From the NCBI RefSeq assembly GCF_007971225.1, contig NZ_CP042435.1, positions 2,607,501 to 2,671,500 of the forward strand: a stretch of 64,000 nt of DNA, given 5' to 3'. The notes beneath the pieces are model-generated. The model saw only the letters and a program-made list of their open reading frames with translations. It was not told the origin of the DNA and made no database searches. Every line of letters starts with the position of its first letter. The stretch's first letter is position 1. Below are positions 1 to 64,000 of the stretch, piece after piece. A program made the translations under genes and the position numbers. This DNA is from Panacibacter ginsenosidivorans. GTDB taxonomy: Bacteria; Bacteroidota; Bacteroidia; Chitinophagales; Chitinophagaceae.

Positions 1-32
1 AAAGTTTTATCTTTCTTATCTAAAAAAAATTT

Positions 33-1331
33 GTGGCAAACAGGAGAAAATTTTTACAGCAACTTACGGCAACTGCAGGAGCATTCTCTGCAGGCAGTTT
101 ATTTAATAAATTGTATGCAAAAGATTTTGAAAGCGCAGCAAGGCAGGTTGAAGGCTTTTCAGCACAGCAACTTGCAGGCGATGAAGATTATTGGACTGTT
201 ATTCAGCAGGCATATACTGTAAATCCCAATATTATTAATCTTAACAATGGCGGTGTAAGCCCTTCTCCGCGTGTTGTTCAGGAAGCGGTAGAACGTTACA
301 ATAAATTGAGTAATGAGGGGCCTTCCTATTTTATGTGGCGCATACTTGACCAGGGCCGCGAACCTTTACGTAATAAACTGGCTGAACTTGCTGGTTGTGA
401 CCCGGAAGAGATTGCCATCAACAGGAATGCAACAGAAGCATTGAATACGATTATTTATGGCCTCAATCTTAAGCCTGGTGATGAAGTGATCGGCACTAAA
501 CAGGATTATCCCAATATGATGAATGCCTGGAAACAGCGTGGCATGCGTGATGGCATTGTTTATAACCAGCTTAGTTTTGATTTTCCTATCGAAAATGATG
601 AAACGATTGTTACAGCTTATGAAAAAGCAATAACGCCTAAAACAAAAATCATTCATGTCACGCATATCATCAATTGGGTTGGACAAATAATGCCGGTAAA
701 AAAGATCGCTCAAATGGCGCATGCACATGGCATAGAAGTTATATGCGATAGTGCGCATGCATTTGGTTTACTCGATTTTAAAATTCCTGATCTTGAGTGT
801 GATTATTTTGGCACCAGCCTGCACAAGTTTTTAAGTGCACCCATTGGCAGTGGCATGTTATGGATAAAAAAAGATAAGATAGAAAAAATATGGCCACTGC
901 TTTGCAATGATAAACCACACAGCACCGATATAAGAAAATTCGAAACGCTCGGTACCCGCAGCTTCCCGATTGAGCAGGGCATTGGTGAAGCGCTCAATTT
1001 CCATAATGCTATTGGCGCAAAAAGAAAGGAAGAGCGCATACGTTATCTTAAAAATTATTGGGCAGAGCGTGTTAAAGATGTGCCCGGTGTAAAACTGCAT
1101 ACTTCACTTAAAGCTGAACATTCATGCGCTATTTGCGGTGTAAGTATAAATAATATGGAAGCCGCCGATCTTGATGCTGAGTTGTTCAATAAATACAAAA
1201 TACATGTAGTGCCAATTAAATACGAGAATATAAATTGTGTTCGTGTTACGCCGCATGTATACACAACCTTGCAGGATCTTGATACCATGGTAAAAGCAAT
1301 TACAACGATCGCAGCAGAAAAAAATAAATAA
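33..1331 (+). CDS. PLP-dependent class V aminotransferase, Tat-type leader
   Basis: A 432-residue fold-type I PLP enzyme of the class V aminotransferase / isopenicillin-N-epimerase-like group. The PLP lysine is K265 in the motif TSLHKF, and the cofactor-ring aspartate is D240 in CDSAHAFG. The N-terminus (NRRKFLQQ followed by an Ala/Gly-rich stretch) looks like a Tat signal, so the enzyme is probably exported already folded with cofactor. The start is GTG at 33: an in-frame stop lies at 21-23 and no ATG fits. The substrate cannot be read from the sequence; family members act as cysteine desulfurases, epimerases or kynureninase-like enzymes. A type-A intergenic repeat lies 41 bp after the stop. 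Confidence 0.85.
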   Translation: MANRRKFLQQLTATAGAFSAGSLFNKLYAKDFESAARQVEGFSAQQLAGDEDYWTVIQQAYTVNPNIINLNNGGVSPSPRVVQEAVERYNKLSNEGPSYFMWRILDQGREPLRNKLAELAGCDPEEIAINRNATEALNTIIYGLNLKPGDEVIGTKQDYPNMMNAWKQRGMRDGIVYNQLSFDFPIENDETIVTAYEKAITPKTKIIHVTHIINWVGQIMPVKKIAQMAHAHGIEVICDSAHAFGLLDFKIPDLECDYFGTSLHKFLSAPIGSGMLWIKKDKIEKIWPLLCNDKPHSTDIRKFETLGTRSFPIEQGIGEALNFHNAIGAKRKEERIRYLKNYWAERVKDVPGVKLHTSLKAEHSCAICGVSINNMEAADLDAELFNKYKIHVVPIKYENINCVRVTPHVYTTLQDLDTMVKAITTIAAEKNK

Positions 1332-1372
1332 AAGATTTTATGTACCGGGCTCAAACACTTTCTGCAGCTATT

Positions 1373-1392
1373 GTTGCGTCGCACTCTTGTAC
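1373..1392 (+). repeat. Intergenic repeat, A arm
   Basis: Exact copy of the A arm GTTGCGTCGCACTCTTGTAC, preceded by the family's CCGGGCTCAAA-like flank at about 1345. It lies just after the aminotransferase gene. Confidence 0.9.
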
Positions 1393-1586
1393 AACATAAT
1401 TTTATAGCAGCATTTAAAAACAAATATTAGCAAATAAAAATGCTTCATAAGGTTTTGTAGATGGCTGCAAGTGAAAAAATAAATTATTGTTTAAAAGATC
1501 AGCACCGTAAAATTGCGTTCTTTTTCGAACTATATTTTGTATTACGTGTTTATTTTTATCTAATTGCCTAACCTAAATTAAAACAC

Positions 1587-2408
1587 ATGAAAACCTATCC
1601 TCTTTTACTGATTATATCTGCAAGTTTATTTTTTGTACAGTGCAGAAGCGGCCTTGTAACCATGACGAATAGTTGTTACAATGCTATTCAACAGGGAGAG
1701 CAGGCAAATAAGTCCGGTAATTACAGTAATGCTCTTGATCAATTTAACCAGGTACTGGATCAATGTAAAGCCTATGATGCAAAAGAAAAAGCTTATGCGG
1801 GCAAAGCCGCTGCACTTAACGGTTTGCAACGATATAATGAAGCTTTGGATGCCGCAATACAAGGTCTTGTTATTAACAAAACAAGCGTAGATAATCTTTT
1901 CGAAAAAGCAACCGCAGAGCTTGGACTTAAAAAGACAACAGATGCAAAAGCAAGTTTCAGCACCATCATTGATCTTACACAAAAAAACCAGAATGTAAAA
2001 GACCGTGCAACTATTTATGCAAAGATGGCGGAGATTGATCTTAAACAAAACATGCAGGCTGATGCCCTAAATAATATTCAACAGGCCATTGCGCTTGATG
2101 CTGATAATAATGATTTTTATATGCAGCGCGGAGATATAAAAACAGCGCAGGGAGACTTTACGGCTGCAATTGCAGATTATGACCTTGCTATAGCAAGAGG
2201 TAAAAATGATACAGAAGCATGGAAAGCAAAATCTGTTACCTATGTAAAATCTTATCAGCAGAAATACAATACTACAGATGCCAAACAACTGGCATCCAAA
2301 ATATCTTCATCAGATAAACAGATCCTGTGTGGTGAAATTGCCAAAGCAAAAGCAAAAGGCGTAAAAGATATAAATATTGACCTGCTTGAACTTTCCCTTT
2401 GTAAATAA
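1587..2408 (+). CDS. TPR-repeat lipoprotein
   Basis: A 273-residue protein with a lipoprotein signal peptide (hydrophobic residues 5-18, then Cys19 in FFVQC), followed by tetratricopeptide repeats over about residues 35-205. The TPR pattern is visible in segments such as YNEALDAAIQGL and FTAAIADYDLAI. It is expected to be a lipid-anchored periplasmic or outer-membrane scaffold. The OmpA-like lipoprotein starts 17 bp downstream on the same strand, so the two probably form an envelope operon. No catalytic motif is present and the binding partner is unknown. Confidence 0.8.
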   Translation: MKTYPLLLIISASLFFVQCRSGLVTMTNSCYNAIQQGEQANKSGNYSNALDQFNQVLDQCKAYDAKEKAYAGKAAALNGLQRYNEALDAAIQGLVINKTSVDNLFEKATAELGLKKTTDAKASFSTIIDLTQKNQNVKDRATIYAKMAEIDLKQNMQADALNNIQQAIALDADNNDFYMQRGDIKTAQGDFTAAIADYDLAIARGKNDTEAWKAKSVTYVKSYQQKYNTTDAKQLASKISSSDKQILCGEIAKAKAKGVKDINIDLLELSLCK

Positions 2409-2425
2409 TTATTAAAAAAGCACTT

Positions 2426-3082
2426 ATGAAAAAGATATATTTTTTTGTGGCAGCACTTGCTATCATCGTTGGTTCATGCAAAAGTTTAAACAACACACAA
2501 AAGGGAACAGGAATTGGCGCTGCAGCAGGCGCCGTAGCAGGTGGCTTGATCTTTAAGAATACTGCAGCAGGTGCAATTATCGGCGCTGCAGTTGGTGGCG
2601 GTGCAGGTTATGCCATCGGCCGCCATATGGATAAACAGGCAAAGGCTATTAAAGCCGCTATCCCTGATGCAGAAGTTACCCGGGTTGGAGAAGGCATTGA
2701 AATGACCTTTAATTCAGCATTACTTTTTCAGATCAATTCCGCAGAACTTAGTACGGTTGCCAAAACAGACCTTGATAAACTGGCCGGTGTATTTGTGCAA
2801 TATCCTGAAACGAATATTTTAGTAGAAGGTCATACCGATGATACAGGTTCTGATGATTACAATATGAAACTTTCAGAAAAGAGAGCTAATGCTGTTACAG
2901 GTTATCTCGAAAATAAAGGTCTTGCAGCCACCAGGTTTACTGTAAAATGGTATGGAGAAACGCAACCAAAATATCCAAACGACAGTGACAGCAACAGAGT
3001 AAAGAACCGGCGTGTTGAGCTGGCTATTTATGCTAACGATAAAATGAAGAAAGATGCAGAAGATGGGCAGTTAGGTCAATAA
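2426..3082 (+). CDS. OmpA-family peptidoglycan-binding lipoprotein with glycine zipper
   Basis: A 218-residue lipoprotein. The signal peptide ends at Cys18 (IVGSC), then a Gly/Ala-rich glycine-zipper segment (about residues 28-66) that probably inserts in or packs against the outer membrane, then an OmpA C-terminal domain from about residue 95 to 210. Family marks include EGHTDDTGS, the LSEKRA helix and NRRVEL, which carries the arginine that contacts diaminopimelate. The architecture resembles YiaD. It should tether the outer membrane to peptidoglycan and probably shares a transcript with the TPR lipoprotein upstream. Confidence 0.88.
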   Translation: MKKIYFFVAALAIIVGSCKSLNNTQKGTGIGAAAGAVAGGLIFKNTAAGAIIGAAVGGGAGYAIGRHMDKQAKAIKAAIPDAEVTRVGEGIEMTFNSALLFQINSAELSTVAKTDLDKLAGVFVQYPETNILVEGHTDDTGSDDYNMKLSEKRANAVTGYLENKGLAATRFTVKWYGETQPKYPNDSDSNRVKNRRVELAIYANDKMKKDAEDGQLGQ

Positions 3083-3166
3083 CATTTACTTTTTTGAATA
3101 AAGTATCGGTCGTATAAAGGCTGATGCTTTTTATTTTAGTCAGCCCCGGTGCATAGGGCATCACTC

Positions 3167-3250
3167 GTTGTGTCACTCACTTGTACGTTCTGAACTTTTA
3201 TGAGCAATGCTTGTTGCTCTTCTTGATTCAGTACAAGAGTGCGACGCAAC
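3167..3250 (+). repeat. Intergenic repeat, paired B and A arms (inverted)
   Basis: B arm GTTGTGTCACTCACTTGTAC at 3167-3186 and a reversed A arm at 3231-3250, separated by 44 bases. The arms can pair as an imperfect hairpin. A GCCGGG block follows at 3274-3279. The pair lies between the convergent OmpA and ridA genes. Confidence 0.9.
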
Positions 3251-3309
3251 GAAAGCATCTCATTTTTTTGAAAGCCGGGTTAATAAAATTCTTTTGTCTT
3301 TGGTCTTCT

Positions 3310-3696
3310 CTAAATACTTACCACAGCAATCATACTGATCTCTACATTCACATTTTTTGGAAGTGTTTTTACGGCAACCGTTTCACGTGCAGGGTAATCG
3401 CCATTAAAATAAGAACCATATACCTCATTTACTACAGCAAAAAAACTCATATCACTAAGAAAAATTGTTGTCTTTACAACATGTTCAAAAGTTAATTTGG
3501 CTTCGGAAAGAATTGCTTCAAGATTATTCATTACCTGCTGCGTTTCCTGCAAAATATCGCCGGTTATGAGCTCATTGGTGGCGGGGTTTACAGGTATTTG
3601 CCCGCTTATGAATAAAAGATTACCGGCTTTAACTGACTGATTATAAGGTCCGATAGGAGAAGGTGCTTTGTCTGTGTTGATGATCTGCTTAGGCAT
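3310..3696 (-). CDS. ridA: RidA-family reactive enamine/imine deaminase
   Basis: A 128-residue cytosolic Rid protein (YjgF/YER057c/UK114). RidA hydrolyses 2-aminoacrylate and related enamine/imines released by PLP enzymes. The start at 3696 (MPKQIINTDKAPSPIGPYNQ) matches the family N-terminus; a longer reading frame to 3774 has no family similarity and would overlap the divergent gene. The catalytic arginine is kept in YPARETVAVKTLP. The position matching the second conserved glutamate near the C-terminus is serine (VEISMIAV). It is divergently arranged with the gene at 3769. Confidence 0.9.
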   Translation of the reverse strand: MPKQIINTDKAPSPIGPYNQSVKAGNLLFISGQIPVNPATNELITGDILQETQQVMNNLEAILSEAKLTFEHVVKTTIFLSDMSFFAVVNEVYGSYFNGDYPARETVAVKTLPKNVNVEISMIAVVSI

Positions 3697-3768
3697 ACTG
3701 TAAATTTCGGGCAAGTTGCTGTATTTACCTGAACTATGCAACCTATTTTTGCAGCTTATTTTTGTTAC

Positions 3769-4395
3769 ATGCAAATTGTAGTAAGGGCATCAAAAGAACA
3801 AAAAGAAGAATGGCAAAACAAAAATGCGGTTAAAAATACTGCGGTAAGATTTATTGGTGCAGATGAAGATCTTTTTTCAGGTGAAAGTGATGATGTTTAT
3901 TTTGATCTGTTGTTTGCGAAAGACAAATCTTTAGCAGCCAACATTGACAAACCTGTTTTCGTACATGCAGTAGCTGAGTTACTGAGTGAATTGCCTTACA
4001 ATTATATTCGGATAAATGCCTGGAATGGTTTTTTAAAAAGAGAGGTAGTGGAGATAGTGGCATCAGAAAAAAATAAAGCGGTTGCAGTTCAGGTTATGGA
4101 ACAATTGGGTTGGAAATACATTTTTACAGCTGATATACGTGGCATGATTGGTGCCCGAACGATCAGTATGATCATTAACGAAGCCTACTATGTATTAGGT
4201 GATAATGTTAGTACCAAACAAGAAATTGATACTGCCATGAAACTGGGCACTAATTATCCTTATGGACCTTTCGAATGGAGTGAAAAGATAGGTTTGTATA
4301 ATATTTACAGTTTACTAAAATCACTTTTTGTTGAGGATGATCGCTATATTGTAGCTCCTTATCTTGAACAAGAGGTAATGTTCAATTCATTTTAA
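3769..4395 (+). CDS. 3-hydroxyacyl-CoA dehydrogenase C-terminal-domain protein
   Basis: A 208-residue protein whose second half matches the helical C-terminal dimerisation/substrate domain of 3-hydroxyacyl-CoA dehydrogenases (MIGARTISMIINEAYYVLG, then DTAMKLGTNYPYGPFEW). The first ~100 residues lack the Gly-rich NAD motif of the full enzyme, so this is a stand-alone or reduced member, not a normal beta-oxidation dehydrogenase. Start chosen at 3769 (MQIVVRASK); two TAnnTTTG boxes (3744-3751 and 3757-3764) lie just before it, which argues against the upstream ATG at 3736. tsaB follows on the same strand. Confidence 0.75.
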   Translation: MQIVVRASKEQKEEWQNKNAVKNTAVRFIGADEDLFSGESDDVYFDLLFAKDKSLAANIDKPVFVHAVAELLSELPYNYIRINAWNGFLKREVVEIVASEKNKAVAVQVMEQLGWKYIFTADIRGMIGARTISMIINEAYYVLGDNVSTKQEIDTAMKLGTNYPYGPFEWSEKIGLYNIYSLLKSLFVEDDRYIVAPYLEQEVMFNSF

Positions 4396-4451
4396 CTGCA
4401 CCCTGTAATAAAACAATTAATAAAAATCACTTATTCTGAAAATATAAAGTC

Positions 4452-5162
4452 TTGGCTTTATTACTAAATATAGACACCGCTACAACTTATGCAGGAGTTT
4501 GCATAAGTAACAACATGGAGATACTGGCCACAGAAGAAAGCAGAGATCAAAAAAATCATGGTTCTTTTGTGCAACCGGCCATACAAAAATTATTGAAGCA
4601 GGTTAACATTTCTCCAGGTGCTATTAATGCAATTGTTCTCTCAGCGGGACCGGGTAGTTATACCGGTTTGCGTGTGGGATTGGCTACTGCAAAAGGACTC
4701 TGCTATGCATTACAAAAACCTTTGATCATGATAAATACGCTGGAAGTAATGGCTTATGCTTCCATATTTGCATACAGCAATTTTCAGGTGGGATCTAGAG
4801 ACTTACTTTTTTGTCCAATGATCGACGCAAGACGCATGGAAGTCTTTACGGCCTTATATAATGCTCAGCTAAAATGTTTATCAAAACCGGCTGCATTAGT
4901 ACTTACAGAAATGTCGGCCGGCTTTTTGCCCGATAATAAACAAATTGTGTTTTCGGGATCAGGTAGCCGGAAATTCAAAAATATTAACCTCCGCGAAAAT
5001 GCCGTTTTTATTGAAAATGAGCATTCTGTGCATCATCTGGCTGTGTTGGGTGCTAAAGCGTTTAATAAAAATGAGTTTACAGAGCTCGCCTATAGTGAGC
5101 CCTTTTACATAAAAGAATTTTTCAACCCTCAACATGGTATAAAAATTAAAAATTTATTATAA
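4452..5162 (+). CDS. tsaB: tRNA threonylcarbamoyladenosine biosynthesis protein TsaB
   Basis: A 236-residue member of the TsaB/YeaZ family. TsaB is the non-catalytic ASKHA-fold partner of TsaD and TsaE in making t6A37 on ANN-decoding tRNAs. Visible marks are the N-terminal LLNIDTATTYAGV phosphate-loop-like segment and the family signature SAGPGSYTGLRVGLATAKGL. The start is TTG at 4452, chosen because MALLLNIDTAT aligns with the family N-terminus and no ATG is available. It lies 56 bp after the dehydrogenase-domain gene. Confidence 0.92.
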   Translation: MALLLNIDTATTYAGVCISNNMEILATEESRDQKNHGSFVQPAIQKLLKQVNISPGAINAIVLSAGPGSYTGLRVGLATAKGLCYALQKPLIMINTLEVMAYASIFAYSNFQVGSRDLLFCPMIDARRMEVFTALYNAQLKCLSKPAALVLTEMSAGFLPDNKQIVFSGSGSRKFKNINLRENAVFIENEHSVHHLAVLGAKAFNKNEFTELAYSEPFYIKEFFNPQHGIKIKNLL

Positions 5163-5210
5163 TTTTACATATACCAGTTTATTATTTTTTAATCTCTGAA
5201 TAAAACCGTA

Positions 5211-5552
5211 ATGACGAACCACCAGCAGATAGCAATTATTAATGACCCGGATACCAACGAAAGCCTACGGTTGGATTTTTTACACATGAAAAAATCAATG
5301 CTGATTTTACGTGCATTGAATCATAAACTAAGACAACAGATTTTAAAATTGCTCGATGAAAAAAGAAAAGTGACTGTTACAGAGATCTATATCGAATTGA
5401 GACTTGAACAATCAGTTACATCTCAGCACCTGGCTATACTGCGCAGGGCAGGTTTGGTAAGCGCAATACGCGAAGGAAAATTCATCTATTACACCATCAA
5501 TTACAAACGTGTAAAAGAAGTAAATGCCTTTGTAGAGCAACTTGTAGGTTAA
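5211..5552 (+). CDS. ArsR-family winged-helix transcriptional regulator
   Basis: A 113-residue winged-helix protein of the ArsR/SmtB type. The HTH is at about residues 55-85 (VTEIYIELRLEQSVTSQHLAILRRAGLV split over recognition and supporting helices) and the wing carries REGKFIYYTIN. The metal-binding ELCVC motif of arsenic/zinc sensors is absent, so it probably senses something other than metal or acts by oligomerisation. It is followed by a strong stem-loop terminator. Targets are not evident from the sequence. Confidence 0.85.
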   Translation: MTNHQQIAIINDPDTNESLRLDFLHMKKSMLILRALNHKLRQQILKLLDEKRKVTVTEIYIELRLEQSVTSQHLAILRRAGLVSAIREGKFIYYTINYKRVKEVNAFVEQLVG

Positions 5553-5575
5553 ACAACCAGGTTTATTTTATTTAA

Positions 5576-5625
5576 CAGCGGTTATAATAAAACATATTAC
5601 TTATTATAGCCGCTGCTTTATTTTT
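5576..5625 (+). terminator. Rho-independent terminator after the ArsR gene
   Basis: A 15-bp stem (5576-5590 with 5601-5615, one G-T-type mismatch) with a 10-base loop and a following T-rich run. Confidence 0.8.
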
Positions 5626-5690
5626 AAGAACATCAATAATCACAAGTAAGAATTTCATGGGTCCTGGCAGTAGAACTTCTGGAAGCACCT

Positions 5691-5710
5691 GTTGCGTCGC
5701 ACTCTTGTGC
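5691..5710 (+). repeat. Intergenic repeat, A arm
   Basis: A arm with ending TTGTGC instead of TTGTAC. It lies between the convergent arsR-type and glpF genes, with the family flank CCTGGCAGTAG upstream at about 5664. Confidence 0.9.
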
Positions 5711-5753
5711 GCTTCTACCATTACTCAGCAAATTAAATCTTACCAGTCGCCAC

Positions 5754-6461
5754 TTACATAACAATATTGTAAACAACAGCCGCTAAGAGCGCCCCTGTTA
5801 TTGGTGCCACTACAGGTATCCAGCTATAACCCCAGTCACTATCTCTTTTATTGTTTATGGGTAATAAAAAATGCATAATACGCGGACCAAGATCACGTGC
5901 CGGATTAATAGCATAGCCCGTCGGTCCGCCCAGGCTTAAACCAATAGCCAGCACAACGAGTGCCACAGGCAGTGCATCTAAAGAACCTAAACTGGAAGAT
6001 GATTTGGTAATAGATAGAACGGCAAACATAAATACAAATGTGCCAATGAGTTCAGTAAGAAAATTATGCATCCTGTTACGCTTTGCAGGTGCGGTGCAGA
6101 ATACACCCAGTTTAGTATCTCCATCTTCTGTTTCATCAAAATGTTGCTTGTAAGCAAGCCATACAAGCAAAGATCCGAGCATTGCACCAATCATCTGGGC
6201 TGCTATATACTGTGGCACCAGTGACCAATCAAATTTTCCCGCATAGGCAAGGGCAATGGTTACTGCAGGATTTAAGTGTGCCCCACTTGCTGCTGCAGCA
6301 ACATACACGCCAACAAATACAGCCATGGCCCAGCCAACAGTAATAGAGATCAGTCCGCCGTTAAACCCCTTTGTTTTACTTAGTATAACATTGGCAACAA
6401 CGCCATCACCCAAAACAATTAGTATGGTAGTACCGGTAATTTCTGCGATAAATGGAGACAT
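5754..6461 (-). CDS. glpF: Glycerol uptake facilitator (aquaglyceroporin, MIP family)
   Basis: A 235-residue MIP-family channel with six predicted membrane helices. Both half-helix NPA motifs are present: N64-P65-A66 in AHLNPAVT and N186-P187-A188 in GYAINPARD. Asp190 just after the second NPA arginine is the residue typical of glycerol-conducting members rather than water-only aquaporins. It starts 11 bp after glpD on the same strand and is the last gene of the glycerol operon, so glycerol diffuses in here and is trapped by GlpK. Confidence 0.93.
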   Translation of the reverse strand: MSPFIAEITGTTILIVLGDGVVANVILSKTKGFNGGLISITVGWAMAVFVGVYVAAAASGAHLNPAVTIALAYAGKFDWSLVPQYIAAQMIGAMLGSLLVWLAYKQHFDETEDGDTKLGVFCTAPAKRNRMHNFLTELIGTFVFMFAVLSITKSSSSLGSLDALPVALVVLAIGLSLGGPTGYAINPARDLGPRIMHFLLPINNKRDSDWGYSWIPVVAPITGALLAAVVYNIVM

Positions 6462-6472
6462 TCGTTAGAGAT

Positions 6473-7960
6473 TTATAGTTTATAATTATTGGCAAGTTCT
6501 GTAAAAGCATTTACCTGTTCGTTGATCCATTGCGCATCCTTGTTCATTACTTCTGCCAGTATTTTTGCAACAAAAGGCGCTGCTTCTGTTGCAGCTTTTG
6601 CATCAAGCAACAATATTCTTGTTCTTCTCGATAAAACATCTTCCACAGTAACAGCCATCTCATGTTTGGCAAAATGAATGATATCTGCTTCTGTATAAGT
6701 AAATGCACTATGCAAAAAAGTATCCCCATTTTTTGATAGTGCTTTTTTCGTATCACCAATCGGTAGTTGCTTTGTTACACATGATTTCTTTGAAAGCTTT
6801 GCAGCAAAAGCTGCATTGTTAACCACATCTTCTGCCATTTTTCTATAAGTGGTCCATTTGCCACCTGTAATGGTTACAAGGTTTGCCTTTGAAACAATGA
6901 TCGTATGATCACGACTAATGAGGGCTGTATTTTTTGCACCTTTTTGTTTTACCAGAGGCCGAAGTCCCGCATATGCAGAGCGTACGTCACTACGTTGAAT
7001 ATGCTGCGCCAGGTAACGATTGGCGTGATGCAGCACAAACTCAATTTCTTCCTCTAAAGGTCTTGGTTCGAAACTTATATTATCAACAGGTGTATCTGTT
7101 GTGCCTAATACAACTTTATCGTGCCATGGCACTGCAAACAATACACGGCCATCATCTGTTTTGGGTATCATCAACGCATTGGTGCCGGGAAAAAATTTTC
7201 TGTCAACCACTAAATGAATACCCTGCGACGGTGACACCAGCATATCATTTTCCGGTTCATCCATTTGCATAATGTCATCGGTAAAAACGCCGGTAGCATT
7301 AATAACTATTTGCGCATTTACTTTATACACTTTTTTATTAATGGTATCTTCCAGTATTACTGCTTTTATCTTTCCGTTTTCTTTTACAAGCGCATTTACT
7401 TTACAATAATTTAAAATAGCCCCGCCATGCTTTGCTGCAGTTACAGCAAGATCTATAGCTAGTCTTGCATCATCAAACTGACCATCATAATAAAGGATGC
7501 CGCCTTTTAAATTTTTATCACTTACACCTGGTAATTGCTGCAGTGTTTCCTTTTTATTAAGCAATCTTGTTTTGCCAAGGCTTAGTTTTCCGGCCATGAT
7601 ATCATAAACCTTAAGGCCAACACCATAAAAAAATTTATCAAACCAACTGTAAGCAGGAACTATAAATGGAGACGCCGAAGTAATATGTGGTGCATTCTTT
7701 AAAAGATATCCCCTTTCCCGCAATGCTTCCATTACTAATTTAATATTGCCCTGGGCTAAATATCTTACACCGCCATGTACCAGCTTGGTAGATCGGCTGG
7801 ATGTACCTTTTCCAAAATCATACGCCTCGATCAGTAGTGTTTTATAGCCGCGTGTTGTTGCATCAACAGCAGCGCCAAGGCCTGTGGCGCCCCCACCAAT
7901 AATTACGATATCCCATTCTGTTGTTTGCTGCAATTGCTGCAGCATTTCATCTCTGTTCAT
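6473..7960 (-). CDS. glpD: FAD-dependent glycerol-3-phosphate dehydrogenase
   Basis: A 495-residue flavoprotein that oxidises glycerol-3-phosphate to dihydroxyacetone phosphate at the membrane, passing electrons to quinone. The FAD-binding Rossmann motif VIIGGGATGLGAAVDA lies at residues 18-33, followed by the family signature KGTSSRSTKLVHGGVRYL. The C-terminal helical domain (from about residue 380) is present. It lies between the rid gene (16 bp upstream) and glpF (11 bp downstream) in the glycerol operon. Confidence 0.94.
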   Translation of the reverse strand: MNRDEMLQQLQQTTEWDIVIIGGGATGLGAAVDATTRGYKTLLIEAYDFGKGTSSRSTKLVHGGVRYLAQGNIKLVMEALRERGYLLKNAPHITSASPFIVPAYSWFDKFFYGVGLKVYDIMAGKLSLGKTRLLNKKETLQQLPGVSDKNLKGGILYYDGQFDDARLAIDLAVTAAKHGGAILNYCKVNALVKENGKIKAVILEDTINKKVYKVNAQIVINATGVFTDDIMQMDEPENDMLVSPSQGIHLVVDRKFFPGTNALMIPKTDDGRVLFAVPWHDKVVLGTTDTPVDNISFEPRPLEEEIEFVLHHANRYLAQHIQRSDVRSAYAGLRPLVKQKGAKNTALISRDHTIIVSKANLVTITGGKWTTYRKMAEDVVNNAAFAAKLSKKSCVTKQLPIGDTKKALSKNGDTFLHSAFTYTEADIIHFAKHEMAVTVEDVLSRRTRILLLDAKAATEAAPFVAKILAEVMNKDAQWINEQVNAFTELANNYKL

Positions 7961-7976
7961 GATTAATATTCCTGCA

Positions 7977-8450
7977 TTATTTTTTCTTTGGAATGATGGC
8001 AGTTGCGTCTATTTCTATCAAAACATCATCCCTGAATAATTTACTAACCTGCACTAATGTGCTTGCAGGTGGCTGAGCCGTATTGATAAATTTATCTCTT
8101 GCATTTCTTACGCTTTGTATCTGGCTGACATCAAGAAGATAAAAATTGAGTTTGAGTATTTGATTCATAGAACCGCCTGCATCTTCTACTATACTTTTTA
8201 TGTTGGAAAATATTTGCTCTGTTTGTTTTGAAAGATCGTCTTTGCCCACAAGGTTGCCATTTTTATCAAAAGCAACCTGACCCGATATTACAAGCATGGT
8301 GCATGTGCCAAGATCAACAGACGCGGTTTGTGAATAACCTTTTACAGGATAAACAACAGCAGGGTTATTGAATTTTATGATTGATGTATCAGTCTGTGAA
8401 AAAGCACTTAGCCGGAAGCAAAAAAATAAAAGTGAAGCAATGAATTTCAT
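7977..8450 (-). CDS. Secreted Rid-family protein in the glycerol operon (no catalytic Arg)
   Basis: A 157-residue Rid-fold protein with an N-terminal signal peptide (MKFIASLLFFCFRLSAFSQ), so it acts in the periplasm or outside, unlike cytosolic RidA. The start at 8450 is set by this signal peptide; the longer frame to 8558 runs through an intergenic repeat. The motif that carries the catalytic arginine in true RidA (PAR) reads PPASTLV here, so arginine is replaced by serine, and the glutamate near the C-terminus is aspartate (LIEIDATAI). It is therefore unlikely to be an enamine deaminase. It sits between glpK and glpD, which suggests a role linked to glycerol use, not shown. Confidence 0.8.
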   Translation of the reverse strand: MKFIASLLFFCFRLSAFSQTDTSIIKFNNPAVVYPVKGYSQTASVDLGTCTMLVISGQVAFDKNGNLVGKDDLSKQTEQIFSNIKSIVEDAGGSMNQILKLNFYLLDVSQIQSVRNARDKFINTAQPPASTLVQVSKLFRDDVLIEIDATAIIPKKK

Positions 8451-8504
8451 GAAGCGGAATTTAGAAAGCGAATCTACATTATAGTTGTTCCATCTTGCAC
8501 AACA

Positions 8505-8524
8505 GTACAAGTGAGTGACACAAC
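8505..8524 (-). repeat. Intergenic repeat, B arm (reverse) inside the glycerol operon
   Basis: Exact reversed B arm GTACAAGTGAGTGACACAAC between glpK and the rid gene. No good A partner is seen; a weak remnant (GTTGTTCCATCTTGCAC) lies at about 8484-8500. Confidence 0.9.
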
Positions 8525-8564
8525 GAAGATGCCATAAAATACTGCAGTTGGCAAACAAAAAAAT

Positions 8565-10061
8565 TTATGCATTATCTGCCCAGAACTTTGTAGCGCCAAC
8601 TGCTCTTTTCCAGTTGCCTGCCGCTTCCTTTCGCTCTTCATCATTAATGGCAGATTCAAATATGCGATCAACCTGCCATTGCGATTGAATGGCTTCCATG
8701 TTTTCCCAGAAACCAACGGCAAGCCCCGCAAGATAGGCGGCACCTAACGCAGTTGTTTCTGTTACTTTCGGACGTATAACTTTTGTATTAAGCAGGTTAC
8801 TTTGAAACTGCATGAGAAAATTATTTGCAGTTGCGCCACCGTCTACACGCAATTCTTTTACAGTGAGGCTGGCATCGGCCTGCATAGCATTTACAACATC
8901 CATAGTTTGAAAGGCAATGCTTTCCAGGGCTGCCCGTGCAATATGTGCGGAAGTTGTACCACGGGTAATACCAACGATAGTGCCGCGTGCATGCTGGTTC
9001 CAATAAGGTGCACCAAGCCCCGCAAATGCAGGCACCAGGTATACACCATCTGAACTTTCTACCTGTTGCGCCAATGATTCTATTTCACTTGAAGAGCGAA
9101 TAAGGTGTAAGCCGTCTCTTAACCATTGCACTACAGCTCCTGCAATGAATACGCTGCCTTCAAGTGCATAATGTGTTTTGCCATTGATCTGCCATGCAAT
9201 AGTAGTCAATAAATTATTGCTTGAAAAAACCGGTTGCTCTCCAGTGTTCATCAACATAAAACAACCTGTACCGTAAGTGTTTTTTACCATGCCCGGTTGT
9301 GTGCACATTTGCCCAAACAATGCCGCCTGCTGATCACCGGCGATACCAGCAATTGGAATGTTTACTGCAGATAAAATATTTTGAGTGTGTCCATACACTT
9401 CACTGCTGCTTTTTACTTCAGGCAAAATATTTTTTGGAATATTCATTAATTGCAAAAGGTCATCATCCCAGGCAAGTGTATGAATATTGTACAACATCGT
9501 TCTTGATGCGTTTGAAGCGTCCGTTGCATGCACCTGTCCGTTGGTTAATTTCCAGAGCAGCCAGGTGTCTACAGTTCCAAAACATAATTCATCATTGGCG
9601 GCTTTTTCTCTTGCACCTGCAACATTATCGAGTATCCATTTAAGTTTTGTAGCAGAGAAATAAGCGTCAACAATAAGACCCGTTTTTCTTTGTATCGGTT
9701 GCAGATAACCTTGTTGCTTTAGTTGATCGCAGTAAGTAGCTGTTCTTCTGTCCTGCCAAACAATCGCGTGATATAGAGGATTACCTGTTTTTTTATCCCA
9801 AACCACTGTTGTTTCACGTTGGTTGGTTATGCCAATTGCCGCAATATCTTTTACGGAAAGGCCAGCCTGCGATATTGCTTCCGCAGCAACCCCCAATTGT
9901 GTACTCCATATTTCATTGGCATCATGCTCTACCCAGCCGGGCTGAGGGAATATCTGGGTAAATTCCTTTTGTGCAACAGATACTATACTTCCATTGTTAT
10001 CAAAAACTATAGCACGGGAACTGGTAGTACCCTGGTCAAAAGCGAGTATAAATTTTTCCAT
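8565..10061 (-). CDS. glpK: Glycerol kinase
   Basis: A 498-residue FGGY-family kinase, normal length, that phosphorylates glycerol to sn-glycerol-3-phosphate with ATP. The N-terminal phosphate-binding segment [13 protein letters not shown] (about residues 8-20), the glycerol-binding [11 protein letters not shown] and the second-domain GLGAPYWN and DGGATAN motifs are all present. It is the first gene of the glpK-rid-glpD-glpF operon. A 114-bp gap with a B-type repeat separates it from the next gene, which could lower downstream expression. Confidence 0.95.
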
Positions 10062-10157
10062 GAAGCAATTCGTTTTGGGCTTTCAAGATAAAGAATAAGA
10101 AACAAGAAACAACTTTCAGGTTACAAGTTTTTTAGAGTATGCCACTTGCTCATGGCA

Positions 10158-11762
10158 CTAATGCCGGGCAAACAATTTATCTGCCAATCGTTCATCATGT
10201 TTATAAATGTCTTTGCGAAAATTAAGCACTCCTTCATTATCTACAAATGCTGTAAAGTATGTTATCATTACAGGAACTGTATGCGGAAGTGTTACCCATT
10301 TTTCAGTATGGCTTTCCATGGAAGTATCAATTCTTATGTCATTCCATGCCGTGTCTGTGCGCAGTAAAAATTGTGCAAGTTTCTTGGGTTCACCTACGCG
10401 TATGCAACCGTGACTAAAACTTCTGCTGGAAGCAGAAAATAAATTCCTGTTTGGTGTATCGTGAAAGTAAATATCATAATTGTTTGGAAACAAAAATTTT
10501 ACCCTGCCCAACGAGTTTAGCGGGCCAGGCAGTTGTCTTATGGAAGGTAATGTGTCCGGTCCGCCGGTGCGCTCCATATTATTCCTGACAAGATAACCTG
10601 GATCTTTTTTTATTGCAGGAACAATTTCTGTTCTTACAATTTTAACGGGCACATTCCAGTAAGGTGCAAATACAATAAATTTAAGATCTCCGGAAAAAAT
10701 TACCGTGCTGTTTGCAGCGGTACCTACAATAACATTCATACTAAATTTAAGTGTGTCATCATTATACACATACATTTTGTACTCCGGTATATTCACGTAA
10801 ATAAATTCGTGCTTTTTATGCGGTGCTGGCATCCAGCGCATACGTTCAAGATTCACCAATATCTGTTGAATGCGTTGTGTGGGAGTGATATTGATCTCAT
10901 CGATCATCTTGGGGCCAATTGCTCCGTCAACACTCAAGCCCATCCGGCGTTGAAAAGATTTTACTGCTGTAAAAAGTGCAGAATCAAACCTGTTAGTTGA
11001 ATCAATTTCTGCAAGATCGCCAAGCCTGTGTAAACGATCTTTTATGGTTGCAATAATTATGGTATCATCATTCAAATGCAAAGGTTTCTTTCTTTGCGGA
11101 ATAGAGTCCCAGTTACCCTCTTTTTGTAAAGCGTATAGAGATGGCAGAAAAGCACTCAGCTTACTGTACTGTTCATTCAGCGAAGCAAATTGATCAACCT
11201 GTGTATTCTTGGTCAGTATCACAGAATCAAGCAGCGCAGTAAGATTGATTTTTTTTCTTGGTATGAACCAGCCGAGATCTGCAATGTTGCTGTCAGTTCC
11301 CCTGTACATTTTTGCGGTGTAGTGAAAGAATTGACCTGTCAATAAAAGTTCTGTATTTAACACTTCCTCAGCCGTATGTTTTTTTTCAACACTGTCTTCA
11401 AATTTGTTGTAAAGAGACATCAACCTTTCATTATAAAAACTGCTATCCTGCATAGTGCTTATCGTGCTGTTGAGCAGATTAATAAAACCGCGTGCCTGTT
11501 CACCTATCCCGCTGCTGTCAAACCATGCATATTCATAGTTGCGTTCTTTGTAGAAATCATCGAACTGCTTTTCATATTTTTCATACCTGGGGTTGGTTAC
11601 AAAAAACTGATGCAATGTATTACTGTCCAGGAATAAATTATTGAAAGATGTTGTTTCATTAATAGTGGTGTCTCTTTCCACGGTTTTATTATGTGCATTA
11701 TTGCCACAGGCATAGCACAGCAATAGCAGGACAGATAAAGTGATAATCCCATTAGATTTCAT
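10158..11762 (-). CDS. L,D-transpeptidase (YcbB/LdtD-like) with peptidoglycan-binding domain
   Basis: A 534-residue exported cell-wall enzyme. The start at 11762 gives a signal sequence (MKSNGIITLSVLLLLCYACG; Cys19 may be lipidated, although the lipobox is weak). A helical region runs to about residue 250, then a peptidoglycan-binding repeat (FQRRMGLSVDGAIGPKMID), then a YkuD catalytic domain with HGCIRVG, the nucleophile being Cys453. YcbB-type enzymes make 3-3 cross-links in peptidoglycan. A longer frame to 11864 has no signal and is rejected. The gene is monocistronic, with repeats in the gap upstream. Confidence 0.9.
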   Translation of the reverse strand: MKSNGIITLSVLLLLCYACGNNAHNKTVERDTTINETTSFNNLFLDSNTLHQFFVTNPRYEKYEKQFDDFYKERNYEYAWFDSSGIGEQARGFINLLNSTISTMQDSSFYNERLMSLYNKFEDSVEKKHTAEEVLNTELLLTGQFFHYTAKMYRGTDSNIADLGWFIPRKKINLTALLDSVILTKNTQVDQFASLNEQYSKLSAFLPSLYALQKEGNWDSIPQRKKPLHLNDDTIIIATIKDRLHRLGDLAEIDSTNRFDSALFTAVKSFQRRMGLSVDGAIGPKMIDEINITPTQRIQQILVNLERMRWMPAPHKKHEFIYVNIPEYKMYVYNDDTLKFSMNVIVGTAANSTVIFSGDLKFIVFAPYWNVPVKIVRTEIVPAIKKDPGYLVRNNMERTGGPDTLPSIRQLPGPLNSLGRVKFLFPNNYDIYFHDTPNRNLFSASSRSFSHGCIRVGEPKKLAQFLLRTDTAWNDIRIDTSMESHTEKWVTLPHTVPVMITYFTAFVDNEGVLNFRKDIYKHDERLADKLFARH

Positions 11763-11852
11763 AGAAACGTACTTGGTAATATGAATATAGTGTTTCAAAG
11801 GACGCTGGCAAATTTTTTTATGATCCCGGCTGCAATACTTATGGCGTCGCCT

Positions 11853-11926
11853 GTTGCGTCGCACACTTGTACACTAAAACATTTTAAGCTGAATAAAAAA
11901 CAGGACGTACAAGTGAGTGACACAAC
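11853..11926 (+). repeat. Intergenic repeat, paired A and B arms (inverted)
   Basis: A arm at 11853-11872 and reversed B arm at 11907-11926, with 34 bases between them. The flanks CCCGGCTGCAATACTTATGG (11825 on) and CTTAATAGCATTACAACAGC (from 11932) extend the imperfect palindrome to roughly 130 bp. It lies between the divergent transpeptidase and amidohydrolase genes. Confidence 0.92.
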
Positions 11927-12006
11927 ATAAGCTTAATAGCATTACAACAGCCCGCTTCATTAAAAAATCTTTACTTCCATAACATTTATCTTAATAACTT
12001 GAAGCC

Positions 12007-13581
12007 ATGAAGTTTTTCTTTTTTATCCTTCTTTTTATTGCAATAAATGTATCAGCACAAAATCGTGCCGATATTTTAATTCGCAATGGTAAAATTATTG
12101 ACGGCACCGGCAACTCATGGGTTTATGGAGATGTGGCTGTGAAAGATTCAACGATCATTGCAATAGGCAATTTAAAAAACTGGCAGGCAGATAAAATAAT
12201 AGATGCTACGGGTTTAATTGTTGCACCTGGCTTTATTGATGTGCACACGCATATTGAAGATGATGAAATAAAAAATCCGTTCGCAAATAATTTTATCATG
12301 GATGGTGTAACAACAGTAATTACGGGTAACTGCGGTTCATCTCATGTTGATGTCAAACAATATTTATCATTCATTGACAGCCTGCATATTTCTATAAATG
12401 TTGCCACGCTTGTTGGTCACAACGATGTGCGTGAAGCAGCAATGGGCATGGATAATCGTGCACCAACGAACGATGAACTAAATAAAATGAAATCGCTCGT
12501 TGAAAAAGCAATGCAGGACGGCGCTGTAGGCTTTTCAACAGGGTTGATTTATACGCCGGGCACGTATGCAAAGACTGATGAAATAATTGCACTTGTAAAA
12601 GTGGCTGCCACATATAATGGGGTTTATGCAACACACATGCGTAATGAAAGCGACAGTGTTAATTATGCAATTGCAGAAGCATTGAACATTGCAAAAGCAG
12701 CAAATATTTCTTTAGAGATTTCACATTTTAAAGTTGGTGGTCAACAAAATTGGGGACGAAGCAAACAAACACTTGCAATGGTTAAACAAGCCAGAGCAGA
12801 AGGTCTCGATGTTACAATTGATCAATATCCATACACAGCGAGCAGCACTTCTTTGAATACACTATTGCCCGAATGGATTCTTGCAGATGGCGACAGCACT
12901 GTGAGGAAAAGATTACAAGAACCGGATATTGTGAAACAGGCAGCAGGTTATATGTTGAAAAAGCTTGCAGCACGCAAGCTGCAACATTTCAGTTATGCAG
13001 TAGTTGCTTATTATAAAGCAGATACAACACTGAATGGGAAAAGCATTGAACAAATAAATCTTTTGTGGAAACGAAAACATACCGCAACAGAAGAAACAAA
13101 AACCATTATTGATATGGTTAAGAATGGCGGTGCATCAATGGTTTTTCATGGCATGAGTGAAGATGACGTAAAATACATTATGCAATATCCTTTCAACATG
13201 CCTGCCTCAGATGCAGGCATAAGAAAGTTTGGAGAAGGCGCGCCACATCCACGTGGTTACGGCACCAATGCAAGAGTACTTGGTAAATATGTGCGTGAAG
13301 AAAATATTATGTCGCTTGAAGATGCCATCAGGCGCATGACTTCTTTGCCTGCACAAAAATTTCACTTTAAAGATCGTGGTCTTTTACGCGAAGGTTTTGC
13401 TGCAGACATTGTGGTGTTCGATGCAAACACAGTTAATGATCTTTCAACTTTTCAAAGGCCACATCAATATTCAACCGGCTTCAAATACATTCTTGTTAAC
13501 GGCAAACTTACTTTGAATAATGGTGTGCATACAGGCGCCAGAAATGGTAAAGCATTGTATGGAGAAGGATATATAAAGTAA
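12007..13581 (+). CDS. Secreted N-acyl-D-amino-acid deacylase-type amidohydrolase
   Basis: A 524-residue amidohydrolase-superfamily enzyme with an 18-residue signal peptide ending NVSAQ. The small beta-sandwich (ILIRNGKIIDGTG) and the metal-binding GFIDVHTHIE are at the N-terminus; GNCGSSH, the ATHMRNES segment and ISHFKVGG match the D-aminoacylase/dihydroorotase-like group, and SDAGIRKFGEGAPHPRGYGT is close to the D-aminoacylase signature. It probably releases D-amino acids from N-acyl or peptide substrates in the periplasm. A second amidohydrolase follows 127 bp later on the same strand; a repeat lies between them. Confidence 0.87.
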   Translation: MKFFFFILLFIAINVSAQNRADILIRNGKIIDGTGNSWVYGDVAVKDSTIIAIGNLKNWQADKIIDATGLIVAPGFIDVHTHIEDDEIKNPFANNFIMDGVTTVITGNCGSSHVDVKQYLSFIDSLHISINVATLVGHNDVREAAMGMDNRAPTNDELNKMKSLVEKAMQDGAVGFSTGLIYTPGTYAKTDEIIALVKVAATYNGVYATHMRNESDSVNYAIAEALNIAKAANISLEISHFKVGGQQNWGRSKQTLAMVKQARAEGLDVTIDQYPYTASSTSLNTLLPEWILADGDSTVRKRLQEPDIVKQAAGYMLKKLAARKLQHFSYAVVAYYKADTTLNGKSIEQINLLWKRKHTATEETKTIIDMVKNGGASMVFHGMSEDDVKYIMQYPFNMPASDAGIRKFGEGAPHPRGYGTNARVLGKYVREENIMSLEDAIRRMTSLPAQKFHFKDRGLLREGFAADIVVFDANTVNDLSTFQRPHQYSTGFKYILVNGKLTLNNGVHTGARNGKALYGEGYIK

Positions 13582-13623
13582 AACAATCACGGACCAGTCT
13601 TTTTGTATTTCAATTCAGCTTTC

Positions 13624-13643
13624 GTTGCGTCGCACGCTTCAAC
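13624..13643 (+). repeat. Intergenic repeat, A arm (degenerate end)
   Basis: Reads GTTGCGTCGCACGCTTCAAC and continues GTTC as in other copies. It lies between the two amidohydrolase genes. Confidence 0.85.
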
Positions 13644-13708
13644 GTTCTTATTTTTAATGAACAGAGATACTTTTAATTTCTTTATCTTGATTTTATAATT
13701 AGTCGCAC

Positions 13709-14989
13709 ATGAAAACCAAACTGCTTTTTATTCTCAGCATATTTATGCTGCATGTTTCTTTTGCACAAAACAAAACAGTAAAAGCCATAAAAGCCGGGAA
13801 ACTGATCGATGTAGAAAAAGGTGTTGTGCTTGAGAATGTAACTATCCTTGTTGATCATGACACTATTAAAGCAATCGGGAAAAATATTTCCATTCCTGAT
13901 TCCGCACAAGTAATTGATCTAAGTAACAGTACTGTGCTGCCTGGTTTAATAGATTGCCACACACATATTACAATGCAACCAAGTGGGGATTATTACGCCG
14001 ATATTTTCCGTGCCACACAGGTTGATGATGCTATCATGGGAACTGTATTTGCAAAGAAAACCTTGGAAGCCGGTTTTACAACCTGCAGAGATGTTGGTGC
14101 AAGAGGCTTTGCAGACGTGGCTTTGCGTAATGCCATCAATCGCGGAGATATTGAAGGTCCGCGTTTGTTTGTTGCCACTTTGTTTATCGGATCAACAGGA
14201 AGTCATGGAGATATTGAAGGCTTCTCACCTTATCTTGACTGGAATCTACCAAAACAAATGACCGGCGTTGCAGATGGTATAGATGAGCTTCGTAAACAGG
14301 TTCGCTACAACATCAAATATGGCGCAGATGTAATAAAGTTTGGCGCAAGTGCCGGTGTGCTTACAGAAGAAGAGAGTGTAGGTGCTCCGCAATATTCACA
14401 GGAAGAAATGAATGCCATTGTAGATGAAGCAAAACTCTGGGGCAAAAAAACATGCGCACATGCACATGGAACGGAGGCCATTAAAATGGCGGTAAAAGCC
14501 GGCGTTGCTTCCATTGAACATGGCAGTATGTTAGATGACGAGACCATTCAATTAATGATACAGCATGGTACTTATCTTGTTGCAGATATTTACAACGATG
14601 ATTATATCCGGAGCGAGTATGCAAAACTTGGCTACCCTGATAAGATCATCGAAAAGGAAAAACTGGTTGGGCAAGTGCAAAGAGAAAGTTTTAAAAAAGC
14701 GGTGAAGGCCGGAGTAAATATCGCTTTTGGTACAGATGCCGGTGTATATCCGCATGGCTGGAACGCCAAACAATTTTATTACATGGTAAAATTCGGCTGC
14801 ACGCCAATGCAGGCAATACAGGCTGCTACCGTAAATGCCGCTGATCTTATTGGTAATAAAAAAATAGGAACAATAAAAATTGGTGGCTATGCAGACATCA
14901 TTGCTGTAAAAGCAGATGTATTGAAAGACATTACTTCACTTGAACATGTAAGCTTTGTAATGAAAGGCGGCGAAGTTTTTAAACAATAA
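13709..14989 (+). CDS. Secreted imidazolonepropionase-like amidohydrolase (prolidase/Xaa-Pro-like)
   Basis: A 426-residue amidohydrolase with a signal peptide (LSIFMLHVSFAQ). All metal-site elements of the group are visible in order: HxH in LIDCHTHI, a probable carbamylated lysine in VIKFGASAG, His in CAHAHGTEA, His in IEHGSML, and Asp in FGTDAGVYPHG. This group includes bacterial enzymes that hydrolyse N-acyl or Xaa-Pro dipeptides, so a periplasmic peptidase role is likely, but the substrate is not certain. Its nearest neighbour upstream is another secreted amidohydrolase. Confidence 0.87.
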   Translation: MKTKLLFILSIFMLHVSFAQNKTVKAIKAGKLIDVEKGVVLENVTILVDHDTIKAIGKNISIPDSAQVIDLSNSTVLPGLIDCHTHITMQPSGDYYADIFRATQVDDAIMGTVFAKKTLEAGFTTCRDVGARGFADVALRNAINRGDIEGPRLFVATLFIGSTGSHGDIEGFSPYLDWNLPKQMTGVADGIDELRKQVRYNIKYGADVIKFGASAGVLTEEESVGAPQYSQEEMNAIVDEAKLWGKKTCAHAHGTEAIKMAVKAGVASIEHGSMLDDETIQLMIQHGTYLVADIYNDDYIRSEYAKLGYPDKIIEKEKLVGQVQRESFKKAVKAGVNIAFGTDAGVYPHGWNAKQFYYMVKFGCTPMQAIQAATVNAADLIGNKKIGTIKIGGYADIIAVKADVLKDITSLEHVSFVMKGGEVFKQ

Positions 14990-15066
14990 CTTACTTTACT
15001 ATTAGCTCCAAAATATAAATACATAAATCCTTTTATTTATCAGCGGAATTGCTGTTATCAGCTGCT

Positions 15067-15086
15067 GTTGTGTCACTCACTTATAC
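15067..15086 (+). repeat. Intergenic repeat, B arm
   Basis: B arm with one change (TTATAC for TTGTAC), followed by GTTC. Its A partner lies at 15233-15252, an unusually long 146-base spacer. Confidence 0.88.
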
Positions 15087-15232
15087 GTTCTTCTCTTTAT
15101 TGAGCGTTAACACATTCATGTAAAGTTTTCACCAACTGCTGTGGAAATAAAAATTTTCGGGCAAATTTTCATCCCTTATTTTTGCCGTGGATTTGGTTCT
15201 GAAGATGATTTTTGCTGCATATAGTTGCAGCA

Positions 15233-15252
15233 GTACAAGAGTGCGACGCAAC
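15233..15252 (-). repeat. Intergenic repeat, A arm (reverse)
   Basis: Exact reversed A arm (GTACAAGAGTGCGACGCAAC), directly before the riboswitch. Confidence 0.92.
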
Positions 15253-15261
15253 GATGCTTAA

Positions 15262-15478
15262 TTGAAACGTTGCATCCGGGTACAAAAAATTATCGACGGA
15301 TTAAAAGGGAAGTCCGGTGTAATTCCGGCGCTATCCCCGTAGCTGTAAGCTTTTTATACTGTTGAATCTTCATACCACTGTTTTATACGGGAAGGTGTTC
15401 AACGGGAAGCGAGCCAGAAGACCTGCCATCTCCAGTATTATCACGAGCTTTCGGGTGAAAAGCCGGAGATGAGAGAGT
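15262..15478 (+). promoter_or_regulatory. Cobalamin (B12) riboswitch
   Basis: The conserved core is clear: AAAAGGGAAGTCCGGTGTAA from 15303, CCCCGTAGCTGTAA at about 15335-15348, and the B12-box AGCCAGAAGACCTGCC at 15412-15427. A CATCTCC / GGAGATG stem (about 15427-15472) follows and could be the switching stem that hides the leader. It precedes btuB by about 80 bp. In this class adenosylcobalamin binding turns off expression of B12 uptake genes. The exact 5' boundary is approximate. Confidence 0.93.
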
Positions 15479-15556
15479 CTTACTGCAGACATTTTCATTT
15501 CTACTTATTTCATTTTACGGGAGCTTATTCTTCAAACACTTTAAACATTCAGAAGA

Positions 15557-17431
15557 ATGAGCATGAAAAAAATTCTATTCGCATTTGCTGTTTTTGCTAC
15601 GGCGCAAAACACGTACGCACAAAAAGATTCGGTACAAAACATTTTGGATGAGGTAGTGGTTACTGCCACAAAGAGTCCGAAAAAATTAAGTGAGACAGGA
15701 AAAGTTCTTACTGTTATTACAAAAGAGCAAATTGAAAAAAGTGGTGGTAAAGATTTTGCACAACTGATCACAGAACAAACGGGCATTATAGTTAATGGTG
15801 CCATTAGCAACCCAGGTAAAGACAAATCGATATTTCTTCGCGGCGCTACTGATAAATACACGTTGATATTATTGGATGGTATTCCATTGAATGAACCAGC
15901 AGGTGTTGGTGGCAGTTTTGATCTGCGTTTATTATCGCTTGATAATATTGAACGCATTGAAATCTTAAAAGGCAGTCAGAGTACATTGTATGGTTCAAAT
16001 GCAGTAGCAGGTGTTATCAATATTATTTCGAAAAAGCCAACGACAGGCAAGCCACAATTCAATGGCTTAGCTACTTACGGAAGTTTCAACACTTTTAAAG
16101 GTAACGCGAACATCAGCCAGAAAACAAAAGTGCTGGAGTACGATCTGAATTATGTTTATTACAATACAGATGGCATTTCAGAAGCGAAAGACACAACAGG
16201 CAAAGCAAATTTTGATAAAGATGGTTTTACGCAACATGCAGTGCAGGCTGTTGTCGGCGTGAACATAACAGATAAATTCAAAGTATCACCATATTATCGC
16301 TTTACACAATTTGAAGGTGGTTATGATGCAGATGCGTTTACTGATGGAGATAATCATTATAATGCATCATTGGTAAATACCGGGCTCGATGGAAGATATA
16401 ATTATGCAAAAGGAACTGTGCATTTTAATTACGGATATGATTTCACCAAAAGATTATATGCAAGCCAGTATGGTGATTTCTCTATGAAAGGAAAATTTCA
16501 CCAGGCAGAAGCATTCGTGAATCATGCTTTTAGCAAAGCTGTGCAAATGGTTGCCGGTGCAAACATGCAGGTATATCGCATAGATGCGCCGGATACAGTC
16601 AACAGCATTATTAGTCCGTATGCTTCTTTGTTTCTGCACAGCAATAATGGATGGAATGTAGAGTTAGGCGGACGTTACAACCACCACAACAAGTACGGGG
16701 ATAATTTTACGTACAGCTTTAATCCTTCTTATTTAATAAATGAAAAAGTGAAACTGTTTGCAAACATTACCAGTGGATTTCGTGCACCATCTATCAATGA
16801 ATTGTTTGGACCTTATGGCTCCAATCCTGATTTGAAACCTGAGAGGTCAACAACGCAGGAAGCAGGCGTGCAGGCATCTTTAGCCAATAAGAAATTAACA
16901 GCAACACTTACCGGTTTCAACAGAATAATAAAAGATGTAATTATTTATAACAGCAATTACACTTATGAGAACCGCGATAAGCAACATGATTTTGGTGTGG
17001 AAATAGAATTGAATTATTCACCAATTGAGCAACTGAATATTAAAGCTTCTTACGCCTACATTGATGGAAAGATAACCCAGGCACTTGCTGGCAAAGACAC
17101 TTCTTTTTATAATCTTGTACGCAGACCAAAGAATACTGTGAATCTTTTTGTTGGTTATCAAATCACCAAACAATTATTCGTCAGTGCATCTACGCAATTC
17201 ATTGGTAAGCGCACCGATAATTATTTTGATCCAAACACATTTACATCTTCAGAGGTTGAATTGAAATCTTATGCATTGCTAAATGCATACGCAGAATATA
17301 AATTCTTAAAGAGCAGGATCGATCTTTTTGTTGATGCAAAGAATATTGGTAACAAAAGAAATTTTTATGAAGTGTATGGTTACAATGTGCAGGGCATTAC
17401 TGTAACTGCAGGTATACGTTTCAGATTATAA
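15557..17431 (+). CDS. btuB: TonB-dependent vitamin B12 receptor BtuB
   Basis: A 624-residue outer-membrane TonB-dependent receptor. It has a signal peptide (second Met at residue 3 gives MKKILFAFAVFATAQNTYAQ), a TonB-box-like DEVVVTATK, a plug domain (DKYTLILLDGIPLNEP, STLYGSNAVAGVINI) and a 22-strand-type barrel ending in an aromatic-rich GIRFRL. The length is close to BtuB of Enterobacteria. The cobalamin riboswitch upstream makes the substrate assignment strong: it imports B12 or other corrinoids. It leads the operon btuB-DUF6580-CWC-DUF71. Confidence 0.92.
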   Translation: MSMKKILFAFAVFATAQNTYAQKDSVQNILDEVVVTATKSPKKLSETGKVLTVITKEQIEKSGGKDFAQLITEQTGIIVNGAISNPGKDKSIFLRGATDKYTLILLDGIPLNEPAGVGGSFDLRLLSLDNIERIEILKGSQSTLYGSNAVAGVINIISKKPTTGKPQFNGLATYGSFNTFKGNANISQKTKVLEYDLNYVYYNTDGISEAKDTTGKANFDKDGFTQHAVQAVVGVNITDKFKVSPYYRFTQFEGGYDADAFTDGDNHYNASLVNTGLDGRYNYAKGTVHFNYGYDFTKRLYASQYGDFSMKGKFHQAEAFVNHAFSKAVQMVAGANMQVYRIDAPDTVNSIISPYASLFLHSNNGWNVELGGRYNHHNKYGDNFTYSFNPSYLINEKVKLFANITSGFRAPSINELFGPYGSNPDLKPERSTTQEAGVQASLANKKLTATLTGFNRIIKDVIIYNSNYTYENRDKQHDFGVEIELNYSPIEQLNIKASYAYIDGKITQALAGKDTSFYNLVRRPKNTVNLFVGYQITKQLFVSASTQFIGKRTDNYFDPNTFTSSEVELKSYALLNAYAEYKFLKSRIDLFVDAKNIGNKRNFYEVYGYNVQGITVTAGIRFRL

Positions 17432-17451
17432 ACACAAAAAACTTTTTTTAT

Positions 17452-18030
17452 ATGTCACTAACAAAATTCAATCCACGCAATGCGGTTGTGTTACTCATCA
17501 TTATTGTAATTGCAGCAATTCGCGTGGCAAATAATTTGAGTTCAAATATTACTGTGCTTGCAAACTACTCCCCGCTTGCCGCCATGGCATTGTTTGGTAG
17601 TGCTTACTTCAAAGGAAATGCAAAACCATTGTTGTTCCCGCTAATGGCAATTTTCATCAGTGATATCATTTTATTCAATACCGTTTACAAAGATTATGGA
17701 AATGGTATTTTATATGATGGGTGGCTTTGGGTGTATGGCGCATTCTTATTAATTGGTATCAGTGCAAAGCTGATCATTAGAAAAGTGACCGTCCAAAACA
17801 TAGCCGTAGCAATAATTACAGCAGTTCTTATTCATTGGATCGTTACAGATCTTGGTGTGTGGATCGGCAGCAGGATTTATACCCAAACATGGGTTGGATT
17901 AATAGAATGTCTTAATGCTGCCATCCCGTTTGAATTAAGATTATTAACAGCAACTGTTATTTATAGCACAATTATGTTTGCTGTGTTTGAATTGATGCAG
18001 AAAAAATATTCAGCATTAAGAATAGCGTAG
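17452..18030 (+). CDS. DUF6580-type integral membrane protein in the B12 operon
   Basis: A 192-residue protein with about five to six hydrophobic helices and few polar loops, starting 20 bp after btuB. It resembles DUF6580 proteins and in size and layout resembles the substrate-binding S components of ECF transporters. Its place in a riboswitch-controlled B12 cluster suggests it moves cobalamin or a precursor across the inner membrane, since no BtuCD is present here. That role is an inference; no motif proves it. Confidence 0.7.
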   Translation: MSLTKFNPRNAVVLLIIIVIAAIRVANNLSSNITVLANYSPLAAMALFGSAYFKGNAKPLLFPLMAIFISDIILFNTVYKDYGNGILYDGWLWVYGAFLLIGISAKLIIRKVTVQNIAVAIITAVLIHWIVTDLGVWIGSRIYTQTWVGLIECLNAAIPFELRLLTATVIYSTIMFAVFELMQKKYSALRIA

Positions 18031-18072
18031 AAAATTTTTATTAGCCAGGCTTTAGCAATACTAATCAACATT

Positions 18073-18092
18073 GTTGCGTCGCACACTTGTAC
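18073..18092 (+). repeat. Intergenic repeat, A arm, inside the B12 cluster
   Basis: A arm GTTGCGTCGCACACTTGTAC with family flank GGCTTTAGCAATACTAAT upstream. It lies between the DUF6580 and CWC genes. Confidence 0.9.
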
Positions 18093-18135
18093 ATAAGGAT
18101 ACTACGCACCATAAAAATTTTGTTATTGAATATAT

Positions 18136-18351
18136 ATGCCACAGCATGAACCAAAAACATGTCCGCGTTGTAATAAACAATTTGAGTGTCGTGTTGGTGA
18201 TACTCCAAATTGTCAATGCAGTTCCATATCACTGTCTGTAGAAGAGCAGGCTTTTATTGAAGACCGTTATGCAGACTGTTTGTGCATCGGTTGTTTGAAA
18301 GAACTAAAGAACAAATATATTTTCTTTAAAGAAAAATTTTTGAACCATTGA
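18136..18351 (+). CDS. Cysteine-rich CWC-family small protein
   Basis: A 71-residue soluble protein with CPRCNKQFECR, NCQC and CLCIGCL, giving eight cysteines of a zinc-ribbon-like CWC fold. In Bacteroidota and Proteobacteria this family is often found beside B12 or DUF71 genes. The stop codon overlaps the TTG start of the DUF71 gene (TTGA), so the two are probably translationally coupled. The biochemical role is unknown; a metal-binding accessory protein for the DUF71 enzyme is a reasonable guess. Confidence 0.8.
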   Translation: MPQHEPKTCPRCNKQFECRVGDTPNCQCSSISLSVEEQAFIEDRYADCLCIGCLKELKNKYIFFKEKFLNH

Positions 18352-19058
18352 GTAAGGTGCAGGCATATATGAACTGGAGTGGAGGAAAAGATTCTTCTTT
18401 GTGTTTGTATAAGGTGTTTCAATCAGGCAATTATAACATCGCACATTTACTAACAAGTGTGAATGCTGTTCATGATCGTATATCCATGCATGGCGTAAGA
18501 AGAAGTTTGTTAGAAGCACAAGCTTCGTCTATTGGAATTCCACTCACAACAATTGAATTGCCGGAAGAACCTGGTATGGAAGAATATGAAAATGCGATGT
18601 TGCAAAAAGTAAATGAATTAAAGCAAACAGGCTGCACACATGCCATCTTCGGTGATATTTTTCTTGAAGATTTAAAAAATTACCGTGAACAAAAATTAGC
18701 AAATGCTGGCGTCGAATGTAGCTTTCCTTTATGGAAGATAAACACAACAGAACTTGTTCATGAATTTATCGAATTAGGTTTTAAAAGTATCATTGTTTGT
18801 ATAAATGAGCAATATCTTGATAAAAATTTTTGCGGCAGAATAATCGATGAGGATTTTATAAATGATCTTCCTAAGAATGTTGATCCGTGCGGCGAGAACG
18901 GAGAATTTCATTCATTTGTTTTTGATGGGCCAATATTTAAAAAACCAATACCATTTACAAAAGGAGAAATAGTTTACAAAACTTACCACGCACCTAAAAC
19001 AAGTAACGAAACTAAGCCTGACTATGGTTTTTATTTCTGCGATTTACTTCCGGCATAA
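18348..19058 (+). CDS. DUF71/COG2102 ATP pyrophosphatase (B12 salvage subgroup)
   Basis: A 236-residue protein of the adenine-nucleotide alpha-hydrolase fold. The PP-loop SGGKDSSLCLY is at about residues 11-21, and the family motif GDIFLEDLKNYRE and CGENGEFHSFV are present. Eukaryotic and archaeal relatives are diphthine-ammonia ligase (Dph6), but bacteria lack diphthamide; comparative genomics has tied a bacterial DUF71 subgroup to B12 salvage, and this gene lies in a B12-riboswitch operon. It may amidate or hydrolyse a corrinoid side chain (inference). The start is TTG at 18348, overlapping the upstream stop; GTG at 18357 is an alternative. Confidence 0.85.
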   Translation: MSKVQAYMNWSGGKDSSLCLYKVFQSGNYNIAHLLTSVNAVHDRISMHGVRRSLLEAQASSIGIPLTTIELPEEPGMEEYENAMLQKVNELKQTGCTHAIFGDIFLEDLKNYREQKLANAGVECSFPLWKINTTELVHEFIELGFKSIIVCINEQYLDKNFCGRIIDEDFINDLPKNVDPCGENGEFHSFVFDGPIFKKPIPFTKGEIVYKTYHAPKTSNETKPDYGFYFCDLLPA

Positions 19059-19097
19059 GTAATTTATCCTGCAGCTGAAAAGTTTATCTTTACTAAA

Positions 19098-19685
19098 ATG
19101 CTGCTTATGGTATTTGATCTTAGTAAACTCATTACGGTAATATTTACGCTGTTTGCTGTTATAGATATCGTGGGCTCTATTCCTATACTTATCGGTCTCA
19201 AAGAAAAAATGGGTAGCATACGTTCCATGCAGGCAACGTTTGTGTCGGGCATTTTTATGATCGTCTTTTTATTTGTAGGCAAACAGTTTCTTAGTATACT
19301 AAGTCTTGATGTACATTCTTTTGCTGTGGGTGGGTCTATAGTAATTTTTCTTATTGGATTGGAGATGGTGTTGGGTAAAGAAATTTTTCACAGCGATACA
19401 AATGCAAAAAGTGGAACTGTTGTACCCATTGCATTTCCTATCATTGCAGGCAGTGGCACGCTTACCACTATCATGTCGCTTAAAGCAAATTATGAAGACT
19501 GGTATATACTTGCCGGCATTCTTATAAATCTTGTGGTGGTTTATATCGTTCTTAAATCGTTAGGAAGCATAGAGCGTGTATTAGGTGAAGCAGGTCTTAC
19601 TGCCATCCGCAAATTTTTTGGTGTGATATTATTGGCAATTGCAGTAAAAATATTCAGTACCAATCTTTCTGCATTTATGAAATAA
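19098..19685 (+). CDS. MarC-family integral membrane protein
   Basis: A 195-residue protein with six hydrophobic segments, of the MarC/UPF0056 family. Family marks include the N-terminal FAVIDIVGSIPI, the re-entrant PIAFPIIAGSGTLTT and the C-terminal RKFFGVILLAIAVKI. MarC was once linked to multiple antibiotic resistance, but the function is not established. It follows the DUF71 gene by 39 bp on the same strand; whether it belongs to the B12 operon is uncertain. Confidence 0.87.
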   Translation: MLLMVFDLSKLITVIFTLFAVIDIVGSIPILIGLKEKMGSIRSMQATFVSGIFMIVFLFVGKQFLSILSLDVHSFAVGGSIVIFLIGLEMVLGKEIFHSDTNAKSGTVVPIAFPIIAGSGTLTTIMSLKANYEDWYILAGILINLVVVYIVLKSLGSIERVLGEAGLTAIRKFFGVILLAIAVKIFSTNLSAFMK

Positions 19686-19724
19686 TGTTTTGGCGACAAA
19701 CAGCTGTAGTAATATTAGGCTATG

Positions 19725-19835
19725 GTTGTGTCACTCACTTGTACGTTCGGAAATCTTTTCTGCAGTCATGAATTGTAAAAGGAGCAATGATAATCCTGAT
19801 GATTTACGATTCTCTGCACAAGTGTGCGACGCAAC
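19725..19835 (+). repeat. Intergenic repeat, paired B and A arms (inverted)
   Basis: B arm at 19725-19744 (followed by GTTC) and a reversed A arm GCACAAGTGTGCGACGCAAC at 19816-19835, with 71 bases between. It lies between the convergent marC and beta-barrel genes. Confidence 0.9.
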
Positions 19836-19870
19836 GAAGCTGCTATAAAATATTACAGCCATGTTCATAA

Positions 19871-19898
19871 CAAAAACCCCTGGCATTGCTACCAGGGG
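19871..19898 (-). terminator. Rho-independent terminator of the DUF4136/beta-barrel operon
   Basis: Perfect stem CCCCTGG / CCAGGGG (19877-19883 with 19892-19898), followed on the minus strand by a T run. It lies 35 bp after the beta-barrel gene stop. Confidence 0.85.
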
Positions 19899-19932
19899 CT
19901 ATATCCAAACACCGCACCAAAACATTTAATCT

Positions 19933-20565
19933 TTATCTCAAAGGGAAATGCACGCCTGCATGTAAAGACAGGTTATTTAAATTATCATACCCCAGTTTTT
20001 TATAAGCTATATAATTATAATCTGCACCAACGCTAAAACCTGAGGCGCCGCCTTTGCTAAACGGCACCATAATTCCTGCACCAGCCTGCGCAGTAAAGGA
20101 TGTGCTATTGTCTGAACCTCCAAACTCGCCGAGGTACTGCCTGAAATCAATCACACTAAAACCTGCTGCTGCAGAAATGTAAGGTTGTATTAAAGCATTG
20201 CCTCCTCCCAATGGCTTGAATGCTGCTTTAGCCATCAACGGAACAGTTTGAAGAGAGTTGGTCAAAACAGCAGAAGTTTCTTCATTGTTTCCTGTTTTAT
20301 AAATAGCTCTGGGATATTTTTGATAATAATCCTGGTAACCAAACTGCAGACCTGCAGACCATTTATTGTTAATGCCATACATCAATGCGCCTGTTGCACC
20401 GCGTGGAGATGCATCGCTGACAATGTTATTCTTAAAACTGCCCAGTGGAATACTATAGTTATAATTTAGGTCAAATTTCAATATGCCTTTCTGCTGTGCA
20501 TTTGCAGACACTGAAGCAATGGTCATCAGTATCGCTAACACCCCTAAATATTTCAGATGTTTCAT
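19933..20565 (-). CDS. Outer-membrane beta-barrel protein
   Basis: A 210-residue exported protein. The start at 20565 gives a clear signal peptide (KYLGVLAILMTIASVSANAQ). The mature part has alternating strands with aromatic girdles (WSAGLQFGYQDYYQ, GFSVGADYNYIAYKKLGY) and ends with HAGVHFPLR, fitting an eight-stranded OmpA/OmpW-like porin fold. The start of the upstream lipoprotein frame lies 10 bp away, so both are probably cotranscribed. The cargo or partner is unknown. Confidence 0.78.
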   Translation of the reverse strand: MKHLKYLGVLAILMTIASVSANAQQKGILKFDLNYNYSIPLGSFKNNIVSDASPRGATGALMYGINNKWSAGLQFGYQDYYQKYPRAIYKTGNNEETSAVLTNSLQTVPLMAKAAFKPLGGGNALIQPYISAAAGFSVIDFRQYLGEFGGSDNSTSFTAQAGAGIMVPFSKGGASGFSVGADYNYIAYKKLGYDNLNNLSLHAGVHFPLR

Positions 20566-20575
20566 AAGTTTCTTT

Positions 20576-21199
20576 TTAATTGTTTGTTTGTATATAAGCA
20601 GACTGATCAAACAATGCTTTTACCTGTGCATCTGCATTAGATGCATTGAAGATGCCCTCCCCACGAACAAGTCCATTCCATACAAGACTTATTTTGTTGC
20701 TGCCGGATGCATCTTTCAGATCGAGCATATCTACTGATATTGCGCCTTCTGTTATTTGATAAATAGCGTATCCATAAGGTACATAATAGTCGTACCCGGA
20801 ATATCCCCAATAATAAGGATCCCAGTAACCGCCATAAGAATCGTAATAATCTCCATAACTGACTGCTGTGGTTGATGTTTGGTAAATGCGGTTTACCGTT
20901 AATGCAAGATCCGGAGATTGATCTTTACCAACTTTTTTGTATCCACGCTGCTGCATGTATTTATCTACCGCATCAATATATGCCTGATCAGTTGCAGTTA
21001 TTTCTTTTGTTACGTGTCCGTTATCAATTACTGCAACCGAATCTGTCAGGTTATACGTTTTATACCCACTGAAATTTGTTGAAGAATCATGATTGGTTAC
21101 ATAGATCCTTGATTCTTCGGGTGTGAGATTATTTAATGGTTCCTTTTGGCAACTCACTGCCGCTATAGCTGTTGCTAATACTGCAATCGCTCTTTTCAT
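20576..21199 (-). CDS. DUF4136 lipoprotein
   Basis: A 207-residue lipoprotein with its signal peptide ending at Cys17 (IAAVSCQ). The rest matches the DUF4136 pattern: an early FSGYKTYNL segment, a DxAYIDAVDKYMQQRGYKKV helix and a Tyr/Gly-rich stretch (about residues 115-145, YYDSYGGYWDPYYWGYSGYD), then ISVDMLDLKD and LVWNGLVRGEG. Such proteins are periplasm-facing and of unknown function. It forms a two-gene operon with the beta-barrel protein 10 bp downstream. Confidence 0.85.
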   Translation of the reverse strand: MKRAIAVLATAIAAVSCQKEPLNNLTPEESRIYVTNHDSSTNFSGYKTYNLTDSVAVIDNGHVTKEITATDQAYIDAVDKYMQQRGYKKVGKDQSPDLALTVNRIYQTSTTAVSYGDYYDSYGGYWDPYYWGYSGYDYYVPYGYAIYQITEGAISVDMLDLKDASGSNKISLVWNGLVRGEGIFNASNADAQVKALFDQSAYIQTNN

Positions 21200-21365
21200 A
21201 ATGATGTTTCTTTTCTATAGATTAATAAGAATTTCCAAACCACATCATAAGACGTTATAATATGGATAGGTTTACTTATTAGTTAAGCTTTAAGAAACAT
21301 TTAGAAAAGATGTTAAATGTGTGAGAACAAAAAGCAATTGAACAATTTTTTGTGTACTGTATTAA

Positions 21366-21398
21366 AAAAAGAGCGCTCATAAAATGAGCGCTCTTTAA
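21366..21398 (-). terminator. Strong bidirectional terminator after atpC
   Basis: A 13-bp perfect stem (21368-21380 with 21384-21396), loop of three bases, A/T runs on both sides. It lies 20 bp past the atpC stop. Confidence 0.88.
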
Positions 21399-21418
21399 AA
21401 AATATTTGAATTCGTGCC

Positions 21419-21670
21419 TTACATCTCCTGTGCACCTTCTACCAATACAGTTGCTTTATTATTTAACACTTCAACAAAGCCACCTTGAATCTGAAAAGAC
21501 TCTGTACTACTTTTGTCTTTAAGTATTTTTAGTTTCCCTTTTCCAAGGGCGCTTACCAATGGTGCATGTTTATCCAGCACTTCAAGTAACCCATCTATAC
21601 CGGGTAACTGCACGCCATATACATCGCCGCTATAGATTTTCTTTTCCGGTGTTAATATTTCTAAAGTCAT
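21419..21670 (-). CDS. atpC: ATP synthase F1 epsilon subunit (short form)
   Basis: An 83-residue epsilon subunit with the N-terminal beta-sandwich only (MTLEILTPEKKIYSGDV, LPGIDGLLEVLDKHAPLVSAL, GGFVEVLNNKATVLVE). The C-terminal two-helix domain that inhibits ATP hydrolysis in E. coli is missing, as is usual in Bacteroidota. The start at 21670 fits the family; a longer frame begins inside a GC-rich repeat and is rejected. It is the second gene after atpD, but a 209-bp gap with a repeat separates them. Confidence 0.92.
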   Translation of the reverse strand: MTLEILTPEKKIYSGDVYGVQLPGIDGLLEVLDKHAPLVSALGKGKLKILKDKSSTESFQIQGGFVEVLNNKATVLVEGAQEM

Positions 21671-21684
21671 AAGGAACCCTCTAA

Positions 21685-21708
21685 CATCCCCCGGTGGGGG
21701 AGGATTTT
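21685..21708. repeat. GC-rich palindromic element (CCCCC-GGT-GGGGG)
   Basis: A short hairpin-forming block (ATCCCCCGGTGGGGGAGGAT) just before atpC. A second GC-rich palindrome of similar style (GTCCTTCTCC/GGAGAAGGAC) lies at 49995-50018; whether they are one family is not clear. Confidence 0.5.
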
Positions 21709-21776
21709 GCAAACACGTTTATATTGCCTATGCGCAAACGTATTTGATTTTCTTATTAATGAATAAAGAACTAAAC

Positions 21777-21796
21777 GTACAAGAGTGCGACGCAAC
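21777..21796 (-). repeat. Intergenic repeat, A arm (reverse) between atpD and atpC
   Basis: Exact reversed A arm (GTACAAGAGTGCGACGCAAC) followed by AAGCCGGGCTCAGAATACT-like family flank at about 21818. It splits an otherwise standard atpD-atpC pair. Confidence 0.92.
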
Positions 21797-21879
21797 TAAA
21801 GCTATATTCTTTGCCGGAAGCCGGGCTCAGAATACTGTTTTCGTGAAGAGACTCTCCACGGGAAAGGTTTGGGAAGGCA

Positions 21880-23391
<1,512 letters not shown>

Positions 23392-23704
23392 TTATTTTTA
23401 GCAGGTTTTCAAATTATTTCAAACAAAATGTATGAAAAACGGGCTATTCAAATAGCATTAAATCCAATTTCGGCCGCAAAGGTAAGGGAATAGCGGTTTC
23501 AAAGTTTTTATGAAGCAAAGTTTCGTCAGGGATTTTTTGAGCCCGGCTTTTATTTAGACATTATGCTTTCGTTGCGTCGCACTCGTGTGCGTTTTGTATA
23601 AAATTCAGCAATAGCGTACTCTTTGAATTTTATATTTTACCGATTAAAAACTATCATCAATCATATTTTTTCTGAGGTAAATTTGTCTTTCAAATAATTA
23701 ACTT
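23392..23704. other. 313-bp intergenic region between divergent atpD and aldo/keto reductase genes
   Basis: It holds one A-arm repeat (23571-23590) with a GAGCCCGGC flank, and a perfect TAnnTTTG box (TAAATTTG, 23678-23685) 20 bp before the reductase start. Nothing else is recognised. Confidence 0.7.
23571..23590 (+). repeat. Intergenic repeat, A arm
   Basis: A arm with two changes at the end (TCGTGTGC). Upstream GAGCCCGGCTTTTATTTAG is the family flank. Confidence 0.88.
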
Positions 23705-24709
23705 ATGAAGCACAGAAAACTAGGAAACACAGGTGTAGAATTATCTGCTATTGGCCTTGGCTGCATGGGTATGAGCTTTGCTTATGGCCCACGCAACGAT
23801 GAAGATTCTATTGCTACACTAAACCGGGCACTTGAACTGGGTATTAATTTTTGGGATACAGCTGACATGTATGGCATGGGACACAATGAAGAACTCATTT
23901 CAAAAGTGCTGGTACCTAACAGGGACAAAGTATTTATCGCCACTAAATTTGGCTTCCGTTTACGGGAAGGAGCCACGGGGTTTGTTGGCACGCCGGCTTC
24001 TTATTTTGATGGATCGCCTGCCTATCTTAAAGAGGCAGTTGAAAAAAGTTTACAACGTTTAAAGATCGACACTATTGATCTCTATTATGCACATCGCATA
24101 GATCCGAACGTTCCGGTGGAAGATATGGTTGGTGCTATGGCCGACCTGGTAAAAGAAGGCAAAGTAAAATACCTGGGACTATCTGAAGCATCTCCAAAAT
24201 CAATTCGCAAGGCACATGCTGTACATCCGATCACTGCATTACAAAGTGAATATTCGTTATTAACGAGAGATATTGAAGGCGGGATACTTGATACCTGCAG
24301 AGAACTCGGCATTACTTTAGTTCCTTACAGCCCGCTTGCGAGAGGACTTGTAACAGCTACCGTAACGAATATGGATGAACTGGCAACGGATGATTTCAGG
24401 AGAACCCTTCCACGTTTTAAAGATGATTCATGGGACAATAATCAAAAGCTGGTAGATGAATTTGCTGCTATTGCAAAAAGTAAAAATACTACGGCTGCAC
24501 AATTAGCATTGGCATGGGTGCTTGCTCAGGGTGATGATATGATTCCGATTCCAGGCACCAAGAAAAGAAAATACCTGGAAGAAAACGCGGCTGCGGTTGA
24601 CATTGAACTAAGCAATGCTGATCTTCTGCAAATTGAATATCTGTTAGATAAATATCCTAATGTTGGCCAACGCTATAGCGATGGCGCATTGAAACTGGTG
24701 AATCATTAA
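23705..24709 (+). CDS. Aldo/keto reductase
   Basis: A 334-residue NADPH-dependent aldo/keto reductase with a TIM barrel. The catalytic tetrad is present: D51, Y56, K81 and H130 ([21 protein letters not shown]). The N-terminal [20 protein letters not shown] is typical of the YajO/AKR13-like group. It probably reduces small aldehydes or ketones; the substrate is unknown. It is monocistronic with its own -7 box (TAAATTTG) 20 bp upstream and a perfect hairpin downstream. Confidence 0.92.
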
Positions 24710-24716
24710 TTATATA

Positions 24717-24747
24717 GAGCTTGAAGGTTTTTCAAACCTTCAAGCTC
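24717..24747. terminator. Bidirectional stem-loop between convergent genes
   Basis: A 14-bp perfect stem (24717-24730 with 24734-24747) between the aldo/keto reductase and the EamA gene. Confidence 0.75.
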
Positions 24748-24795
24748 TTAGATTACTTTAGCTATTATATATAACAGATGCCATATAAAGTAAGT

Positions 24796-24815
24796 GTACA
24801 AGAGTGCGACGCAAG
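24796..24815 (-). repeat. Intergenic repeat, A arm (reverse)
   Basis: GTACAAGAGTGCGACGCAAG, one base off the consensus, followed by the GCCGGGCTCAAAA flank at about 24839. Confidence 0.9.
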
Positions 24816-24854
24816 TAAAGTTTAATGCTTATTCCAATGCCGGGCTCAAAAGGT

Positions 24855-25730
24855 CTATTTCTTATTAACCATGTAAACACCTGCAAGAATAATAATTAAA
24901 CATCCTATCTCTGCAAGTGTAATAGTTTCTCCATAAAGCAATCCCCAGATAACAGCAATAATTGGAATACCATAAGTAACCAACGAAGCAAACAAAGGGC
25001 CTTCTTTTTTTACAAGCATATAGAATAATATGGTAGCAACCGCGGTACCCATAACACCCAATAACGCAGAAGCTAACGTAGCATGCAGATATGTTGGTTG
25101 CAATAATGGCAATTGAAAATAACCTGTTGCAGCAAGAATGATAAATGCAGGTATTAATAGAAAACTAAATGATAAAGCGGCCACATGCAAAGAAGCTGTT
25201 TGCTGTAAATAACGGCTTACCATATTTACATTACATGCATAACAAATAGTGGCCAGCAAAACTAATGATGCATAGGAAAGGTCATTAAAACTAATACCCT
25301 GGTGTGTGGCAAAAGGTAATAATACAAGACCCGTAAAACCAATGATTACTCCGATGATCTTTTTTACACCCGCAGTAAGTTTAAAAAAGGTTACACCGAT
25401 AATAATGGTGAATAAAGGTGTTAAAGAATTCAATATCGCTGCGAGTGAACTATCAATTCTTGTTTCAGCAAGGCAATAAAGAAAAGCAGGGAAAAAACTG
25501 CCAAGTAACCCGGAAAGTATTACAAACACACGTTTTTCTTTTGCCACATTTTTAAATGCTTTCACACCAAAAGGCACCAGCACAATCGCTGCACTTAATA
25601 TGCGTATGGCAGCAACCTGGTAGGCGCTCAATGCCTGCATACCAAGTTTCATAAGTATGAATGAACTGCCCCAGATAACTGCGAGTATGATAAACAATAT
25701 CCAGCCTGTAACACTTTTTGCCAATTCCAA
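24855..25730 (-). CDS. EamA/DMT-superfamily transporter
   Basis: A membrane protein with ten predicted helices and two EamA repeats (ILFIILAVIWGSSFILMKLG at the start; LLGVMGTAVATILFYMLVKKEG and IPIIAVIWGLLYGET in the second half). EamA proteins usually export metabolites or amino acids. The start is uncertain: the open frame reaches 25958, but that overlaps ppk2 on the other strand, so I chose TTG at 25730 near the first helix; ATG at 25805 would overlap ppk2 by 11 bp. It is divergent from ppk2. Confidence 0.8.
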   Translation of the reverse strand: MELAKSVTGWILFIILAVIWGSSFILMKLGMQALSAYQVAAIRILSAAIVLVPFGVKAFKNVAKEKRVFVILSGLLGSFFPAFLYCLAETRIDSSLAAILNSLTPLFTIIIGVTFFKLTAGVKKIIGVIIGFTGLVLLPFATHQGISFNDLSYASLVLLATICYACNVNMVSRYLQQTASLHVAALSFSFLLIPAFIILAATGYFQLPLLQPTYLHATLASALLGVMGTAVATILFYMLVKKEGPLFASLVTYGIPIIAVIWGLLYGETITLAEIGCLIIILAGVYMVNKK

Positions 25731-25794
25731 AAATTTTCGCAAAGGTCTCTTTTTAAAACAATAAAAGATAACTTTAAAACAAATTGATATATAT

Positions 25795-26541
25795 ATGGGT
25801 GTCATAAAACTGAACGCTATTAGCACAAGAGCTCCGAAGAATGTTGATAAAGAAAAAACAGAGGCAAAAACAACTTCTTTATTAACAGAGCTGGATGAAT
25901 TGCAAAATCTTCTATATGCAGAAAATAAACATGCTGTATTGGTGGTAATACAAGGCATGGATGCAAGTGGTAAGGATGGCTTGACACGAAATGTATTTGG
26001 TGATCTTAATCCGCAGGGCGTTACCGTTCAATCTTTTAAAGTTCCTACAGCCCTTGAATTATCACATGATTTTCTTTGGCGCATACACCAGCATACACCG
26101 CCAAAAGGAATGATTCAGCTTTTTAACCGTTCTCATTACGAAGACATAATTGTAACACGGGTCCATAAAATTATTGATGATGATATGGCAATAAAAAGAA
26201 TGAAAGCCATTAATGATTTCGAGGACTTACTTACAAAACACAACAGCACGCACATCTTGAAATTTTATTTGCATGTATCTAAAGAAGAACAGCACCAAAG
26301 ACTCGAAGAAAGGCTAAGTGATAAAACCAAACAATGGAAGTACAACGAAAAAGATTTCGAAGAGGCCAAGCTTTGGAATGAATACATGAAAGTGTATGAA
26401 GATTGTTTTAAAAACTGTAATAACATACCCTGGACAATAGTGCCATCAGATCAAAACTGGTATAAAGAGTTCATTATTGCAAATGCATTACATAAGTTAT
26501 TAACCTCGCTAAAGATGCGTTATCCCGGCTTAAAGAAATAG
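25795..26541 (+). CDS. ppk2: Polyphosphate kinase 2 family protein
   Basis: A 248-residue PPK2 enzyme, which transfers phosphate between polyphosphate and nucleotides. Walker [10 protein letters not shown] is at about residues 54-62; the lid and Walker-B-side motif [17 protein letters not shown] and [12 protein letters not shown] follow. The fold is that of a P-loop nucleotide kinase, cytosolic. Which nucleotide (GDP, ADP or AMP) it phosphorylates cannot be told. mscL follows on the same strand after 65 bp. Confidence 0.9.
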
Positions 26542-26606
26542 CAATATTTGTTTTAGCAGGATTTTTTGTTACCTTGTTTTCTATTCCTCACCTTAAAACC
26601 AACCTT

Positions 26607-27032
26607 ATGGGATTTGTAAAAGAATTTAAGGAGTTTGCCGTAAAGGGAAATGTAATTGATCTTGCTGTCGGTGTTATCATTGGCGGCGCATTCGGTAAAA
26701 TCATAGACTCGGTTATTAATGATCTTATAATGCCGCTTGTTGCAAAAATTATAGGCTCCCCGGATTTCTCTAATGCCTATATTCCTTTGGTCGATGGCAT
26801 CCCGCCCGGCACTTCACTTGCTGATGCAAAAAAAATAGGACCAGTATTCGCTTACGGTAATTTCCTGACTGTAGCTATCAATTTCTTCTTATTGGCTTTA
26901 GCTGTTTTTTTAATGGTAAAAGCTATCAATAGACTTAAAAGGAAACAGGAAGTTGCTGCCCCCGCCGCACCTCCTGAGCCTTCTTCTACAGATAAATTGC
27001 TAATGGAGATACGCGATTCACTTAAAAAGTAA
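26607..27032 (+). CDS. mscL: Large-conductance mechanosensitive channel MscL
   Basis: A 141-residue pentameric inner-membrane emergency-release channel. The start at 26607 gives the family N-terminus ([22 protein letters not shown]) with the N-terminal amphipathic helix. TM1 contains [17 protein letters not shown], the periplasmic loop is about residues 50-75 and TM2 is [20 protein letters not shown]. The C-terminal part is charged with a short helix. A stem-loop follows 60 bp downstream. Confidence 0.95.
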
Positions 27033-27091
27033 TTATTGTGGAATACTTGTGAGGGAAACAGCCCTCTGTTCCATTGCACATCATACCTTTG

Positions 27092-27130
27092 AAATCCCGG
27101 TACGCTATAGCCGCCGGGATTTTTCTTTTA
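27092..27130 (+). terminator. Stem-loop and T-tract between mscL and scpA
   Basis: AAATCCCGG (27092-27100) pairs with CCGGGATTT (27114-27122) and is followed by TTTTCTTTTA. It ends only about 11 bp before the chosen scpA start, so it may act as terminator of mscL and also as an attenuator of scpA. Confidence 0.75.
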
Positions 27131-27141
27131 AAATTATACAT

Positions 27142-27930
27142 GTGAGCGCACCTGCATACCAAATAAAACTTCCGCAATTTGAAGGCCCTTTTGACCTGCT
27201 GCTTTTTTTTATTGAAAGAGATGAAGTGGACATTTATGATATTCCTATCACAAAGATCATCAAAGATTTTCTTGCCTATATACATGACCAGGAAAAGCTG
27301 AATATAGAATTAAGCAGTGAGTTTATTTTGCTGGTTTCAACATTGATGCGCATCAAGGCAAAAATGTTATTGCCAAGAAAAGAAATTGACGCACAGGGTA
27401 ATGAAATTGATCCGCGACAGGAACTGGTTGATAAAATTCTTGAATACAAAAAATTCAAAGAAGCTGCCGTGCAAATGGCCGGGATGGAAGCTATGCGCAT
27501 GCTAATGATGAAACGCGGCAATCTGCAGAAAGAACTTGCACAGATTGGCGAAGAAGCATCAGAAGGCACAGAGATACAAACGGTAACGCTCTTCAAATTA
27601 ATGAAGGCTTTTGAAAAAGTTATGCAGCGTGTACATGACCGCAACAACAAGCCTGTACACACTGTGGTGCGTTATAATTACACCATGGAAGGCAGCCGCG
27701 AAAACATGCTTGAAATGGTAAAGCAGCAGAAAACTGTTTCATTCGAAAAAATATTTGAACAATGCAATGACCGCATACATGCTATTTTTCTTTTTTTATC
27801 GATGCTTGAATTGGCACAACAGAAATATATGAGCATAATGGTAGGCGAAGGCCGTAATAATTTTATTGTGGAATGGAATGAGAACAGAGAAGAAGAAATA
27901 GAAACCGAAATAAACGTTCCCGCAAACTAA
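27142..27930 (+). CDS. scpA: Segregation and condensation protein A (ScpA kleisin)
   Basis: A 262-residue kleisin subunit of the Smc-ScpAB condensin complex. The N-terminal domain (LPQFEGPFDLLLFFIERDEVDIYDIP) and the helical SMC-binding segments (LILLVSTLMRIKAKMLLPR) are clear, and the C-terminal winged-helix follows RVHDRNNKPVH. The start is GTG at 27142: the frame extends to 27049 but that part crosses the terminator hairpin at 27092-27122. scpB is not in this window. Confidence 0.9.
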   Translation: MSAPAYQIKLPQFEGPFDLLLFFIERDEVDIYDIPITKIIKDFLAYIHDQEKLNIELSSEFILLVSTLMRIKAKMLLPRKEIDAQGNEIDPRQELVDKILEYKKFKEAAVQMAGMEAMRMLMMKRGNLQKELAQIGEEASEGTEIQTVTLFKLMKAFEKVMQRVHDRNNKPVHTVVRYNYTMEGSRENMLEMVKQQKTVSFEKIFEQCNDRIHAIFLFLSMLELAQQKYMSIMVGEGRNNFIVEWNENREEEIETEINVPAN

Positions 27931-27957
27931 TCCTTTATATATATTATAGATTTTTAT

Positions 27958-27990
27958 GCCCCCATCTGTGGAAACGCTGATGGGGCTTTT
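27958..27990 (+). terminator. Rho-independent terminator after scpA
   Basis: CCCCATC pairs with GATGGGG around a 12-base loop, followed by CTTTT. The next repeat arm starts at once. Confidence 0.8.
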
Positions 27991-28061
27991 GTTGCGTCGC
28001 ACTCTTGTACACTTTGTTCATTGCCGGGCATATATAAGAACGTACAAGTGAGTTACACAAC
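27991..28061 (+). repeat. Intergenic repeat, paired A and B arms (inverted)
   Basis: A arm at 27991-28010 and reversed B arm (one mismatch, GTACAAGTGAGTTACACAAC) at 28042-28061, 31 bases apart. It lies between convergent scpA and the GT-like gene. Confidence 0.92.
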
Positions 28062-28101
28062 CATTGTTACATAGTGATTCAATGGCCTGCTACATAAATT
28101 A

Positions 28102-29154
28102 TTAAACACGCAATTCAAATCCTGCATTTGCTAAAGCAATTGCCAGTTGCTTTTCCGGCCGCAAATAATTTTGAGCGTATGTATAATTTGCCTGCATCAT
28201 CTCATATCTCAATGCATCTTTTTTAATAAGCAAGTCAGTAAGCGATAAAAAATGATCTGTTGATTCATAAGCAAAATAATTTGTTTGCTCCTGTACCGGA
28301 GCGTGTAACAAAAAATCGTTTATATTATTTGAAATAATAGCTTTTGAAAACATTATGTATTCACCAAACTTCCAGCCTATTGAATTAACCAGTCCGCCTG
28401 TGGATACGCCGATCGCGGATTGTTTCAGATCCTGTAAATATTTTTTCTTATGCGTTTGCTTTAGCGGTATGATCAATTCAGGACACACCGTTCTTGCATA
28501 AGCTGTATCTTCAACACCACCATTGTAGTAATTGCTGAAATGTTCTCTTAGCCCTTTTACAAAAGCTATTCTTTCTGCATTTAATCTTATACGTTCTTCA
28601 TACTTATGCCCTTCAACTCTTTGTGGATCCCATAAACGTGGTGAGAAAACTATAACAGGTTTTGTTGTATGAAATGGTTTTGCGTTGAAATATTTTATGT
28701 TAGCAGAACTTGCGCCATTCTTAATTTTAAAAATATTGCTCAGAAAAATATTACTTCTTACATACGTGGAAACAGCATTCTTAAAACCCGGTTTTAAAAG
28801 TGATCGTTTTAATGAAAAATCATGAACAGAAGTAATATAAAAATTTAAACCCCATGGAATGATCTTTGGGTTATTTATTTTAATAACAGGTGTTACGCTT
28901 CTTTTAAAATAATAATCGCACCAGTTGTATGCTTCTTTTGCAATATATCCGGGACTGTCGTGCATTTCAAAAATAATCTTCTTATTTTCAATGATGCATT
29001 TAAAGAACGGCGTACCAAAACCTGTGTCTTCTCCTTTTTTTATGGCAACATTTATAAGTCCAAGCTGCCGGAGTATACCAAAGCCAACATAAACCTGGTT
29101 AAGATGCAAAACGTCTGTACTTAGAAAAAGTGTTGCGTTTAAAGGTTTATGCAT
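28102..29154 (-). CDS. Putative glycosyltransferase-like protein
   Basis: A 350-residue soluble protein with no signal peptide. It has a C-terminal Rossmann-like half (IGVSTGGLVNSIGWKFGEYI, KAIISNNIND) and an N-terminal half with KKIIFEMHDSPGYIAKEAY, a layout that fits GT-B glycosyltransferases, but no diagnostic motif is sure. It diverges from a clear GT4 gene at 29210 with 55 bp between them, so both could serve the same surface-glycan pathway. The assignment is tentative. Confidence 0.5.
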   Translation of the reverse strand: MHKPLNATLFLSTDVLHLNQVYVGFGILRQLGLINVAIKKGEDTGFGTPFFKCIIENKKIIFEMHDSPGYIAKEAYNWCDYYFKRSVTPVIKINNPKIIPWGLNFYITSVHDFSLKRSLLKPGFKNAVSTYVRSNIFLSNIFKIKNGASSANIKYFNAKPFHTTKPVIVFSPRLWDPQRVEGHKYEERIRLNAERIAFVKGLREHFSNYYNGGVEDTAYARTVCPELIIPLKQTHKKKYLQDLKQSAIGVSTGGLVNSIGWKFGEYIMFSKAIISNNINDFLLHAPVQEQTNYFAYESTDHFLSLTDLLIKKDALRYEMMQANYTYAQNYLRPEKQLAIALANAGFELRV

Positions 29155-29209
29155 GTATTAGTTTTGTTTCAAAAATATACCTGTTTATTGAATTATTTCT
29201 ATAGCAAAG

Positions 29210-30307
29210 ATGGAATTGGCAAAAGATAAAAAGTTTTCAGTAGTTCAGATCATTGACCGCTTAAATATTGGTGGTACAGAAAGAGTGTTGGTAACACTTA
29301 GTAACCTGCTGCAGGATAATGGTCATCATGTAGCTGTTGTTACAACTGTAACAAAGGGTCCGCTTGCAGTAATGTTGAACAAAGAAATTCCGGTTATTGA
29401 ATTAAAAAGAAAATGGAAATGGAATCCTGTAACTATGTACAGGCTTATAAAAGCAGTTAAGCATTTTGATATTATTCATGTACACTCTTCCTATAATCTG
29501 CGCTATCTTTTTCTTGCTGTATCTATATTCCGTTTAAAGAGGCCAATTTTTTTTCATGAACATTTCGGTGATATTAATATTGATCAATCTGTACGCTGGC
29601 ATACAAAACTTATTTATCCCAAAACAATTCTTATAGCGGTATCAAAGCAGATCGCAGATTGGGCCATGGAAAAATTGAAGATGCCTGCATATAAAGTATT
29701 TGTGTTGCCTAATACGGTTATTAGGGGAAAATATCCGTCAGTACAATTAAAAAAAGATGGAATAAAAAGGTTGCTGATCGTTTCTAATTTCAGGCCTACA
29801 AAAAATATTCTTGCGGGTATACAAATATTGGAAAATTTATTGAGCAGGGGGTCATCGTTTCATCTTACGATCATGGGGCAGGTCGCAGACAAAGCATATT
29901 ACGATAGCATTGTTAACTATATAGGTATTCAACAATTGCAGGAAGCTGTAAGTATAAGAACAAAAGAAACAGATATACAATCTGTGCTGTATGAATTTGA
30001 TCTGGCAATGCATACAGCTACATCAGAATCGGGGCCGCTGGTTTTAATCGAATACATGGCACAGGGCTTACCATTTATTACCTATGATACGGGTGAAGTA
30101 GTACAGCAAATAAAGAGTGATCTACCTGAATGCGTTATGCAAAACTTTGATATTGAAGAATGGTCAAACAGGATACAGGAATTATTGCAGAAGGATAACG
30201 ATGCATTGCAACAACAATTACTAAAGCTTTTTGATACTTATTATTCAGTGGATGCTTATTATGAAAAATGCCTGCATATTTATCGCAAGGGGCTGGAGAT
30301 GTGCTAA
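29210..30307 (+). CDS. Glycosyltransferase, GT4-like
   Basis: A 365-residue GT-B fold glycosyltransferase. The N-terminal domain starts with VVQIIDRLNIGGTERVLVTL, a common GT4 acceptor-domain start. The C-terminal part has RLLIVSNFRPTKNI, HTATSESGPLVLIEYMAQGL (E-x7-E-type nucleotide-sugar motif) and PFITYDTGE. It probably transfers a sugar in the cytoplasm to a lipid or glycan precursor. It is divergent from a possible second GT-like gene. Confidence 0.85.
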   Translation: MELAKDKKFSVVQIIDRLNIGGTERVLVTLSNLLQDNGHHVAVVTTVTKGPLAVMLNKEIPVIELKRKWKWNPVTMYRLIKAVKHFDIIHVHSSYNLRYLFLAVSIFRLKRPIFFHEHFGDINIDQSVRWHTKLIYPKTILIAVSKQIADWAMEKLKMPAYKVFVLPNTVIRGKYPSVQLKKDGIKRLLIVSNFRPTKNILAGIQILENLLSRGSSFHLTIMGQVADKAYYDSIVNYIGIQQLQEAVSIRTKETDIQSVLYEFDLAMHTATSESGPLVLIEYMAQGLPFITYDTGEVVQQIKSDLPECVMQNFDIEEWSNRIQELLQKDNDALQQQLLKLFDTYYSVDAYYEKCLHIYRKGLEMC

Positions 30308-30372
30308 TGGATTTTTTATGAAAAAAATTGAGGATAGTTTCCATTTTTTTTATGCTGAATAAAGAGCAAAAC

Positions 30373-30392
30373 GTACAAGTGAGTGACACAAC
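30373..30392 (-). repeat. Intergenic repeat, B arm (reverse)
   Basis: Exact reversed B arm (GTACAAGTGAGTGACACAAC) followed by AAAAGCTTAATA, as in other B-type copies. It lies between the convergent glycosyltransferase and psd genes. Confidence 0.92.
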
Positions 30393-30456
30393 AAAAGCTT
30401 AATATTTATCCTGCGTAAAGTTCAAAATTCTTTCTCCTGTTTATATCCATTTTCGC

Positions 30457-31113
30457 CTAAAAGCTTGCCAGTACTGTTACGCCGCCCTTTACAACCTGGT
30501 TTAATTGTACGTTGATTTTTGCATTTAGTGGAAGCAAAACATCTACACGACTACCGAATTTTATAAATCCAAATTCAGCGCCTTGTTTCACTTCTTCACC
30601 TACATTCAGGTAATTGCAAATTCTTTTTGCAAGAGCGCCTGCAATTTGTTTTACCAGAATAATACCGTTTGGATTTTCTATTACGACGCTGTGGCGCTCA
30701 TTTTCTTCTGAAGATTTTGGGTTCCATGCTACCAGATATTTTCCTTTGTGATATTTACTGTATTTCACATTTCCTGCGATGGGATTTCGGTTTACATGTA
30801 CATTGGCGGGGCTCATGAAAATGCTAACTTGTATACGCTTATCCTTGAAATATTCTTTGTCGGTTATTTCTTCTATAACTACAACTTTGCCGTCTGCAGG
30901 ACATATAACCTGGCGCTCGTTGATGGAGAGTATGCGTTTGGGTATCCTGAAAAAAGAAACAATGAAAAGAAAAAAAATTAATGTAACTACAAAAATGGCA
31001 ATTGTAAGCCAGGGTGCCGCAGCACTCAAAAAATTAAAAGAAGCAATGTTAATCAGCCCAAATAAAAAGGCGGCAATACCGATGGACTGATATCCTTCCC
31101 TGTGAATTGTCAT
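30457..31113 (-). CDS. psd: Phosphatidylserine decarboxylase (short form)
   Basis: A 218-residue PSD proenzyme that makes phosphatidylethanolamine. Two hydrophobic N-terminal segments anchor it (about residues 11-55). The self-cleavage site is G187-S188 in FGSRVD, with Ser188 becoming the pyruvoyl group. CPADGKVV and the SPANVHVNRNP segment are family marks. The start at 31113 (MTIHREGYQSIG) fits the family; the frame extends to 31134 without support. Its usual partner pssA is not next to it. Confidence 0.93.
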   Translation of the reverse strand: MTIHREGYQSIGIAAFLFGLINIASFNFLSAAAPWLTIAIFVVTLIFFLFIVSFFRIPKRILSINERQVICPADGKVVVIEEITDKEYFKDKRIQVSIFMSPANVHVNRNPIAGNVKYSKYHKGKYLVAWNPKSSEENERHSVVIENPNGIILVKQIAGALAKRICNYLNVGEEVKQGAEFGFIKFGSRVDVLLPLNAKINVQLNQVVKGGVTVLASF

Positions 31114-31286
31114 GAAGCAGGAATTGAGCGGCAAATATAATCACAACGGACATATGGTTTGCAAATGGGGATTGATGTGTTTACGAATAAAACATTTTAT
31201 TACATGGTCATAAGTTTAAAGCAGGTAACAAAATTCTTTTCAGGTCCTTTTTATTACTGATATTTATTCTTTTAAATATGCATTAA

Positions 31287-31988
31287 ATGATTGCAAATCT
31301 GCTTAGAAAGTTTAGTAGCATTTACAAAAAGGTTGTGCCATTCAATGCCGCAACGGATAAACTGTTGCGTATAGATTTCACCGCTTCAAATAAAATATTA
31401 ACCGGAGAGATATTTGAACATACGGAAAAATTTACTGCATATATAGCAACCCAACTGTTGAATGCAGATGCAGTTTATGGCATTGGTGGTTATAACGAAA
31501 GCAGAACAGTGTACAGTCGCAGTAAACATTTTGACTCAGCGGATGGTACGGAGCCGCGGAGGGTGCACCTGGGTATAGACATTTGGGGTGCTGCCGGAAC
31601 ACCTGTATTTGCACCAATAGGTGGCATGGTACATAGCTTCGCATACAATGACCATTTTGGAGATTATGGCGCTACAATAATCTTACTACATCAGCTGGAT
31701 GGCATGCCATTTTATACGTTGTATGGTCATCTTTCGTTAAAAGATATCTCAGTTCTTAAAGAAGGTCAGTATATAAATATTGGCGAAGAGTTTGGTCATT
31801 TTGGATTACCGGAAGAAAATGGCCACTGGCCGCCACACCTGCATTTCCAGGTGATAGAAGATATGCAACTACATAAAGGGGATTATCCCGGTGTATGTAA
31901 ATTTAGTGAGCGTGAAAAGTACCTTGCCAATTGCCCTGACCCCGATCTTATGCTTAATATGATGCAGCATGCAAAACAGCAATCATAA
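31287..31988 (+). CDS. M23-family metallopeptidase without signal peptide
   Basis: A 233-residue protein with a full LytM/M23 zinc domain: H94 and D98 in HLGIDIWG, H148 in YGHLS, and H184-L-H186 in PPHLHFQV. These enzymes cut peptide bridges of peptidoglycan. No N-terminal signal peptide or membrane helix is visible (MIANLLRKFSSIYKKVVPF), so the place of action is unclear; either an unrecognised export route or a cytoplasmic function is possible. The OmpA-like gene follows 75 bp later. Confidence 0.85.
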   Translation: MIANLLRKFSSIYKKVVPFNAATDKLLRIDFTASNKILTGEIFEHTEKFTAYIATQLLNADAVYGIGGYNESRTVYSRSKHFDSADGTEPRRVHLGIDIWGAAGTPVFAPIGGMVHSFAYNDHFGDYGATIILLHQLDGMPFYTLYGHLSLKDISVLKEGQYINIGEEFGHFGLPEENGHWPPHLHFQVIEDMQLHKGDYPGVCKFSEREKYLANCPDPDLMLNMMQHAKQQS

Positions 31989-32063
31989 TTTTATAACTGT
32001 TGAAATTCATTTTTTCATTATACCAATTAGTTTTTACTTTAGCGCAGCCTAAAAATTAAACTT

Positions 32064-32729
32064 ATGAATAAAGAACATTTTGATGAGCATAGCATAAGAA
32101 AATATACACTTACCATTTTTCTTGCATTTGCGGCTGTGTTTTGTTTTGTAATATTAATGATGCAATGGAAGGGAGATTTTATACCTGGTAGTGAGCATGC
32201 TTCAGTAACCGTAACTGAAGGTGTTAAGGAAGAAGTTGCTACAGTAGAAAAAGTTACGCCCAATCCGGCATCAATAAAAGTAACATTACCTGCAGGTATT
32301 GAAATCGAAGCATTAAAAGGCGGCATTGAAGATAAACTGACAGCTTTTTTAAATGATCCTGACTCCAAACCAGGTAAAGATGTGTGGTTCGATTTTGATA
32401 ACCTGAATTTTAAAACCAACAGTGCAGAAATAACTGAAGAAAGCAATGTACAGGTACAAAACATTGCGGCCATATTAAAGGCTTACCCCAAACTGAAAAT
32501 AAAAATAGGTGGTTATACAGATAAGACAGGCGATAGTGTTGCAAATGTACAATTATCACAAAAACGTGCTGATGCAGTGCTGGAAGCTTTAAAGAAAACA
32601 AATGCCAATCCTGAACAATTATTGGGCGCTGAAGGTTATGGTTCTCAATATGCAAAAACTGCAGCTGATGCACCGGACGAAGAACGCAAAAGAGACAGAA
32701 GGATATCTCTGAGCGTTAGAGAAAAATAG
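32064..32729 (+). CDS. OmpA-family protein with N-terminal membrane anchor
   Basis: A 221-residue protein with one N-terminal membrane helix (about residues 14-33) and a C-terminal OmpA domain (about residues 105-218) marked by KIGGYTDKTGDS, the LSQKRA helix and DRRISL. In contrast to the lipoprotein OmpA at 2426 it is anchored in the inner membrane. It probably binds peptidoglycan. It shares the strand with the M23 peptidase and may be in one unit with it. Confidence 0.82.
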   Translation: MNKEHFDEHSIRKYTLTIFLAFAAVFCFVILMMQWKGDFIPGSEHASVTVTEGVKEEVATVEKVTPNPASIKVTLPAGIEIEALKGGIEDKLTAFLNDPDSKPGKDVWFDFDNLNFKTNSAEITEESNVQVQNIAAILKAYPKLKIKIGGYTDKTGDSVANVQLSQKRADAVLEALKKTNANPEQLLGAEGYGSQYAKTAADAPDEERKRDRRISLSVREK

Positions 32730-32812
32730 TTTGTTATAAAATCATTTACTGTGCCACCATTTTTTGCGGAATTTATTTTTTGTGACAAGCATTGGAATAA
32801 AATGAAGCATTT

Positions 32813-32832
32813 GTTGCGTCGCACTCTTGTGC
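32813..32832 (+). repeat. Intergenic repeat, A arm
   Basis: A arm ending TTGTGC; upstream ACAAGCATTGGAATAAAATG resembles the family flank. Confidence 0.88.
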
Positions 32833-32970
32833 GCTTTCTCATATAATCGCAGTTTTATTTTAGATATTGAGTATCAATCAACTTATTTTTTATAGATCTG
32901 TAAACTTGAGAAAAATAGCTTTATTTAGCTTATTCTTTTAATGCGTATTATATACAAATTAATGTGTTTA

Positions 32971-33093
32971 TAATTTTGCTGTAATAATTAATGTTGCAAC
33001 TTTGTCTAAATACAATCGATAATATCAACCTAATTTAACTAGGTGTTTTTCATAGGTTAGCAACGGCCCTGGTATTCTTACCAAGGCTTTTTT
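32971..33093 (+). ncRNA. Candidate small noncoding RNA
   Basis: A perfect -7 box (TAATTTTG at 32971-32978) is followed about 90 bp later by an orphan terminator, with a GTTGC...GCAAC closing stem and a CCTA-TAGG hairpin in between. No matching -33 element is seen. This could also be only a terminator relic of the OmpA gene. Confidence 0.3.
33066..33093 (+). terminator. Rho-independent terminator without an adjacent gene
   Basis: GCCCTGGTA pairs with TACCAAGGC (one mismatch), loop of four, then six T. The nearest upstream gene stop is 336 bp away. Confidence 0.8.
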
Positions 33094-33169
33094 ATTTATA
33101 GCTAATAATAATTGCGTGGCTTTTTCTTTTAATGGCAGAAACATCATGAAGATGCCATGAAAAATAAAT

Positions 33170-33189
33170 GTACAAGTGAGTGACACAAC
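33170..33189 (-). repeat. Intergenic repeat, B arm (reverse)
   Basis: Exact reversed B arm (GTACAAGTGAGTGACACAAC), between the orphan terminator and the alcohol dehydrogenase stop. Confidence 0.92.
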
Positions 33190-33228
33190 GGAAGGCGCAA
33201 CGGAGACCTGCTAATAGTCAACAAAAAA

Positions 33229-34305
33229 TTAAAATTTTTCGTAAAGCAACCTGAGTTTTTCTCTTGTCATGATCTTTTCCCAATCTTTTCCCAATGCATT
33301 TTCCCAAAGTGGCTTCATGCCCATTGATACATTGATCATGGCTTCAAATTGTTCATCAGTAAGGCCTTTACAAATACCAGAAGGAATATCGATCTTATTT
33401 TTTTCTACCATTCTTTTGAATTCAGCAACACCTTTGGGATAATATTCTTCAAGATGATTCATCACAATACAGTTACCGATGCCATGTCTTGTGCCAAGCA
33501 AATAACTCAAGCCATAACTTACTGCATGCGCAACACCAACCTGTGAATAAGCGATGCTCATACCCCCTGCATAAGAAGCCATCATCAGCTTATCATCACA
33601 CTCATCATCCCAGGCATTTTTTTCAAGAAATATATATTGACAAAGCTCCAGTGCCTTTTCACCATAACTTTTGCTGAATTCATTCAGGAAAGTGCCCTGC
33701 AGGCTTTCAATGCAGTGAATATAACAATCCATACCTGTATAAAACCGTTGATTGGATGGTGCGTTGGCAGTAAGTTCCGGATCAAGTATGATCTGATCAA
33801 ATGGCGTAAAATCAGAGTTCATGCCTAATTTTTTGGTTGGGCCGGTAAGCACGCAGGTGCGGCTTACTTCTGCACCGGTTCCGCTTAATGTAGGTATGCC
33901 AGCCTTATATACACCGGGGTTTTTTACAAGATCCCATCCCTGGTAATCGGCAGAAGAACCAGGGTTGTTCATCATTAGTGAAACTGCTTTTGCTAAATCC
34001 ATCACTGAACCGCCACCAATACCAATGATACCCGAAATATTGCCAAATTCATCTTTTAATTGTTGTGCCAGCTCATCCACATAAGTGGTTTTAGGCTCGT
34101 AGCTTACATCAGCTAAAAGAATTTTATCGTTGCCGCGCAAAGGAATTCTGTTTACAAGAGGTTTGTTTTGAAAAAAGTGATCAACCAAAAAGATCATTGG
34201 AGCATTGGCTTTTCGATTGGGTGCAAGTATTTCATCAAGCTGGTTGAAACTACCTCTGCCATACACCACATAACTCACCATTTTGAAATTGCGGAACTGT
34301 GCCAT
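33229..34305 (-). CDS. Iron-containing alcohol dehydrogenase, possibly KdnB-like
   Basis: A 358-residue group III alcohol dehydrogenase fold. The NAD-binding GGGSVMDLAK and the PTLSGTGAEVSRT motif are clear, and metal-site histidines lie in GVAHAVSYGL and GTRHGIGNC. The sequence style (MDCYIHCIESLQGTFLNEFSKS) recalls 3-deoxy-D-manno-octulosonate 8-oxidase, KdnB, which with the aminotransferase KdnA makes 8-amino-Kdo; this is a memory-based resemblance and no KdnA gene is next to it. Substrate unproven. Confidence 0.75.
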   Translation of the reverse strand: MAQFRNFKMVSYVVYGRGSFNQLDEILAPNRKANAPMIFLVDHFFQNKPLVNRIPLRGNDKILLADVSYEPKTTYVDELAQQLKDEFGNISGIIGIGGGSVMDLAKAVSLMMNNPGSSADYQGWDLVKNPGVYKAGIPTLSGTGAEVSRTCVLTGPTKKLGMNSDFTPFDQIILDPELTANAPSNQRFYTGMDCYIHCIESLQGTFLNEFSKSYGEKALELCQYIFLEKNAWDDECDDKLMMASYAGGMSIAYSQVGVAHAVSYGLSYLLGTRHGIGNCIVMNHLEEYYPKGVAEFKRMVEKNKIDIPSGICKGLTDEQFEAMINVSMGMKPLWENALGKDWEKIMTREKLRLLYEKF

Positions 34306-34350
34306 AAAAAAATTTTTGCAAAGTTAGTAGATTGCTGCATTTAAGCTAAA

Positions 34351-34821
34351 TTAAGGAAAGGCAAGTATACTAAGCGTCTGCACTATAAGTGGGCGCTCAT
34401 AGCCTTTCTGCAATAAGTAGCGGGTCGTTTTCATTTTCTTTACAAGCACAGTGTCTGTCTTTAAAGACTGCCATTTTACAGAGGCTAATCTTTGGAGTGT
34501 TTTCATATAAGCTAATTCATCAATATTATTGAGTGCTGTATTGATGTTATAATTGCTGATCCTGTGCTGCAGCAATGCCTGTCTTATTTTTATACGCCCC
34601 CATTTTTTTATCCTGAATTTTCCGCCAGCAAAAAGGATGGCAAATCTTTCTTCATTCAAATAATTACTTTCTATCAGCCAGCCTAGTATTTCATCAACCT
34701 CTGTTTTGTGCAAGCCAAAACTGTATAATTTTTTCATTACTTCTGCGTGTGATCTTTCCTGATAAGCACAATAATTTTTAGCTTTCTGTTGTATTACAGA
34801 TAATGAAAATTTTATACCCAA
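34351..34821 (-). CDS. recX: Recombination regulatory protein RecX
   Basis: A 156-residue member of the RecX family of three-helix repeats, which limits RecA filament growth. AKNYCAYQERSHAEVMKKLYSFGL and WLIESNYLNEERFAILFAGGKFRIKKWG match the conserved N-terminal half. Length is normal. recA is not adjacent. The first 19 nucleotides overlap a spurious extension of the response-regulator frame on the other strand; the regulator really starts at 34911. Confidence 0.88.
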   Translation of the reverse strand: MGIKFSLSVIQQKAKNYCAYQERSHAEVMKKLYSFGLHKTEVDEILGWLIESNYLNEERFAILFAGGKFRIKKWGRIKIRQALLQHRISNYNINTALNNIDELAYMKTLQRLASVKWQSLKTDTVLVKKMKTTRYLLQKGYERPLIVQTLSILAFP

Positions 34822-34910
34822 TTGATGAGATTTGTTTTGTAATAATAAAAAAGATTCCGGTTTCGTTAAAAAATTGTAGTTTACATTTACACTCCATAAG
34901 GATTTATCGG

Positions 34911-35318
34911 ATGAATGACAGCAAGCCCCAGGTGCTTTTAATTGACGACGATCAGGTATACTTATTTGCCGCCACCAAAACTATAGAAGCTACAGGACTG
35001 GCCGGCACTGTAGATGTATGCACAAACGGATTGGATGCTCTTGAGTACCTGAATAGAATAATTAGCTCATCAGGAAAATTACCCGATGTTATTTTTATTG
35101 ATATCAATATGCCGGTAATGGATGGATGGGAATTTCTCGAAGAATATAAAACATTATCGACACGCATTAACGACAATATTAAAATTTATATCTTAAGTTC
35201 CTCTGTTGATAAAAATGACATTATGCGCTCTAAAGAATACAACAGTGTAATTGAGTATGTGGTAAAGCCTGTATACAAGGAAAAGTTCAGCGAAATTCTT
35301 CAGTCGGCTATCAGTTAA
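34911..35318 (+). CDS. Single-domain response regulator
   Basis: A 135-residue CheY-like receiver domain with no output domain. The acidic pocket is IDDD (residues 11-14), the phosphoacceptor is D64 in IFIDINMPVMDGWEF, and the conserved lysine is in VVKPVY. The start at 34911 (MNDSKPQVLLIDDD) is chosen because earlier frame residues have no family match. No histidine kinase is nearby, so the partner is unknown; single receivers often act in phosphorelays. Confidence 0.9.
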   Translation: MNDSKPQVLLIDDDQVYLFAATKTIEATGLAGTVDVCTNGLDALEYLNRIISSSGKLPDVIFIDINMPVMDGWEFLEEYKTLSTRINDNIKIYILSSSVDKNDIMRSKEYNSVIEYVVKPVYKEKFSEILQSAIS

Positions 35319-35377
35319 TGCTCACACACAAATAATTCACATTCGCCTGTTGATAAGTTGCCAACGCAAAATACATC

Positions 35378-35409
35378 TTGCTTTGTATGGTTATTTTACA
35401 GTAGGTTTG
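35378..35409 (+). promoter_or_regulatory. Candidate dnaN promoter
   Basis: TTG at 35378-35380 and a perfect TAnnTTTG box (TAGGTTTG) at 35402-35409, spaced 21 bases, 28 bp before the dnaN start. This fits the Bacteroidota housekeeping promoter. Confidence 0.55.
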
Positions 35410-35437
35410 TTCCTACACAAAAATACTTACCAGTAAC

Positions 35438-36553
35438 ATGAAATTCATAGTTTCCGCTTCCTCGCTGCTTAAGCACCTTCAACAAATAAGTGGTGTAATA
35501 AATGCTAATACCGTTTTGCCCATACTCGAAGATTTTCTTTTTGATATTGAAGATAAAAAATTGAATATTCTTGCGACTGACCTTGAAACGGTAATGCGGG
35601 TGCAAATGGAAGTAGAAAGTAAAACAAATGGTAAGGTTTGTATACCTGCAAAGATCCTGATTGATTCTCTGAAGAATATTCCCGATCAGCCTCTTACTTT
35701 TAACATTGACAAAAATTATACAGTCGAAATTACCAGCGACAATGGTAAGTATAAAGTAATGGGCGAAAACCCTGATAATTTTCCAAAAGAGCCGGTACCC
35801 GACGATACCAATTCTTTCAAAATGAGTAGCACTGCATTATTAAGTGCTGTAAACAATACTTTATTTGCCGTAAGCAATGACGACCTGAGACCAGCTATGA
35901 CAGGTGTTTTTTTTGAGTTGAGTAAAGATGCGGCACAGTTTGTAGCTACCGATGCACATAGGCTGGTGCGCTATAAAAGAACAGATGTTAAGTGCCCAAA
36001 GAACGAAAGCTTTATTGTACCGAAAAAGCCACTTAACCTGCTCAGAAATGTTTTACCAGACAATGAAGATGAACTGAACATCAGCTATAACAGCAATCAT
36101 CTTTTTGTAACACACGGCTCTACACAACTGATATGCCGCCTGATCGATGCACGTTTTCCTGATTATAAAGTAGTAATACCAACTGATAACCCTTACAGGT
36201 TAGTGGTAAATAAAAACGATTTCCAGAATGCGTTACGCAGGGTAAGCGTTTTTAGTAATAAAAGTACCAATCAGGTTGTATTAAGCATTAGTGGCAGTGA
36301 ATTGCAACTCGCGGCACAGGACGTCGATTTTAGTTTTGAAGGTAATGAACGCATGAACTGCCAGTATGATGGCGAAGATCTCCAGATAGCATTTAATGCC
36401 AAATTTCTAATTGAAATGCTCAATGCAGCAGATACAGACGAAATAAAAATTGAATTGTCTACCCCAACAAAAGCCGGAATCATAAAACCAACAGAGCAGG
36501 GCGTAGGTGAAGATCTTTTAATGCTCGTAATGCCGTTAATGTTAAATAATTAA
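35438..36553 (+). CDS. dnaN: DNA polymerase III beta sliding clamp
   Basis: A 371-residue beta clamp made of three repeats; it forms the dimeric ring that holds polymerase III on DNA. N-terminal MKFIVSASSLLKHLQQISGV, the middle-domain FVATDAHRLVRYK, and the C-terminal tail EDLLMLVMPLMLNN are characteristic. Length is normal. dnaA is not adjacent, as is common in Bacteroidota. A clear terminator follows. Confidence 0.96.
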   Translation: MKFIVSASSLLKHLQQISGVINANTVLPILEDFLFDIEDKKLNILATDLETVMRVQMEVESKTNGKVCIPAKILIDSLKNIPDQPLTFNIDKNYTVEITSDNGKYKVMGENPDNFPKEPVPDDTNSFKMSSTALLSAVNNTLFAVSNDDLRPAMTGVFFELSKDAAQFVATDAHRLVRYKRTDVKCPKNESFIVPKKPLNLLRNVLPDNEDELNISYNSNHLFVTHGSTQLICRLIDARFPDYKVVIPTDNPYRLVVNKNDFQNALRRVSVFSNKSTNQVVLSISGSELQLAAQDVDFSFEGNERMNCQYDGEDLQIAFNAKFLIEMLNAADTDEIKIELSTPTKAGIIKPTEQGVGEDLLMLVMPLMLNN

Positions 36554-36574
36554 AAGATTCAAAAGTAAAGAGGC

Positions 36575-36608
36575 GCCCCAAAGTCGTAAAGATTTCGGGG
36601 CTTTTTTA
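36575..36608 (+). terminator. Rho-independent terminator after dnaN
   Basis: GCCCCAAA pairs with TTTCGGGGC (one mismatch) around a 10-base loop and is followed by six T. Confidence 0.85.
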
Positions 36609-36653
36609 TGTAAATTTTTTAGAGCCCATCAATTCAATAAAATGGCATCGCCT

Positions 36654-36673
36654 CTTGCGTCGCACTCTTGTAC
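36654..36673 (+). repeat. Intergenic repeat, A arm
   Basis: CTTGCGTCGCACTCTTGTAC, first base changed. Family flank AGAGCCCATC lies at 36621. It separates dnaN and the Lrp gene. Confidence 0.9.
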
Positions 36674-36723
36674 CATTGATATAAAGTCGACAAAAACCAA
36701 TTTTAATTCAGTATAAAAAAATA

Positions 36724-36744
36724 ATTCAGAATTTTATTCTGAAT
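36724..36744 (+). promoter_or_regulatory. Palindromic operator before the Lrp-type gene
   Basis: A perfect inverted repeat, ATTCAGAA-TTTTA-TTCTGAAT, centred 40 bp before the start. Lrp/AsnC proteins bind such palindromes, so autoregulation is likely. Confidence 0.6.
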
Positions 36745-36773
36745 GTTATTATATTTACAGAAAAATAATCGAT

Positions 36774-37259
36774 ATGGATGTAGTGCTGGATAATATTGAT
36801 TTGCAAATTCTAAACCTGATGCAATCCAATGCCCGTATCTCAAATTCTGATCTCGCAAAGGAAATTAATATGGCCCCTTCCGCTGTGTTGGAAAGAGTAA
36901 AAAAGCTGGAACAGAAAAAGGTCATCAAACAATACAATGCAGCTATTGATCCTGCATCGGTACAGCAAAAATTACTTGCTTTCATTTTTATAAAATCTAA
37001 AGAAGGATTTACCTGCTGCAGCGATATAGCACAGCAGCTGGCCAATATTCCCGAAGTGCAGGAAGTGCACCATATAGCAGGCGAAGATTGTTTTTTAATC
37101 AAAATAAGAACAGCAGATTCCGCTTCATTAATGGCGCTAATGCGTAATTCATTGCAAAAGATTCCAAATATCTTATCTACAAAAACTACTATTGTTTTAG
37201 AGACAGTGAAAGAGCAACAACAACTGGTAATCCCTAAACCTGTAAAGGCTATTGTTTAA
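36774..37259 (+). CDS. Lrp/AsnC-family transcriptional regulator
   Basis: A 161-residue feast/famine regulator: N-terminal HTH (DNIDLQILNLMQSNARISNSD, then MAPSAVLERVKKLEQKKVI) and a C-terminal RAM ligand-binding domain (AFIFIKSKEGF, VQEVHHIAGEDCFLIKIRT). It probably senses an amino acid. The palindrome at 36724-36744 precedes it, and its half-site recurs before the EamA gene 43 bp downstream, so it likely controls that exporter. -7 resembles TATATTTA. Confidence 0.9.
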   Translation: MDVVLDNIDLQILNLMQSNARISNSDLAKEINMAPSAVLERVKKLEQKKVIKQYNAAIDPASVQQKLLAFIFIKSKEGFTCCSDIAQQLANIPEVQEVHHIAGEDCFLIKIRTADSASLMALMRNSLQKIPNILSTKTTIVLETVKEQQQLVIPKPVKAIV

Positions 37260-37292
37260 TTGAATCAACCGAAAAAATGCTAACCGATAAAA

Positions 37293-37304
37293 TCTGAATG
37301 TTAT
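37293..37304 (+). promoter_or_regulatory. Possible Lrp half-site before the EamA gene
   Basis: The 12-base string TCTGAATGTTAT is identical to the right half of the operator region at 36738-36749. It overlaps the EamA start codon. Confidence 0.4.
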
Positions 37305-38274
37305 GAGCAGCACAACTACCAAACAGGCATCTGCATTAATGGTCATAATTGCTTTTGCAACCGTTTACCTGGTTTGGGGTTCTACTTATTTTTTTATACA
37401 AAAAGCAGTTTATGATATTCCACCATTTATCATGGGAGCTTTGCGTTTTTTAGTTGCCGGCCTGTTGTTGCTATTCTGGTGCATTTATAAAAAAGAAAAG
37501 CTATGGAACCCCCAACAAATAAAAGTAGCAGTATTAAGTGGGTTCTTATTACTGTTTATAGGCAATGGGGCAGTTATATGGGCTGAGCAAAAACTACCCA
37601 GTTCACTTGTTGCAGTGCTTGTTTCCGCAGCTCCCTTATGGTTTGTATTACTCGATAAACCAAAATGGAAAGAAAACCTTACCAGCCGCCCGATTCTTAT
37701 AGGGCTTTCAGTAGGATTTATAGGTGTAATACTTCTTTTCAGTGAAAAAGTTTCTGAAGCACTTTCATCCTCAGGGAGTGTAGAACAGGTCTTGGGCCTG
37801 TTGATATTAATTATTGGTTCTATGAGCTGGGCAGGGGGTTCACTGTATTCCAAATATAAAGGCACCGGATCTGCAATAGTAAACACTATGTGGCAAATGC
37901 TGGCTGCAAGTTTTGCATTCACAATCTTTAGCTTTGCAGGCAATGAATGGAAAGGTTTTCAATGGCAGTCAGTAAGTAACGAAGCATGGCTCTCTGTGCT
38001 TTATCTTATAACAATGGGCTCTCTTGCAGGTTACAGTGCTTATGTGTGGCTGCTACAGGTAAGGCCTGCTACACAGGTTAGCACGTATGCCTATGTAAAT
38101 CCTGTGGTTGCAGTTTTACTCGGTGTATTCTTTGCAGGTGAACACATGAGTACAATACAGATCGTGGGTTTGGCTGTAATATTAACCAGTGTATTACTAA
38201 TTAATCTTGCCAGACAAAGAAAAGAAAAACAGGTGCTTGCTGCTAAAAGATCTTTAAAGATGGAAGCAGCATAA
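37303..38274 (+). CDS. EamA/DMT-superfamily exporter (YedA-like)
   Basis: A 323-residue protein with ten membrane helices in two EamA halves (VIIAFATVYLVWGSTYFFIQ at the start and YAYVNPVVAVLLGVFFAGEH in the second). The YLVWGSTY motif is typical of the YedA/RhaT-like branch. A basic tail (RQRKEKQVLAAKRSLKM) is cytosolic. It follows an Lrp-type regulator and shares part of the operator, a setting typical of amino-acid exporters. The substrate is unknown. Confidence 0.87.
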   Translation: MSSTTTKQASALMVIIAFATVYLVWGSTYFFIQKAVYDIPPFIMGALRFLVAGLLLLFWCIYKKEKLWNPQQIKVAVLSGFLLLFIGNGAVIWAEQKLPSSLVAVLVSAAPLWFVLLDKPKWKENLTSRPILIGLSVGFIGVILLFSEKVSEALSSSGSVEQVLGLLILIIGSMSWAGGSLYSKYKGTGSAIVNTMWQMLAASFAFTIFSFAGNEWKGFQWQSVSNEAWLSVLYLITMGSLAGYSAYVWLLQVRPATQVSTYAYVNPVVAVLLGVFFAGEHMSTIQIVGLAVILTSVLLINLARQRKEKQVLAAKRSLKMEAA

Positions 38275-38307
38275 TTAAAATAAGTGGGTTTAGTGAGTGA
38301 TTTTTAT

Positions 38308-38345
38308 AAGAGGCCGTAGCATTTGCTATGGTCTCTTTATTTTGA
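38308..38345 (+). terminator. Rho-independent terminator after the EamA gene
   Basis: AAGAGGCCGTAGCA pairs with TGCTATGGTCTCTT (two mismatches) around a small loop, followed by a T-rich run. Confidence 0.7.
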
Positions 38346-38420
38346 TATTTCTACCTGTATTATTAGTAGCAAATATTCTCTGGCATAGAACTTGTCTTTC
38401 TGGCATAAATTCTAAATTCC

Positions 38421-39206
38421 ATGAAAGTATCAATTGTATGTTTTATTGCTTGTCTATTATTTGCTTCCTGCGATAAAACCAATAGCAATGAAAGCAAAGG
38501 AAATGCTTCTATGAGCATTTATCTTACGGACGACCCCTCTCTATATGATGAAGTGAACATCGACATCCAGGGAGTAGAAGTTAACGCTTCTGATAGTTCC
38601 GAAAGCGGTTGGATAGCACTGCCAATGCCACGAAGGGGTGTTTTCAACCTCTTACATTTACGCAATGGTCTTGATACATTACTCGCCTCTGGGTTATTAC
38701 CTGCCGGTAAAATTTCACAGATCAGGTTAATACTGGGCACATCAAATTCTGTAGTTATTAACGGTATTAGTTTTCCTTTGGAAACACCTTCTGCGCAGCA
38801 ATCAGGAATAAAGCTGCTTATTAATGCAGAACTTACACCCGGCATTGATTACAAAGTATGGACTGATTTTGATGCAGCAAGATCTGTTGTAACAACAGGC
38901 AATGGCAAGTATTTACTCAAACCTGTAATAAGGGTTTATACCAAAGCAGTAAGTGGTTCAATTACCGGCATTGTGCAACCCATAGAAGCAGATGCCTGGA
39001 TATATGCTTTATCAGGCATTAATGATACGCTTGCTTCTGCAAGACCCGATACACTTACCGGTAGTTTTATAATACAGGGATTGGATGCCGGTAGTTATTC
39101 ACTGGCTATTGATGGAGCAAATAGTTATAATGATACGCTGATTAATAATATACCGGTTACCAGCGGCAGTGTTACTGATGCAGGAACAATTATCTTACAC
39201 AAATAA
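38421..39206 (+). CDS. DUF4382 lipoprotein
   Basis: A 261-residue lipoprotein (Cys17 in LLFASC). Residues about 30-170 match DUF4382: ASMSIYLTDDPSLYDEVNIDIQGVEV, LRNGLDTLLASGLLPAGKISQIRLIL and FDAARSVV. The last 85 residues form a carboxypeptidase-regulatory-like beta domain (GSITGIVQPIEADAWIYA, GLDAGSYSLAI). Function unknown; expected at the periplasmic or cell surface. Confidence 0.87.
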   Translation: MKVSIVCFIACLLFASCDKTNSNESKGNASMSIYLTDDPSLYDEVNIDIQGVEVNASDSSESGWIALPMPRRGVFNLLHLRNGLDTLLASGLLPAGKISQIRLILGTSNSVVINGISFPLETPSAQQSGIKLLINAELTPGIDYKVWTDFDAARSVVTTGNGKYLLKPVIRVYTKAVSGSITGIVQPIEADAWIYALSGINDTLASARPDTLTGSFIIQGLDAGSYSLAIDGANSYNDTLINNIPVTSGSVTDAGTIILHK

Positions 39207-39318
39207 AATCTTTTCCCGGTCATACAAAAGCATGCAAATACAATTGCATGTTTTTTTCATTTTATTGTTAAGTAAATATAGAATTGTGTACCTGGCTGCA
39301 TTACTACTATTAAGCATC

Positions 39319-39389
39319 GTTGCGTCGCACGCTTGTACGCTTTGTTCATTGCTGAGCATTGATCAAAACCCTGAAGAGTGCGACGCAAC
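39319..39389 (+). repeat. Intergenic repeat, paired A arms (inverted)
   Basis: A arm GTTGCGTCGCACGCTTGTAC at 39319-39338 and a reversed A arm at 39371-39389 (GAAGAGTGCGACGCAAC, 5' part decayed), 32 bases apart. Here both arms are of the A type. Family flank CCTGGCTGCATTACTACTAT at about 39291. Confidence 0.88.
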
Positions 39390-39435
39390 AAACGATGCCA
39401 TTAAAGCTGAAGCATGGCTCAAAAAAATCTGCAAT

Positions 39436-39906
39436 CTAATTTGCATGCACCGCAGTTTCCCTTACTTTATATTTTCCGGGCGTGCTGCCAAAAGAACGCG
39501 TAAGCCTGTTCCATGAATTGATCTGGATAATGGCCAGCGTAAGATTTGCGATCTCTGCTTTAGTAAAATATTTTTCAAGTGCTGCATGAATATCATCGCT
39601 GTGCTCTTCAGCAGGCATATGTGTAAGTGTTTCTGCAAACGCAAGTGCAGCCTGTTCCGCTTCAGAATAATAAGGTGTTTCCCTCCATGCAGATACTGAG
39701 ATCAAACGCAACGGATCTTCACCTGCATGCATCGCCTCCTTGTAATGCATGTCCAAACAATATGCGCAACTATTGATCTGAGAAATCCTGAAACGCAACA
39801 ACTCTAATAGTTTGTGATCTAAACCGCTGTTGTCTATATAATGCTGCACCTGTAGCATGGCCTGTGTTAAACCCGCAGGTACATCTTTGTAAGTGATCCT
39901 TTCCAT
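39436..39906 (-). CDS. Carboxymuconolactone decarboxylase (AhpD-like) partner of ECF41
   Basis: A 156-residue CMD/AhpD-fold protein. The active-site CxxC with histidine is SCAYCLDMHYKEA, and the C-terminal NLTLAIIQINSWNRLT is typical. Such proteins reduce peroxides or act as decarboxylases; here the genomic partner is an ECF41 sigma factor gene, and ECF41 factors are known to control adjacent CMD, oxidoreductase or epimerase genes. A promoter-like motif lies at the end of the sigma gene 42 bp upstream. Confidence 0.88.
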   Translation of the reverse strand: MERITYKDVPAGLTQAMLQVQHYIDNSGLDHKLLELLRFRISQINSCAYCLDMHYKEAMHAGEDPLRLISVSAWRETPYYSEAEQAALAFAETLTHMPAEEHSDDIHAALEKYFTKAEIANLTLAIIQINSWNRLTRSFGSTPGKYKVRETAVHAN

Positions 39907-39933
39907 AGTTTTTTTGTTTTATTTGGAAAGAAT

Positions 39934-39960
39934 AACAAACAAAGGCTTTATAACGTGACA
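39934..39960 (-). promoter_or_regulatory. Candidate ECF41 target promoter
   Basis: On the minus strand TGTCACG (39960-39954) matches six of seven bases of the ECF41 -35 element TGTCACA as I recall it; 16 bases later TGTT (39937-39934) stands where CGTC is expected. It overlaps the last codons of the sigma gene and precedes the CMD gene. Confidence 0.45.
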
Positions 39961-40811
39961 GATCTTGATAGATTTTTTTCGAGTGCTTTTAGTTTATCGG
40001 GGTTACGGATAAAATATACATGATGCAATCCTTCTTTTCGCAAAGAAAATATCTGACAATTGACGAGTTTACCGTTTTCGTAATAACATAATGCGGGCTC
40101 ATGGTTAATAGTAGTTTTTTTCAACACAGTATTTTCTGCATAAAACTTTTTGAACACGCCCAGCAATAATTTAACAACAGATTTTCTTCCGGCAACCGGT
40201 TTACGAAATGCTACTGCTTTACCGCCACCATCAGAAATAACCACTATTTCATCGTGCAACATTTTTTCGAGTTGCTGCATGTCTGCGTGTTGTATTACTG
40301 CAAGATATTTGTCTACATACGCTGTATTATTTTTTGGTTTTATTCTTTCAGCATCAAATAATTTAAGTTGTTCTTTTGCGCGGCTTAATAATTTTCTTGA
40401 ATGTTCTTCCGTAATACCCAGAACGGATGCTATCTCTGCATGATCATATGCAAACGCTTCTTTTAAAATAAAGACCGCTCTTTGTTTTGCATTCAACTGC
40501 TCCAGTAAAACCAGGAGAGTGTAGGAAAGAATTTCTTTACGGTTAACCGCACTGTCTGCTTTTTCTGTGGCAATGGGTTCCGGCAGCCATTCACCGGGAT
40601 ATAGACTTTTTTCTCTTTTTTGTTTATTCTTTTTATTAATAGAAAGATTTATTACGCTGCGTACCAGGTAGGCTTTGGTATCTTCAACAGCCGTATTGCC
40701 GCGTTGCATAAAATTCAGATAAGCATCCTGCACAACATCCCTGGCATCTTCGTATGAGCCGAGAATGTTGTATGCATAAGTGGTTAGTAATCGTTCGTAT
40801 TGATGTATCAT
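39948..40811 (-). CDS. ECF41-type RNA polymerase sigma factor with SnoaL-like extension
   Basis: A 287-residue sigma factor with regions sigma2 (NILGSYEDARDVVQDAYLNF, residues 16-35) and sigma4 (AEIASVLGITEEHSRKLLSRAK, about 125-146). All three ECF41 signature motifs are present: WLPEP (75-79), DGGGK (194-198) and NPDKL (270-274). ECF41 has no anti-sigma factor; the C-terminal SnoaL-like domain controls activity. The gene is 41 bp from the CMD gene, a typical pair. What is sensed is unknown. Confidence 0.93.
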   Translation of the reverse strand: MIHQYERLLTTYAYNILGSYEDARDVVQDAYLNFMQRGNTAVEDTKAYLVRSVINLSINKKNKQKREKSLYPGEWLPEPIATEKADSAVNRKEILSYTLLVLLEQLNAKQRAVFILKEAFAYDHAEIASVLGITEEHSRKLLSRAKEQLKLFDAERIKPKNNTAYVDKYLAVIQHADMQQLEKMLHDEIVVISDGGGKAVAFRKPVAGRKSVVKLLLGVFKKFYAENTVLKKTTINHEPALCYYENGKLVNCQIFSLRKEGLHHVYFIRNPDKLKALEKNLSRSVTL

Positions 40812-41057
40812 AGTTTTTATACAAGGGTATAAAGTTAGTATGCAATGATGATGATCAATTTTTTTTGTGCGTGCTTCAGATCCTATCTCCCTTTCACTGC
40901 ACTGTCAAAATGAAAGTTAACATAATCAAATATTGCCAGAATTGCATTTTAAAAACTGAAAAAAATACATAGCATCCCATTGGCACAAGACTTGAAAATA
41001 TGTTATTGGATACATTGATTTTCTTTTCACCATGTAACAACTATTTGTAACATTTTA

Positions 41058-41071
41058 AAAAGGAGGTTAAC
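41058..41071 (+). promoter_or_regulatory. Strong Shine-Dalgarno site of hsp20
   Basis: AAAGGAGGTTAAC lies right before the ATG with about six bases between GGAGGT and the start codon. Most other genes here have no such site. Confidence 0.75.
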
Positions 41072-41524
41072 ATGTCAATTGTAAAAAGAAACGGGTGGCC
41101 TTTCAGCGATATGCCGGGCCTTTTCAACGATTTTCTCAGCCGTGATCTATGGAACTGGGGATTGGAAAATAATTCCACCACCAACACCACCATTCCTGCC
41201 ATTAACGTAAAAGAAACCAACGACAATTATGAAGTAGAAGTGGCAGCACCCGGAATGGAGAAGAAAGATTTTAAGATTGAACTGAACGGCAACATGCTTA
41301 CCATTAGCAGCGAGCGGCAAAACAAATGGGAAGAAAAAGAAGGCGAACGTTATTCCAGGCGCGAATTTAGTTACCAGAGTTTTCAACGCACCTTTCAGTT
41401 ACCAAAAGATGTGGTAGACGAAGACAGGATCCAGGCAAAGTACGAGAATGGGTTACTTCATCTTACTATTCCAAAAAAAGAACATGCCAGGCAAAGGCCG
41501 CCGCGCATGATAGATATTGCTTAA
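41072..41524 (+). CDS. Hsp20 small heat-shock protein
   Basis: A 150-residue alpha-crystallin-type chaperone. The alpha-crystallin domain runs from about residue 43 to 135 (PAINVKETNDNYEVEVAAPGMEKKDFKIELNGN split over beta strands, then YENGLLHLTIPKK) and the flexible tail ends PRMIDIA. It has an AAAAAGGAGGTTAAC leader, a rare strong Shine-Dalgarno sequence for this phylum. Such proteins hold unfolding proteins under heat stress. A good terminator follows. Confidence 0.94.
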   Translation: MSIVKRNGWPFSDMPGLFNDFLSRDLWNWGLENNSTTNTTIPAINVKETNDNYEVEVAAPGMEKKDFKIELNGNMLTISSERQNKWEEKEGERYSRREFSYQSFQRTFQLPKDVVDEDRIQAKYENGLLHLTIPKKEHARQRPPRMIDIA

Positions 41525-41534
41525 GTTAAAAAAC

Positions 41535-41566
41535 AAAAAGGTGGATAGCACAATCCACCTTTTTTA
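41535..41566 (+). terminator. Rho-independent terminator after hsp20
   Basis: Perfect AAAAAGGTGGAT/ATCCACCTTTTT stem with a six-base loop and a T run. Confidence 0.9.
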
Positions 41567-41576
41567 TTTTTTATGA

Positions 41577-41807
41577 TTAGTCATTCTTAAACATCCACCA
41601 GTTACGGTCAAACAATTCGTCCGCCTCAACAGTAATTCCGCTATCCGCATCATAATTATCCTTTGGTTGCAAAGTAATACTATCACCTTTTTTATCTGAA
41701 ACCCTGAAAATGGTAATATTCTCTGCTGACTGTGGATTTTTTTCTGCCAGCAAAGTTCCTGTATGCACAGTATCTATCTCTGATAATGTTGTTATTACTT
41801 CCCACAT
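41577..41807 (-). CDS. Small hypothetical protein
   Basis: A 76-residue acidic protein (MWEVITTLSEIDTVHTGTLL... ending DRNWWMFKND) without signal peptide, cysteines or known motif. The frame is of a plausible length with balanced composition and has its own 148-bp spacing on the upstream side, so I keep it, but no family is recognised. It converges with hsp20; the shared hairpin at 41535-41566 could serve both. Confidence 0.55.
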   Translation of the reverse strand: MWEVITTLSEIDTVHTGTLLAEKNPQSAENITIFRVSDKKGDSITLQPKDNYDADSGITVEADELFDRNWWMFKND

Positions 41808-41907
41808 AGTAAATCATTTAAATCGAATTATATAATACGGTAAATAAAACAAAGGTTATGCCGCGTTAAGTTGGGGTATTAACAGAGATATCAGGCTGAA
41901 TAAAAAC

Positions 41908-41936
41908 AAAAGATCCCTCACAGGAAGGATCTTTTT
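41908..41936. terminator. Bidirectional terminator after the Rieske lipoprotein gene
   Basis: AAAAGATCC pairs with GGATCTTTT (loop of ten), with A/T runs on both sides, 20 bp beyond the minus-strand stop at 41956. Confidence 0.82.
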
Positions 41937-41955
41937 AACGTGGGGTTTCAACAAA

Positions 41956-42366
41956 TCAAACATGTATATGCAGGGAACTGCCATTCACATCAACGGTATA
42001 TTCCTGCAAGGGGTTATTGGCCGGTCCGTTTATTACTTTCCCGCTATCATTAAATACAGAACCATGCGCAGGGCAGTAAAAATGATCAGCTGTGCCATCG
42101 TATGTAACGGTTACGCCTTCATGTGTACACGACTGTGATACAGCTATAAATTTTCCCGCTAATGTTTGTGCTACAATTACACCATTGGTATAAATATAAC
42201 CACCCGGGCTGCCGAGTGCCGCGCTGCTGCCCGCATTAAGATCAACTGTAAAATCTTTTGAAGCTGCAGGTGTAGCAGAGCTTTTACTACAGCCGCCCAG
42301 GCAACTGATCATTAATAAACCTGCTGCGCTAAAGCCCATTTCCGATAAAAATTGTTTTCTGTCCAT
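41956..42366 (-). CDS. Rieske [2Fe-2S] lipoprotein
   Basis: A 136-residue exported Rieske protein. The Tat-like start (MDRKQFLSEMGFSAAGLL) leads to a lipobox at Cys26 (LGGC). The cluster ligands are C80-T-H82 and C98-P-A-H101, and GSVF follows as usual. This is a low-molecular-weight Rieske electron carrier, not a bc1 subunit, as no cytochrome b gene is nearby. The oxidoreductase partner is not known. Confidence 0.9.
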   Translation of the reverse strand: MDRKQFLSEMGFSAAGLLMISCLGGCSKSSATPAASKDFTVDLNAGSSAALGSPGGYIYTNGVIVAQTLAGKFIAVSQSCTHEGVTVTYDGTADHFYCPAHGSVFNDSGKVINGPANNPLQEYTVDVNGSSLHIHV

Positions 42367-42584
42367 ATGTTGTTTTAATGATTAAAAGACCGGAAAGTAT
42401 TTTATCAGCAGGGCTACAACCAACCAGTTAATAAATTGCCTGTAAATTATTTTTGTTGCAGTAATGCAGCATGTTAAAAAGACTGAACAGGAAAATTTTA
42501 CAGATGAATACGTGTAATAAGAAGTTTAAAGTTTATAGGGCATAAAAATGCAAACATCCATATTCTGCCGCATTATGCATTGCA

Positions 42585-42604
42585 GTATAAGTGTGCGACG
42601 CAAC
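42585..42604 (-). repeat. Intergenic repeat, A arm (reverse)
   Basis: GTATAAGTGTGCGACGCAAC, two changes from consensus, followed by AAAAGCCGGGTACAAAA as the family flank. Confidence 0.88.
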
Positions 42605-42703
42605 AATAGTTGCCATAACTACAAAAGCCGGGTACAAAAAATTGTTACTTTTAAAAGAAAGGATTTTTTTGACAGCGGGCTATAGTGCTGGTATAAAGCT
42701 TCC

Positions 42704-42723
42704 GTTGCGTCGCACACTTCTGC
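42704..42723 (+). repeat. Intergenic repeat, A arm
   Basis: GTTGCGTCGCACACTTCTGC, with the flank GCGGGCTATAGTGCTGGTAT upstream. Confidence 0.88.
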
Positions 42724-42942
42724 GTTTATAGCTATACGCGGCTTTTTACTATCAAGTGCGTACCTTTATTAAACCATTTATGATGGTTAAGAGTGGCGGG
42801 AATACTATTATAACCCTGTGCTGTATTAATACCATAATGAGGAATATTTTTCGCTGCCATATGAAGCTGCATCCCTGTTTTAGACTGCATTAATTATGGC
42901 AGGATTTTTAGTTTGTATCTGTTAACCATTAAAATTTATATT

Positions 42943-43206
42943 ATGCGTTTAACAACATTCATAAAAGGTGTTTCAATCGGGTTTATACTTGGTGTTTTAT
43001 TTGCACCTGATAAAGGATCCGCAACAAGAAGAAAAATTTCCGGTGTGGCCTCAGATATTAAAGATGACATGACCGATACTTTAAATGATATCAGCGATAT
43101 GGTATCGGAAAAGATAACTGCCATAAAGAATATGGTGAGCGATATGACCAATGAGGCAGAAGACGAATACAACGATCTAAGCATTGGCAGCGACGACAGG
43201 GTTTAA
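42943..43206 (+). CDS. YtxH-like small membrane-anchored protein
   Basis: An 87-residue protein. The start at 42943 gives a hydrophobic N-terminus (FIKGVSIGFILGVLFAPDKGS), the usual YtxH helix ended by APDKG, and then a charged helical tail of repeating Asp/Met/Ile residues (DIKDDMTDTLNDISDMVSEK). Relatives in Firmicutes are general-stress proteins, and Bacteroidota members are common but uncharacterised. An upstream Met at 42913 has no support. Confidence 0.82.
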   Translation: MRLTTFIKGVSIGFILGVLFAPDKGSATRRKISGVASDIKDDMTDTLNDISDMVSEKITAIKNMVSDMTNEAEDEYNDLSIGSDDRV

Positions 43207-43336
43207 TAAAACCGCCAACTTTTATGAAACAATAAAAACAGCTTTGCATAAGGCCGTTTTATAGTTGCATGCAGATGACTAAATCAATTTCCAAAAAGAT
43301 GACTGCACTTATCCATAGTGCTCTCTGTAGTTGTAT

Positions 43337-44296
43337 TTACCTGGTAAGTGATCCTGCTGTAAATCCTTTGCCCGTTTGAAATGTTGCACCTACAGACCCA
43401 ACAATACATTCGCCCCTTTTTAGTCCGGCCCATGTTCTTATTTGATACACAGGTTCTATTCCCGTACAATGTGCACCCATAAAATATCTTATACCGTTTT
43501 CTTTTAATTTTTGCGCGGTCCATTGTATTTTATCATCACTGGTATTTAAAAGATGCAGTCCGCCAATTACGGTATAGATCTTTTCATGCTTTAAGTTGTT
43601 ATTTACATGCGTAAGATTGTTAACGATACCCGAATGGCCACAGCCTGTTACTAGAACCAGCCCATCCGTTGTGCGTATTACCAACGCCATATCTTCCGGT
43701 ACATTATCCGCTATCACCCTACCGGTCGCATCTTTCATTTTACCTGTAGTATCATAATTTTTTTCGGGGTGCACTCTCGGCACAATCCCTGTTAAGTAAA
43801 TGCCCGGTGCTATTTCCTCAAAGTTTTTATGCAGCACTATTCTTCCCCCGGTAGCTATATACAGCAATGAATCTTTTTTGCGGTCATTGTCATCTCTGCC
43901 ATCATCATTGATCCTTGTATCAAAAAAACCAGGCGCCACATGCGTAACACCCAGTGCATTTTTATTTACTGCGGCGAGTGCATTGCGTAAAGGAAGCCAC
44001 CCGGCAGTATGATCGGTATGGTCATGACTTAGTATCAAAGTATTTACATCAGAAAGATCAATATTAAGCGCTTTACTGTTTTGCAATACCGTGTTTTCAT
44101 GCGAACCTGCATCAAACAATATTTTTGTGGAATCTGCTTCTATAAGTGCAGAAAATCCCCACTCTCCCCATCCCCTCTGTGCAAGCATGGTACTGAGTAT
44201 GGTGATCTTTAGATGCTTTATAACATGAAGATTGTCCTGTGCATGGCTTGTTACTCCTCCTGCCAGTACAAACAAAACGAAAAGTGTTTTACGCAT
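43337..44296 (-). CDS. Secreted metallo-beta-lactamase-fold hydrolase
   Basis: A 319-residue MBL-superfamily protein with a signal peptide (LFVLAGGVTSHAQ). The zinc motif reads SHDHTDHTAGW, further ligands follow in TGCGHSGIV and GAHCTG, and the core strand is TKILFDAGSHENTV. This layout resembles the dihydropterin/methylaminobenzene synthase-like group (TflA/MptA type) more than true beta-lactamases. The substrate is unknown. It stands alone, convergent with the YtxH gene. Confidence 0.82.
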   Translation of the reverse strand: MRKTLFVLFVLAGGVTSHAQDNLHVIKHLKITILSTMLAQRGWGEWGFSALIEADSTKILFDAGSHENTVLQNSKALNIDLSDVNTLILSHDHTDHTAGWLPLRNALAAVNKNALGVTHVAPGFFDTRINDDGRDDNDRKKDSLLYIATGGRIVLHKNFEEIAPGIYLTGIVPRVHPEKNYDTTGKMKDATGRVIADNVPEDMALVIRTTDGLVLVTGCGHSGIVNNLTHVNNNLKHEKIYTVIGGLHLLNTSDDKIQWTAQKLKENGIRYFMGAHCTGIEPVYQIRTWAGLKRGECIVGSVGATFQTGKGFTAGSLTR

Positions 44297-44570
44297 AAAG
44301 TATGTTGAGATGAAAATTTAAAATACAATTTTATTCTTAAGCAACCGGTTTGCGCAACAAATAACCTGTGCTATATTTTACAACCGAACAGGTTTTTGCA
44401 GCATTACTCCTATAATCATCTGATTTCTTCTTATTTACTGATGAGTGTCATCCTTAACCATAATGCAGGTTATGTATCCATACATATTTATACGATAATT
44501 TTATCGTGCATCAAAATTTGCTTTTTTAAAAGGGGCATCATCAGAATAACCTTCATCAAAAATTACATAT

Positions 44571-44804
44571 ATGAAAGTCAGGGAAACAGCCAATACAGTC
44601 AGGAAACGGCAAAAGGCCAGCCGACGGGAATTGATAGCCAAAAAAATAGATCATGCATTGGGTATGTATAATGTAAGGCCCGGTAAGAATTATGAAAAAG
44701 GGTTGAAAAAAGCGAGTAAACTGCTTAGTAAGATCATTATCGTGCCTGTAACAGCTGACATTAACCATAAAAAGGTAAAACCTAAGACCGCAGCAATAAA
44801 ATGA
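44571..44804 (+). CDS. Small basic hypothetical protein
   Basis: A 77-residue, strongly basic protein (many Lys and Arg, e.g. RKRQKASRRELIAKK) with no signal peptide and no known family. The charge suggests nucleic-acid binding, but there is no recognisable fold. I keep it because the frame is clean and it has an ATG; alternatives are a random frame in an otherwise gene-poor gap. Confidence 0.45.
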   Translation: MKVRETANTVRKRQKASRRELIAKKIDHALGMYNVRPGKNYEKGLKKASKLLSKIIIVPVTADINHKKVKPKTAAIK

Positions 44805-44851
44805 TAAGAAAATTGTTAGCGCATTAACTTACCTTATAACAGGCGGGTTTC

Positions 44852-44872
44852 CCTGCATCGTATACTTGTATA
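44852..44872 (+). repeat. Intergenic repeat, decayed A arm
   Basis: CCTGCATCGTATACTTGTA keeps the pattern of the A arm at only about two thirds of positions. Weak, given as a remnant. Confidence 0.4.
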
Positions 44873-44914
44873 ATTTGTACACTGCCGTGTTGTGACTACA
44901 CTTTAGATAACCAA

Positions 44915-46021
44915 TCAGGCAACCGGCTGTTTCTTAGGTGCAGGCTTCCTTTTTTTAAGTTTATGCCATCGTGCATCATCTTCATCGCCCAGTAACATAC
45001 CCCATGGCTTTAACTCTTCCACATGATCAAATATTACTTTGCAGGTAGCCACAAAAGGAAGACTTAGAAACATGCCCCCAACACCACACAAGGCGCCGCC
45101 TAACAGCACAGCAAGAATAGATACAAGCGCATTTAGTTTTACACTGGAACCAATTATACGTGGCACCAAAAAATTATTGTCAATGAATTGCACCACAAAA
45201 AAAATAGCCATACTGCCAAGTGTTTTATAAGTGTCGCCGGTATTACTCAAGGTTACTATCGCCGTTAATATCAGGGAAATAAGCCCTCCTATGTAGGGAA
45301 TAAGATTTAGTATAGCGCCTATTACGCCCAGCAGTATTGCATAAGGAACGCCAATGATAAGCAACCCTGCGGAATTGAGTACTGCCACACAACCTGTTTC
45401 AATTAATAAGCCCGATACGTATTGAAGTATCACTTCTCTTATTTTGCTTATAACACGGGCCACAGTATTTGCATGTTTGTCGTCAAATATTTTTATAGTG
45501 AACATGATCAGATGGCTGCGGTAATACATAAAAAGAAAAGTATAAATGGGTACCAGCATAAGCGTAGCCAGGGATGCAGTTAAAGCCCCCAGTGTACTGC
45601 CTGCCATGTCTTTTGCATTACCCATCCCATCTTTTTGCGCATCAGTGATCACCTGGTTTTGTTGTTGCTTACTTACATGAAAAGTATGATCTACCCATTC
45701 CTGGGCATTCGAAAAAAAACCGGTAAGATTTTTTTTAATGGCAGGCAGGTCATCTATAAAAGAAGACATCTGGTAAGAAATAAACATGATCAATGCTGTT
45801 AGTACAACTGTTGCAATGACCAGTGAAAGTAAAATACAGATCACACGGGGTAATCCAATCCGGGCCATCTTTTTTTCCAGCGGAAATAAAAGCACCGCTA
45901 TCAAAAAAGAAAAACCAAGCGGCAGTATAATTCCCTGTGCTGCAAAAAGAGTAAAAAACAATATACTTAACAGAAGAAGAATGCAGGTGATCTTAACATA
46001 GAGCGGCACACGGGTTATCAT
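44915..46021 (-). CDS. AI-2E family permease (UPF0118)
   Basis: A 368-residue membrane protein of the AI-2E transporter (TqsA/YdiK/YdbA) family with eight predicted helices. The conserved segments are the N-terminal LILPLGFSFLIAVLLFPLEKKMARIG and the C-terminal QFIDNNFLVPRIIGSSVKLNALV with GGALCGVGGMFLSLP. Function varies: some are proton/sodium antiporters and some are linked to autoinducer export, so the name is not proof. The tail is basic (HKLKKRKPAPKKQ). Confidence 0.88.
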   Translation of the reverse strand: MITRVPLYVKITCILLLLSILFFTLFAAQGIILPLGFSFLIAVLLFPLEKKMARIGLPRVICILLSLVIATVVLTALIMFISYQMSSFIDDLPAIKKNLTGFFSNAQEWVDHTFHVSKQQQNQVITDAQKDGMGNAKDMAGSTLGALTASLATLMLVPIYTFLFMYYRSHLIMFTIKIFDDKHANTVARVISKIREVILQYVSGLLIETGCVAVLNSAGLLIIGVPYAILLGVIGAILNLIPYIGGLISLILTAIVTLSNTGDTYKTLGSMAIFFVVQFIDNNFLVPRIIGSSVKLNALVSILAVLLGGALCGVGGMFLSLPFVATCKVIFDHVEELKPWGMLLGDEDDARWHKLKKRKPAPKKQPVA

Positions 46022-46395
46022 AAGTAAGTTTATTTACATAATGTATGGTACAATTTAATGCCAATAAAAAATGTATCAGCATATCAAATTATTAGCCCGC
46101 AAAATGTTGCTGATTTTACCTGTATGTTGAATAAATTCCTTGTACGGTTCTTTTATAAGAACGTGAATGCCAGTGTCAGGGCTTTGCATTCTGGATTGAG
46201 GTGTATTTACCCCGTTCAGCATGTTATTCCGTATATGTAGAGATAATCTTAAGACGACCGGGAAGACACATTACGCTTACCATCCAACGAAGCACTCATA
46301 ACAAGATATTCTTTATAACTATTTTAAACAGGTTCTGTAAGTTTCTTGCAGGACTTTTTTTATGTACCCAACAGAAGCGCTGCTATTAAGCAGCC

Positions 46396-46415
46396 GTTGC
46401 GTCGCACGCTTGTAC
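46396..46415 (+). repeat. Intergenic repeat, A arm
   Basis: GTTGCGTCGCACGCTTGTAC, followed by TTTC. Confidence 0.9.
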
Positions 46416-46464
46416 TTTCAGAACAATTACTCAACATGATCACCGTCATTGCGAAACTTTATGA

Positions 46465-46503
46465 CATAACCCAAAAAAGCTGTTTTTTGGGTTATGTTTT
46501 TTA
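46465..46503 (+). terminator. Perfect terminator without a clear gene upstream
   Basis: A 14-bp perfect stem (CATAACCCAAAAAA with TTTTTTGGGTTATG) closed by a GCTG loop and followed by a T run; a second hairpin (CAACCC/GGGTTG at 46508-46524) follows with its own T run. The nearest plus-strand gene upstream is at 44804. Confidence 0.8.
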
Positions 46504-46631
46504 TATACAACCCAAAATGGGTTGTTTTTGATATATTACTTCCTTTACACTCCATTTATAACGCCTTTGTTCCGGTATGGTTACATGTTCCTAATAACAA
46601 AGCATTTTATCTAAAAGCCAAAAACTATCAG

Positions 46632-46685
46632 GTCATTGCGAAGCCCATGCAACGCCCTTGTGTGTAGGCATGGGCTGTGGCAATC
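46632..46685 (+). repeat. ATTGCGA-type palindromic repeat, copy 1
   Basis: Starts GTCATTGCGAAGC and ends GCTGTGGCAATC; inner stem AGCCCATGC / GCATGGGCT (46642-46650 with 46668-46676). A copy in opposite orientation lies at 50111-50169, on the other side of the R-M island. Confidence 0.7.
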
Positions 46686-46725
46686 TTTCTCATGAACCCG
46701 GCAGTAGTATTACTATTAAGCTTTT

Positions 46726-46745
46726 GTTGCGTCGCACACTTGTAC
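46726..46745 (+). repeat. Intergenic repeat, A arm
   Basis: GTTGCGTCGCACACTTGTAC with CCCGGCAGTAGTATTACTAT upstream, just before the R-M island. The reversed A arm at 50186-50205 lies beyond its other end. Confidence 0.92.
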
Positions 46746-46809
46746 GGTTGAATTCGTTATGGAACTTTTACTAAAAGGATTCAGTAGTAATATATTTAGA
46801 AAAGGAATT

Positions 46810-47982
46810 TTATTGTTGTTTAAATTGAACAATCTTCACAAAAGAATCAAGAGTTAAAATTTTTTCCTTGAAGTCTTGCGGGAAACTAGTTAAATATGGT
46901 TTTGGTACAACTAAACAAACATTGTATTTATACATTTCTTCTAATTGATTTTTAGATATTCCCTGCTGCAAAGTAAAAAGATGTTTGGTTTTTACTCTAT
47001 CAGCTTCGTTTAATATTTGCCTCCAGCGATCCTTACAAGTTGTTTTTGAAGCGAGCACAACAAGTTTTTCTGGATCAAATTTTAAATTATGATAAGCTTC
47101 TAAATTCGGAAAAATAAAATCAGGTTTTTTATTGTCTTCAGTAATTGTCTGTGTAGAATAATCGAGTTGAAATGTCTTGAATATCTCTGAAAGATGATGC
47201 TCAAGTGATTTGCCTGCCCTGCTTTTTCGTCTGTTGAGAATTGTGTTAGCAGTTTCAACAAGTTCTTCAACTGTTTTAAATGGTGTTTGAATACGTTTTG
47301 AGTATCGATCAATTTCAATTGTTTTAAAAAGCTGAAATTCAGTGTTAAGCCAATTTAAAATTTCTTTATCAGGATTAGATTTGATTATTTGTTGAGTAAT
47401 ACCAAAAGCATTATTGTAACAATTACGTGAATTCGTAGCAAGCTCTAATGTTGTTGGAAAATCAACTTTAAGCGATTTGAGAAATGCTAAAAAACAATCG
47501 TGTAATTTATCCTCTGAAGTTTGCTGAAATTGTCTTGGTAAAATTCCGTTTGTATCAGTTGAAGAAATATTAAGTTCTGCAAAAAAATCATCAATTTCCT
47601 CATCTGATTGTAACACAAACGCTTCATAATAATCATCTGTTCTCTTAATTATAATTAATAAATCGCCAATATTGTCATCTTGCAGATAAGGAAAGCCTTT
47701 TCCAAATCTTGTTAAACGATATTCATTTCTTGTTCCAGTTCCATAGTAAATGAAACGACTTTGTGTTTCAAAATCGTCTTGCCATTTTATCGTAACAAAT
47801 TTATCTTCATTTGTACCTTTTTTACCAGGCGTTTTAAAGAATAACTGCCAAGCGTTTTTGTGAATATGAAAGCCAGCCTGATGAGCACCAGTAGCGCCAG
47901 TATCATTTGCGGTGATATATTTAGAAAATGCAATACTTGATTTTTGTATTGATTGAATAGCCTTTTGTAAAATGCTTTCCAT
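46810..47982 (-). CDS. EcoRII-type restriction endonuclease (type IIE)
   Basis: A 390-residue enzyme with both EcoRII domains: an N-terminal effector DNA-binding domain (ANDTGATGAHQAGFHI, residues 25-40) and a PD-(D/E)XK catalytic domain. The catalytic residues D288, K313, K317 and R319 keep exactly the spacing of EcoRII D299, K324, K328 and R330. EcoRII needs two CCWGG sites at once and cuts before the first C. CCWGG (or a close relative) is therefore the likely site here (inference). Last gene of the vsr-xre-M-R array. Confidence 0.93.
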   Translation of the reverse strand: MESILQKAIQSIQKSSIAFSKYITANDTGATGAHQAGFHIHKNAWQLFFKTPGKKGTNEDKFVTIKWQDDFETQSRFIYYGTGTRNEYRLTRFGKGFPYLQDDNIGDLLIIIKRTDDYYEAFVLQSDEEIDDFFAELNISSTDTNGILPRQFQQTSEDKLHDCFLAFLKSLKVDFPTTLELATNSRNCYNNAFGITQQIIKSNPDKEILNWLNTEFQLFKTIEIDRYSKRIQTPFKTVEELVETANTILNRRKSRAGKSLEHHLSEIFKTFQLDYSTQTITEDNKKPDFIFPNLEAYHNLKFDPEKLVVLASKTTCKDRWRQILNEADRVKTKHLFTLQQGISKNQLEEMYKYNVCLVVPKPYLTSFPQDFKEKILTLDSFVKIVQFKQQ

Positions 47983-47998
47983 TTATTTAAACTTTACA

Positions 47999-49249
47999 TC
48001 ATTTTCTTTTTGTCTCTAAAACTTCAACTATTTTGTCTCCAATTGTTTCAATTAATGGAACTACTACAGAATTTCCAAACTGTTTATACCCCTGATTCAT
48101 TGATACAGCATCAACAATAAAATCTTTTGGATAGCCTTGTATATTTGCCGCTTCTCTTACGGAAAGTCTTCTTGGATTTTTATTTTTTTGAGGTATAAGT
48201 ATTTCCGAACCGTCTTTATAATACCGAGCACTCATTGTTCTGCTAATCCCATTTAAATCAGCGAGCCCAAAACCGAATCCATTACCTTTTTCTTTGTGTT
48301 TTTGAGCATAGTCTTGTAAATATTTCCAAAGATGATCGGTAAGTGTATATTTCGGATCTACTTTGGGCTCAAGAAATTCTTTTAATTTTTTGTTTGCTTC
48401 AGGCAAATCAGGAAACTCAAACTTTTCGTTATAGTTAAAAACCTCTGCGTCGAATCCAATCATAAAAGTTCTTTCTCTATTTTGAGGAACAAAATGTTTT
48501 CCATTTAAAACTTTTGAGTGAAATGAATAACCAAGATCAATCAAGGTTTCTCTAATTACTTTAAACGTGTTGCCTTTATCATGTGAGACAAGATTTTTTA
48601 CATTTTCAAGAAAAAATGCTTTTGGTCTATGTTTCTCAATTATCTCAGCTATATGGAAAAATAAATTGCCTTGTTTTATATCTTCAAAACCATGCTTTCT
48701 CCCTAAGCTATTTTTCTTTGATACACCCGCTATAGAAAAAGGCTGGCATGGAAAACCTCCACACAATACATCAAACTTATCGGGTATCCATTGTTTCGTT
48801 TCTTCTTTAGTTATGTCCCCAAATGGTATTTCTCCAAAGTTTGCATAGTAGGTTCTTTGAGCCATCTTATCCCACTCAGAAGAAAAAATACATTCTCCCT
48901 GTAATCGTTGCATTGCAATTCTGAAACCTCCTATTCCAGCAAATAAATCGATGAATGTAAATTTTGGAAATGCGGGTTTAGGAAATAACACAGCATCATT
49001 AAAACGAATAATATATTGAAGTGCTTCTTCGGCAACTTTATTTGTAATCTCTTCATCAAAATATCCCTCAAGAATATTCGCAGCAAATTCAATAGCAGGC
49101 TTTTTAAGTTTTTTATTTTTTGTTCTCAAATAATGACTGATAACTGCTGTTCTATAATTATCAGGTCCAAATACTGAAATTTTCCAAATCTTATCTGCTA
49201 CTGCATGAATCTTTGAACTTTCTAATGCAACACCTTTTTCTTTGATCAT
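47999..49249 (-). CDS. DNA cytosine-5 methyltransferase of the R-M system (Dcm/M.EcoRII-like)
   Basis: A 416-residue C5-cytosine methyltransferase. The N-terminal extension (about 95 residues) precedes motif I FIDLFAGIGGFRIAMQ (99-114); the catalytic Cys168 is in GGFPCQP, motif VI is ENVKNL, motif VIII QNRERTF and motif X is GYKQFGNSVV. With the EcoRII-like enzyme it protects CCWGG by methylating the inner C (inference from pairing). The start overlaps the Xre stop by four bases, so both are translationally coupled. 16 bp separate it from the endonuclease gene. Confidence 0.95.
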   Translation of the reverse strand: MIKEKGVALESSKIHAVADKIWKISVFGPDNYRTAVISHYLRTKNKKLKKPAIEFAANILEGYFDEEITNKVAEEALQYIIRFNDAVLFPKPAFPKFTFIDLFAGIGGFRIAMQRLQGECIFSSEWDKMAQRTYYANFGEIPFGDITKEETKQWIPDKFDVLCGGFPCQPFSIAGVSKKNSLGRKHGFEDIKQGNLFFHIAEIIEKHRPKAFFLENVKNLVSHDKGNTFKVIRETLIDLGYSFHSKVLNGKHFVPQNRERTFMIGFDAEVFNYNEKFEFPDLPEANKKLKEFLEPKVDPKYTLTDHLWKYLQDYAQKHKEKGNGFGFGLADLNGISRTMSARYYKDGSEILIPQKNKNPRRLSVREAANIQGYPKDFIVDAVSMNQGYKQFGNSVVVPLIETIGDKIVEVLETKRK

Positions 49250-49491
49250 TTCCTACCTCTCCTTTTCGAGTTAGAAAATGATTCGTGTTCAAAGAAGTCT
49301 TTGAAAGATGTTTCCAAGCCATTGCATACAATTTTTTCAAGTGTGACAACAGAAATATTTCGTTTCCCTGTTTCTACATGATTCATGTATGTTCTGTCAA
49401 CATCTGCTTTAAATGCAACAGCTTCCTGTGTAAGATTTTTTTCGCTGCGGAGTGCTTTTATGCGTTCACCAATTTTTACCTGAATGTCCAT
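49246..49491 (-). CDS. Xre-type regulator (controller) of the R-M system
   Basis: An 81-residue helix-turn-helix protein (MDIQVKIGERIKALRSEKN, then LTQEAVAFKADVDRTYMNHVE). It resembles R-M controller proteins, which delay endonuclease expression. I chose Met at 49491: the earlier Met at 49518 lies between the two arms of an inverted-repeat operator, so it is less likely. The C-terminus is basic (SNSKRRGRK). Confidence 0.88.
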   Translation of the reverse strand: MDIQVKIGERIKALRSEKNLTQEAVAFKADVDRTYMNHVETGKRNISVVTLEKIVCNGLETSFKDFFEHESFSNSKRRGRK

Positions 49492-49504
49492 TAGGTAAAA
49501 GTGG

Positions 49505-49545
49505 CAAACGTGACTCATAATACATTTGCTTATAAGTCACGTTGC
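49505..49545 (-). promoter_or_regulatory. Inverted-repeat operator before the Xre gene
   Basis: CAAACGTGACT (49505-49515) and AGTCACGTTGC (49535-49545) are complementary arms of about 10-11 bp with a 19-base spacer. They sit between vsr and the Xre start. C-protein-type autoregulation is the likely use. Confidence 0.65.
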
Positions 49546-49562
49546 ATAACTTCTTAAATTAA

Positions 49563-49976
49563 TTATAAGAAATGCACAAGAAGAGAGTGAAGTGTTTTAT
49601 CGAGTTTATCTGGTTTTAGATCACATTCCCATATTGTAATAATTCTCCATCCATCTTTCTTCAAAGCCTTTACAGCTTTTTCATCATTGGCAATATTTCC
49701 GCTAATCTTTTGCAGCCACCATTCTGTTCTTGTTTTGGGTACTGCATAGTATTTGCAGTCTTTATGCCCATGCCAGAAACAACCGTGGATAAAGATGACA
49801 GTTTTGTATTTTGGCAAAACAATATCTGGTTTGCCGGATAGTGTTTTGTCGTGCAGCTTATAACGAAAGCCATGTGCATGGAGAAATTTACGCACCAGCA
49901 TTTCAGGCTTTGTGTTGGCGCTGCGGATACGACTCATATTATAGCTCCGCGTTTCCTTATTGTGTACATCTGCCAT
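49563..49976 (-). CDS. vsr: Very short patch repair endonuclease Vsr
   Basis: A 137-residue nuclease that nicks 5' to T:G mismatches arising from deaminated 5-methylcytosine in CCWGG. All key residues occur at the same numbers as in E. coli Vsr: D51, H64, F67, W68, H69 and W86 (GKPDIVLP, IHGCFWHGH, EWWLQ). Its presence fits a CCWGG cytosine methyltransferase. A perfect TAnnTTTG box (minus strand, 49992-49985) lies close before the start. Confidence 0.95.
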   Translation of the reverse strand: MADVHNKETRSYNMSRIRSANTKPEMLVRKFLHAHGFRYKLHDKTLSGKPDIVLPKYKTVIFIHGCFWHGHKDCKYYAVPKTRTEWWLQKISGNIANDEKAVKALKKDGWRIITIWECDLKPDKLDKTLHSLLVHFL

Positions 49977-49994
49977 AGATAGTACAAATGTAGC

Positions 49995-50018
49995 GTCCTT
50001 CTCCTAAAGGAGAAGGAC
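49995..50018. repeat. GC-rich palindromic element
   Basis: GTCCTTCTCC-TAAA-GGAGAAGGAC, a perfect 10-bp inverted repeat, lying between vsr and its broken copy. Confidence 0.7.
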
Positions 50019-50035
50019 GGGAGGATGAGGCAGAT

Positions 50036-50076
50036 ATATTATAACTGCGCGTTTCTTTACTATGCACATCTGCCAT
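50036..50076 (-). pseudogene. Broken start of a second vsr gene
   Basis: On the minus strand it encodes MADVHSKETRSYN, matching the first 13 residues of the intact vsr (MADVHNKETRSYN). It sits exactly 100 bp upstream of the intact start. Six of 41 bases differ and five of those are synonymous. It then runs into unrelated sequence. Confidence 0.8.
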
Positions 50077-50110
50077 TGTGCGAAGATAGGTTTGTGGCCT
50101 TGATCTGAGT

Positions 50111-50169
50111 GATTGCCACAGCATTTAGTTAAGCATATCCGTACATATACTCATATACTTCGTAATGAC
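50111..50169 (-). repeat. ATTGCGA-type palindromic repeat, copy 2 (reverse)
   Basis: Begins GATTGCCACAGC and ends ACTTCGTAATGAC, the reverse complement pattern of the copy at 46632-46685; the centre has diverged. Confidence 0.65.
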
Positions 50170-50185
50170 GAGTCTTTTTGTTGCC

Positions 50186-50205
50186 GTACAAGAGTGCGAC
50201 GCAAC
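50186..50205 (-). repeat. Intergenic repeat, A arm (reverse)
   Basis: Exact reversed A arm (GTACAAGAGTGCGACGCAAC) beyond the vsr end of the R-M island. Confidence 0.92.
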
Positions 50206-50355
50206 GGCTGCTAAATAGGAATACCATTGGCGGGTTAATAAAAGCTTTGTAAAAAAGAACTCAACACAAACATATTTGTTGTACCAACAATAACGGTTTA
50301 ATATTTACCTTTATTGGTGGGCACACTGATTGCATTATGTATTTAAAAATAACCT

Positions 50356-51012
50356 ATGAGCACGCATTCCTCGCCTCCTGAATTTATTGAGGAGTTTGGC
50401 AAACGGCAGGAGTTGGCCAATATAATCATACACATACTCGGCATTATTTTCGGTATCGTAGCTATACCTTTTTTACTTGACTTTGCAAGTGATGGTAACA
50501 TAAGCTATATAATAAGTGTAAGTATTTACGCATTGTGTTTCTTAATGACGTTTACCAGTTCTACATTATACCACAGCGTGCGGCGGTATAAACGCAAAAT
50601 GCTGTTTAAAAAACTTGACCGCATAAGTATCTATTTCCTGATTGCCGGCACCTATACGGCAATCATACGCTACTACCTCTTTGACACTACAGGCATTGTA
50701 TTACTTTGCATATTGTGGGGACTGGTGCTGGCAGGCATTTTCTTCGAGACCTTCTTCCCTGGCAAATACAATATATTCTCACTGGCTTCATACCTGTTGA
50801 TGGGTTTGATCTTTGTTTTTGTGCCCAACCATTTCTTTGCTTCAATGCCAAACGAAGTTGCTGCACTTGTACTGGCAGGTGTGGCATTGTATATTTCGGG
50901 TGTTACTTTTTATGTGTGGCAAAAATGGAGCTATCACCATGCATTATGGCATCTTTTTGTATTGGGTGGTGGCATCTGTCATTTTATAGCGGTGCTGGAA
51001 ACAGTGTCTTAA
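50356..51012 (+). CDS. Hemolysin III / PAQR family membrane protein
   Basis: A 218-residue protein with seven membrane helices of the PAQR/HlyIII (YqfA) family. The conserved zinc-type motifs are TFTSSTLYHSV, LDRISIYFLIAGTYT and HALWHLFVLGGGICHF. Members are thought to be membrane hydrolases or to affect membrane fluidity; hemolysis has been shown only for a Bacillus member. A GDPD-like gene follows after 35 bp. Confidence 0.9.
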   Translation: MSTHSSPPEFIEEFGKRQELANIIIHILGIIFGIVAIPFLLDFASDGNISYIISVSIYALCFLMTFTSSTLYHSVRRYKRKMLFKKLDRISIYFLIAGTYTAIIRYYLFDTTGIVLLCILWGLVLAGIFFETFFPGKYNIFSLASYLLMGLIFVFVPNHFFASMPNEVAALVLAGVALYISGVTFYVWQKWSYHHALWHLFVLGGGICHFIAVLETVS

Positions 51013-51047
51013 ACAGATATGCAAAATATTATCCCGAAATTTAATGC

Positions 51048-51800
51048 ATGAGAAATATTTTTTTGTGTGTACTGCTTTTTATGGGTTATATAGCCGCAGC
51101 CCAACAACCATTGATCCACTCACACAACGATTATGAAAAACCTGAACCATTGTTCAATGCGCTCCGCAATAAAGCATTTACAATAGAAGCTGATGTTTAC
51201 CCCGGCGATAGTCTCTTTGTGGCGCATGATAAAAAAGATATACGTGCAGGCAGAACACTGGTAAACATGTACCTGCAACCTATTGTACAATTATTTAACA
51301 GCTATCATGGCCGCATTAGTGGAGATGCAGATTATGCGCCCATATTGATGATTGACATTAAAGAGAACAGCGAATTAGTAATACCTGCACTTGTAAAACT
51401 GCTTGCACCTTACCGTGATGTTTTTGACCGCAGCATAAACCCGCATGCGGTGCTTATAGTGCTGAGTGGTGAACGCGGGCATAATGCTCAATGGACCCAA
51501 TGGCCTGCTTATATCTTTTTTGATGGCAGGCCTTATGAAAGATATGACAACGCTATACTAAAACGCGTAGCTTTTATAAGCGATAGTTATATGAATTATA
51601 TTTCACCAAAAGACAGCATAGATATAAAGCTTAAACAACTTGTTGCAGCAACACATAATAAAGGGAAGTTATTAAGGCTTTGGGCTATTCCCGATAATGA
51701 AGCGTACTGGCGTAAGTTTCATGAGATGGGTATAGATATTATCAACACAGATAAAGTAGCCGGGTGCAGCAGATATTTTTCTGCTGCTGTTACCAGGTAG
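51048..51800 (+). CDS. Secreted PLC-like phosphodiesterase domain protein
   Basis: A 250-residue exported protein (signal peptide VLLFMGYIAAAQQ) with the PI-PLC/GDPD TIM-barrel pattern: HSHNDYE, then FTIEADVYPGDSLFVAHDK, and LMIDIKENSE. A motif of Asp/Glu after HSHN is the metal site. It probably cleaves phosphodiesters in the periplasm, but the exact substrate is unclear because the glycerophosphodiester-specific insertion is not evident. It may share a transcript with the PAQR gene. Confidence 0.78.
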   Translation: MRNIFLCVLLFMGYIAAAQQPLIHSHNDYEKPEPLFNALRNKAFTIEADVYPGDSLFVAHDKKDIRAGRTLVNMYLQPIVQLFNSYHGRISGDADYAPILMIDIKENSELVIPALVKLLAPYRDVFDRSINPHAVLIVLSGERGHNAQWTQWPAYIFFDGRPYERYDNAILKRVAFISDSYMNYISPKDSIDIKLKQLVAATHNKGKLLRLWAIPDNEAYWRKFHEMGIDIINTDKVAGCSRYFSAAVTR

Positions 51801-51827
51801 CAGTATTTGCTGCATAGCATTGTTGCA

Positions 51828-51847
51828 GTACAGGAGTGCGACGCAAT
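51828..51847 (-). repeat. Intergenic repeat, A arm (reverse)
   Basis: GTACAGGAGTGCGACGCAAT, two changes from consensus, between the convergent PLC-like and amine oxidase genes. Confidence 0.85.
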
Positions 51848-51909
51848 GAAAGTATAATAGCAAGCATACCGCCGGATTGATAATACTACTATTTTACTTT
51901 ATACGGTTC

Positions 51910-53172
51910 TTATATAAAAGCACGGAGTTTTCCCGCTGCCTCCCTGCCACTTTGCAAAGCTGCTTCTACAGTACCCTGCGACTTACCGGTATAATATGCC
52001 TCGCCAGCAAAAAAAATGGTATTGTTTACAGGTGTTGCAAGTATGTTTTTCGCTTCGGCTGAAGCAATGGTGTTATAACTATACCCACCCTGTATATAGG
52101 GATTATTGGACCAGCAAATGATTTTGTGATGCGTAAGCAGCTGTTGCAGTACAGGCATACTTTTATGAAAAATTGCCGAGAGGGAATGAAGGGCCGTTTG
52201 CAATAATGCATCATTGGTTAACCGTGAAAGCATTGCTGCTTTGGGACCACCAAGCCAGCCGGTAAGCAAATTATTTTGTATGGGTGATTGGGTCCACCAT
52301 GTTGGGATGGTTTCATCGCTTAAGATAAAACCGATATCATCTGCATGCTTTTTCCAGAAAGCTGTTTTAAACTGTAACAATATTTTTATAACAGTACCAA
52401 AGCCTAATTGCGCTATGGCAGTTGAATGGCTGGCAAGTGCGGGCATAAATTCTATGCTGTTATTTTGTAATACACCCAGCGGCACTGTGACAATAAGTTT
52501 TGACGCGCTGATGGTTTTATTGTTTATGGTATGTGCCGTAACATGACCGGGGTAGTGTTCAATTTTATAAACAGGGTGATTGAAAAATATATCATCGTGT
52601 TGCTGCATGCATTGCTGTTGCAGGTAATCAATAAGTTTACCATACCCGCCTTTAATGCGGTAGTTGACTTCATTATGCTGACTCCATTCTTCTTTAACGA
52701 ATAAAACCGATGCTTTGGAAATATCGGCAAGATCAAAGCCTTCTGCATAATGTTGTACAGCATTGCGCAACGATGCATACTGTGTCGCTGAAAAATATTG
52801 CTGCAAAAATTGTTCAATCGTAATATCATCTTCCTGTTGCTGCAGACGCTTCATAAATACATCCCAATGTTCATCTTCATCATCTTCAGTTAACCATTTA
52901 CCTTTTTGCACAGAGACCATTTTACCTGTGACGGGTATCAATGAAAGGCCCGCTTCTTTAACCAGTTGCTGTGTACGTTCAAGGTTACCATGAATAAATT
53001 CCGGGCCGGTTTCTACGGTATCATCAAAACCGTTCTCTTTAATGGTATGGATCCTTCCACCTGCAATACCGGTAGCTTCGAGGATACATACCTGATAACC
53101 TGATTTAATCAGCTCCCTCATGGCCATTAGCCCGGCAGCACCTGCACCAATGATCAATACATCATATTTCAT
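51910..53172 (-). CDS. Flavin monoamine oxidase-like protein
   Basis: A 420-residue FAD enzyme. The dinucleotide motif VLIIGAGAAGLMAMRELI is at residues 5-22, followed by AGGRIHTI (second FAD motif) and, at the C-terminus, IFFAGEAYYTGKSQGTVEAALQSG. It matches the amine oxidase/MAO-like family, cytosolic. Probable activity is oxidation of an amine or amino acid; the substrate is unknown. The DUF72 gene starts divergently beyond 98 bp upstream on the same strand. Confidence 0.88.
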   Translation of the reverse strand: MKYDVLIIGAGAAGLMAMRELIKSGYQVCILEATGIAGGRIHTIKENGFDDTVETGPEFIHGNLERTQQLVKEAGLSLIPVTGKMVSVQKGKWLTEDDEDEHWDVFMKRLQQQEDDITIEQFLQQYFSATQYASLRNAVQHYAEGFDLADISKASVLFVKEEWSQHNEVNYRIKGGYGKLIDYLQQQCMQQHDDIFFNHPVYKIEHYPGHVTAHTINNKTISASKLIVTVPLGVLQNNSIEFMPALASHSTAIAQLGFGTVIKILLQFKTAFWKKHADDIGFILSDETIPTWWTQSPIQNNLLTGWLGGPKAAMLSRLTNDALLQTALHSLSAIFHKSMPVLQQLLTHHKIICWSNNPYIQGGYSYNTIASAEAKNILATPVNNTIFFAGEAYYTGKSQGTVEAALQSGREAAGKLRAFI

Positions 53173-53270
53173 AAATGCTTCGTATAGTAATGAAGTTCTG
53201 CAAATTTGTTATTCGCGGGAAAAAATAAATGGCGCATACTTTTAGCACAACGACGTGCATCTGGTAAGCA

Positions 53271-53999
53271 TTATCTGTTTGTTGCTATATATTGTTTTAA
53301 CTGGTTCGCATTATTAATAGCAGCCATTGTTGCCGTATTATTAAAAAATACAAAAACATCTTTAGCCCGCTTTGAGCTTAATATGTCGTTTGCCATTGTT
53401 GTTATATCTGCTTTAGCATATTCATCATAATACAATTTTGGTGCACCATGAAACCGATAATAAACAAGGGGTGTATTAGTGATTACATCAGCCGGTAATT
53501 GCGGATGATTAATACCACAAAATGTAATGCCGTGTTTTTTCAGTATATCATATACATCCTGGCGCCACCAGCCTGAATGTCTGAATTCAATTACGTTATT
53601 GAAACTATTATCTACACTGTAAATCAGTTTCTGCAAAAAAATTTCATCATATTTTATTTGTGGCGGCAGTTGAAAAAGAACAGGTCCCAGTTTGTTTTTT
53701 AATCCTTTGCTGATTGTTGTATAAAAATCTGACAATAGTTGCTGGCAATCATTAAATTTTTTATAGTGTGTTATAAGCCTTGGAGCTTTTACAGCAAATA
53801 AAAAATCTTCAGGGCTTTTTGCAAACCAGTTCTCCATGATTTTTAATTGCGGGAACCGGTAAAATGTAACATTCAATTCGAGTGTATTGAAATGTGTGGA
53901 GTAGTATTCAAACCATCTGGTCTGCGGAAGTTTCTGCGGGTAAAAATTTCCTTTCCATTCTTTGTAACTGAAACCGGAACAGCCGATACACCACTGCAT
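53271..53999 (-). CDS. DUF72 protein (YecE-like)
   Basis: A 242-residue TIM-barrel protein of the DUF72 family. Family marks are the N-terminal WCIGCSGFSYKEWKGNFYP, TFYRFPQLKIMENW and FAVKAPRLITH, with LGPVLFQLPPQIKYD in the middle and VYYRFHGAP towards the end. The function of the family is unknown. It lies 118 bp before the YihY stop on the same strand; no functional link can be inferred. Confidence 0.9.
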   Translation of the reverse strand: MQWCIGCSGFSYKEWKGNFYPQKLPQTRWFEYYSTHFNTLELNVTFYRFPQLKIMENWFAKSPEDFLFAVKAPRLITHYKKFNDCQQLLSDFYTTISKGLKNKLGPVLFQLPPQIKYDEIFLQKLIYSVDNSFNNVIEFRHSGWWRQDVYDILKKHGITFCGINHPQLPADVITNTPLVYYRFHGAPKLYYDEYAKADITTMANDILSSKRAKDVFVFFNNTATMAAINNANQLKQYIATNR

Positions 54000-54117
54000 A
54001 AATTATATTTGTTATACACTAACAATAAATATGCCTTCGGTAAAATACCAGGCTTGGTATTTACCAATACAATAACTGTTATTAATAATGCAATGCATCA
54101 GGTTTTTAAATGGTGGG

Positions 54118-55095
54118 CTATTTATTTTTTACTTTTTCTATTATCTGTTTTGAATCGATATGCTCCTTTTGTTGGACGCTTGCGTTACCTGTTTCTACCT
54201 CTATCTGCTTGGTTGTTACCGCATAGCTATTGGGATGAATAGGCTCTCCATATTCCACGGCGTAAGCTTTTGTAAACTCTGCACCAAAATATAAAATAAT
54301 AGCGGAATAGTAGACCCATAAAAGTAAGATCACCAAAGAACCGGCTGCACCGTAAGTACTGCCTACATGGCTTTTACCAATATAAAATGAGATAGCAAAT
54401 TTACCCAACATAAATAATATAGCAGTTGTGGTGGCACCTGCCCGCACATCTTTCCATTTGATGCGTGCATCCGGCAATACTTTAAAAATAACGCCGAATA
54501 TAACTGTTGTAATGATAAAGGTTATGACCAGATTGATGATGTAAAATATAATTACTGCAGTATCGGGATAAGCCGCTGCAAGTCTTTGGCTGAAGCCATC
54601 AATAAGAGCGCTTATACCCAGCGACACCAATAATAAAAAGCCAAGGCTTATAATGACCGAGAACGAAAGAAACCTGTTTTGCAGCATCTTAAGCCATCCT
54701 CTTTTGGGCTTTGGTTTAAGGCCCCATATCATATTGATAGAATCCTGTATTTCAGCAAATACAGAAGTGGCGCCCAGTAATAATGTTACTCCACCAATTA
54801 TTGCTGCCATAGTACTTTTCCCCTGCAGCGATGCATTCCTGATGATCTGCTGCAATTGTGCAGCCGTATCATTGCCTACAAAACCCGCAAGTTGTGCGTA
54901 TACTTTTCCTTCTATCGCCTCCCTGCTAAAAATAATACTGCACACCGAAATAATAACGAGCAATAACGGGCCCATGGAGAACACCGTATAGTAAGCAAGA
55001 GAACCGCTAAGTTTAGTGATCTTATCCGGGCCGAAACTTTTAAATGCATTTTTGAGTATCTGCCATAAACCCCCAAAGGAAAATTTTTTTTTCAT
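54118..55095 (-). CDS. YihY/UPF0761 family inner-membrane protein
   Basis: A 325-residue protein with six or more membrane helices. The N-terminal FKSFGPDKITKLSGSLAYYTVFSMGPLLLVII, the mid-protein WGLKPKPKRGW and the C-terminal YGAAGSLVILLLWVYYSAIILYFGAEFTKAYA are the YihY/BrkB family pattern. It was once called ribonuclease BN in error; the true function is unsettled. A terminator-like hairpin lies about 37 bp before its start. Confidence 0.88.
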   Translation of the reverse strand: MKKKFSFGGLWQILKNAFKSFGPDKITKLSGSLAYYTVFSMGPLLLVIISVCSIIFSREAIEGKVYAQLAGFVGNDTAAQLQQIIRNASLQGKSTMAAIIGGVTLLLGATSVFAEIQDSINMIWGLKPKPKRGWLKMLQNRFLSFSVIISLGFLLLVSLGISALIDGFSQRLAAAYPDTAVIIFYIINLVITFIITTVIFGVIFKVLPDARIKWKDVRAGATTTAILFMLGKFAISFYIGKSHVGSTYGAAGSLVILLLWVYYSAIILYFGAEFTKAYAVEYGEPIHPNSYAVTTKQIEVETGNASVQQKEHIDSKQIIEKVKNK

Positions 55096-55131
55096 ATTGA
55101 TGCGTATATGGCTACGTTACAAAAAAGCTAC

Positions 55132-55160
55132 CAATAAAAAGCCACTGATATTACAGTGGC
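55132..55160 (-). terminator. Rho-independent terminator of the small lipoprotein gene
   Basis: GCCACTG and CAGTGGC (55141-55147 with 55154-55160) form a stem followed on the minus strand by TTTTTATTGG. A second short hairpin (CTCCGC/GCGGAG, 55164-55178) precedes it. Confidence 0.75.
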
Positions 55161-55314
55161 CTTCTCCGCTATGCGGAGCAGATATTTTTCGATGGAGAAA
55201 CCCGGTTAAGCGATATTAACCGAAGGCTTCCATGACAGATCTGTAGATTGCATGAATACCTCCTTTTCTTTGGTGAATTGCAGGTACAAATATACGATTT
55301 TTTTCCCCGGTTTT

Positions 55315-55485
55315 TTACTGCAGGGTGTCTGCATCCGTATCATGCATTGCGCTTGTATCCGGTTGAACCTGCATTTTATTATTACTGCTGTCCATACTAT
55401 TTTCCGGGGCTGGTTTAGGCTCACTACAGGCTGTGAAGCCGATGAGGGTACTGGTTAACATTACTGTTAAGATGATCTTTTTCAT
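55315..55485 (-). CDS. Small lipoprotein
   Basis: A 56-residue lipoprotein (MKKIILTVMLTSTLIGFTAC, lipid on Cys20). The mature part is short, polar and rich in Ser, Asp, Met and Thr (NNKMQVQPDTSAMHDTDADT), with no family match. The start at 55485 is set by the signal peptide; a longer frame to 55527 has none. Such small lipoproteins are frequent in Bacteroidota and of unknown role. Confidence 0.75.
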   Translation of the reverse strand: MKKIILTVMLTSTLIGFTACSEPKPAPENSMDSSNNKMQVQPDTSAMHDTDADTLQ

Positions 55486-55549
55486 GGTTAATCTTTTTAA
55501 TGCAGCATCAAACAAGTATCTTACCATGCAACCTTCTTAAATCATAAAA

Positions 55550-56116
55550 TTATGTTGATGCATGCGCAGGCTCATACACACTGGTGTAGATTTCTTCTAT
55601 CAGTTTTTTGTTAAAAGCATCAAGATCTTTAGGACTCCGGCTCGTGATAAGCCCCTTATCCACAACAACTTCTTTATCTTCCCACTTTACACCTGCATTT
55701 TTCAGGTCAGTACTAATGGACGGGTAAGAAGTCATTTTTCTCCCTTTTAACATTCCTGTTTCAATTAATAACTGAGGGCCGTGACAAATAGCGCCCAATG
55801 GTTTCCCTTCCTGGAGGAAATGTGTGGCAAAGCTTACACAATCTTTATTCACCCGCATCTGATCAGGGTTAATTACCCCACCCGGAATCATCAGCGCATC
55901 ATAGTCTTGAGGATGTGCATTGTGCAGGGGTACATCTACCGCCAGTTCCAGCGACCAATGATCATGATTCCATCCCTTTACCTTTTTATCCTGTGGAGAA
56001 ACGATGTGTACAGTAGCACCAGCCTCCTCCAACGCACGTTTCGGACCGGTCAGTTCTGTTTCCTCAAAGCCATTCTCTGTAAGAATAGCTACTTTCTTAC
56101 CCGATAAGTTTTTCAT
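55550..56116 (-). CDS. DJ-1/PfpI family protein
   Basis: A 188-residue DJ-1/PfpI protein. The nucleophile elbow is AICHGPQLL with Cys111 followed by His112, and Glu18/Glu19 sit in the conserved ENGFEE motif. MIPGGVINPDQMRVN is typical of the class-1 glutamine-amidotransferase-like fold of stress proteins such as YhbO, which act as deglycase or protease-like proteins (debated). Cytosolic. No operon partner is obvious. Confidence 0.92.
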   Translation of the reverse strand: MKNLSGKKVAILTENGFEETELTGPKRALEEAGATVHIVSPQDKKVKGWNHDHWSLELAVDVPLHNAHPQDYDALMIPGGVINPDQMRVNKDCVSFATHFLQEGKPLGAICHGPQLLIETGMLKGRKMTSYPSISTDLKNAGVKWEDKEVVVDKGLITSRSPKDLDAFNKKLIEEIYTSVYEPAHAST

Positions 56117-56321
56117 AATCTTTTATTTTAATAACGAAAGAAAAATTGTTAGCATACTATTGCGACAATTACCCTGCCATTAAGCCAATATGATTTTAGC
56201 ATTTATTTGCACCTGCCCAATAAATAATACAACAATGCAGATGTAACATGCGTAATAACTATACTATTTTCTAAAAGCCGGTAGTCTTTACTGGCCCGGC
56301 TTTAGTGCTGCTATCAGCATC

Positions 56322-56341
56322 GTTGCGTCGCACACTTGTAC
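56322..56341 (+). repeat. Intergenic repeat, A arm
   Basis: GTTGCGTCGCACACTTGTAC with flank GGCCCGGCTTTAGTGCTGCT upstream, one of the best preserved left flanks. Confidence 0.93.
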
Positions 56342-56382
56342 TAAGATGCAGTCATGAAGTTTATTTGCATCCATCTATGCCG

Positions 56383-56964
56383 CTATTCGTGCAGTATTTT
56401 ATTATGCCTGTCAATATAAAATAATTTATCGCCTTTCATTACCCTTGCTTCTCCATTTGCAAAATGATCAGCAAAGTCGTATTGCTGGGTAATCATTATT
56501 TCACCGTGTATATTAATATAACCCCACTCGCCTTTTTTGTTGGCTACAGGTGCCAGCTCATCCCCAAAATCACGGGCATTATAATACTGGTAATCAATCA
56601 CCAGTTTGCCTGCTGTATTGATATAACCATAAAGCTGGTCTTTCATTACCGCCGCAAAACCGTTATGGAAAGATTGGGCATCTTCATATACAGCGTCTGT
56701 AATTGATTTGCCGCTACTATCTACATACATCCACTTGCTGCCCTTACGCACGGCAGAATAACCCTCACTAAAAGTTAGCGCTTCATCATACTGCAGGGGT
56801 ATAATTATATTACCGCCTCTATCCACAAACCCATACAGATGATCTTTGGATACAAGAGAAAGACCGCAAATAGCCGGGTCTACAAAATCAAAATTTTTAG
56901 TCCATTTCTGTGCATTGGTAATAAATGCCATGGGCAGAAACAGGAAGAATATTATATGTTTCAT
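56383..56964 (-). CDS. Secreted WG-repeat protein
   Basis: A 193-residue exported protein (signal peptide MKHIIFFLFLPMAFITNAQ) with four to five WG beta-propeller-like repeats: LYGFVDRGGNIIIPLQYDEAL, KWMYVDSSGKSIT, LYGYINTAGKLVIDYQYY, EWGYINIHGEIMI. WG (KWG) repeats probably mediate binding. The start at 56964 is chosen for the signal peptide; the longer frame to 57036 has none. No partner gene is evident. Confidence 0.85.
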   Translation of the reverse strand: MKHIIFFLFLPMAFITNAQKWTKNFDFVDPAICGLSLVSKDHLYGFVDRGGNIIIPLQYDEALTFSEGYSAVRKGSKWMYVDSSGKSITDAVYEDAQSFHNGFAAVMKDQLYGYINTAGKLVIDYQYYNARDFGDELAPVANKKGEWGYINIHGEIMITQQYDFADHFANGEARVMKGDKLFYIDRHNKILHE

Positions 56965-57148
56965 ATTGGCAATTTTAAAACGAAGTAAAAATTTGAAATA
57001 CCAATACAAGGTAGTAAGCACCTTTTTATATATCAATGACGAAGAATAGTTGTAGAGCTGATTCTGCTACATTAAACAGGAGGAATATATTGTGTAAATT
57101 TTAAAAAAAATTACACCCCTTTGGCTTTTTGCCGAAGGATATTTTGTA

Positions 57149-57168
57149 GTACAAGAGTGCGACGCAAC
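57149..57168 (-). repeat. Intergenic repeat, A arm (reverse)
   Basis: Exact reversed A arm (GTACAAGAGTGCGACGCAAC). Confidence 0.92.
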
Positions 57169-57219
57169 AAGCGTTGCATAATGCTTCATGGGCTGGGTAA
57201 AAAATATAATTCATGCATC

Positions 57220-58287
57220 CTATCTTTTTGCCCGCAGGTATTGATCAGGCCACTTAATATCTGTACTCAATTCTTTTGCTGCATGCAATGCAAAATATGG
57301 ATCCCGTAACATTTGTCTTGCCATAATAACAAGATCAGCTTTTTCATCCTGTATGATTGAGGCTGCTTCTTCTGTTGTATTGATCATGCCAACGGCACCC
57401 GTAAGTATGCCTGTTTCTTTTTTGATGCGCTCAGCAAACACCGTTTGATACATTGGACCAACGGGTATTTTTTGCGCAGTACTATTGCCACCACTTGAGC
57501 AGTCTATCAGATCAACTTCTTTTGTTTTTAAAATAGCCGCCAGCCTGACTGAATCATCAATTGTCCACCCACCATCTACCCAGTCTGTTGCGGAAATACG
57601 AACGAATAATGGATAGTCTTTTGGTAAAACAGTACGGATAATTTCGGTTATTTCGCAAAGTAGCCTTATCCTGTTTTCAAATGAACCTCCGTAATCATCC
57701 TTGCGCTGATTGCTGAGCGGAGAAAGAAAAGAGTTGATAAGATAACCATGTGCCGCATGGATCTCTATTATTTTAAAGCCTGCTTGCAATGCCCTTGTTG
57801 TGGCATTGCGAAAATCAATAAGCAGTTGTCTGATATCATCATTGGTCATTGCTTTGGGGGCAGGATGTTTATCGTTAAAAGGAATAGCAGAAGGTGCCAA
57901 TGTTTGCCATGCGCCTTCTGTTGAAGTAAGTGCTACACCACCTTTCCATGGTGCACTGTTACTTGCCTTTCGACCAGCATGTGCCAATTGTATGGCGGGC
58001 ACTGCGCCCTGTGATTCTATAAACGTAGTTATGCGTTTTAAGAAATCGATGTGTTCATCTTTCCAGATACCCATATCATCGGGTGTTATCCTGCCTTCCG
58101 GTGAAACAGCAGTTGCTTCCATAATGATAAGACCAGCACCACCAACAGCACGGCTGCCGAGATGTACAAGATGCCAGTCGTTTGCAAAACCATCAATGCT
58201 TGAATACTGGCACATGGGTGAAACAGTAAGGCGATTCTTTAAAGTAATGCTGCGGATAGTGAATGGATCAAAGAGTGATATTGCCAT
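57220..58287 (-). CDS. Old-yellow-enzyme family NADPH dehydrogenase (YqjM-like)
   Basis: A 355-residue FMN TIM-barrel ene-reductase. The YqjM-branch cysteine is Cys26 in SPMCQYSS; the substrate pair is His-x-x-His in EIHAAHGYLINSFLSP; GGSFENRIRL and the phosphate-binding GAVGMINT and ADLVIMARQMLRDPYF follow. It reduces activated C=C bonds with NADPH, probably for xenobiotic detoxification. It is monocistronic. Confidence 0.94.
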   Translation of the reverse strand: MAISLFDPFTIRSITLKNRLTVSPMCQYSSIDGFANDWHLVHLGSRAVGGAGLIIMEATAVSPEGRITPDDMGIWKDEHIDFLKRITTFIESQGAVPAIQLAHAGRKASNSAPWKGGVALTSTEGAWQTLAPSAIPFNDKHPAPKAMTNDDIRQLLIDFRNATTRALQAGFKIIEIHAAHGYLINSFLSPLSNQRKDDYGGSFENRIRLLCEITEIIRTVLPKDYPLFVRISATDWVDGGWTIDDSVRLAAILKTKEVDLIDCSSGGNSTAQKIPVGPMYQTVFAERIKKETGILTGAVGMINTTEEAASIIQDEKADLVIMARQMLRDPYFALHAAKELSTDIKWPDQYLRAKR

Positions 58288-58376
58288 AGCGTTATATTAA
58301 TTTTCAAATTTGTTTGATTAGTAATTATACGAGGATAATTTTTAAATACCAGCAGTAGTTTCTTATAGCATCAACT

Positions 58377-58395
58377 GTTGCGTCGCAAGCACTTC
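58377..58395 (+). repeat. Intergenic repeat, A arm (decayed)
   Basis: GTTGCGTCGCAAGCACTTC; the left 11 bases are perfect, the rest diverge. Flank CCAGCAGTAGTTTCTTATAG lies upstream. Confidence 0.7.
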
Positions 58396-58521
58396 ATCTG
58401 CATTACATAACTCATCTGCCTTTACCAATTGAAATGCATCAGCAAAAAGAAAGTGCGTCCATAATTACATGAAGAAACAACTATTTTGACTAACTTTAAA
58501 CTCCTCAAAAAATCACTAACC

Positions 58522-58980
58522 ATGCCAGTTTTCAAACTTGATATTAACGGTAAACAATTAGAAGCAGATGTTGCCGCAGACACCCCATTGCTATGGGTGT
58601 TAAGAGATCACCTGGGTCTGGTAGGAACAAAATACGGATGTGGTATTGCGCAGTGCGGTGCGTGTACCGTACACATCAATGGCGCGGCAGTACGTTCCTG
58701 CTCATTGCCTGTTTCTGCCGTAAAAACAGCAACTGTTATTACCATAGAAGGATTGTCTGAAAATGGTGATCATCCGGTGCAGCAGGCATGGGATGAGGCC
58801 GACGTGCCGCAATGTGGTTATTGTCAGGCAGGGCAAATGATGACAGCAGCAGCCTTTCTCAAAAAAAATCCACATCCAACACAGGAAGAAATTGAGACCG
58901 CTATGCACGGTAATATTTGCCGTTGCGGAGCATATCATCGCATTCGCAAAGCAGTACAATTAGCCAGCACTAAAATCTAA
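58522..58980 (+). CDS. [2Fe-2S] subunit of an IorAB-type molybdenum hydroxylase
   Basis: A 152-residue ferredoxin-type subunit with two [2Fe-2S] clusters: C40-x4-C45-x2-C48 and C60 (plant-type), then C98, C101, C133 and C135 (helical domain, CGYCQAGQ and CRCG). It carries electrons from the molybdopterin subunit encoded 3 bp downstream. The start at 58522 (MPVFKLDINGKQ) fits the family; the longer frame to 58486 does not. No FAD subunit is nearby. Confidence 0.93.
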   Translation: MPVFKLDINGKQLEADVAADTPLLWVLRDHLGLVGTKYGCGIAQCGACTVHINGAAVRSCSLPVSAVKTATVITIEGLSENGDHPVQQAWDEADVPQCGYCQAGQMMTAAAFLKKNPHPTQEEIETAMHGNICRCGAYHRIRKAVQLASTKI

Positions 58981-58983
58981 CTT

Positions 58984-61122
58984 ATGTCAGCTACACATTC
59001 AAGCAGAAGAAACTTTTTGAAACTATCCACACTTACTACCGGCGGTTTTATACTTGGGTTTAATGCCTTTGGTGCTACACAAAAAACACCCGCTATTATC
59101 GGTGGAACATCTTCCGGTGAAATGGCAAGTTTCAACAGCTATCTTGCTATTGCAGCAGATGGCACTGTAACCATCTATTCTCCCAACCCGGAATTAGGTC
59201 AGAATATCAAGACATCTTTCCCCATGATCGTGGCAGAAGAACTTGATGCCGACTGGACGAAAGTAAAAGTTGTGCAGGCAGCATTGGACACAAATAAATT
59301 TGACCGGCAACTCACTGGCGGCAGCGGTGCAGTTCCTCATAGCTGGATGCGTTTAAGAAATGCCGGTGCTACGGCAAAAGCAATGCTGGTTACTGTTGCA
59401 GCCAAACGATGGAACGTTGATCCTTCCACGCTCGCAGCTGCAAATGGCTTTGTTATAAACAGTGCAACCGGAAATAAACTCAGTTATGGTGAGCTGGCAT
59501 CAGAAGCCTCTCAAGTACCTGTGCCAAAAGATGTAAAACTAAAAGACAGGAAAGATTTCAAGATCATAGGAACGGCTGTAAGAAATGTAGAGAATAAAAA
59601 TATTCTTACAGGAAAACCATTGTTTGGATTGGATTATTACAGGGAAGGGATGCTGCATGCCATGATACAAAGACCTCCTGCATTTGGCACAAAAATAAAA
59701 TCGGTAGATACCACAGCGGCTAAAGGAATGCCTGGCATTGTTGACATTGTAACATTTAAAAATAATGTGGCAGTGGTGGGTAAATCAACCTGGGAAATAA
59801 TGAAGGCAAGAAAAGCTGTGAAGATAGAATATGAGAAAGATGGCAATATAGAGAGTACTGCTGATCACGATAAGATCTTTGCAGATCTTCTTGATAATGG
59901 TAAAGCCGAAGTTCGAAGGAAAGACGGCGATGCTGATGCTGCTTTAAAGAATGCTGCTAAAATAGTGAAATCAGAATTTCAATGCCCGTTTCTTGCACAT
60001 AGTCCTATGGAGCCCATGAATTTTTTTGCACATGTAAAAAGTGATGGTACGGTAGAACTGGCAGGGCCAAGTCAAACACCGGCAAGAGCAAGAGAAGCAG
60101 TATCCAAACTTTTAAATATACCAGAAGATAAAATAACATTGGAGCTTACAAGATTGGGCGGCGGATTTGGCCGCAGGTTAAAGTTTGATTATGTAACAGA
60201 AGCAGCAGAATTATCAAGTCTTATAAAAGCACCGGTAAAAGTAATGTGGACCAAAGAAGATGATATGCAGGGCGGTAGTTACAGGCCCGCTGTGCGTTAC
60301 CGTTTTGAAGCTGGTCTGGATAGCGAAGGCAATCTGATTGCTTATAAGCTCAGGGGAGTTGGCATCAATGCAGGTAACTGTACAAGAGAAGATAATTTTC
60401 CGTCAGGTGCAGTTGATAATTTACTGATCGATTCGGTTGAATATGTATCCCCCATTACTACCGGCGCATGGCGTGCACCAATCACCAATTTCCTGGCTTT
60501 TGCGGAGCAATCTTTTATTGATGAAGTGGCCATGGCAGCAGGAAAAGATGCAGTGCAGTTCAGGCTTGACCTGTTAGCAAAAGCAAAACAAAAACCAGTA
60601 GGCGCCATTAAATATAATATAGACAGGATGGAAACGGTAATAAAAAAAGCGGCACAGCAATCTGGCTGGGGTACTAAGAAAGATATTGCACAGGGATTCA
60701 GTGTTTACTTCTCTCACGCCTCTTATGTAGCACAGGTTTGTGAAGCTGCTATGCAAAACGGCAAGCCTGTTGTAAAGAAAATATATGCTGTAGCGGATTG
60801 TGGTCAGGTCATTAATTCATCAGGTTCAGAACAACAGGTGATGGGTGCTATTACAGATGGCTATGGCCATGCCATGTTTGGTAAACTCAGTTTTAAAGAT
60901 GGTGCAACCGAACAAAAAAATTATAACAACTACCGTCTTATACGGATGAAAGAAATACCGGAGATAGAAACCTATTTTATTGATAATGGCATTGACCCTA
61001 CCGGTTTGGGAGAACCTGCATTGCCACCAACAGGTGGCGCTGTTGCCAACGCTATCTTTAAGGTTACCGGTAAGCGTTTGAGAAAACAACCTTTCATAGA
61101 AGAAGAAATATTTAAGGCATAG
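58984..61122 (+). CDS. Molybdopterin-binding subunit, IorB-like (isoquinoline 1-oxidoreductase beta/aldehyde dehydrogenase group)
   Basis: A 712-residue Mo-hydroxylase large subunit with a Tat leader (SRRNFLKLSTLTTGGF), so it is exported with cofactor. The two catalytic regions include GGGFGRRLKFDYVTEAA and the Glu of the active site in GLGEPALPPTGG (E677). Electrons pass to the [2Fe-2S] subunit, 3 bp upstream. The substrate is unknown: IorB-like enzymes act on isoquinoline, aldehydes or nicotinate. Confidence 0.92.
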   Translation: MSATHSSRRNFLKLSTLTTGGFILGFNAFGATQKTPAIIGGTSSGEMASFNSYLAIAADGTVTIYSPNPELGQNIKTSFPMIVAEELDADWTKVKVVQAALDTNKFDRQLTGGSGAVPHSWMRLRNAGATAKAMLVTVAAKRWNVDPSTLAAANGFVINSATGNKLSYGELASEASQVPVPKDVKLKDRKDFKIIGTAVRNVENKNILTGKPLFGLDYYREGMLHAMIQRPPAFGTKIKSVDTTAAKGMPGIVDIVTFKNNVAVVGKSTWEIMKARKAVKIEYEKDGNIESTADHDKIFADLLDNGKAEVRRKDGDADAALKNAAKIVKSEFQCPFLAHSPMEPMNFFAHVKSDGTVELAGPSQTPARAREAVSKLLNIPEDKITLELTRLGGGFGRRLKFDYVTEAAELSSLIKAPVKVMWTKEDDMQGGSYRPAVRYRFEAGLDSEGNLIAYKLRGVGINAGNCTREDNFPSGAVDNLLIDSVEYVSPITTGAWRAPITNFLAFAEQSFIDEVAMAAGKDAVQFRLDLLAKAKQKPVGAIKYNIDRMETVIKKAAQQSGWGTKKDIAQGFSVYFSHASYVAQVCEAAMQNGKPVVKKIYAVADCGQVINSSGSEQQVMGAITDGYGHAMFGKLSFKDGATEQKNYNNYRLIRMKEIPEIETYFIDNGIDPTGLGEPALPPTGGAVANAIFKVTGKRLRKQPFIEEEIFKA

Positions 61123-61164
61123 ATAATTTTTGGAGCCGGGCGGTAGTGCTGCTATGATGCTTTT

Positions 61165-61184
61165 GTTGCGTCGCACTCCTGTAC
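61165..61184 (+). repeat. Intergenic repeat, A arm
   Basis: GTTGCGTCGCACTCCTGTAC followed by GTTC and ATTGCTATGAGCA; full flank GAGCCGGGCGGTAGTGCTGC upstream. It gives the most complete single-arm element of the family. Confidence 0.94.
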
Positions 61185-61247
61185 GTTCAAAATTGCTATG
61201 AGCATAAAAAGTGTGAGTCTATGAAATTACGTCACTAACTTTCGAAG

Positions 61248-62381
61248 TCATTCGGCCAAAGTACCAAGTTTTTGATACAATGCCCTGAAGCAATCCCATG
61301 GTGTATTTTCACCTGCTTTATCATCTTTTTTTATGCCATAAAAACCATCAAGAAAAGAGCCAGCATCACTCCATACAGTTTGCATCATTCCCTTGAAATG
61401 TTCACTCATTTCAGGAGAAGATTGCTTTCTGAAATTTACCATATCTGCTGTTTGTGTAACAGCAAGTGCAGGCATACGCCACGGGCATGTTACAATATCA
61501 AGGCCCTTCATTGCAAAATAAACAGGTGTTTTATCGGCACGTTCATAATGCCAGTCGCAGATCATGATATCTTTTGGTATCATGTCAATAGCTCTGTAAG
61601 TATTATTATAACTGGCTTCCCACATGCCCAGACCAGTGGTTTTACCATCGATGAGCCTGTCGCCCCATATCCATAGTTGCCTGTTTTTTTGTGCAAGATG
61701 ATCGCGTATAGTTCTTACCTCTTCAGCAAATAATTCGGCCTTGTCTCTGCCACCACAACGTGGGCATCCATCTTCTCCCAGGTAAAAAACCTCATCCATA
61801 CCTGCATGAAATGCATCTGTTTCAAATGCATCGCAGATCTCATCAACAATATCAAACACAACTTTGTGTACACCGGGGTGCAGCGGACAGTAGCTTTTGC
61901 AGTAAAGGTTATCTGCATTAGGCCATTCATATTTTACGGGCATTTTTACATATGGTGTTTCATCGAAATCAGGATATACTTCCAGCAACTTTTCATTTTT
62001 ATTTGCCCAGGATTGGTGCCCGAGTAAGTTAACCTGGGGAATAAGCCTTATTTTATTCTTTTTGCAGGCATTTACCAGTTGTTTTACATCATTCTTAGAA
62101 AGCGGGTTATTGTCACGTAATTCAGGGTGACTTTCATATGCATAATTGTAATCAACACGAAGAATAAGCGTATTTACTTTTCGGGGTGCCAGTTCTTCAT
62201 TGATAAATTTTACAAACCTGTCAACCTCTTTTGCAGCAGGAGCTGCAATGCAGAAGCCACGTACAGGTATAATACTGTCTAAAGCTGACTTTGAACCTGT
62301 AAGAGCCTGTGCAGTAATGCTGTTATGAACAAAGAAGCTGAAAATAAAAATGATCAACAGGCTGTAATATTTGTTTTTCAT
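61248..62381 (-). CDS. Secreted glycoside hydrolase, GH20-like TIM barrel
   Basis: A 377-residue exported protein (signal peptide IIFIFSFFVHNSITAQ). The catalytic TIM barrel shows VDYNYAYESHPE, LIPQVNLLGHQSW, FHAGMDEVFY (H192, D196, E197, the GH20-type Asp-Glu pair), IWGDRLIDG and MQTVWSDAGSF. The sequence is short for a GH20 hexosaminidase (no separate N-terminal domain), so it may belong to a distant family. Probably acts on amino-sugar glycans. Confidence 0.8.
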   Translation of the reverse strand: MKNKYYSLLIIFIFSFFVHNSITAQALTGSKSALDSIIPVRGFCIAAPAAKEVDRFVKFINEELAPRKVNTLILRVDYNYAYESHPELRDNNPLSKNDVKQLVNACKKNKIRLIPQVNLLGHQSWANKNEKLLEVYPDFDETPYVKMPVKYEWPNADNLYCKSYCPLHPGVHKVVFDIVDEICDAFETDAFHAGMDEVFYLGEDGCPRCGGRDKAELFAEEVRTIRDHLAQKNRQLWIWGDRLIDGKTTGLGMWEASYNNTYRAIDMIPKDIMICDWHYERADKTPVYFAMKGLDIVTCPWRMPALAVTQTADMVNFRKQSSPEMSEHFKGMMQTVWSDAGSFLDGFYGIKKDDKAGENTPWDCFRALYQKLGTLAE

Positions 62382-62489
62382 TTTGAAAATTGTTGTTGGA
62401 GATGAAATATAAAAATAAGCATTGCAGCTTTTTAAAATCTAAAGAAGCCGATTTGGTAAAACTGCTTACTGCTGTTTACTGATATAAAT

Positions 62490-62509
62490 GCACAAGAGTG
62501 CGACGCAAT
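62490..62509 (-). repeat. Intergenic repeat, A arm (reverse)
   Basis: GCACAAGAGTGCGACGCAAT, two changes from consensus, between the divergent GH and rpmH genes. Confidence 0.87.
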
Positions 62510-62676
62510 AGCAGCCTAATCTGGGTTTCAAAAGCCGGAAGCATAAAAAACTTTCTTATCAAAGGCTTCTGTATCAATTTTTGCCTTACTTTTGCCGTCC
62601 TTTCACAGGGAGGCAGTGATGGTGACTGTTTCCTGGTAGTTGAAATAACAATTTTTGGGTTAGTAAAACATTATTT

Positions 62677-62832
62677 ATGAAACGTACATTTCAACCGCAT
62701 ACACGCCGCCGCAAATCAGTACATGGATTTAGGGAGCGCATGCAGACTGCCAATGGCCGCAAAGTGCTGGCTAGCCGTCGTGCGAAAGGCCGCAAAAAAT
62801 TAACTGTTTCTGACGAAAGAGCATTAAAGTAA
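62677..62832 (+). CDS. rpmH: 50S ribosomal protein L34
   Basis: A 51-residue basic protein, [22 protein letters not shown] then [17 protein letters not shown], identical in pattern to L34 with a short extra C-terminal tail (TVSDERALK). Start ATG 62677. A perfect TAnnTTTG box (TACTTTTG at 62587-62594) lies about 82 bp upstream. It begins the rpmH-rnpA-yidD cluster. Confidence 0.97.
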
Positions 62833-62871
62833 CAGCACCCCCTCTAAAAGGTGTGAAGACCGATATTATTT

Positions 62872-62902
62872 AAAGCCTCATCTTTGTGATGGGGCTTTTT
62901 TC
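62872..62902 (+). terminator. Terminator-like hairpin between rpmH and rnpA
   Basis: AAAGCCTCATC pairs with GATGGGGCTTT (one mismatch), small loop, T run, just 8-10 bp before the rnpA start. It may reduce rnpA expression relative to rpmH. Confidence 0.8.
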
Positions 62903-62910
62903 TGTTGTAT

Positions 62911-63318
62911 ATGGCAAAACAATTTTCATACGGAAAGGAAGAAAAACTGAAAAGCAGGAAGCTTACGGAGCAGCTTTTTAGTAAAGGAAAAACGTTTACT
63001 GTGTTTCCGCTAAAGGTCTTTTATATGCCTGTTAAGGAAGAATTAGATTTCCCTGTTAAGGCAGGTGTAGGCACCGGCAGCCGTAACTTTAAAAAAGCTG
63101 CAGACAGAAACCGGGTGAAACGTTTGTTACGGGAAGCTTACCGAACTGAAAAAAATGCTTTAACTGATTATGCCAGGGCTAATCAAAAACATGTGGCTAT
63201 TTTCTTTTTGTACATTGATAAAGTTTTGCCGGAATACACGCTCATAAAATCAAAAATGCCGCTGGCTATTGGTAAACTGATAAAACAATTGCATGAAGTG
63301 GCTGTTGCAAATACTTAG
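62911..63318 (+). CDS. rnpA: Ribonuclease P protein component
   Basis: A 135-residue basic protein that binds RNase P RNA to mature tRNA 5' ends. The signature [13 protein letters not shown] is at about residues 69-81, and [16 protein letters not shown] is the N-terminal strand region. The start at 62911 ([15 protein letters not shown]) is preferred to TTG/ATG two codons earlier (62905). It overlaps yidD by 26 nucleotides, as in many bacteria. Confidence 0.94.
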
Positions 63319-63523
63319 TTACCCTTTTATACTGCTGATAAAGCTTTACCAGTATACCATCTCACCCATACTTGGGCCTAAATGCAGGTTTACGCCTACC
63401 TGTTCTCAATATAGTTTGGAAGCATTTAGAAAATATGGCGTATTCAAAGGCTTTTGGCTAACAGTAAAAAGGATCAGCCGCTGCCACCCGTGGGGTGGGC
63501 ACGGGCATGATCCTGTTCCATAA
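63293..63523 (+). CDS. yidD: Membrane protein insertion efficiency factor YidD
   Basis: A 76-residue protein of the YidD/UPF0161 family: [20 protein letters not shown], then [19 protein letters not shown] and the C-terminal [14 protein letters not shown]. It is thought to assist YidC-dependent membrane insertion. It overlaps the end of rnpA. yidC is not next in line; a DoxX gene lies beyond. Confidence 0.95.
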
Positions 63524-63588
63524 AAAAGCTATTACCAAAGTAACAGCTTAAATTTTGTTCCCATCTGAATTAACTACTGGCATCGTTC

Positions 63589-63608
63589 CTTGCGTCGCAC
63601 TCTTGTGC
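63589..63608 (+). repeat. Intergenic repeat, A arm
   Basis: CTTGCGTCGCACTCTTGTGC with the TACTCAGCA downstream end, between the convergent yidD and DoxX genes. Confidence 0.9.
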
Positions 63609-63631
63609 TACAAATCAATACTCAGCAAGTA

Positions 63632-64000
63632 CTAACTGAAAACTTTATCAGGACGGTATAATGTCTTCCCTGAGATATTCATTTCCTTATTCTTTTTGAA
63701 TTGAAGTAACCATTTATCAATTGAAAAACTGCCGCTTCCTTTTATGGCTGATGCTACTGATATCGCAAGAAACAATAGGTCGAATTCAATACCTTCTCCT
63801 TTCTGAACGCCAAACCAATTCATATAAAAACCATTCTGCGCATGATCAACAACCATTGCTCCTGTTATTACAATACCCATCAAAACAGCATTAATTCTAC
63901 CTGCAAAACCTAATATTAATAAAAAAGCACCAAGTGTTTCAATCAGTATAACAAATGCTCCAAGTAAAGCTGGTATTCCTACTGTTCCGGTGAAATAATT
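63632..64000 (-). CDS. DoxX-family membrane protein (5' part beyond the window edge)
   Basis: The C-terminal 122 residues of a DoxX/DoxD protein, continuing past the right edge: helices GAFVILIETLGAFLLILGF and GIVITGAMVVDH, then NWFGVQKGEGIEFDLLFLAISVA. DoxX proteins are small four-helix membrane proteins, some forming oxidoreductase complexes. Because the start is missing, length and signal cannot be judged. The reading stays open to base 64000. Confidence 0.85.
   Translation of the reverse strand, partial: NYFTGTVGIPALLGAFVILIETLGAFLLILGFAGRINAVLMGIVITGAMVVDHAQNGFYMNWFGVQKGEGIEFDLLFLAISVASAIKGSGSFSIDKWLLQFKKNKEMNISGKTLYRPDKVFS

Follow-up and report, generated by a model that had tools for sequence, protein, structure and literature searches.

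A near-invariant intergenic repeat of Panacibacter ginsenosidivorans is ordered in convergent and antiparallel pairs

The chromosome of Panacibacter ginsenosidivorans (NZ_CP042435.1) raises the question of why one 20-base sequence should recur so often between genes, and what multiplies it or holds it in place. In the window, the whole stretch of 64,000 nucleotides that was analyzed, a sequence-only reading had reported about 36 such arms (28 of a type A and 8 of a type B), differing at four positions and lying outside coding regions, and had proposed a REP/MITE moved by a RAYT-type transposase, a site for a chromosomal protein, or a self-DNA uptake site. Our census agrees with the reported number. 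The A arm GTTGCGTCGCACTCTTGTAC has 26 window matches at three or fewer mismatches against 0 in 100 shuffles, a further A arm at 39370 has four mismatches, and the 11-base A core TTGCGTCGCAC is matched exactly 27 times. The B arm GTTGTGTCACTCACTTGTAC has 12 window matches at three or fewer mismatches, 4 of which are A arms, leaving 8. These 35 arms (27 A and 8 B) and one indel copy at 58377, broken by a 2-base insertion and presumably the 28th A of the earlier count, bring the total to 36. The four differences between the types fall at positions 5, 9, 11, and 13.

Several window arms stand in convergent pairs, a plus-strand arm facing a minus-strand one (mismatches in brackets): B 3167..3186 (0) with A 3231..3250 (0); A 11853..11872 (1) with B 11907..11926 (0); B 15067..15086 (1) with A 15233..15252 (0); B 19725..19744 (0) with A 19816..19835 (2); A 27991..28010 (0) with B 28042..28061 (1); and A 39319..39338 (1) with A 39370..39389 (4). 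The second of these pairs is missing at the corresponding site of G058, the genome of a sister species in the same genus, and at the third G058 has a B arm on the plus strand and, by eye, a degraded remnant of the A arm. Other plus-strand A arms are answered by a minus-strand A arm across a gene: 23571..23590 (2) and 24796..24815 (1) bracket the gene at 23705-24709, and one gene each is bracketed by 56322..56341 (1) with 57149..57168 (0) and by 61165..61184 (1) with 62490..62509 (2). The A arms at 42585..42604 (minus, 2) and 42704..42723 (plus, 3) form a rare divergent close pair, and those at 46396..46415 and 46726..46745 (both plus, 1 each) are in tandem, an exception to the ordering. The remaining A arms on the plus strand are at 1373..1392 (0), 5691..5710 (1), 13624..13643 (3), 18073..18092 (1), 32813..32832 (1), 36654..36673 (1), and 63589..63608 (2), together with the broken A-like copy at 58377..58398; on the minus strand are A arms at 21777..21796 (0), 50186..50205 (0), and 51828..51847 (2) and B arms at 8505..8524 (0), 30373..30392 (0), and 33170..33189 (0). 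Arms of the same type and strand as those at 5691 and 51828 occur at the orthologous G058 sites, the former in an intergenic region. The G058 sites for 8505, 13624 (intergenic length 127 bases here vs. 65), and 21777 are without an arm, and that for 18073 has a gene instead and no arm.

The genome-wide and related-genome counts that the sequence-only reading had suggested show that the arms are not confined to this region. The genome holds 1,631 A arms at three or fewer mismatches and 1,475 at two or fewer, as well as 796 B arms at two or fewer, or approximately 2,270 of both types at the latter threshold; reversed control motifs gave 0 in the genome-wide counts. In an 864 kb sample, consisting of the window and 40 stretches of 20 kb from the same genome, no arm lay within two mismatches of both types, so the two counts should double count little. 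Arm density in this sample was one per 2.0 kb (four or fewer mismatches), with a single match to the reversed motifs. Far from being equally common in genes, the arms are almost wholly intergenic, as had been claimed: genes called with our own simple gene caller contain 0/35 window arms and 2/425 sample arms, both with four mismatches, and the corresponding figures are 1/296 in G058, 0/66 in stretches of G024 (a genome from a different genus in which nearly all arms are of type A), and 2/272 in 119 stretches of other genomes. Strand counts per stretch are near balanced. Outside the family Chitinophagaceae, 0/232 genomes of the class have an arm. Within it, 59/117 genomes are without an A arm at two or fewer mismatches, indicating that the site is dispensable in those genomes, and copy numbers vary widely between congeners (274 vs. 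0 and 143 vs. 0).

Four features go beyond the earlier reading, namely a longer monomer around the arm, convergent close pairs, antiparallel neighbors, and constraint in place. At approximately 85 nt, the monomer with the arm at its core leads from a T run through an aCCcgGC-like box, about 20 loose bases, and GCTTT or GGCATCGCC to the 20-base arm itself, after which comes a loose tail with its end near cAGCA. Box and arm are mostly 28, 29, or 30 bases apart, the spacing varying in one-base steps. Among arms selected at four or fewer mismatches, positions 2-12 and 14-16 of A are at least 96% one base (440 arms) and positions 2-16 of B at least 98% (281 arms). The only palindrome inside the arm is an odd one of 9 bases (A) or one of 7 bases (B), and no covariation or pairing between flank and arm was detected across monomers of type A (n = 256) and type B (n = 145). 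An Rfam search of the window at gathering score matched only a cobalamin riboswitch and no arm family. A small coding gene was considered and rejected, with no frame open in more than 43% of A copies (n = 437) or 56% of B copies (n = 281); some frames are moderately above shuffled flanks, with minus-strand frame 2 of A at 0.43 (shuffled, 0.27) and the plus-strand frames of B at 0.48-0.56 (shuffled, 0.35-0.41).

Neighboring arms are ordered relative to one another. Close pairs, less than 300 bases apart, are convergent in 84/91 cases here, mostly B with A, and G058 has 44 such pairs, 3 divergent ones, and 1 in tandem; 244 of the 425 sample arms have no second arm within 300 bases. Neighboring single arms 0.3-3 kb apart are antiparallel rather than parallel by 113 to 31 here and 86 to 5 in G058, and by 79 to 15 and 50 to 1, respectively, when exactly one gene lies between them. 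Shuffles that keep the strands of flanking genes (<3 kb) yield 75±6 antiparallel neighbors against 119 observed here, and 47±5 against 89 in G058. The same preference is seen in G024 (19 to 2 below 5 kb) and in the 119 stretches of other genomes (46 to 11 below 3 kb), and it fades beyond approximately 3-5 kb. It persists when the intervening genes lie on both strands (25 to 2 in G058, 18 to 8 here) and is thus not a transcript-level effect. Neighboring single arms below 2 kb are not depleted: 109 pairs were counted here where placement at random gives 93, with 53 against 57 in G058 and 6 against 8 in G024. Orientation therefore looks chosen rather than the result of lost tandem pairs. The flanks of antiparallel neighbors are no more alike than random, and thus these neighbors did not arise by local copying. 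Single arms adjoining close pairs show no preference (57 to 50 here, 32 to 34 in G058, 6 to 6 in G024), with an antiparallel lean in the 119 stretches (18 to 7); B-B neighbors here divide 11 to 11, and in one stretch six plus-strand B arms follow one another in tandem. Arms without an antiparallel partner show no greater decay than others, and so give no support to a decay of unpartnered arms. Overall, nearest neighbors that are mostly antiparallel suggest pairwise working and not transposon litter.

Comparison with G058 shows how far the arms are kept in place. An arm is present in either genome in 53 orthologous intervals and in both in 31. Orientation agrees in 11/11 cases where a single arm corresponds to a single arm, and matched arms are of the same type in 36/41 cases and of different type in 5/41. 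Where orthologous sites have arms of the same type, the arms share 92% identity; the 36 preceding bases reach 66% similarity in gapped alignment, compared with 63% for non-orthologous same-type copies; the arm is constrained at orthologous sites while its flanks saturate. Interiors of orthologous pairs appear by eye to be unrelated in sequence and length, and that of the window pair 19725/19816 is 71 bases here vs. 778 bases including a gene in G058. Occupied and empty intervals exist between the two genomes, the divergence of the nearest genome being too great to place insertion borders. Single-arm differences occur around genes common to both (L009 13663, L016 811), and at L016 3543-4046 a whole unit with a glyoxalase-like gene is missing from an arm-free G058 site. 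Judged from their translations, housekeeping-like genes are also enclosed by convergent intervals. Only 4/128 collinear genes were flagged as inverted. Three belong to a small block whose direction is ambiguous, and the fourth, a clearly inverted gene (L011 18051-19868), is at the edge of a collinear block and has neighboring arms here as well as in G058.

We tentatively favor the explanation that the arm is a host-maintained DNA site, read by a putative protein and working in pairs, convergent or antiparallel, whose members lie no more than a few kilobases from each other. Among the three candidates proposed from the sequence, a site for a chromosomal protein fits best, since the arms are held in place while their flanks saturate, and the RAYT part is not supported, PF01797 having no match in this genome. 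The host would keep the intergenic site of about 85 bases because a putative protein of this family reads the arm, and the working unit would be an antiparallel pair. In a close mode, two arms, usually one A and one B, would face each other within 300 bases, and in a distant mode an arm would partner with whichever antiparallel arm is nearest, within a few kilobases and separated from it by one gene or a few. Most likely, the bound protein would join two arms on supercoiled DNA, where inverted sites align otherwise than direct repeats, such that a small loop or domain is held. Some process resembling transposition probably multiplied the copies in the past. The data show that the arms are intergenic, confined to the family in the genomes searched, near-invariant, conserved in place, and ordered in orientation; we infer the reading protein, the bridging, the loop function, and this mode of spread. 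Against the paired-site explanation count the fact that no protein reading the arm was found, the arm-free genomes within the family, the indifference of single arms adjoining close pairs here, in G058, and in G024, the undiminished state of unpartnered arms, and the evenly divided B-B neighbors and tandem B run.

The main rival, possible but on the whole rather unlikely, takes the arms for terminal inverted repeats that bound non-autonomous units similar to MITEs or mobile insertion cassettes, moved by a putative transposase in trans. The unit would be a convergent pair around 12 bases to several kilobases, sometimes including a gene, and antiparallel order would arise because all arms arrive as convergent units. 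This agrees with the convergence of close pairs in both genomes, the copy-number spread among congeners, and the absence of the entire glyoxalase-like gene unit from the G058 site. The median convergent interval is also the shorter, at 1.2 kb here and 2.0 kb in G058 as opposed to 1.8 and 3.1 kb for divergent intervals, a difference expected of a transposon-like unit and unpredicted by a purely symmetric pairing rule, and genes without shared synteny are commoner in convergent intervals below 2.5 kb (7/16) than in divergent intervals (18/145). However, arms so well conserved within saturated flanks are unlike decaying relics, arms differ singly around shared genes, and convergent intervals hold housekeeping-like genes as well. 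Inspection by eye of the flanking genes at 11 low-copy sites revealed no transposase, and PF01797, the transposase family that was searched for, has no match here, which also weighs against this rival. Like MITEs and mobile insertion cassettes, convergent arm pairs are inverted repeats about an interior that is short or carries a gene, with no transposase of their own seen; yet 244 of the 425 sample arms have no such close partner, and similarity across the whole element is lacking here: only the 20-base arm is kept and constrained across species, interiors look unrelated, flanks are approximately 63% alike between unrelated same-type copies, and no parent element was found. Site-specific recombination exchanging DNA between arms, as in dif modules or integron cassettes, is improbable. 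It could explain the differing interiors of the 19725/19816 pair and of orthologous pairs generally, the changes of arm type, and the inverted gene beside arms. In pdif modules, sites alternate in orientation, and dif half-sites for XerC and XerD surround a central region. The pdif modules of Acinetobacter plasmids share with the arms an opposite orientation of sites on either side of genes; however, the arms are chromosome-wide, inversions are rare, no XerC/XerD layout of two half-sites around a central crossover region is seen by eye, and the GTT/AAC order at pair ends is reversed relative to attC.

A self-DNA uptake signal kept by uptake bias, as in Pasteurellaceae and Neisseriaceae, seems slightly less probable again. 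The abundance of a conserved motif, its occurrence in a single family across the genomes searched, and its constraint in place speak for this part of the earlier proposal. Known uptake signals (USS/DUS) lie in genes too, whereas the arm is nearly absent from genes and has a longer near-invariant core, and uptake predicts neither antiparallel ordering, convergent A/B pairs, nor a loose monomer of about 85 bases. A literature search on uptake sequences in Bacteroidetes brought up nothing on point, judging by titles and abstract openings. REP elements or REPINs mobilized by a RAYT (Y1, TnpA_REP) would account for a high-copy intergenic repeat with head-to-head dimers, and two of six Y1 genes in other genomes (L300, L302) are enclosed by convergent arms, though with no constant spacing between gene and arm. 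This is nevertheless very improbable: PF01797 has no match in this genome or in G024, both arm-rich, is found in 8/9 arm-rich vs. 9/11 arm-free relatives (20 relatives), and has 15 matches in the arm-free G116. The suggested search for a RAYT gene flanked by the same repeat found none in this genome, the six Y1 loci elsewhere are not consistently framed by arms (two have none), and the monomer has no flank-to-arm pairing signal. REPs, BIMEs, and REPINs are likewise many, short, and intergenic, with head-to-head dimers and copy number varying between relatives, but the arm has a 20-base near-invariant core and, compared with GTAG REPs and REPINs, no monomer stem-loop, GTAG tag, or RAYT here. 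CGTC REPs are described as having no dedicated transposase and are defined by a terminal CGTC tag, next to which come an 8-9 bp stem and a 4-5 base loop (PMC3733652); CGTC is internal to A (GTGTC in B), and by inspection no such stem follows it. Orientation alternates inside BIMEs (PMC2817692), whereas arms are antiparallel between separate copies, across genes and at the kilobase scale.

High-copy bacterial repeats are usually taken for transposon litter. Here, a near-invariant core, kept in place, and a kilobase-scale order independent of gene strand point to a paired function at the DNA level. If the transposon explanation were true, the arms would belong to a family of convergent units, unusual in size, with ends outliving all else inside. 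A bolder extension of the paired-site explanation, which we consider speculative and doubtful, is a chromosome-wide addressing system in which thousands of oriented sites, recognized by a putative family-specific reader, would each face or oppose their nearest neighbor, with convergent pairs fixing loops that would measure 0.02-5 kb and in many cases contain one gene. In animals, the relative orientation of neighboring CTCF sites matters and pairs are convergent; the likeness is one of analogy only, considering that the arm system is bacterial, has a range of a few kilobases, and has a putative reader. If true, such an addressing system would constitute a polarity code with a logic comparable to that of convergent CTCF sites.

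In the window, 27 arms are of type A and 8 of type B, and one further copy at 58377 is broken by a 2-base insertion; this bears out the claim of the sequence-only reading that two real repeat arms are present. At ≤3 mismatches, the A motif matched the window 26 times and the B motif 12 times, four of the latter being A arms, while neither motif was found in 100 shuffles. The genome of P. ginsenosidivorans (G000), a single contig of 5,528,026 bases, contains 1,631 A arms (≤3 mismatches) and 796 B arms (≤2 mismatches), and reversed control motifs gave no match genome-wide. Together with the window, 40 further 20 kb stretches taken across the genome form an 864 kb sample, in which 425 arms were found at ≤4 mismatches, or one per 2.0 kb, against one match to the reversed motifs. 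Called genes, as defined by our own simple hexamer-based caller, held only 2 of these 425 arms, both with 4 mismatches; another 9 arms, at stretch ends, were excluded from the neighbour-gene counts. Of the intergenic regions >100 bases, 62 of the 73 convergent ones had an arm, as did 176 of the 262 tandem and 56 of the 93 divergent ones. The sole armless stretch of the 41 sampled, L037 (G000:C1:4555001-4575000), also has the highest G+C (0.42) and is perhaps an acquired island.

In aligned copies the arm forms the core of an ~85-base monomer. Some 37 bases ahead of the arm lies a T run, followed by a box near aCCcgGC in A copies, looser in B copies, then ~20 loose bases and GCTTT- or GGCATCGCC-like bases directly 5' of the arm, while the 3' tail contains GTTc.GAac and cAGCA, clearest in B copies. 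Among arms from two genomes preselected at ≤4 mismatches, positions 2-12 and 14-16 of A arms (n=440) are ≥96% one base; in B arms, preselected likewise (n=281), positions 2-16 are ≥98% one base. At its core the arm reads as an odd palindrome, TGCG-T-CGCA for A and GTG-T-CAC for B. An RNA element was rejected, as the arms had no Rfam match and no flank-to-arm covariation was seen in copies of A (n=256) or B (n=145). A small peptide was also rejected, since no frame was open in >56% of copies (437 A and 281 B, two genomes) and the box-to-arm spacing shifts by single bases; several monomer frames are open in moderately more copies than when the flanks are shuffled (for B, at most 0.56 vs. 0.41). 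In the window, arms appear to follow gene ends. Across the tandem intergenic regions of the 864 kb sample, however, 127 arms shared the direction of the upstream gene and 118 opposed it, and transcription was discarded as the factor setting arm orientation. A cobalamin riboswitch (RF00174, 89 bits) at 15258-15444 on the forward strand of the window is flanked on one side by an arm pair and on the other by the gene for a TonB-dependent receptor (15557-17431).

The A arm (≤2 mismatches) was detected in 58 of 117 family genomes including G000, at 1 to 1,475 copies, and its number differs sharply between congeners (274 in G103 vs. 0 in G003; 143 in G004 vs. 0 in G104), with five species of one genus carrying 220, 184, 115, 21, and 19. 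In a class-level draw of 237 genomes, the four with matches, including G000, were all among the draw's five family members, and none of the 232 genomes from outside the family had an arm. A scan of named genomes returned at least 119 stretches with an arm; among the matches listed (80 of 119), all were titled Chitinophagaceae, a genus belonging to that family (Segetibacter, Foetidibacter, Limnovirga, Flavisolibacter and others), Chitinophagales or Bacteroidetes. Viral contigs yielded 5 A-bearing and 10 B-bearing stretches, and plasmids had no match to the one monomer queried. In low-copy genomes the arm surroundings are similar and the arms are placed between genes, with one arm marked within a called gene among 20 stretches. 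An autonomous parent element was dismissed for these genomes after the 20 stretches were scanned, no transposase being recognised by eye among the flanking genes of 11 sites. The only A matches (≤2 mismatches) of G017 (L088 10001) and G115 (L089 9111), genomes of one genus, sit ~100 bases upstream of a gene read by eye as uvrA. The 12-base core GTTGCGTCGCAC appears in one paper, which judging by its title concerns a plant gene family. Titles and abstract openings from literature searches on Chitinophagaceae repeats, MITE/REP elements in Bacteroidetes, alternating repeats, dif modules, and uptake do not describe the arm family.

Comparison with G058, the only same-genus genome compared, indicates that arms are preserved in place. 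Synteny was located with a 20 kb segment taken from the window; the 900 kb examined in G058 contain 296 arms and are joined to the 864 kb sample by 160 reciprocal best hits. Intervals were retained where the neighbouring genes were conserved with the same relative strands and at most three extra genes in G000 or five in G058. Of 53 such intervals with an arm in either genome, 31 had arms in both, 16 in G000 only and 6 in G058 only, some pairs being of uncertain orthology owing to the gain or loss of several genes. Orientation agrees in 11 of 11 orthologous cases with a single arm on each side, and 36 of 41 matched arms are of equal type. Same-type arms at orthologous sites are 92% identical, while their flanks barely exceed non-orthologous copies of the same type: 66 vs. 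63% alike over the 36 bases 5' of the arm, 60 vs. 54% at bases -60 to -37, and 57.5 vs. 56.4% over the 40 bases 3', as gapped global identities, for which random levels run high. An arm kept while its flanks are nearly saturated bears the signature of a functional site. At one orthologous site (L009 16790 and G058:C1:1960440) the arm is A in G000 and B in G058, and as the types differ at four positions this switch suggests replacement rather than point mutation.

The arrangement of neighbouring arms is predominantly antiparallel. Forward and reverse arms are near equal per stretch in G000 (sum of squared differences 121 vs. 425 expected), and orientation alternates 293 times in G000 (206±10 when shuffled) and 228 times in G058 (148±8). 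To remove close pairs, convergent pairs <300 bases apart were collapsed. ANTIPARALLEL neighbours prevailed among the remaining single arms: at 0.3-3 kb apart, the ratio of antiparallel to tandem was 113:31 in G000 and 86:5 in G058, and with exactly one gene between them it was 79:15 and 50:1 over the same distances. Shuffles that preserved flanking gene strands gave 75.0±6.2 antiparallel neighbours <3 kb apart in G000 (maximum 100 in 2,000 shuffles) against 119 observed, and 47.3±4.9 (maximum 61) against 89 in G058. This preference wanes with distance, to 25:16 at 2-3 kb and 12:9 at 3-5 kb in G000, and to 40:16 at 3-5 kb and 12:9 at 5-8 kb in G058. It is also seen in G024, an arm-rich genome from a different genus whose arms are nearly all of type A (19:2 below 5 kb, 3:6 at 5-8 kb). 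A set of 119 stretches from other genomes shows it too (46:11 below 3 kb); these include several per genome and may overlap the G024 or G070 stretches, no duplicate pairs being found among them. The order is not a transcript matter, as it holds where the intervening genes lie on both strands (25:2 in G058 and 18:8 in G000, ≤4 kb). Most sampled stretches mix A and B, while L025, L035, and the second half of L030 are almost only B; arm type seems regional in places. B-B neighbours are evenly divided in G000 (11:11) and antiparallel in G058 (13:1). Six successive forward B arms at L030 8672-17198 run against the antiparallel rule and are probably recent local copies, judging by the extended tails that four of them have in common.

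At <300 bases, 84 pairs are convergent, 7 divergent and none tandem; 68 of the 84 convergent pairs join A with B, and close-pair spacings cluster at 24, 31, and ~85-105 bases. The window has one of the rare divergent close pairs (7 of 91), at 42585 and 42704, 99 bases apart. When 8 chosen of the 84 pairs (arms plus interior) were folded as single-stranded DNA, z was < -4 in four and between -1.6 and -1.9 in three, with one not folding; the arms' own complementarity contributes to these scores, and the coordinates omit each pair's final base. The interiors of close A/B pairs (L012:7289-7420, L014:3010-3151, and others) are often imperfect palindromes from several seemingly unrelated sequence families. 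Single arms adjoining close pairs have no orientation preference (57:50 in G000, 32:34 in G058, 6:6 in G024), as expected if the close pair supplies a partner of either orientation, and lean antiparallel in the 119 stretches (18:7).

Several routes to this order were considered. Orientation looks to be set, rather than tandem pairs being removed, because single pairs <2 kb apart are not halved relative to random placement (109 vs. 93 in G000, 53 vs. 57 in G058, 6 vs. 8 in G024), and deletion of tandem pairs was rejected on this ground; totals at 3-5 kb deviate from the simple placement model (21 vs. 30 in G000, 56 vs. 43 in G058). Inversion by recombination was set aside, since the 128 collinear genes included a single clear case, which lies at the end of a block, and three genes in a block whose direction is unclear. 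Local inverted copying was likewise rejected, the flanks of antiparallel neighbours being no more similar than random; tandem neighbours in G000 are slightly more alike downstream, as are the interiors of close pairs. Strict two-by-two phasing of single arms was not seen, each antiparallel step being statistically independent of the one before.

Most weight, though still tentatively, goes to a host-maintained DNA site that would be read by a putative protein and act in convergent or antiparallel pairs. It is possible, with a lower probability, that the arms are instead the terminal repeats of transposon-like units. Gene-bearing convergent intervals are shorter than divergent ones (medians of 1,211 vs. 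1,773 bases in G000, p = 8e-6; 2,026 vs. 3,120 in G058, p = 3e-5), and genes unshared in synteny make up 7 of 16 in convergent intervals <2.5 kb against 18 of 145 in divergent intervals (p = 0.004); tandem intervals had 17 of 114 unshared, and convergent intervals above 2.5 kb had 6 of 12. These results run against a symmetric pairing rule and make the basic unit look convergent, like the ends of a transposon. A whole unit with a glyoxalase-like gene (L016 3543-4046) is missing from G058, and the orthologous pair 19725/19816 encloses 71 bases in G000 and a gene in G058. However, a plain transposon fits poorly with arms that are constrained in place between the two genomes, that differ singly around shared genes (L009 13663, L016 811), and that enclose genes resembling core genes by eye. 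Arms without an antiparallel partner show no greater decay. An array of cassettes with accessory cargo only was rejected because several of the 72 singly enclosed genes (intervals of 300-2500 bases) were read by eye as housekeeping genes, including argininosuccinate synthase, uroporphyrinogen decarboxylase, and ferrochelatase, although the excess of unshared genes in convergent intervals is in keeping with accessory cargo.

The weight that remains is spread over recombination sites, uptake signals, and RAYT elements. Mobilisation by a RAYT transposase, a candidate of the sequence-only reading, found no support: PF01797, the one family sought as a candidate reader or mover gene, is absent from G000 but occurs in 8 of the 9 relatives rich in arms and in 9 of the 11 that lack them, and the six Y1 loci examined are not consistently framed by arms, two sitting within a convergent arm interval. 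G116, a family member without A arms, has 15 PF01797 matches, ten with identical scores, which are probably an active IS200/IS605-like element. Many synapsing proteins tell inverted sites from direct repeats on supercoiled DNA, and a protein that synapses or bridges the arms, which may be a domesticated transposase, would therefore unite the host-maintained site with the transposon-like units.
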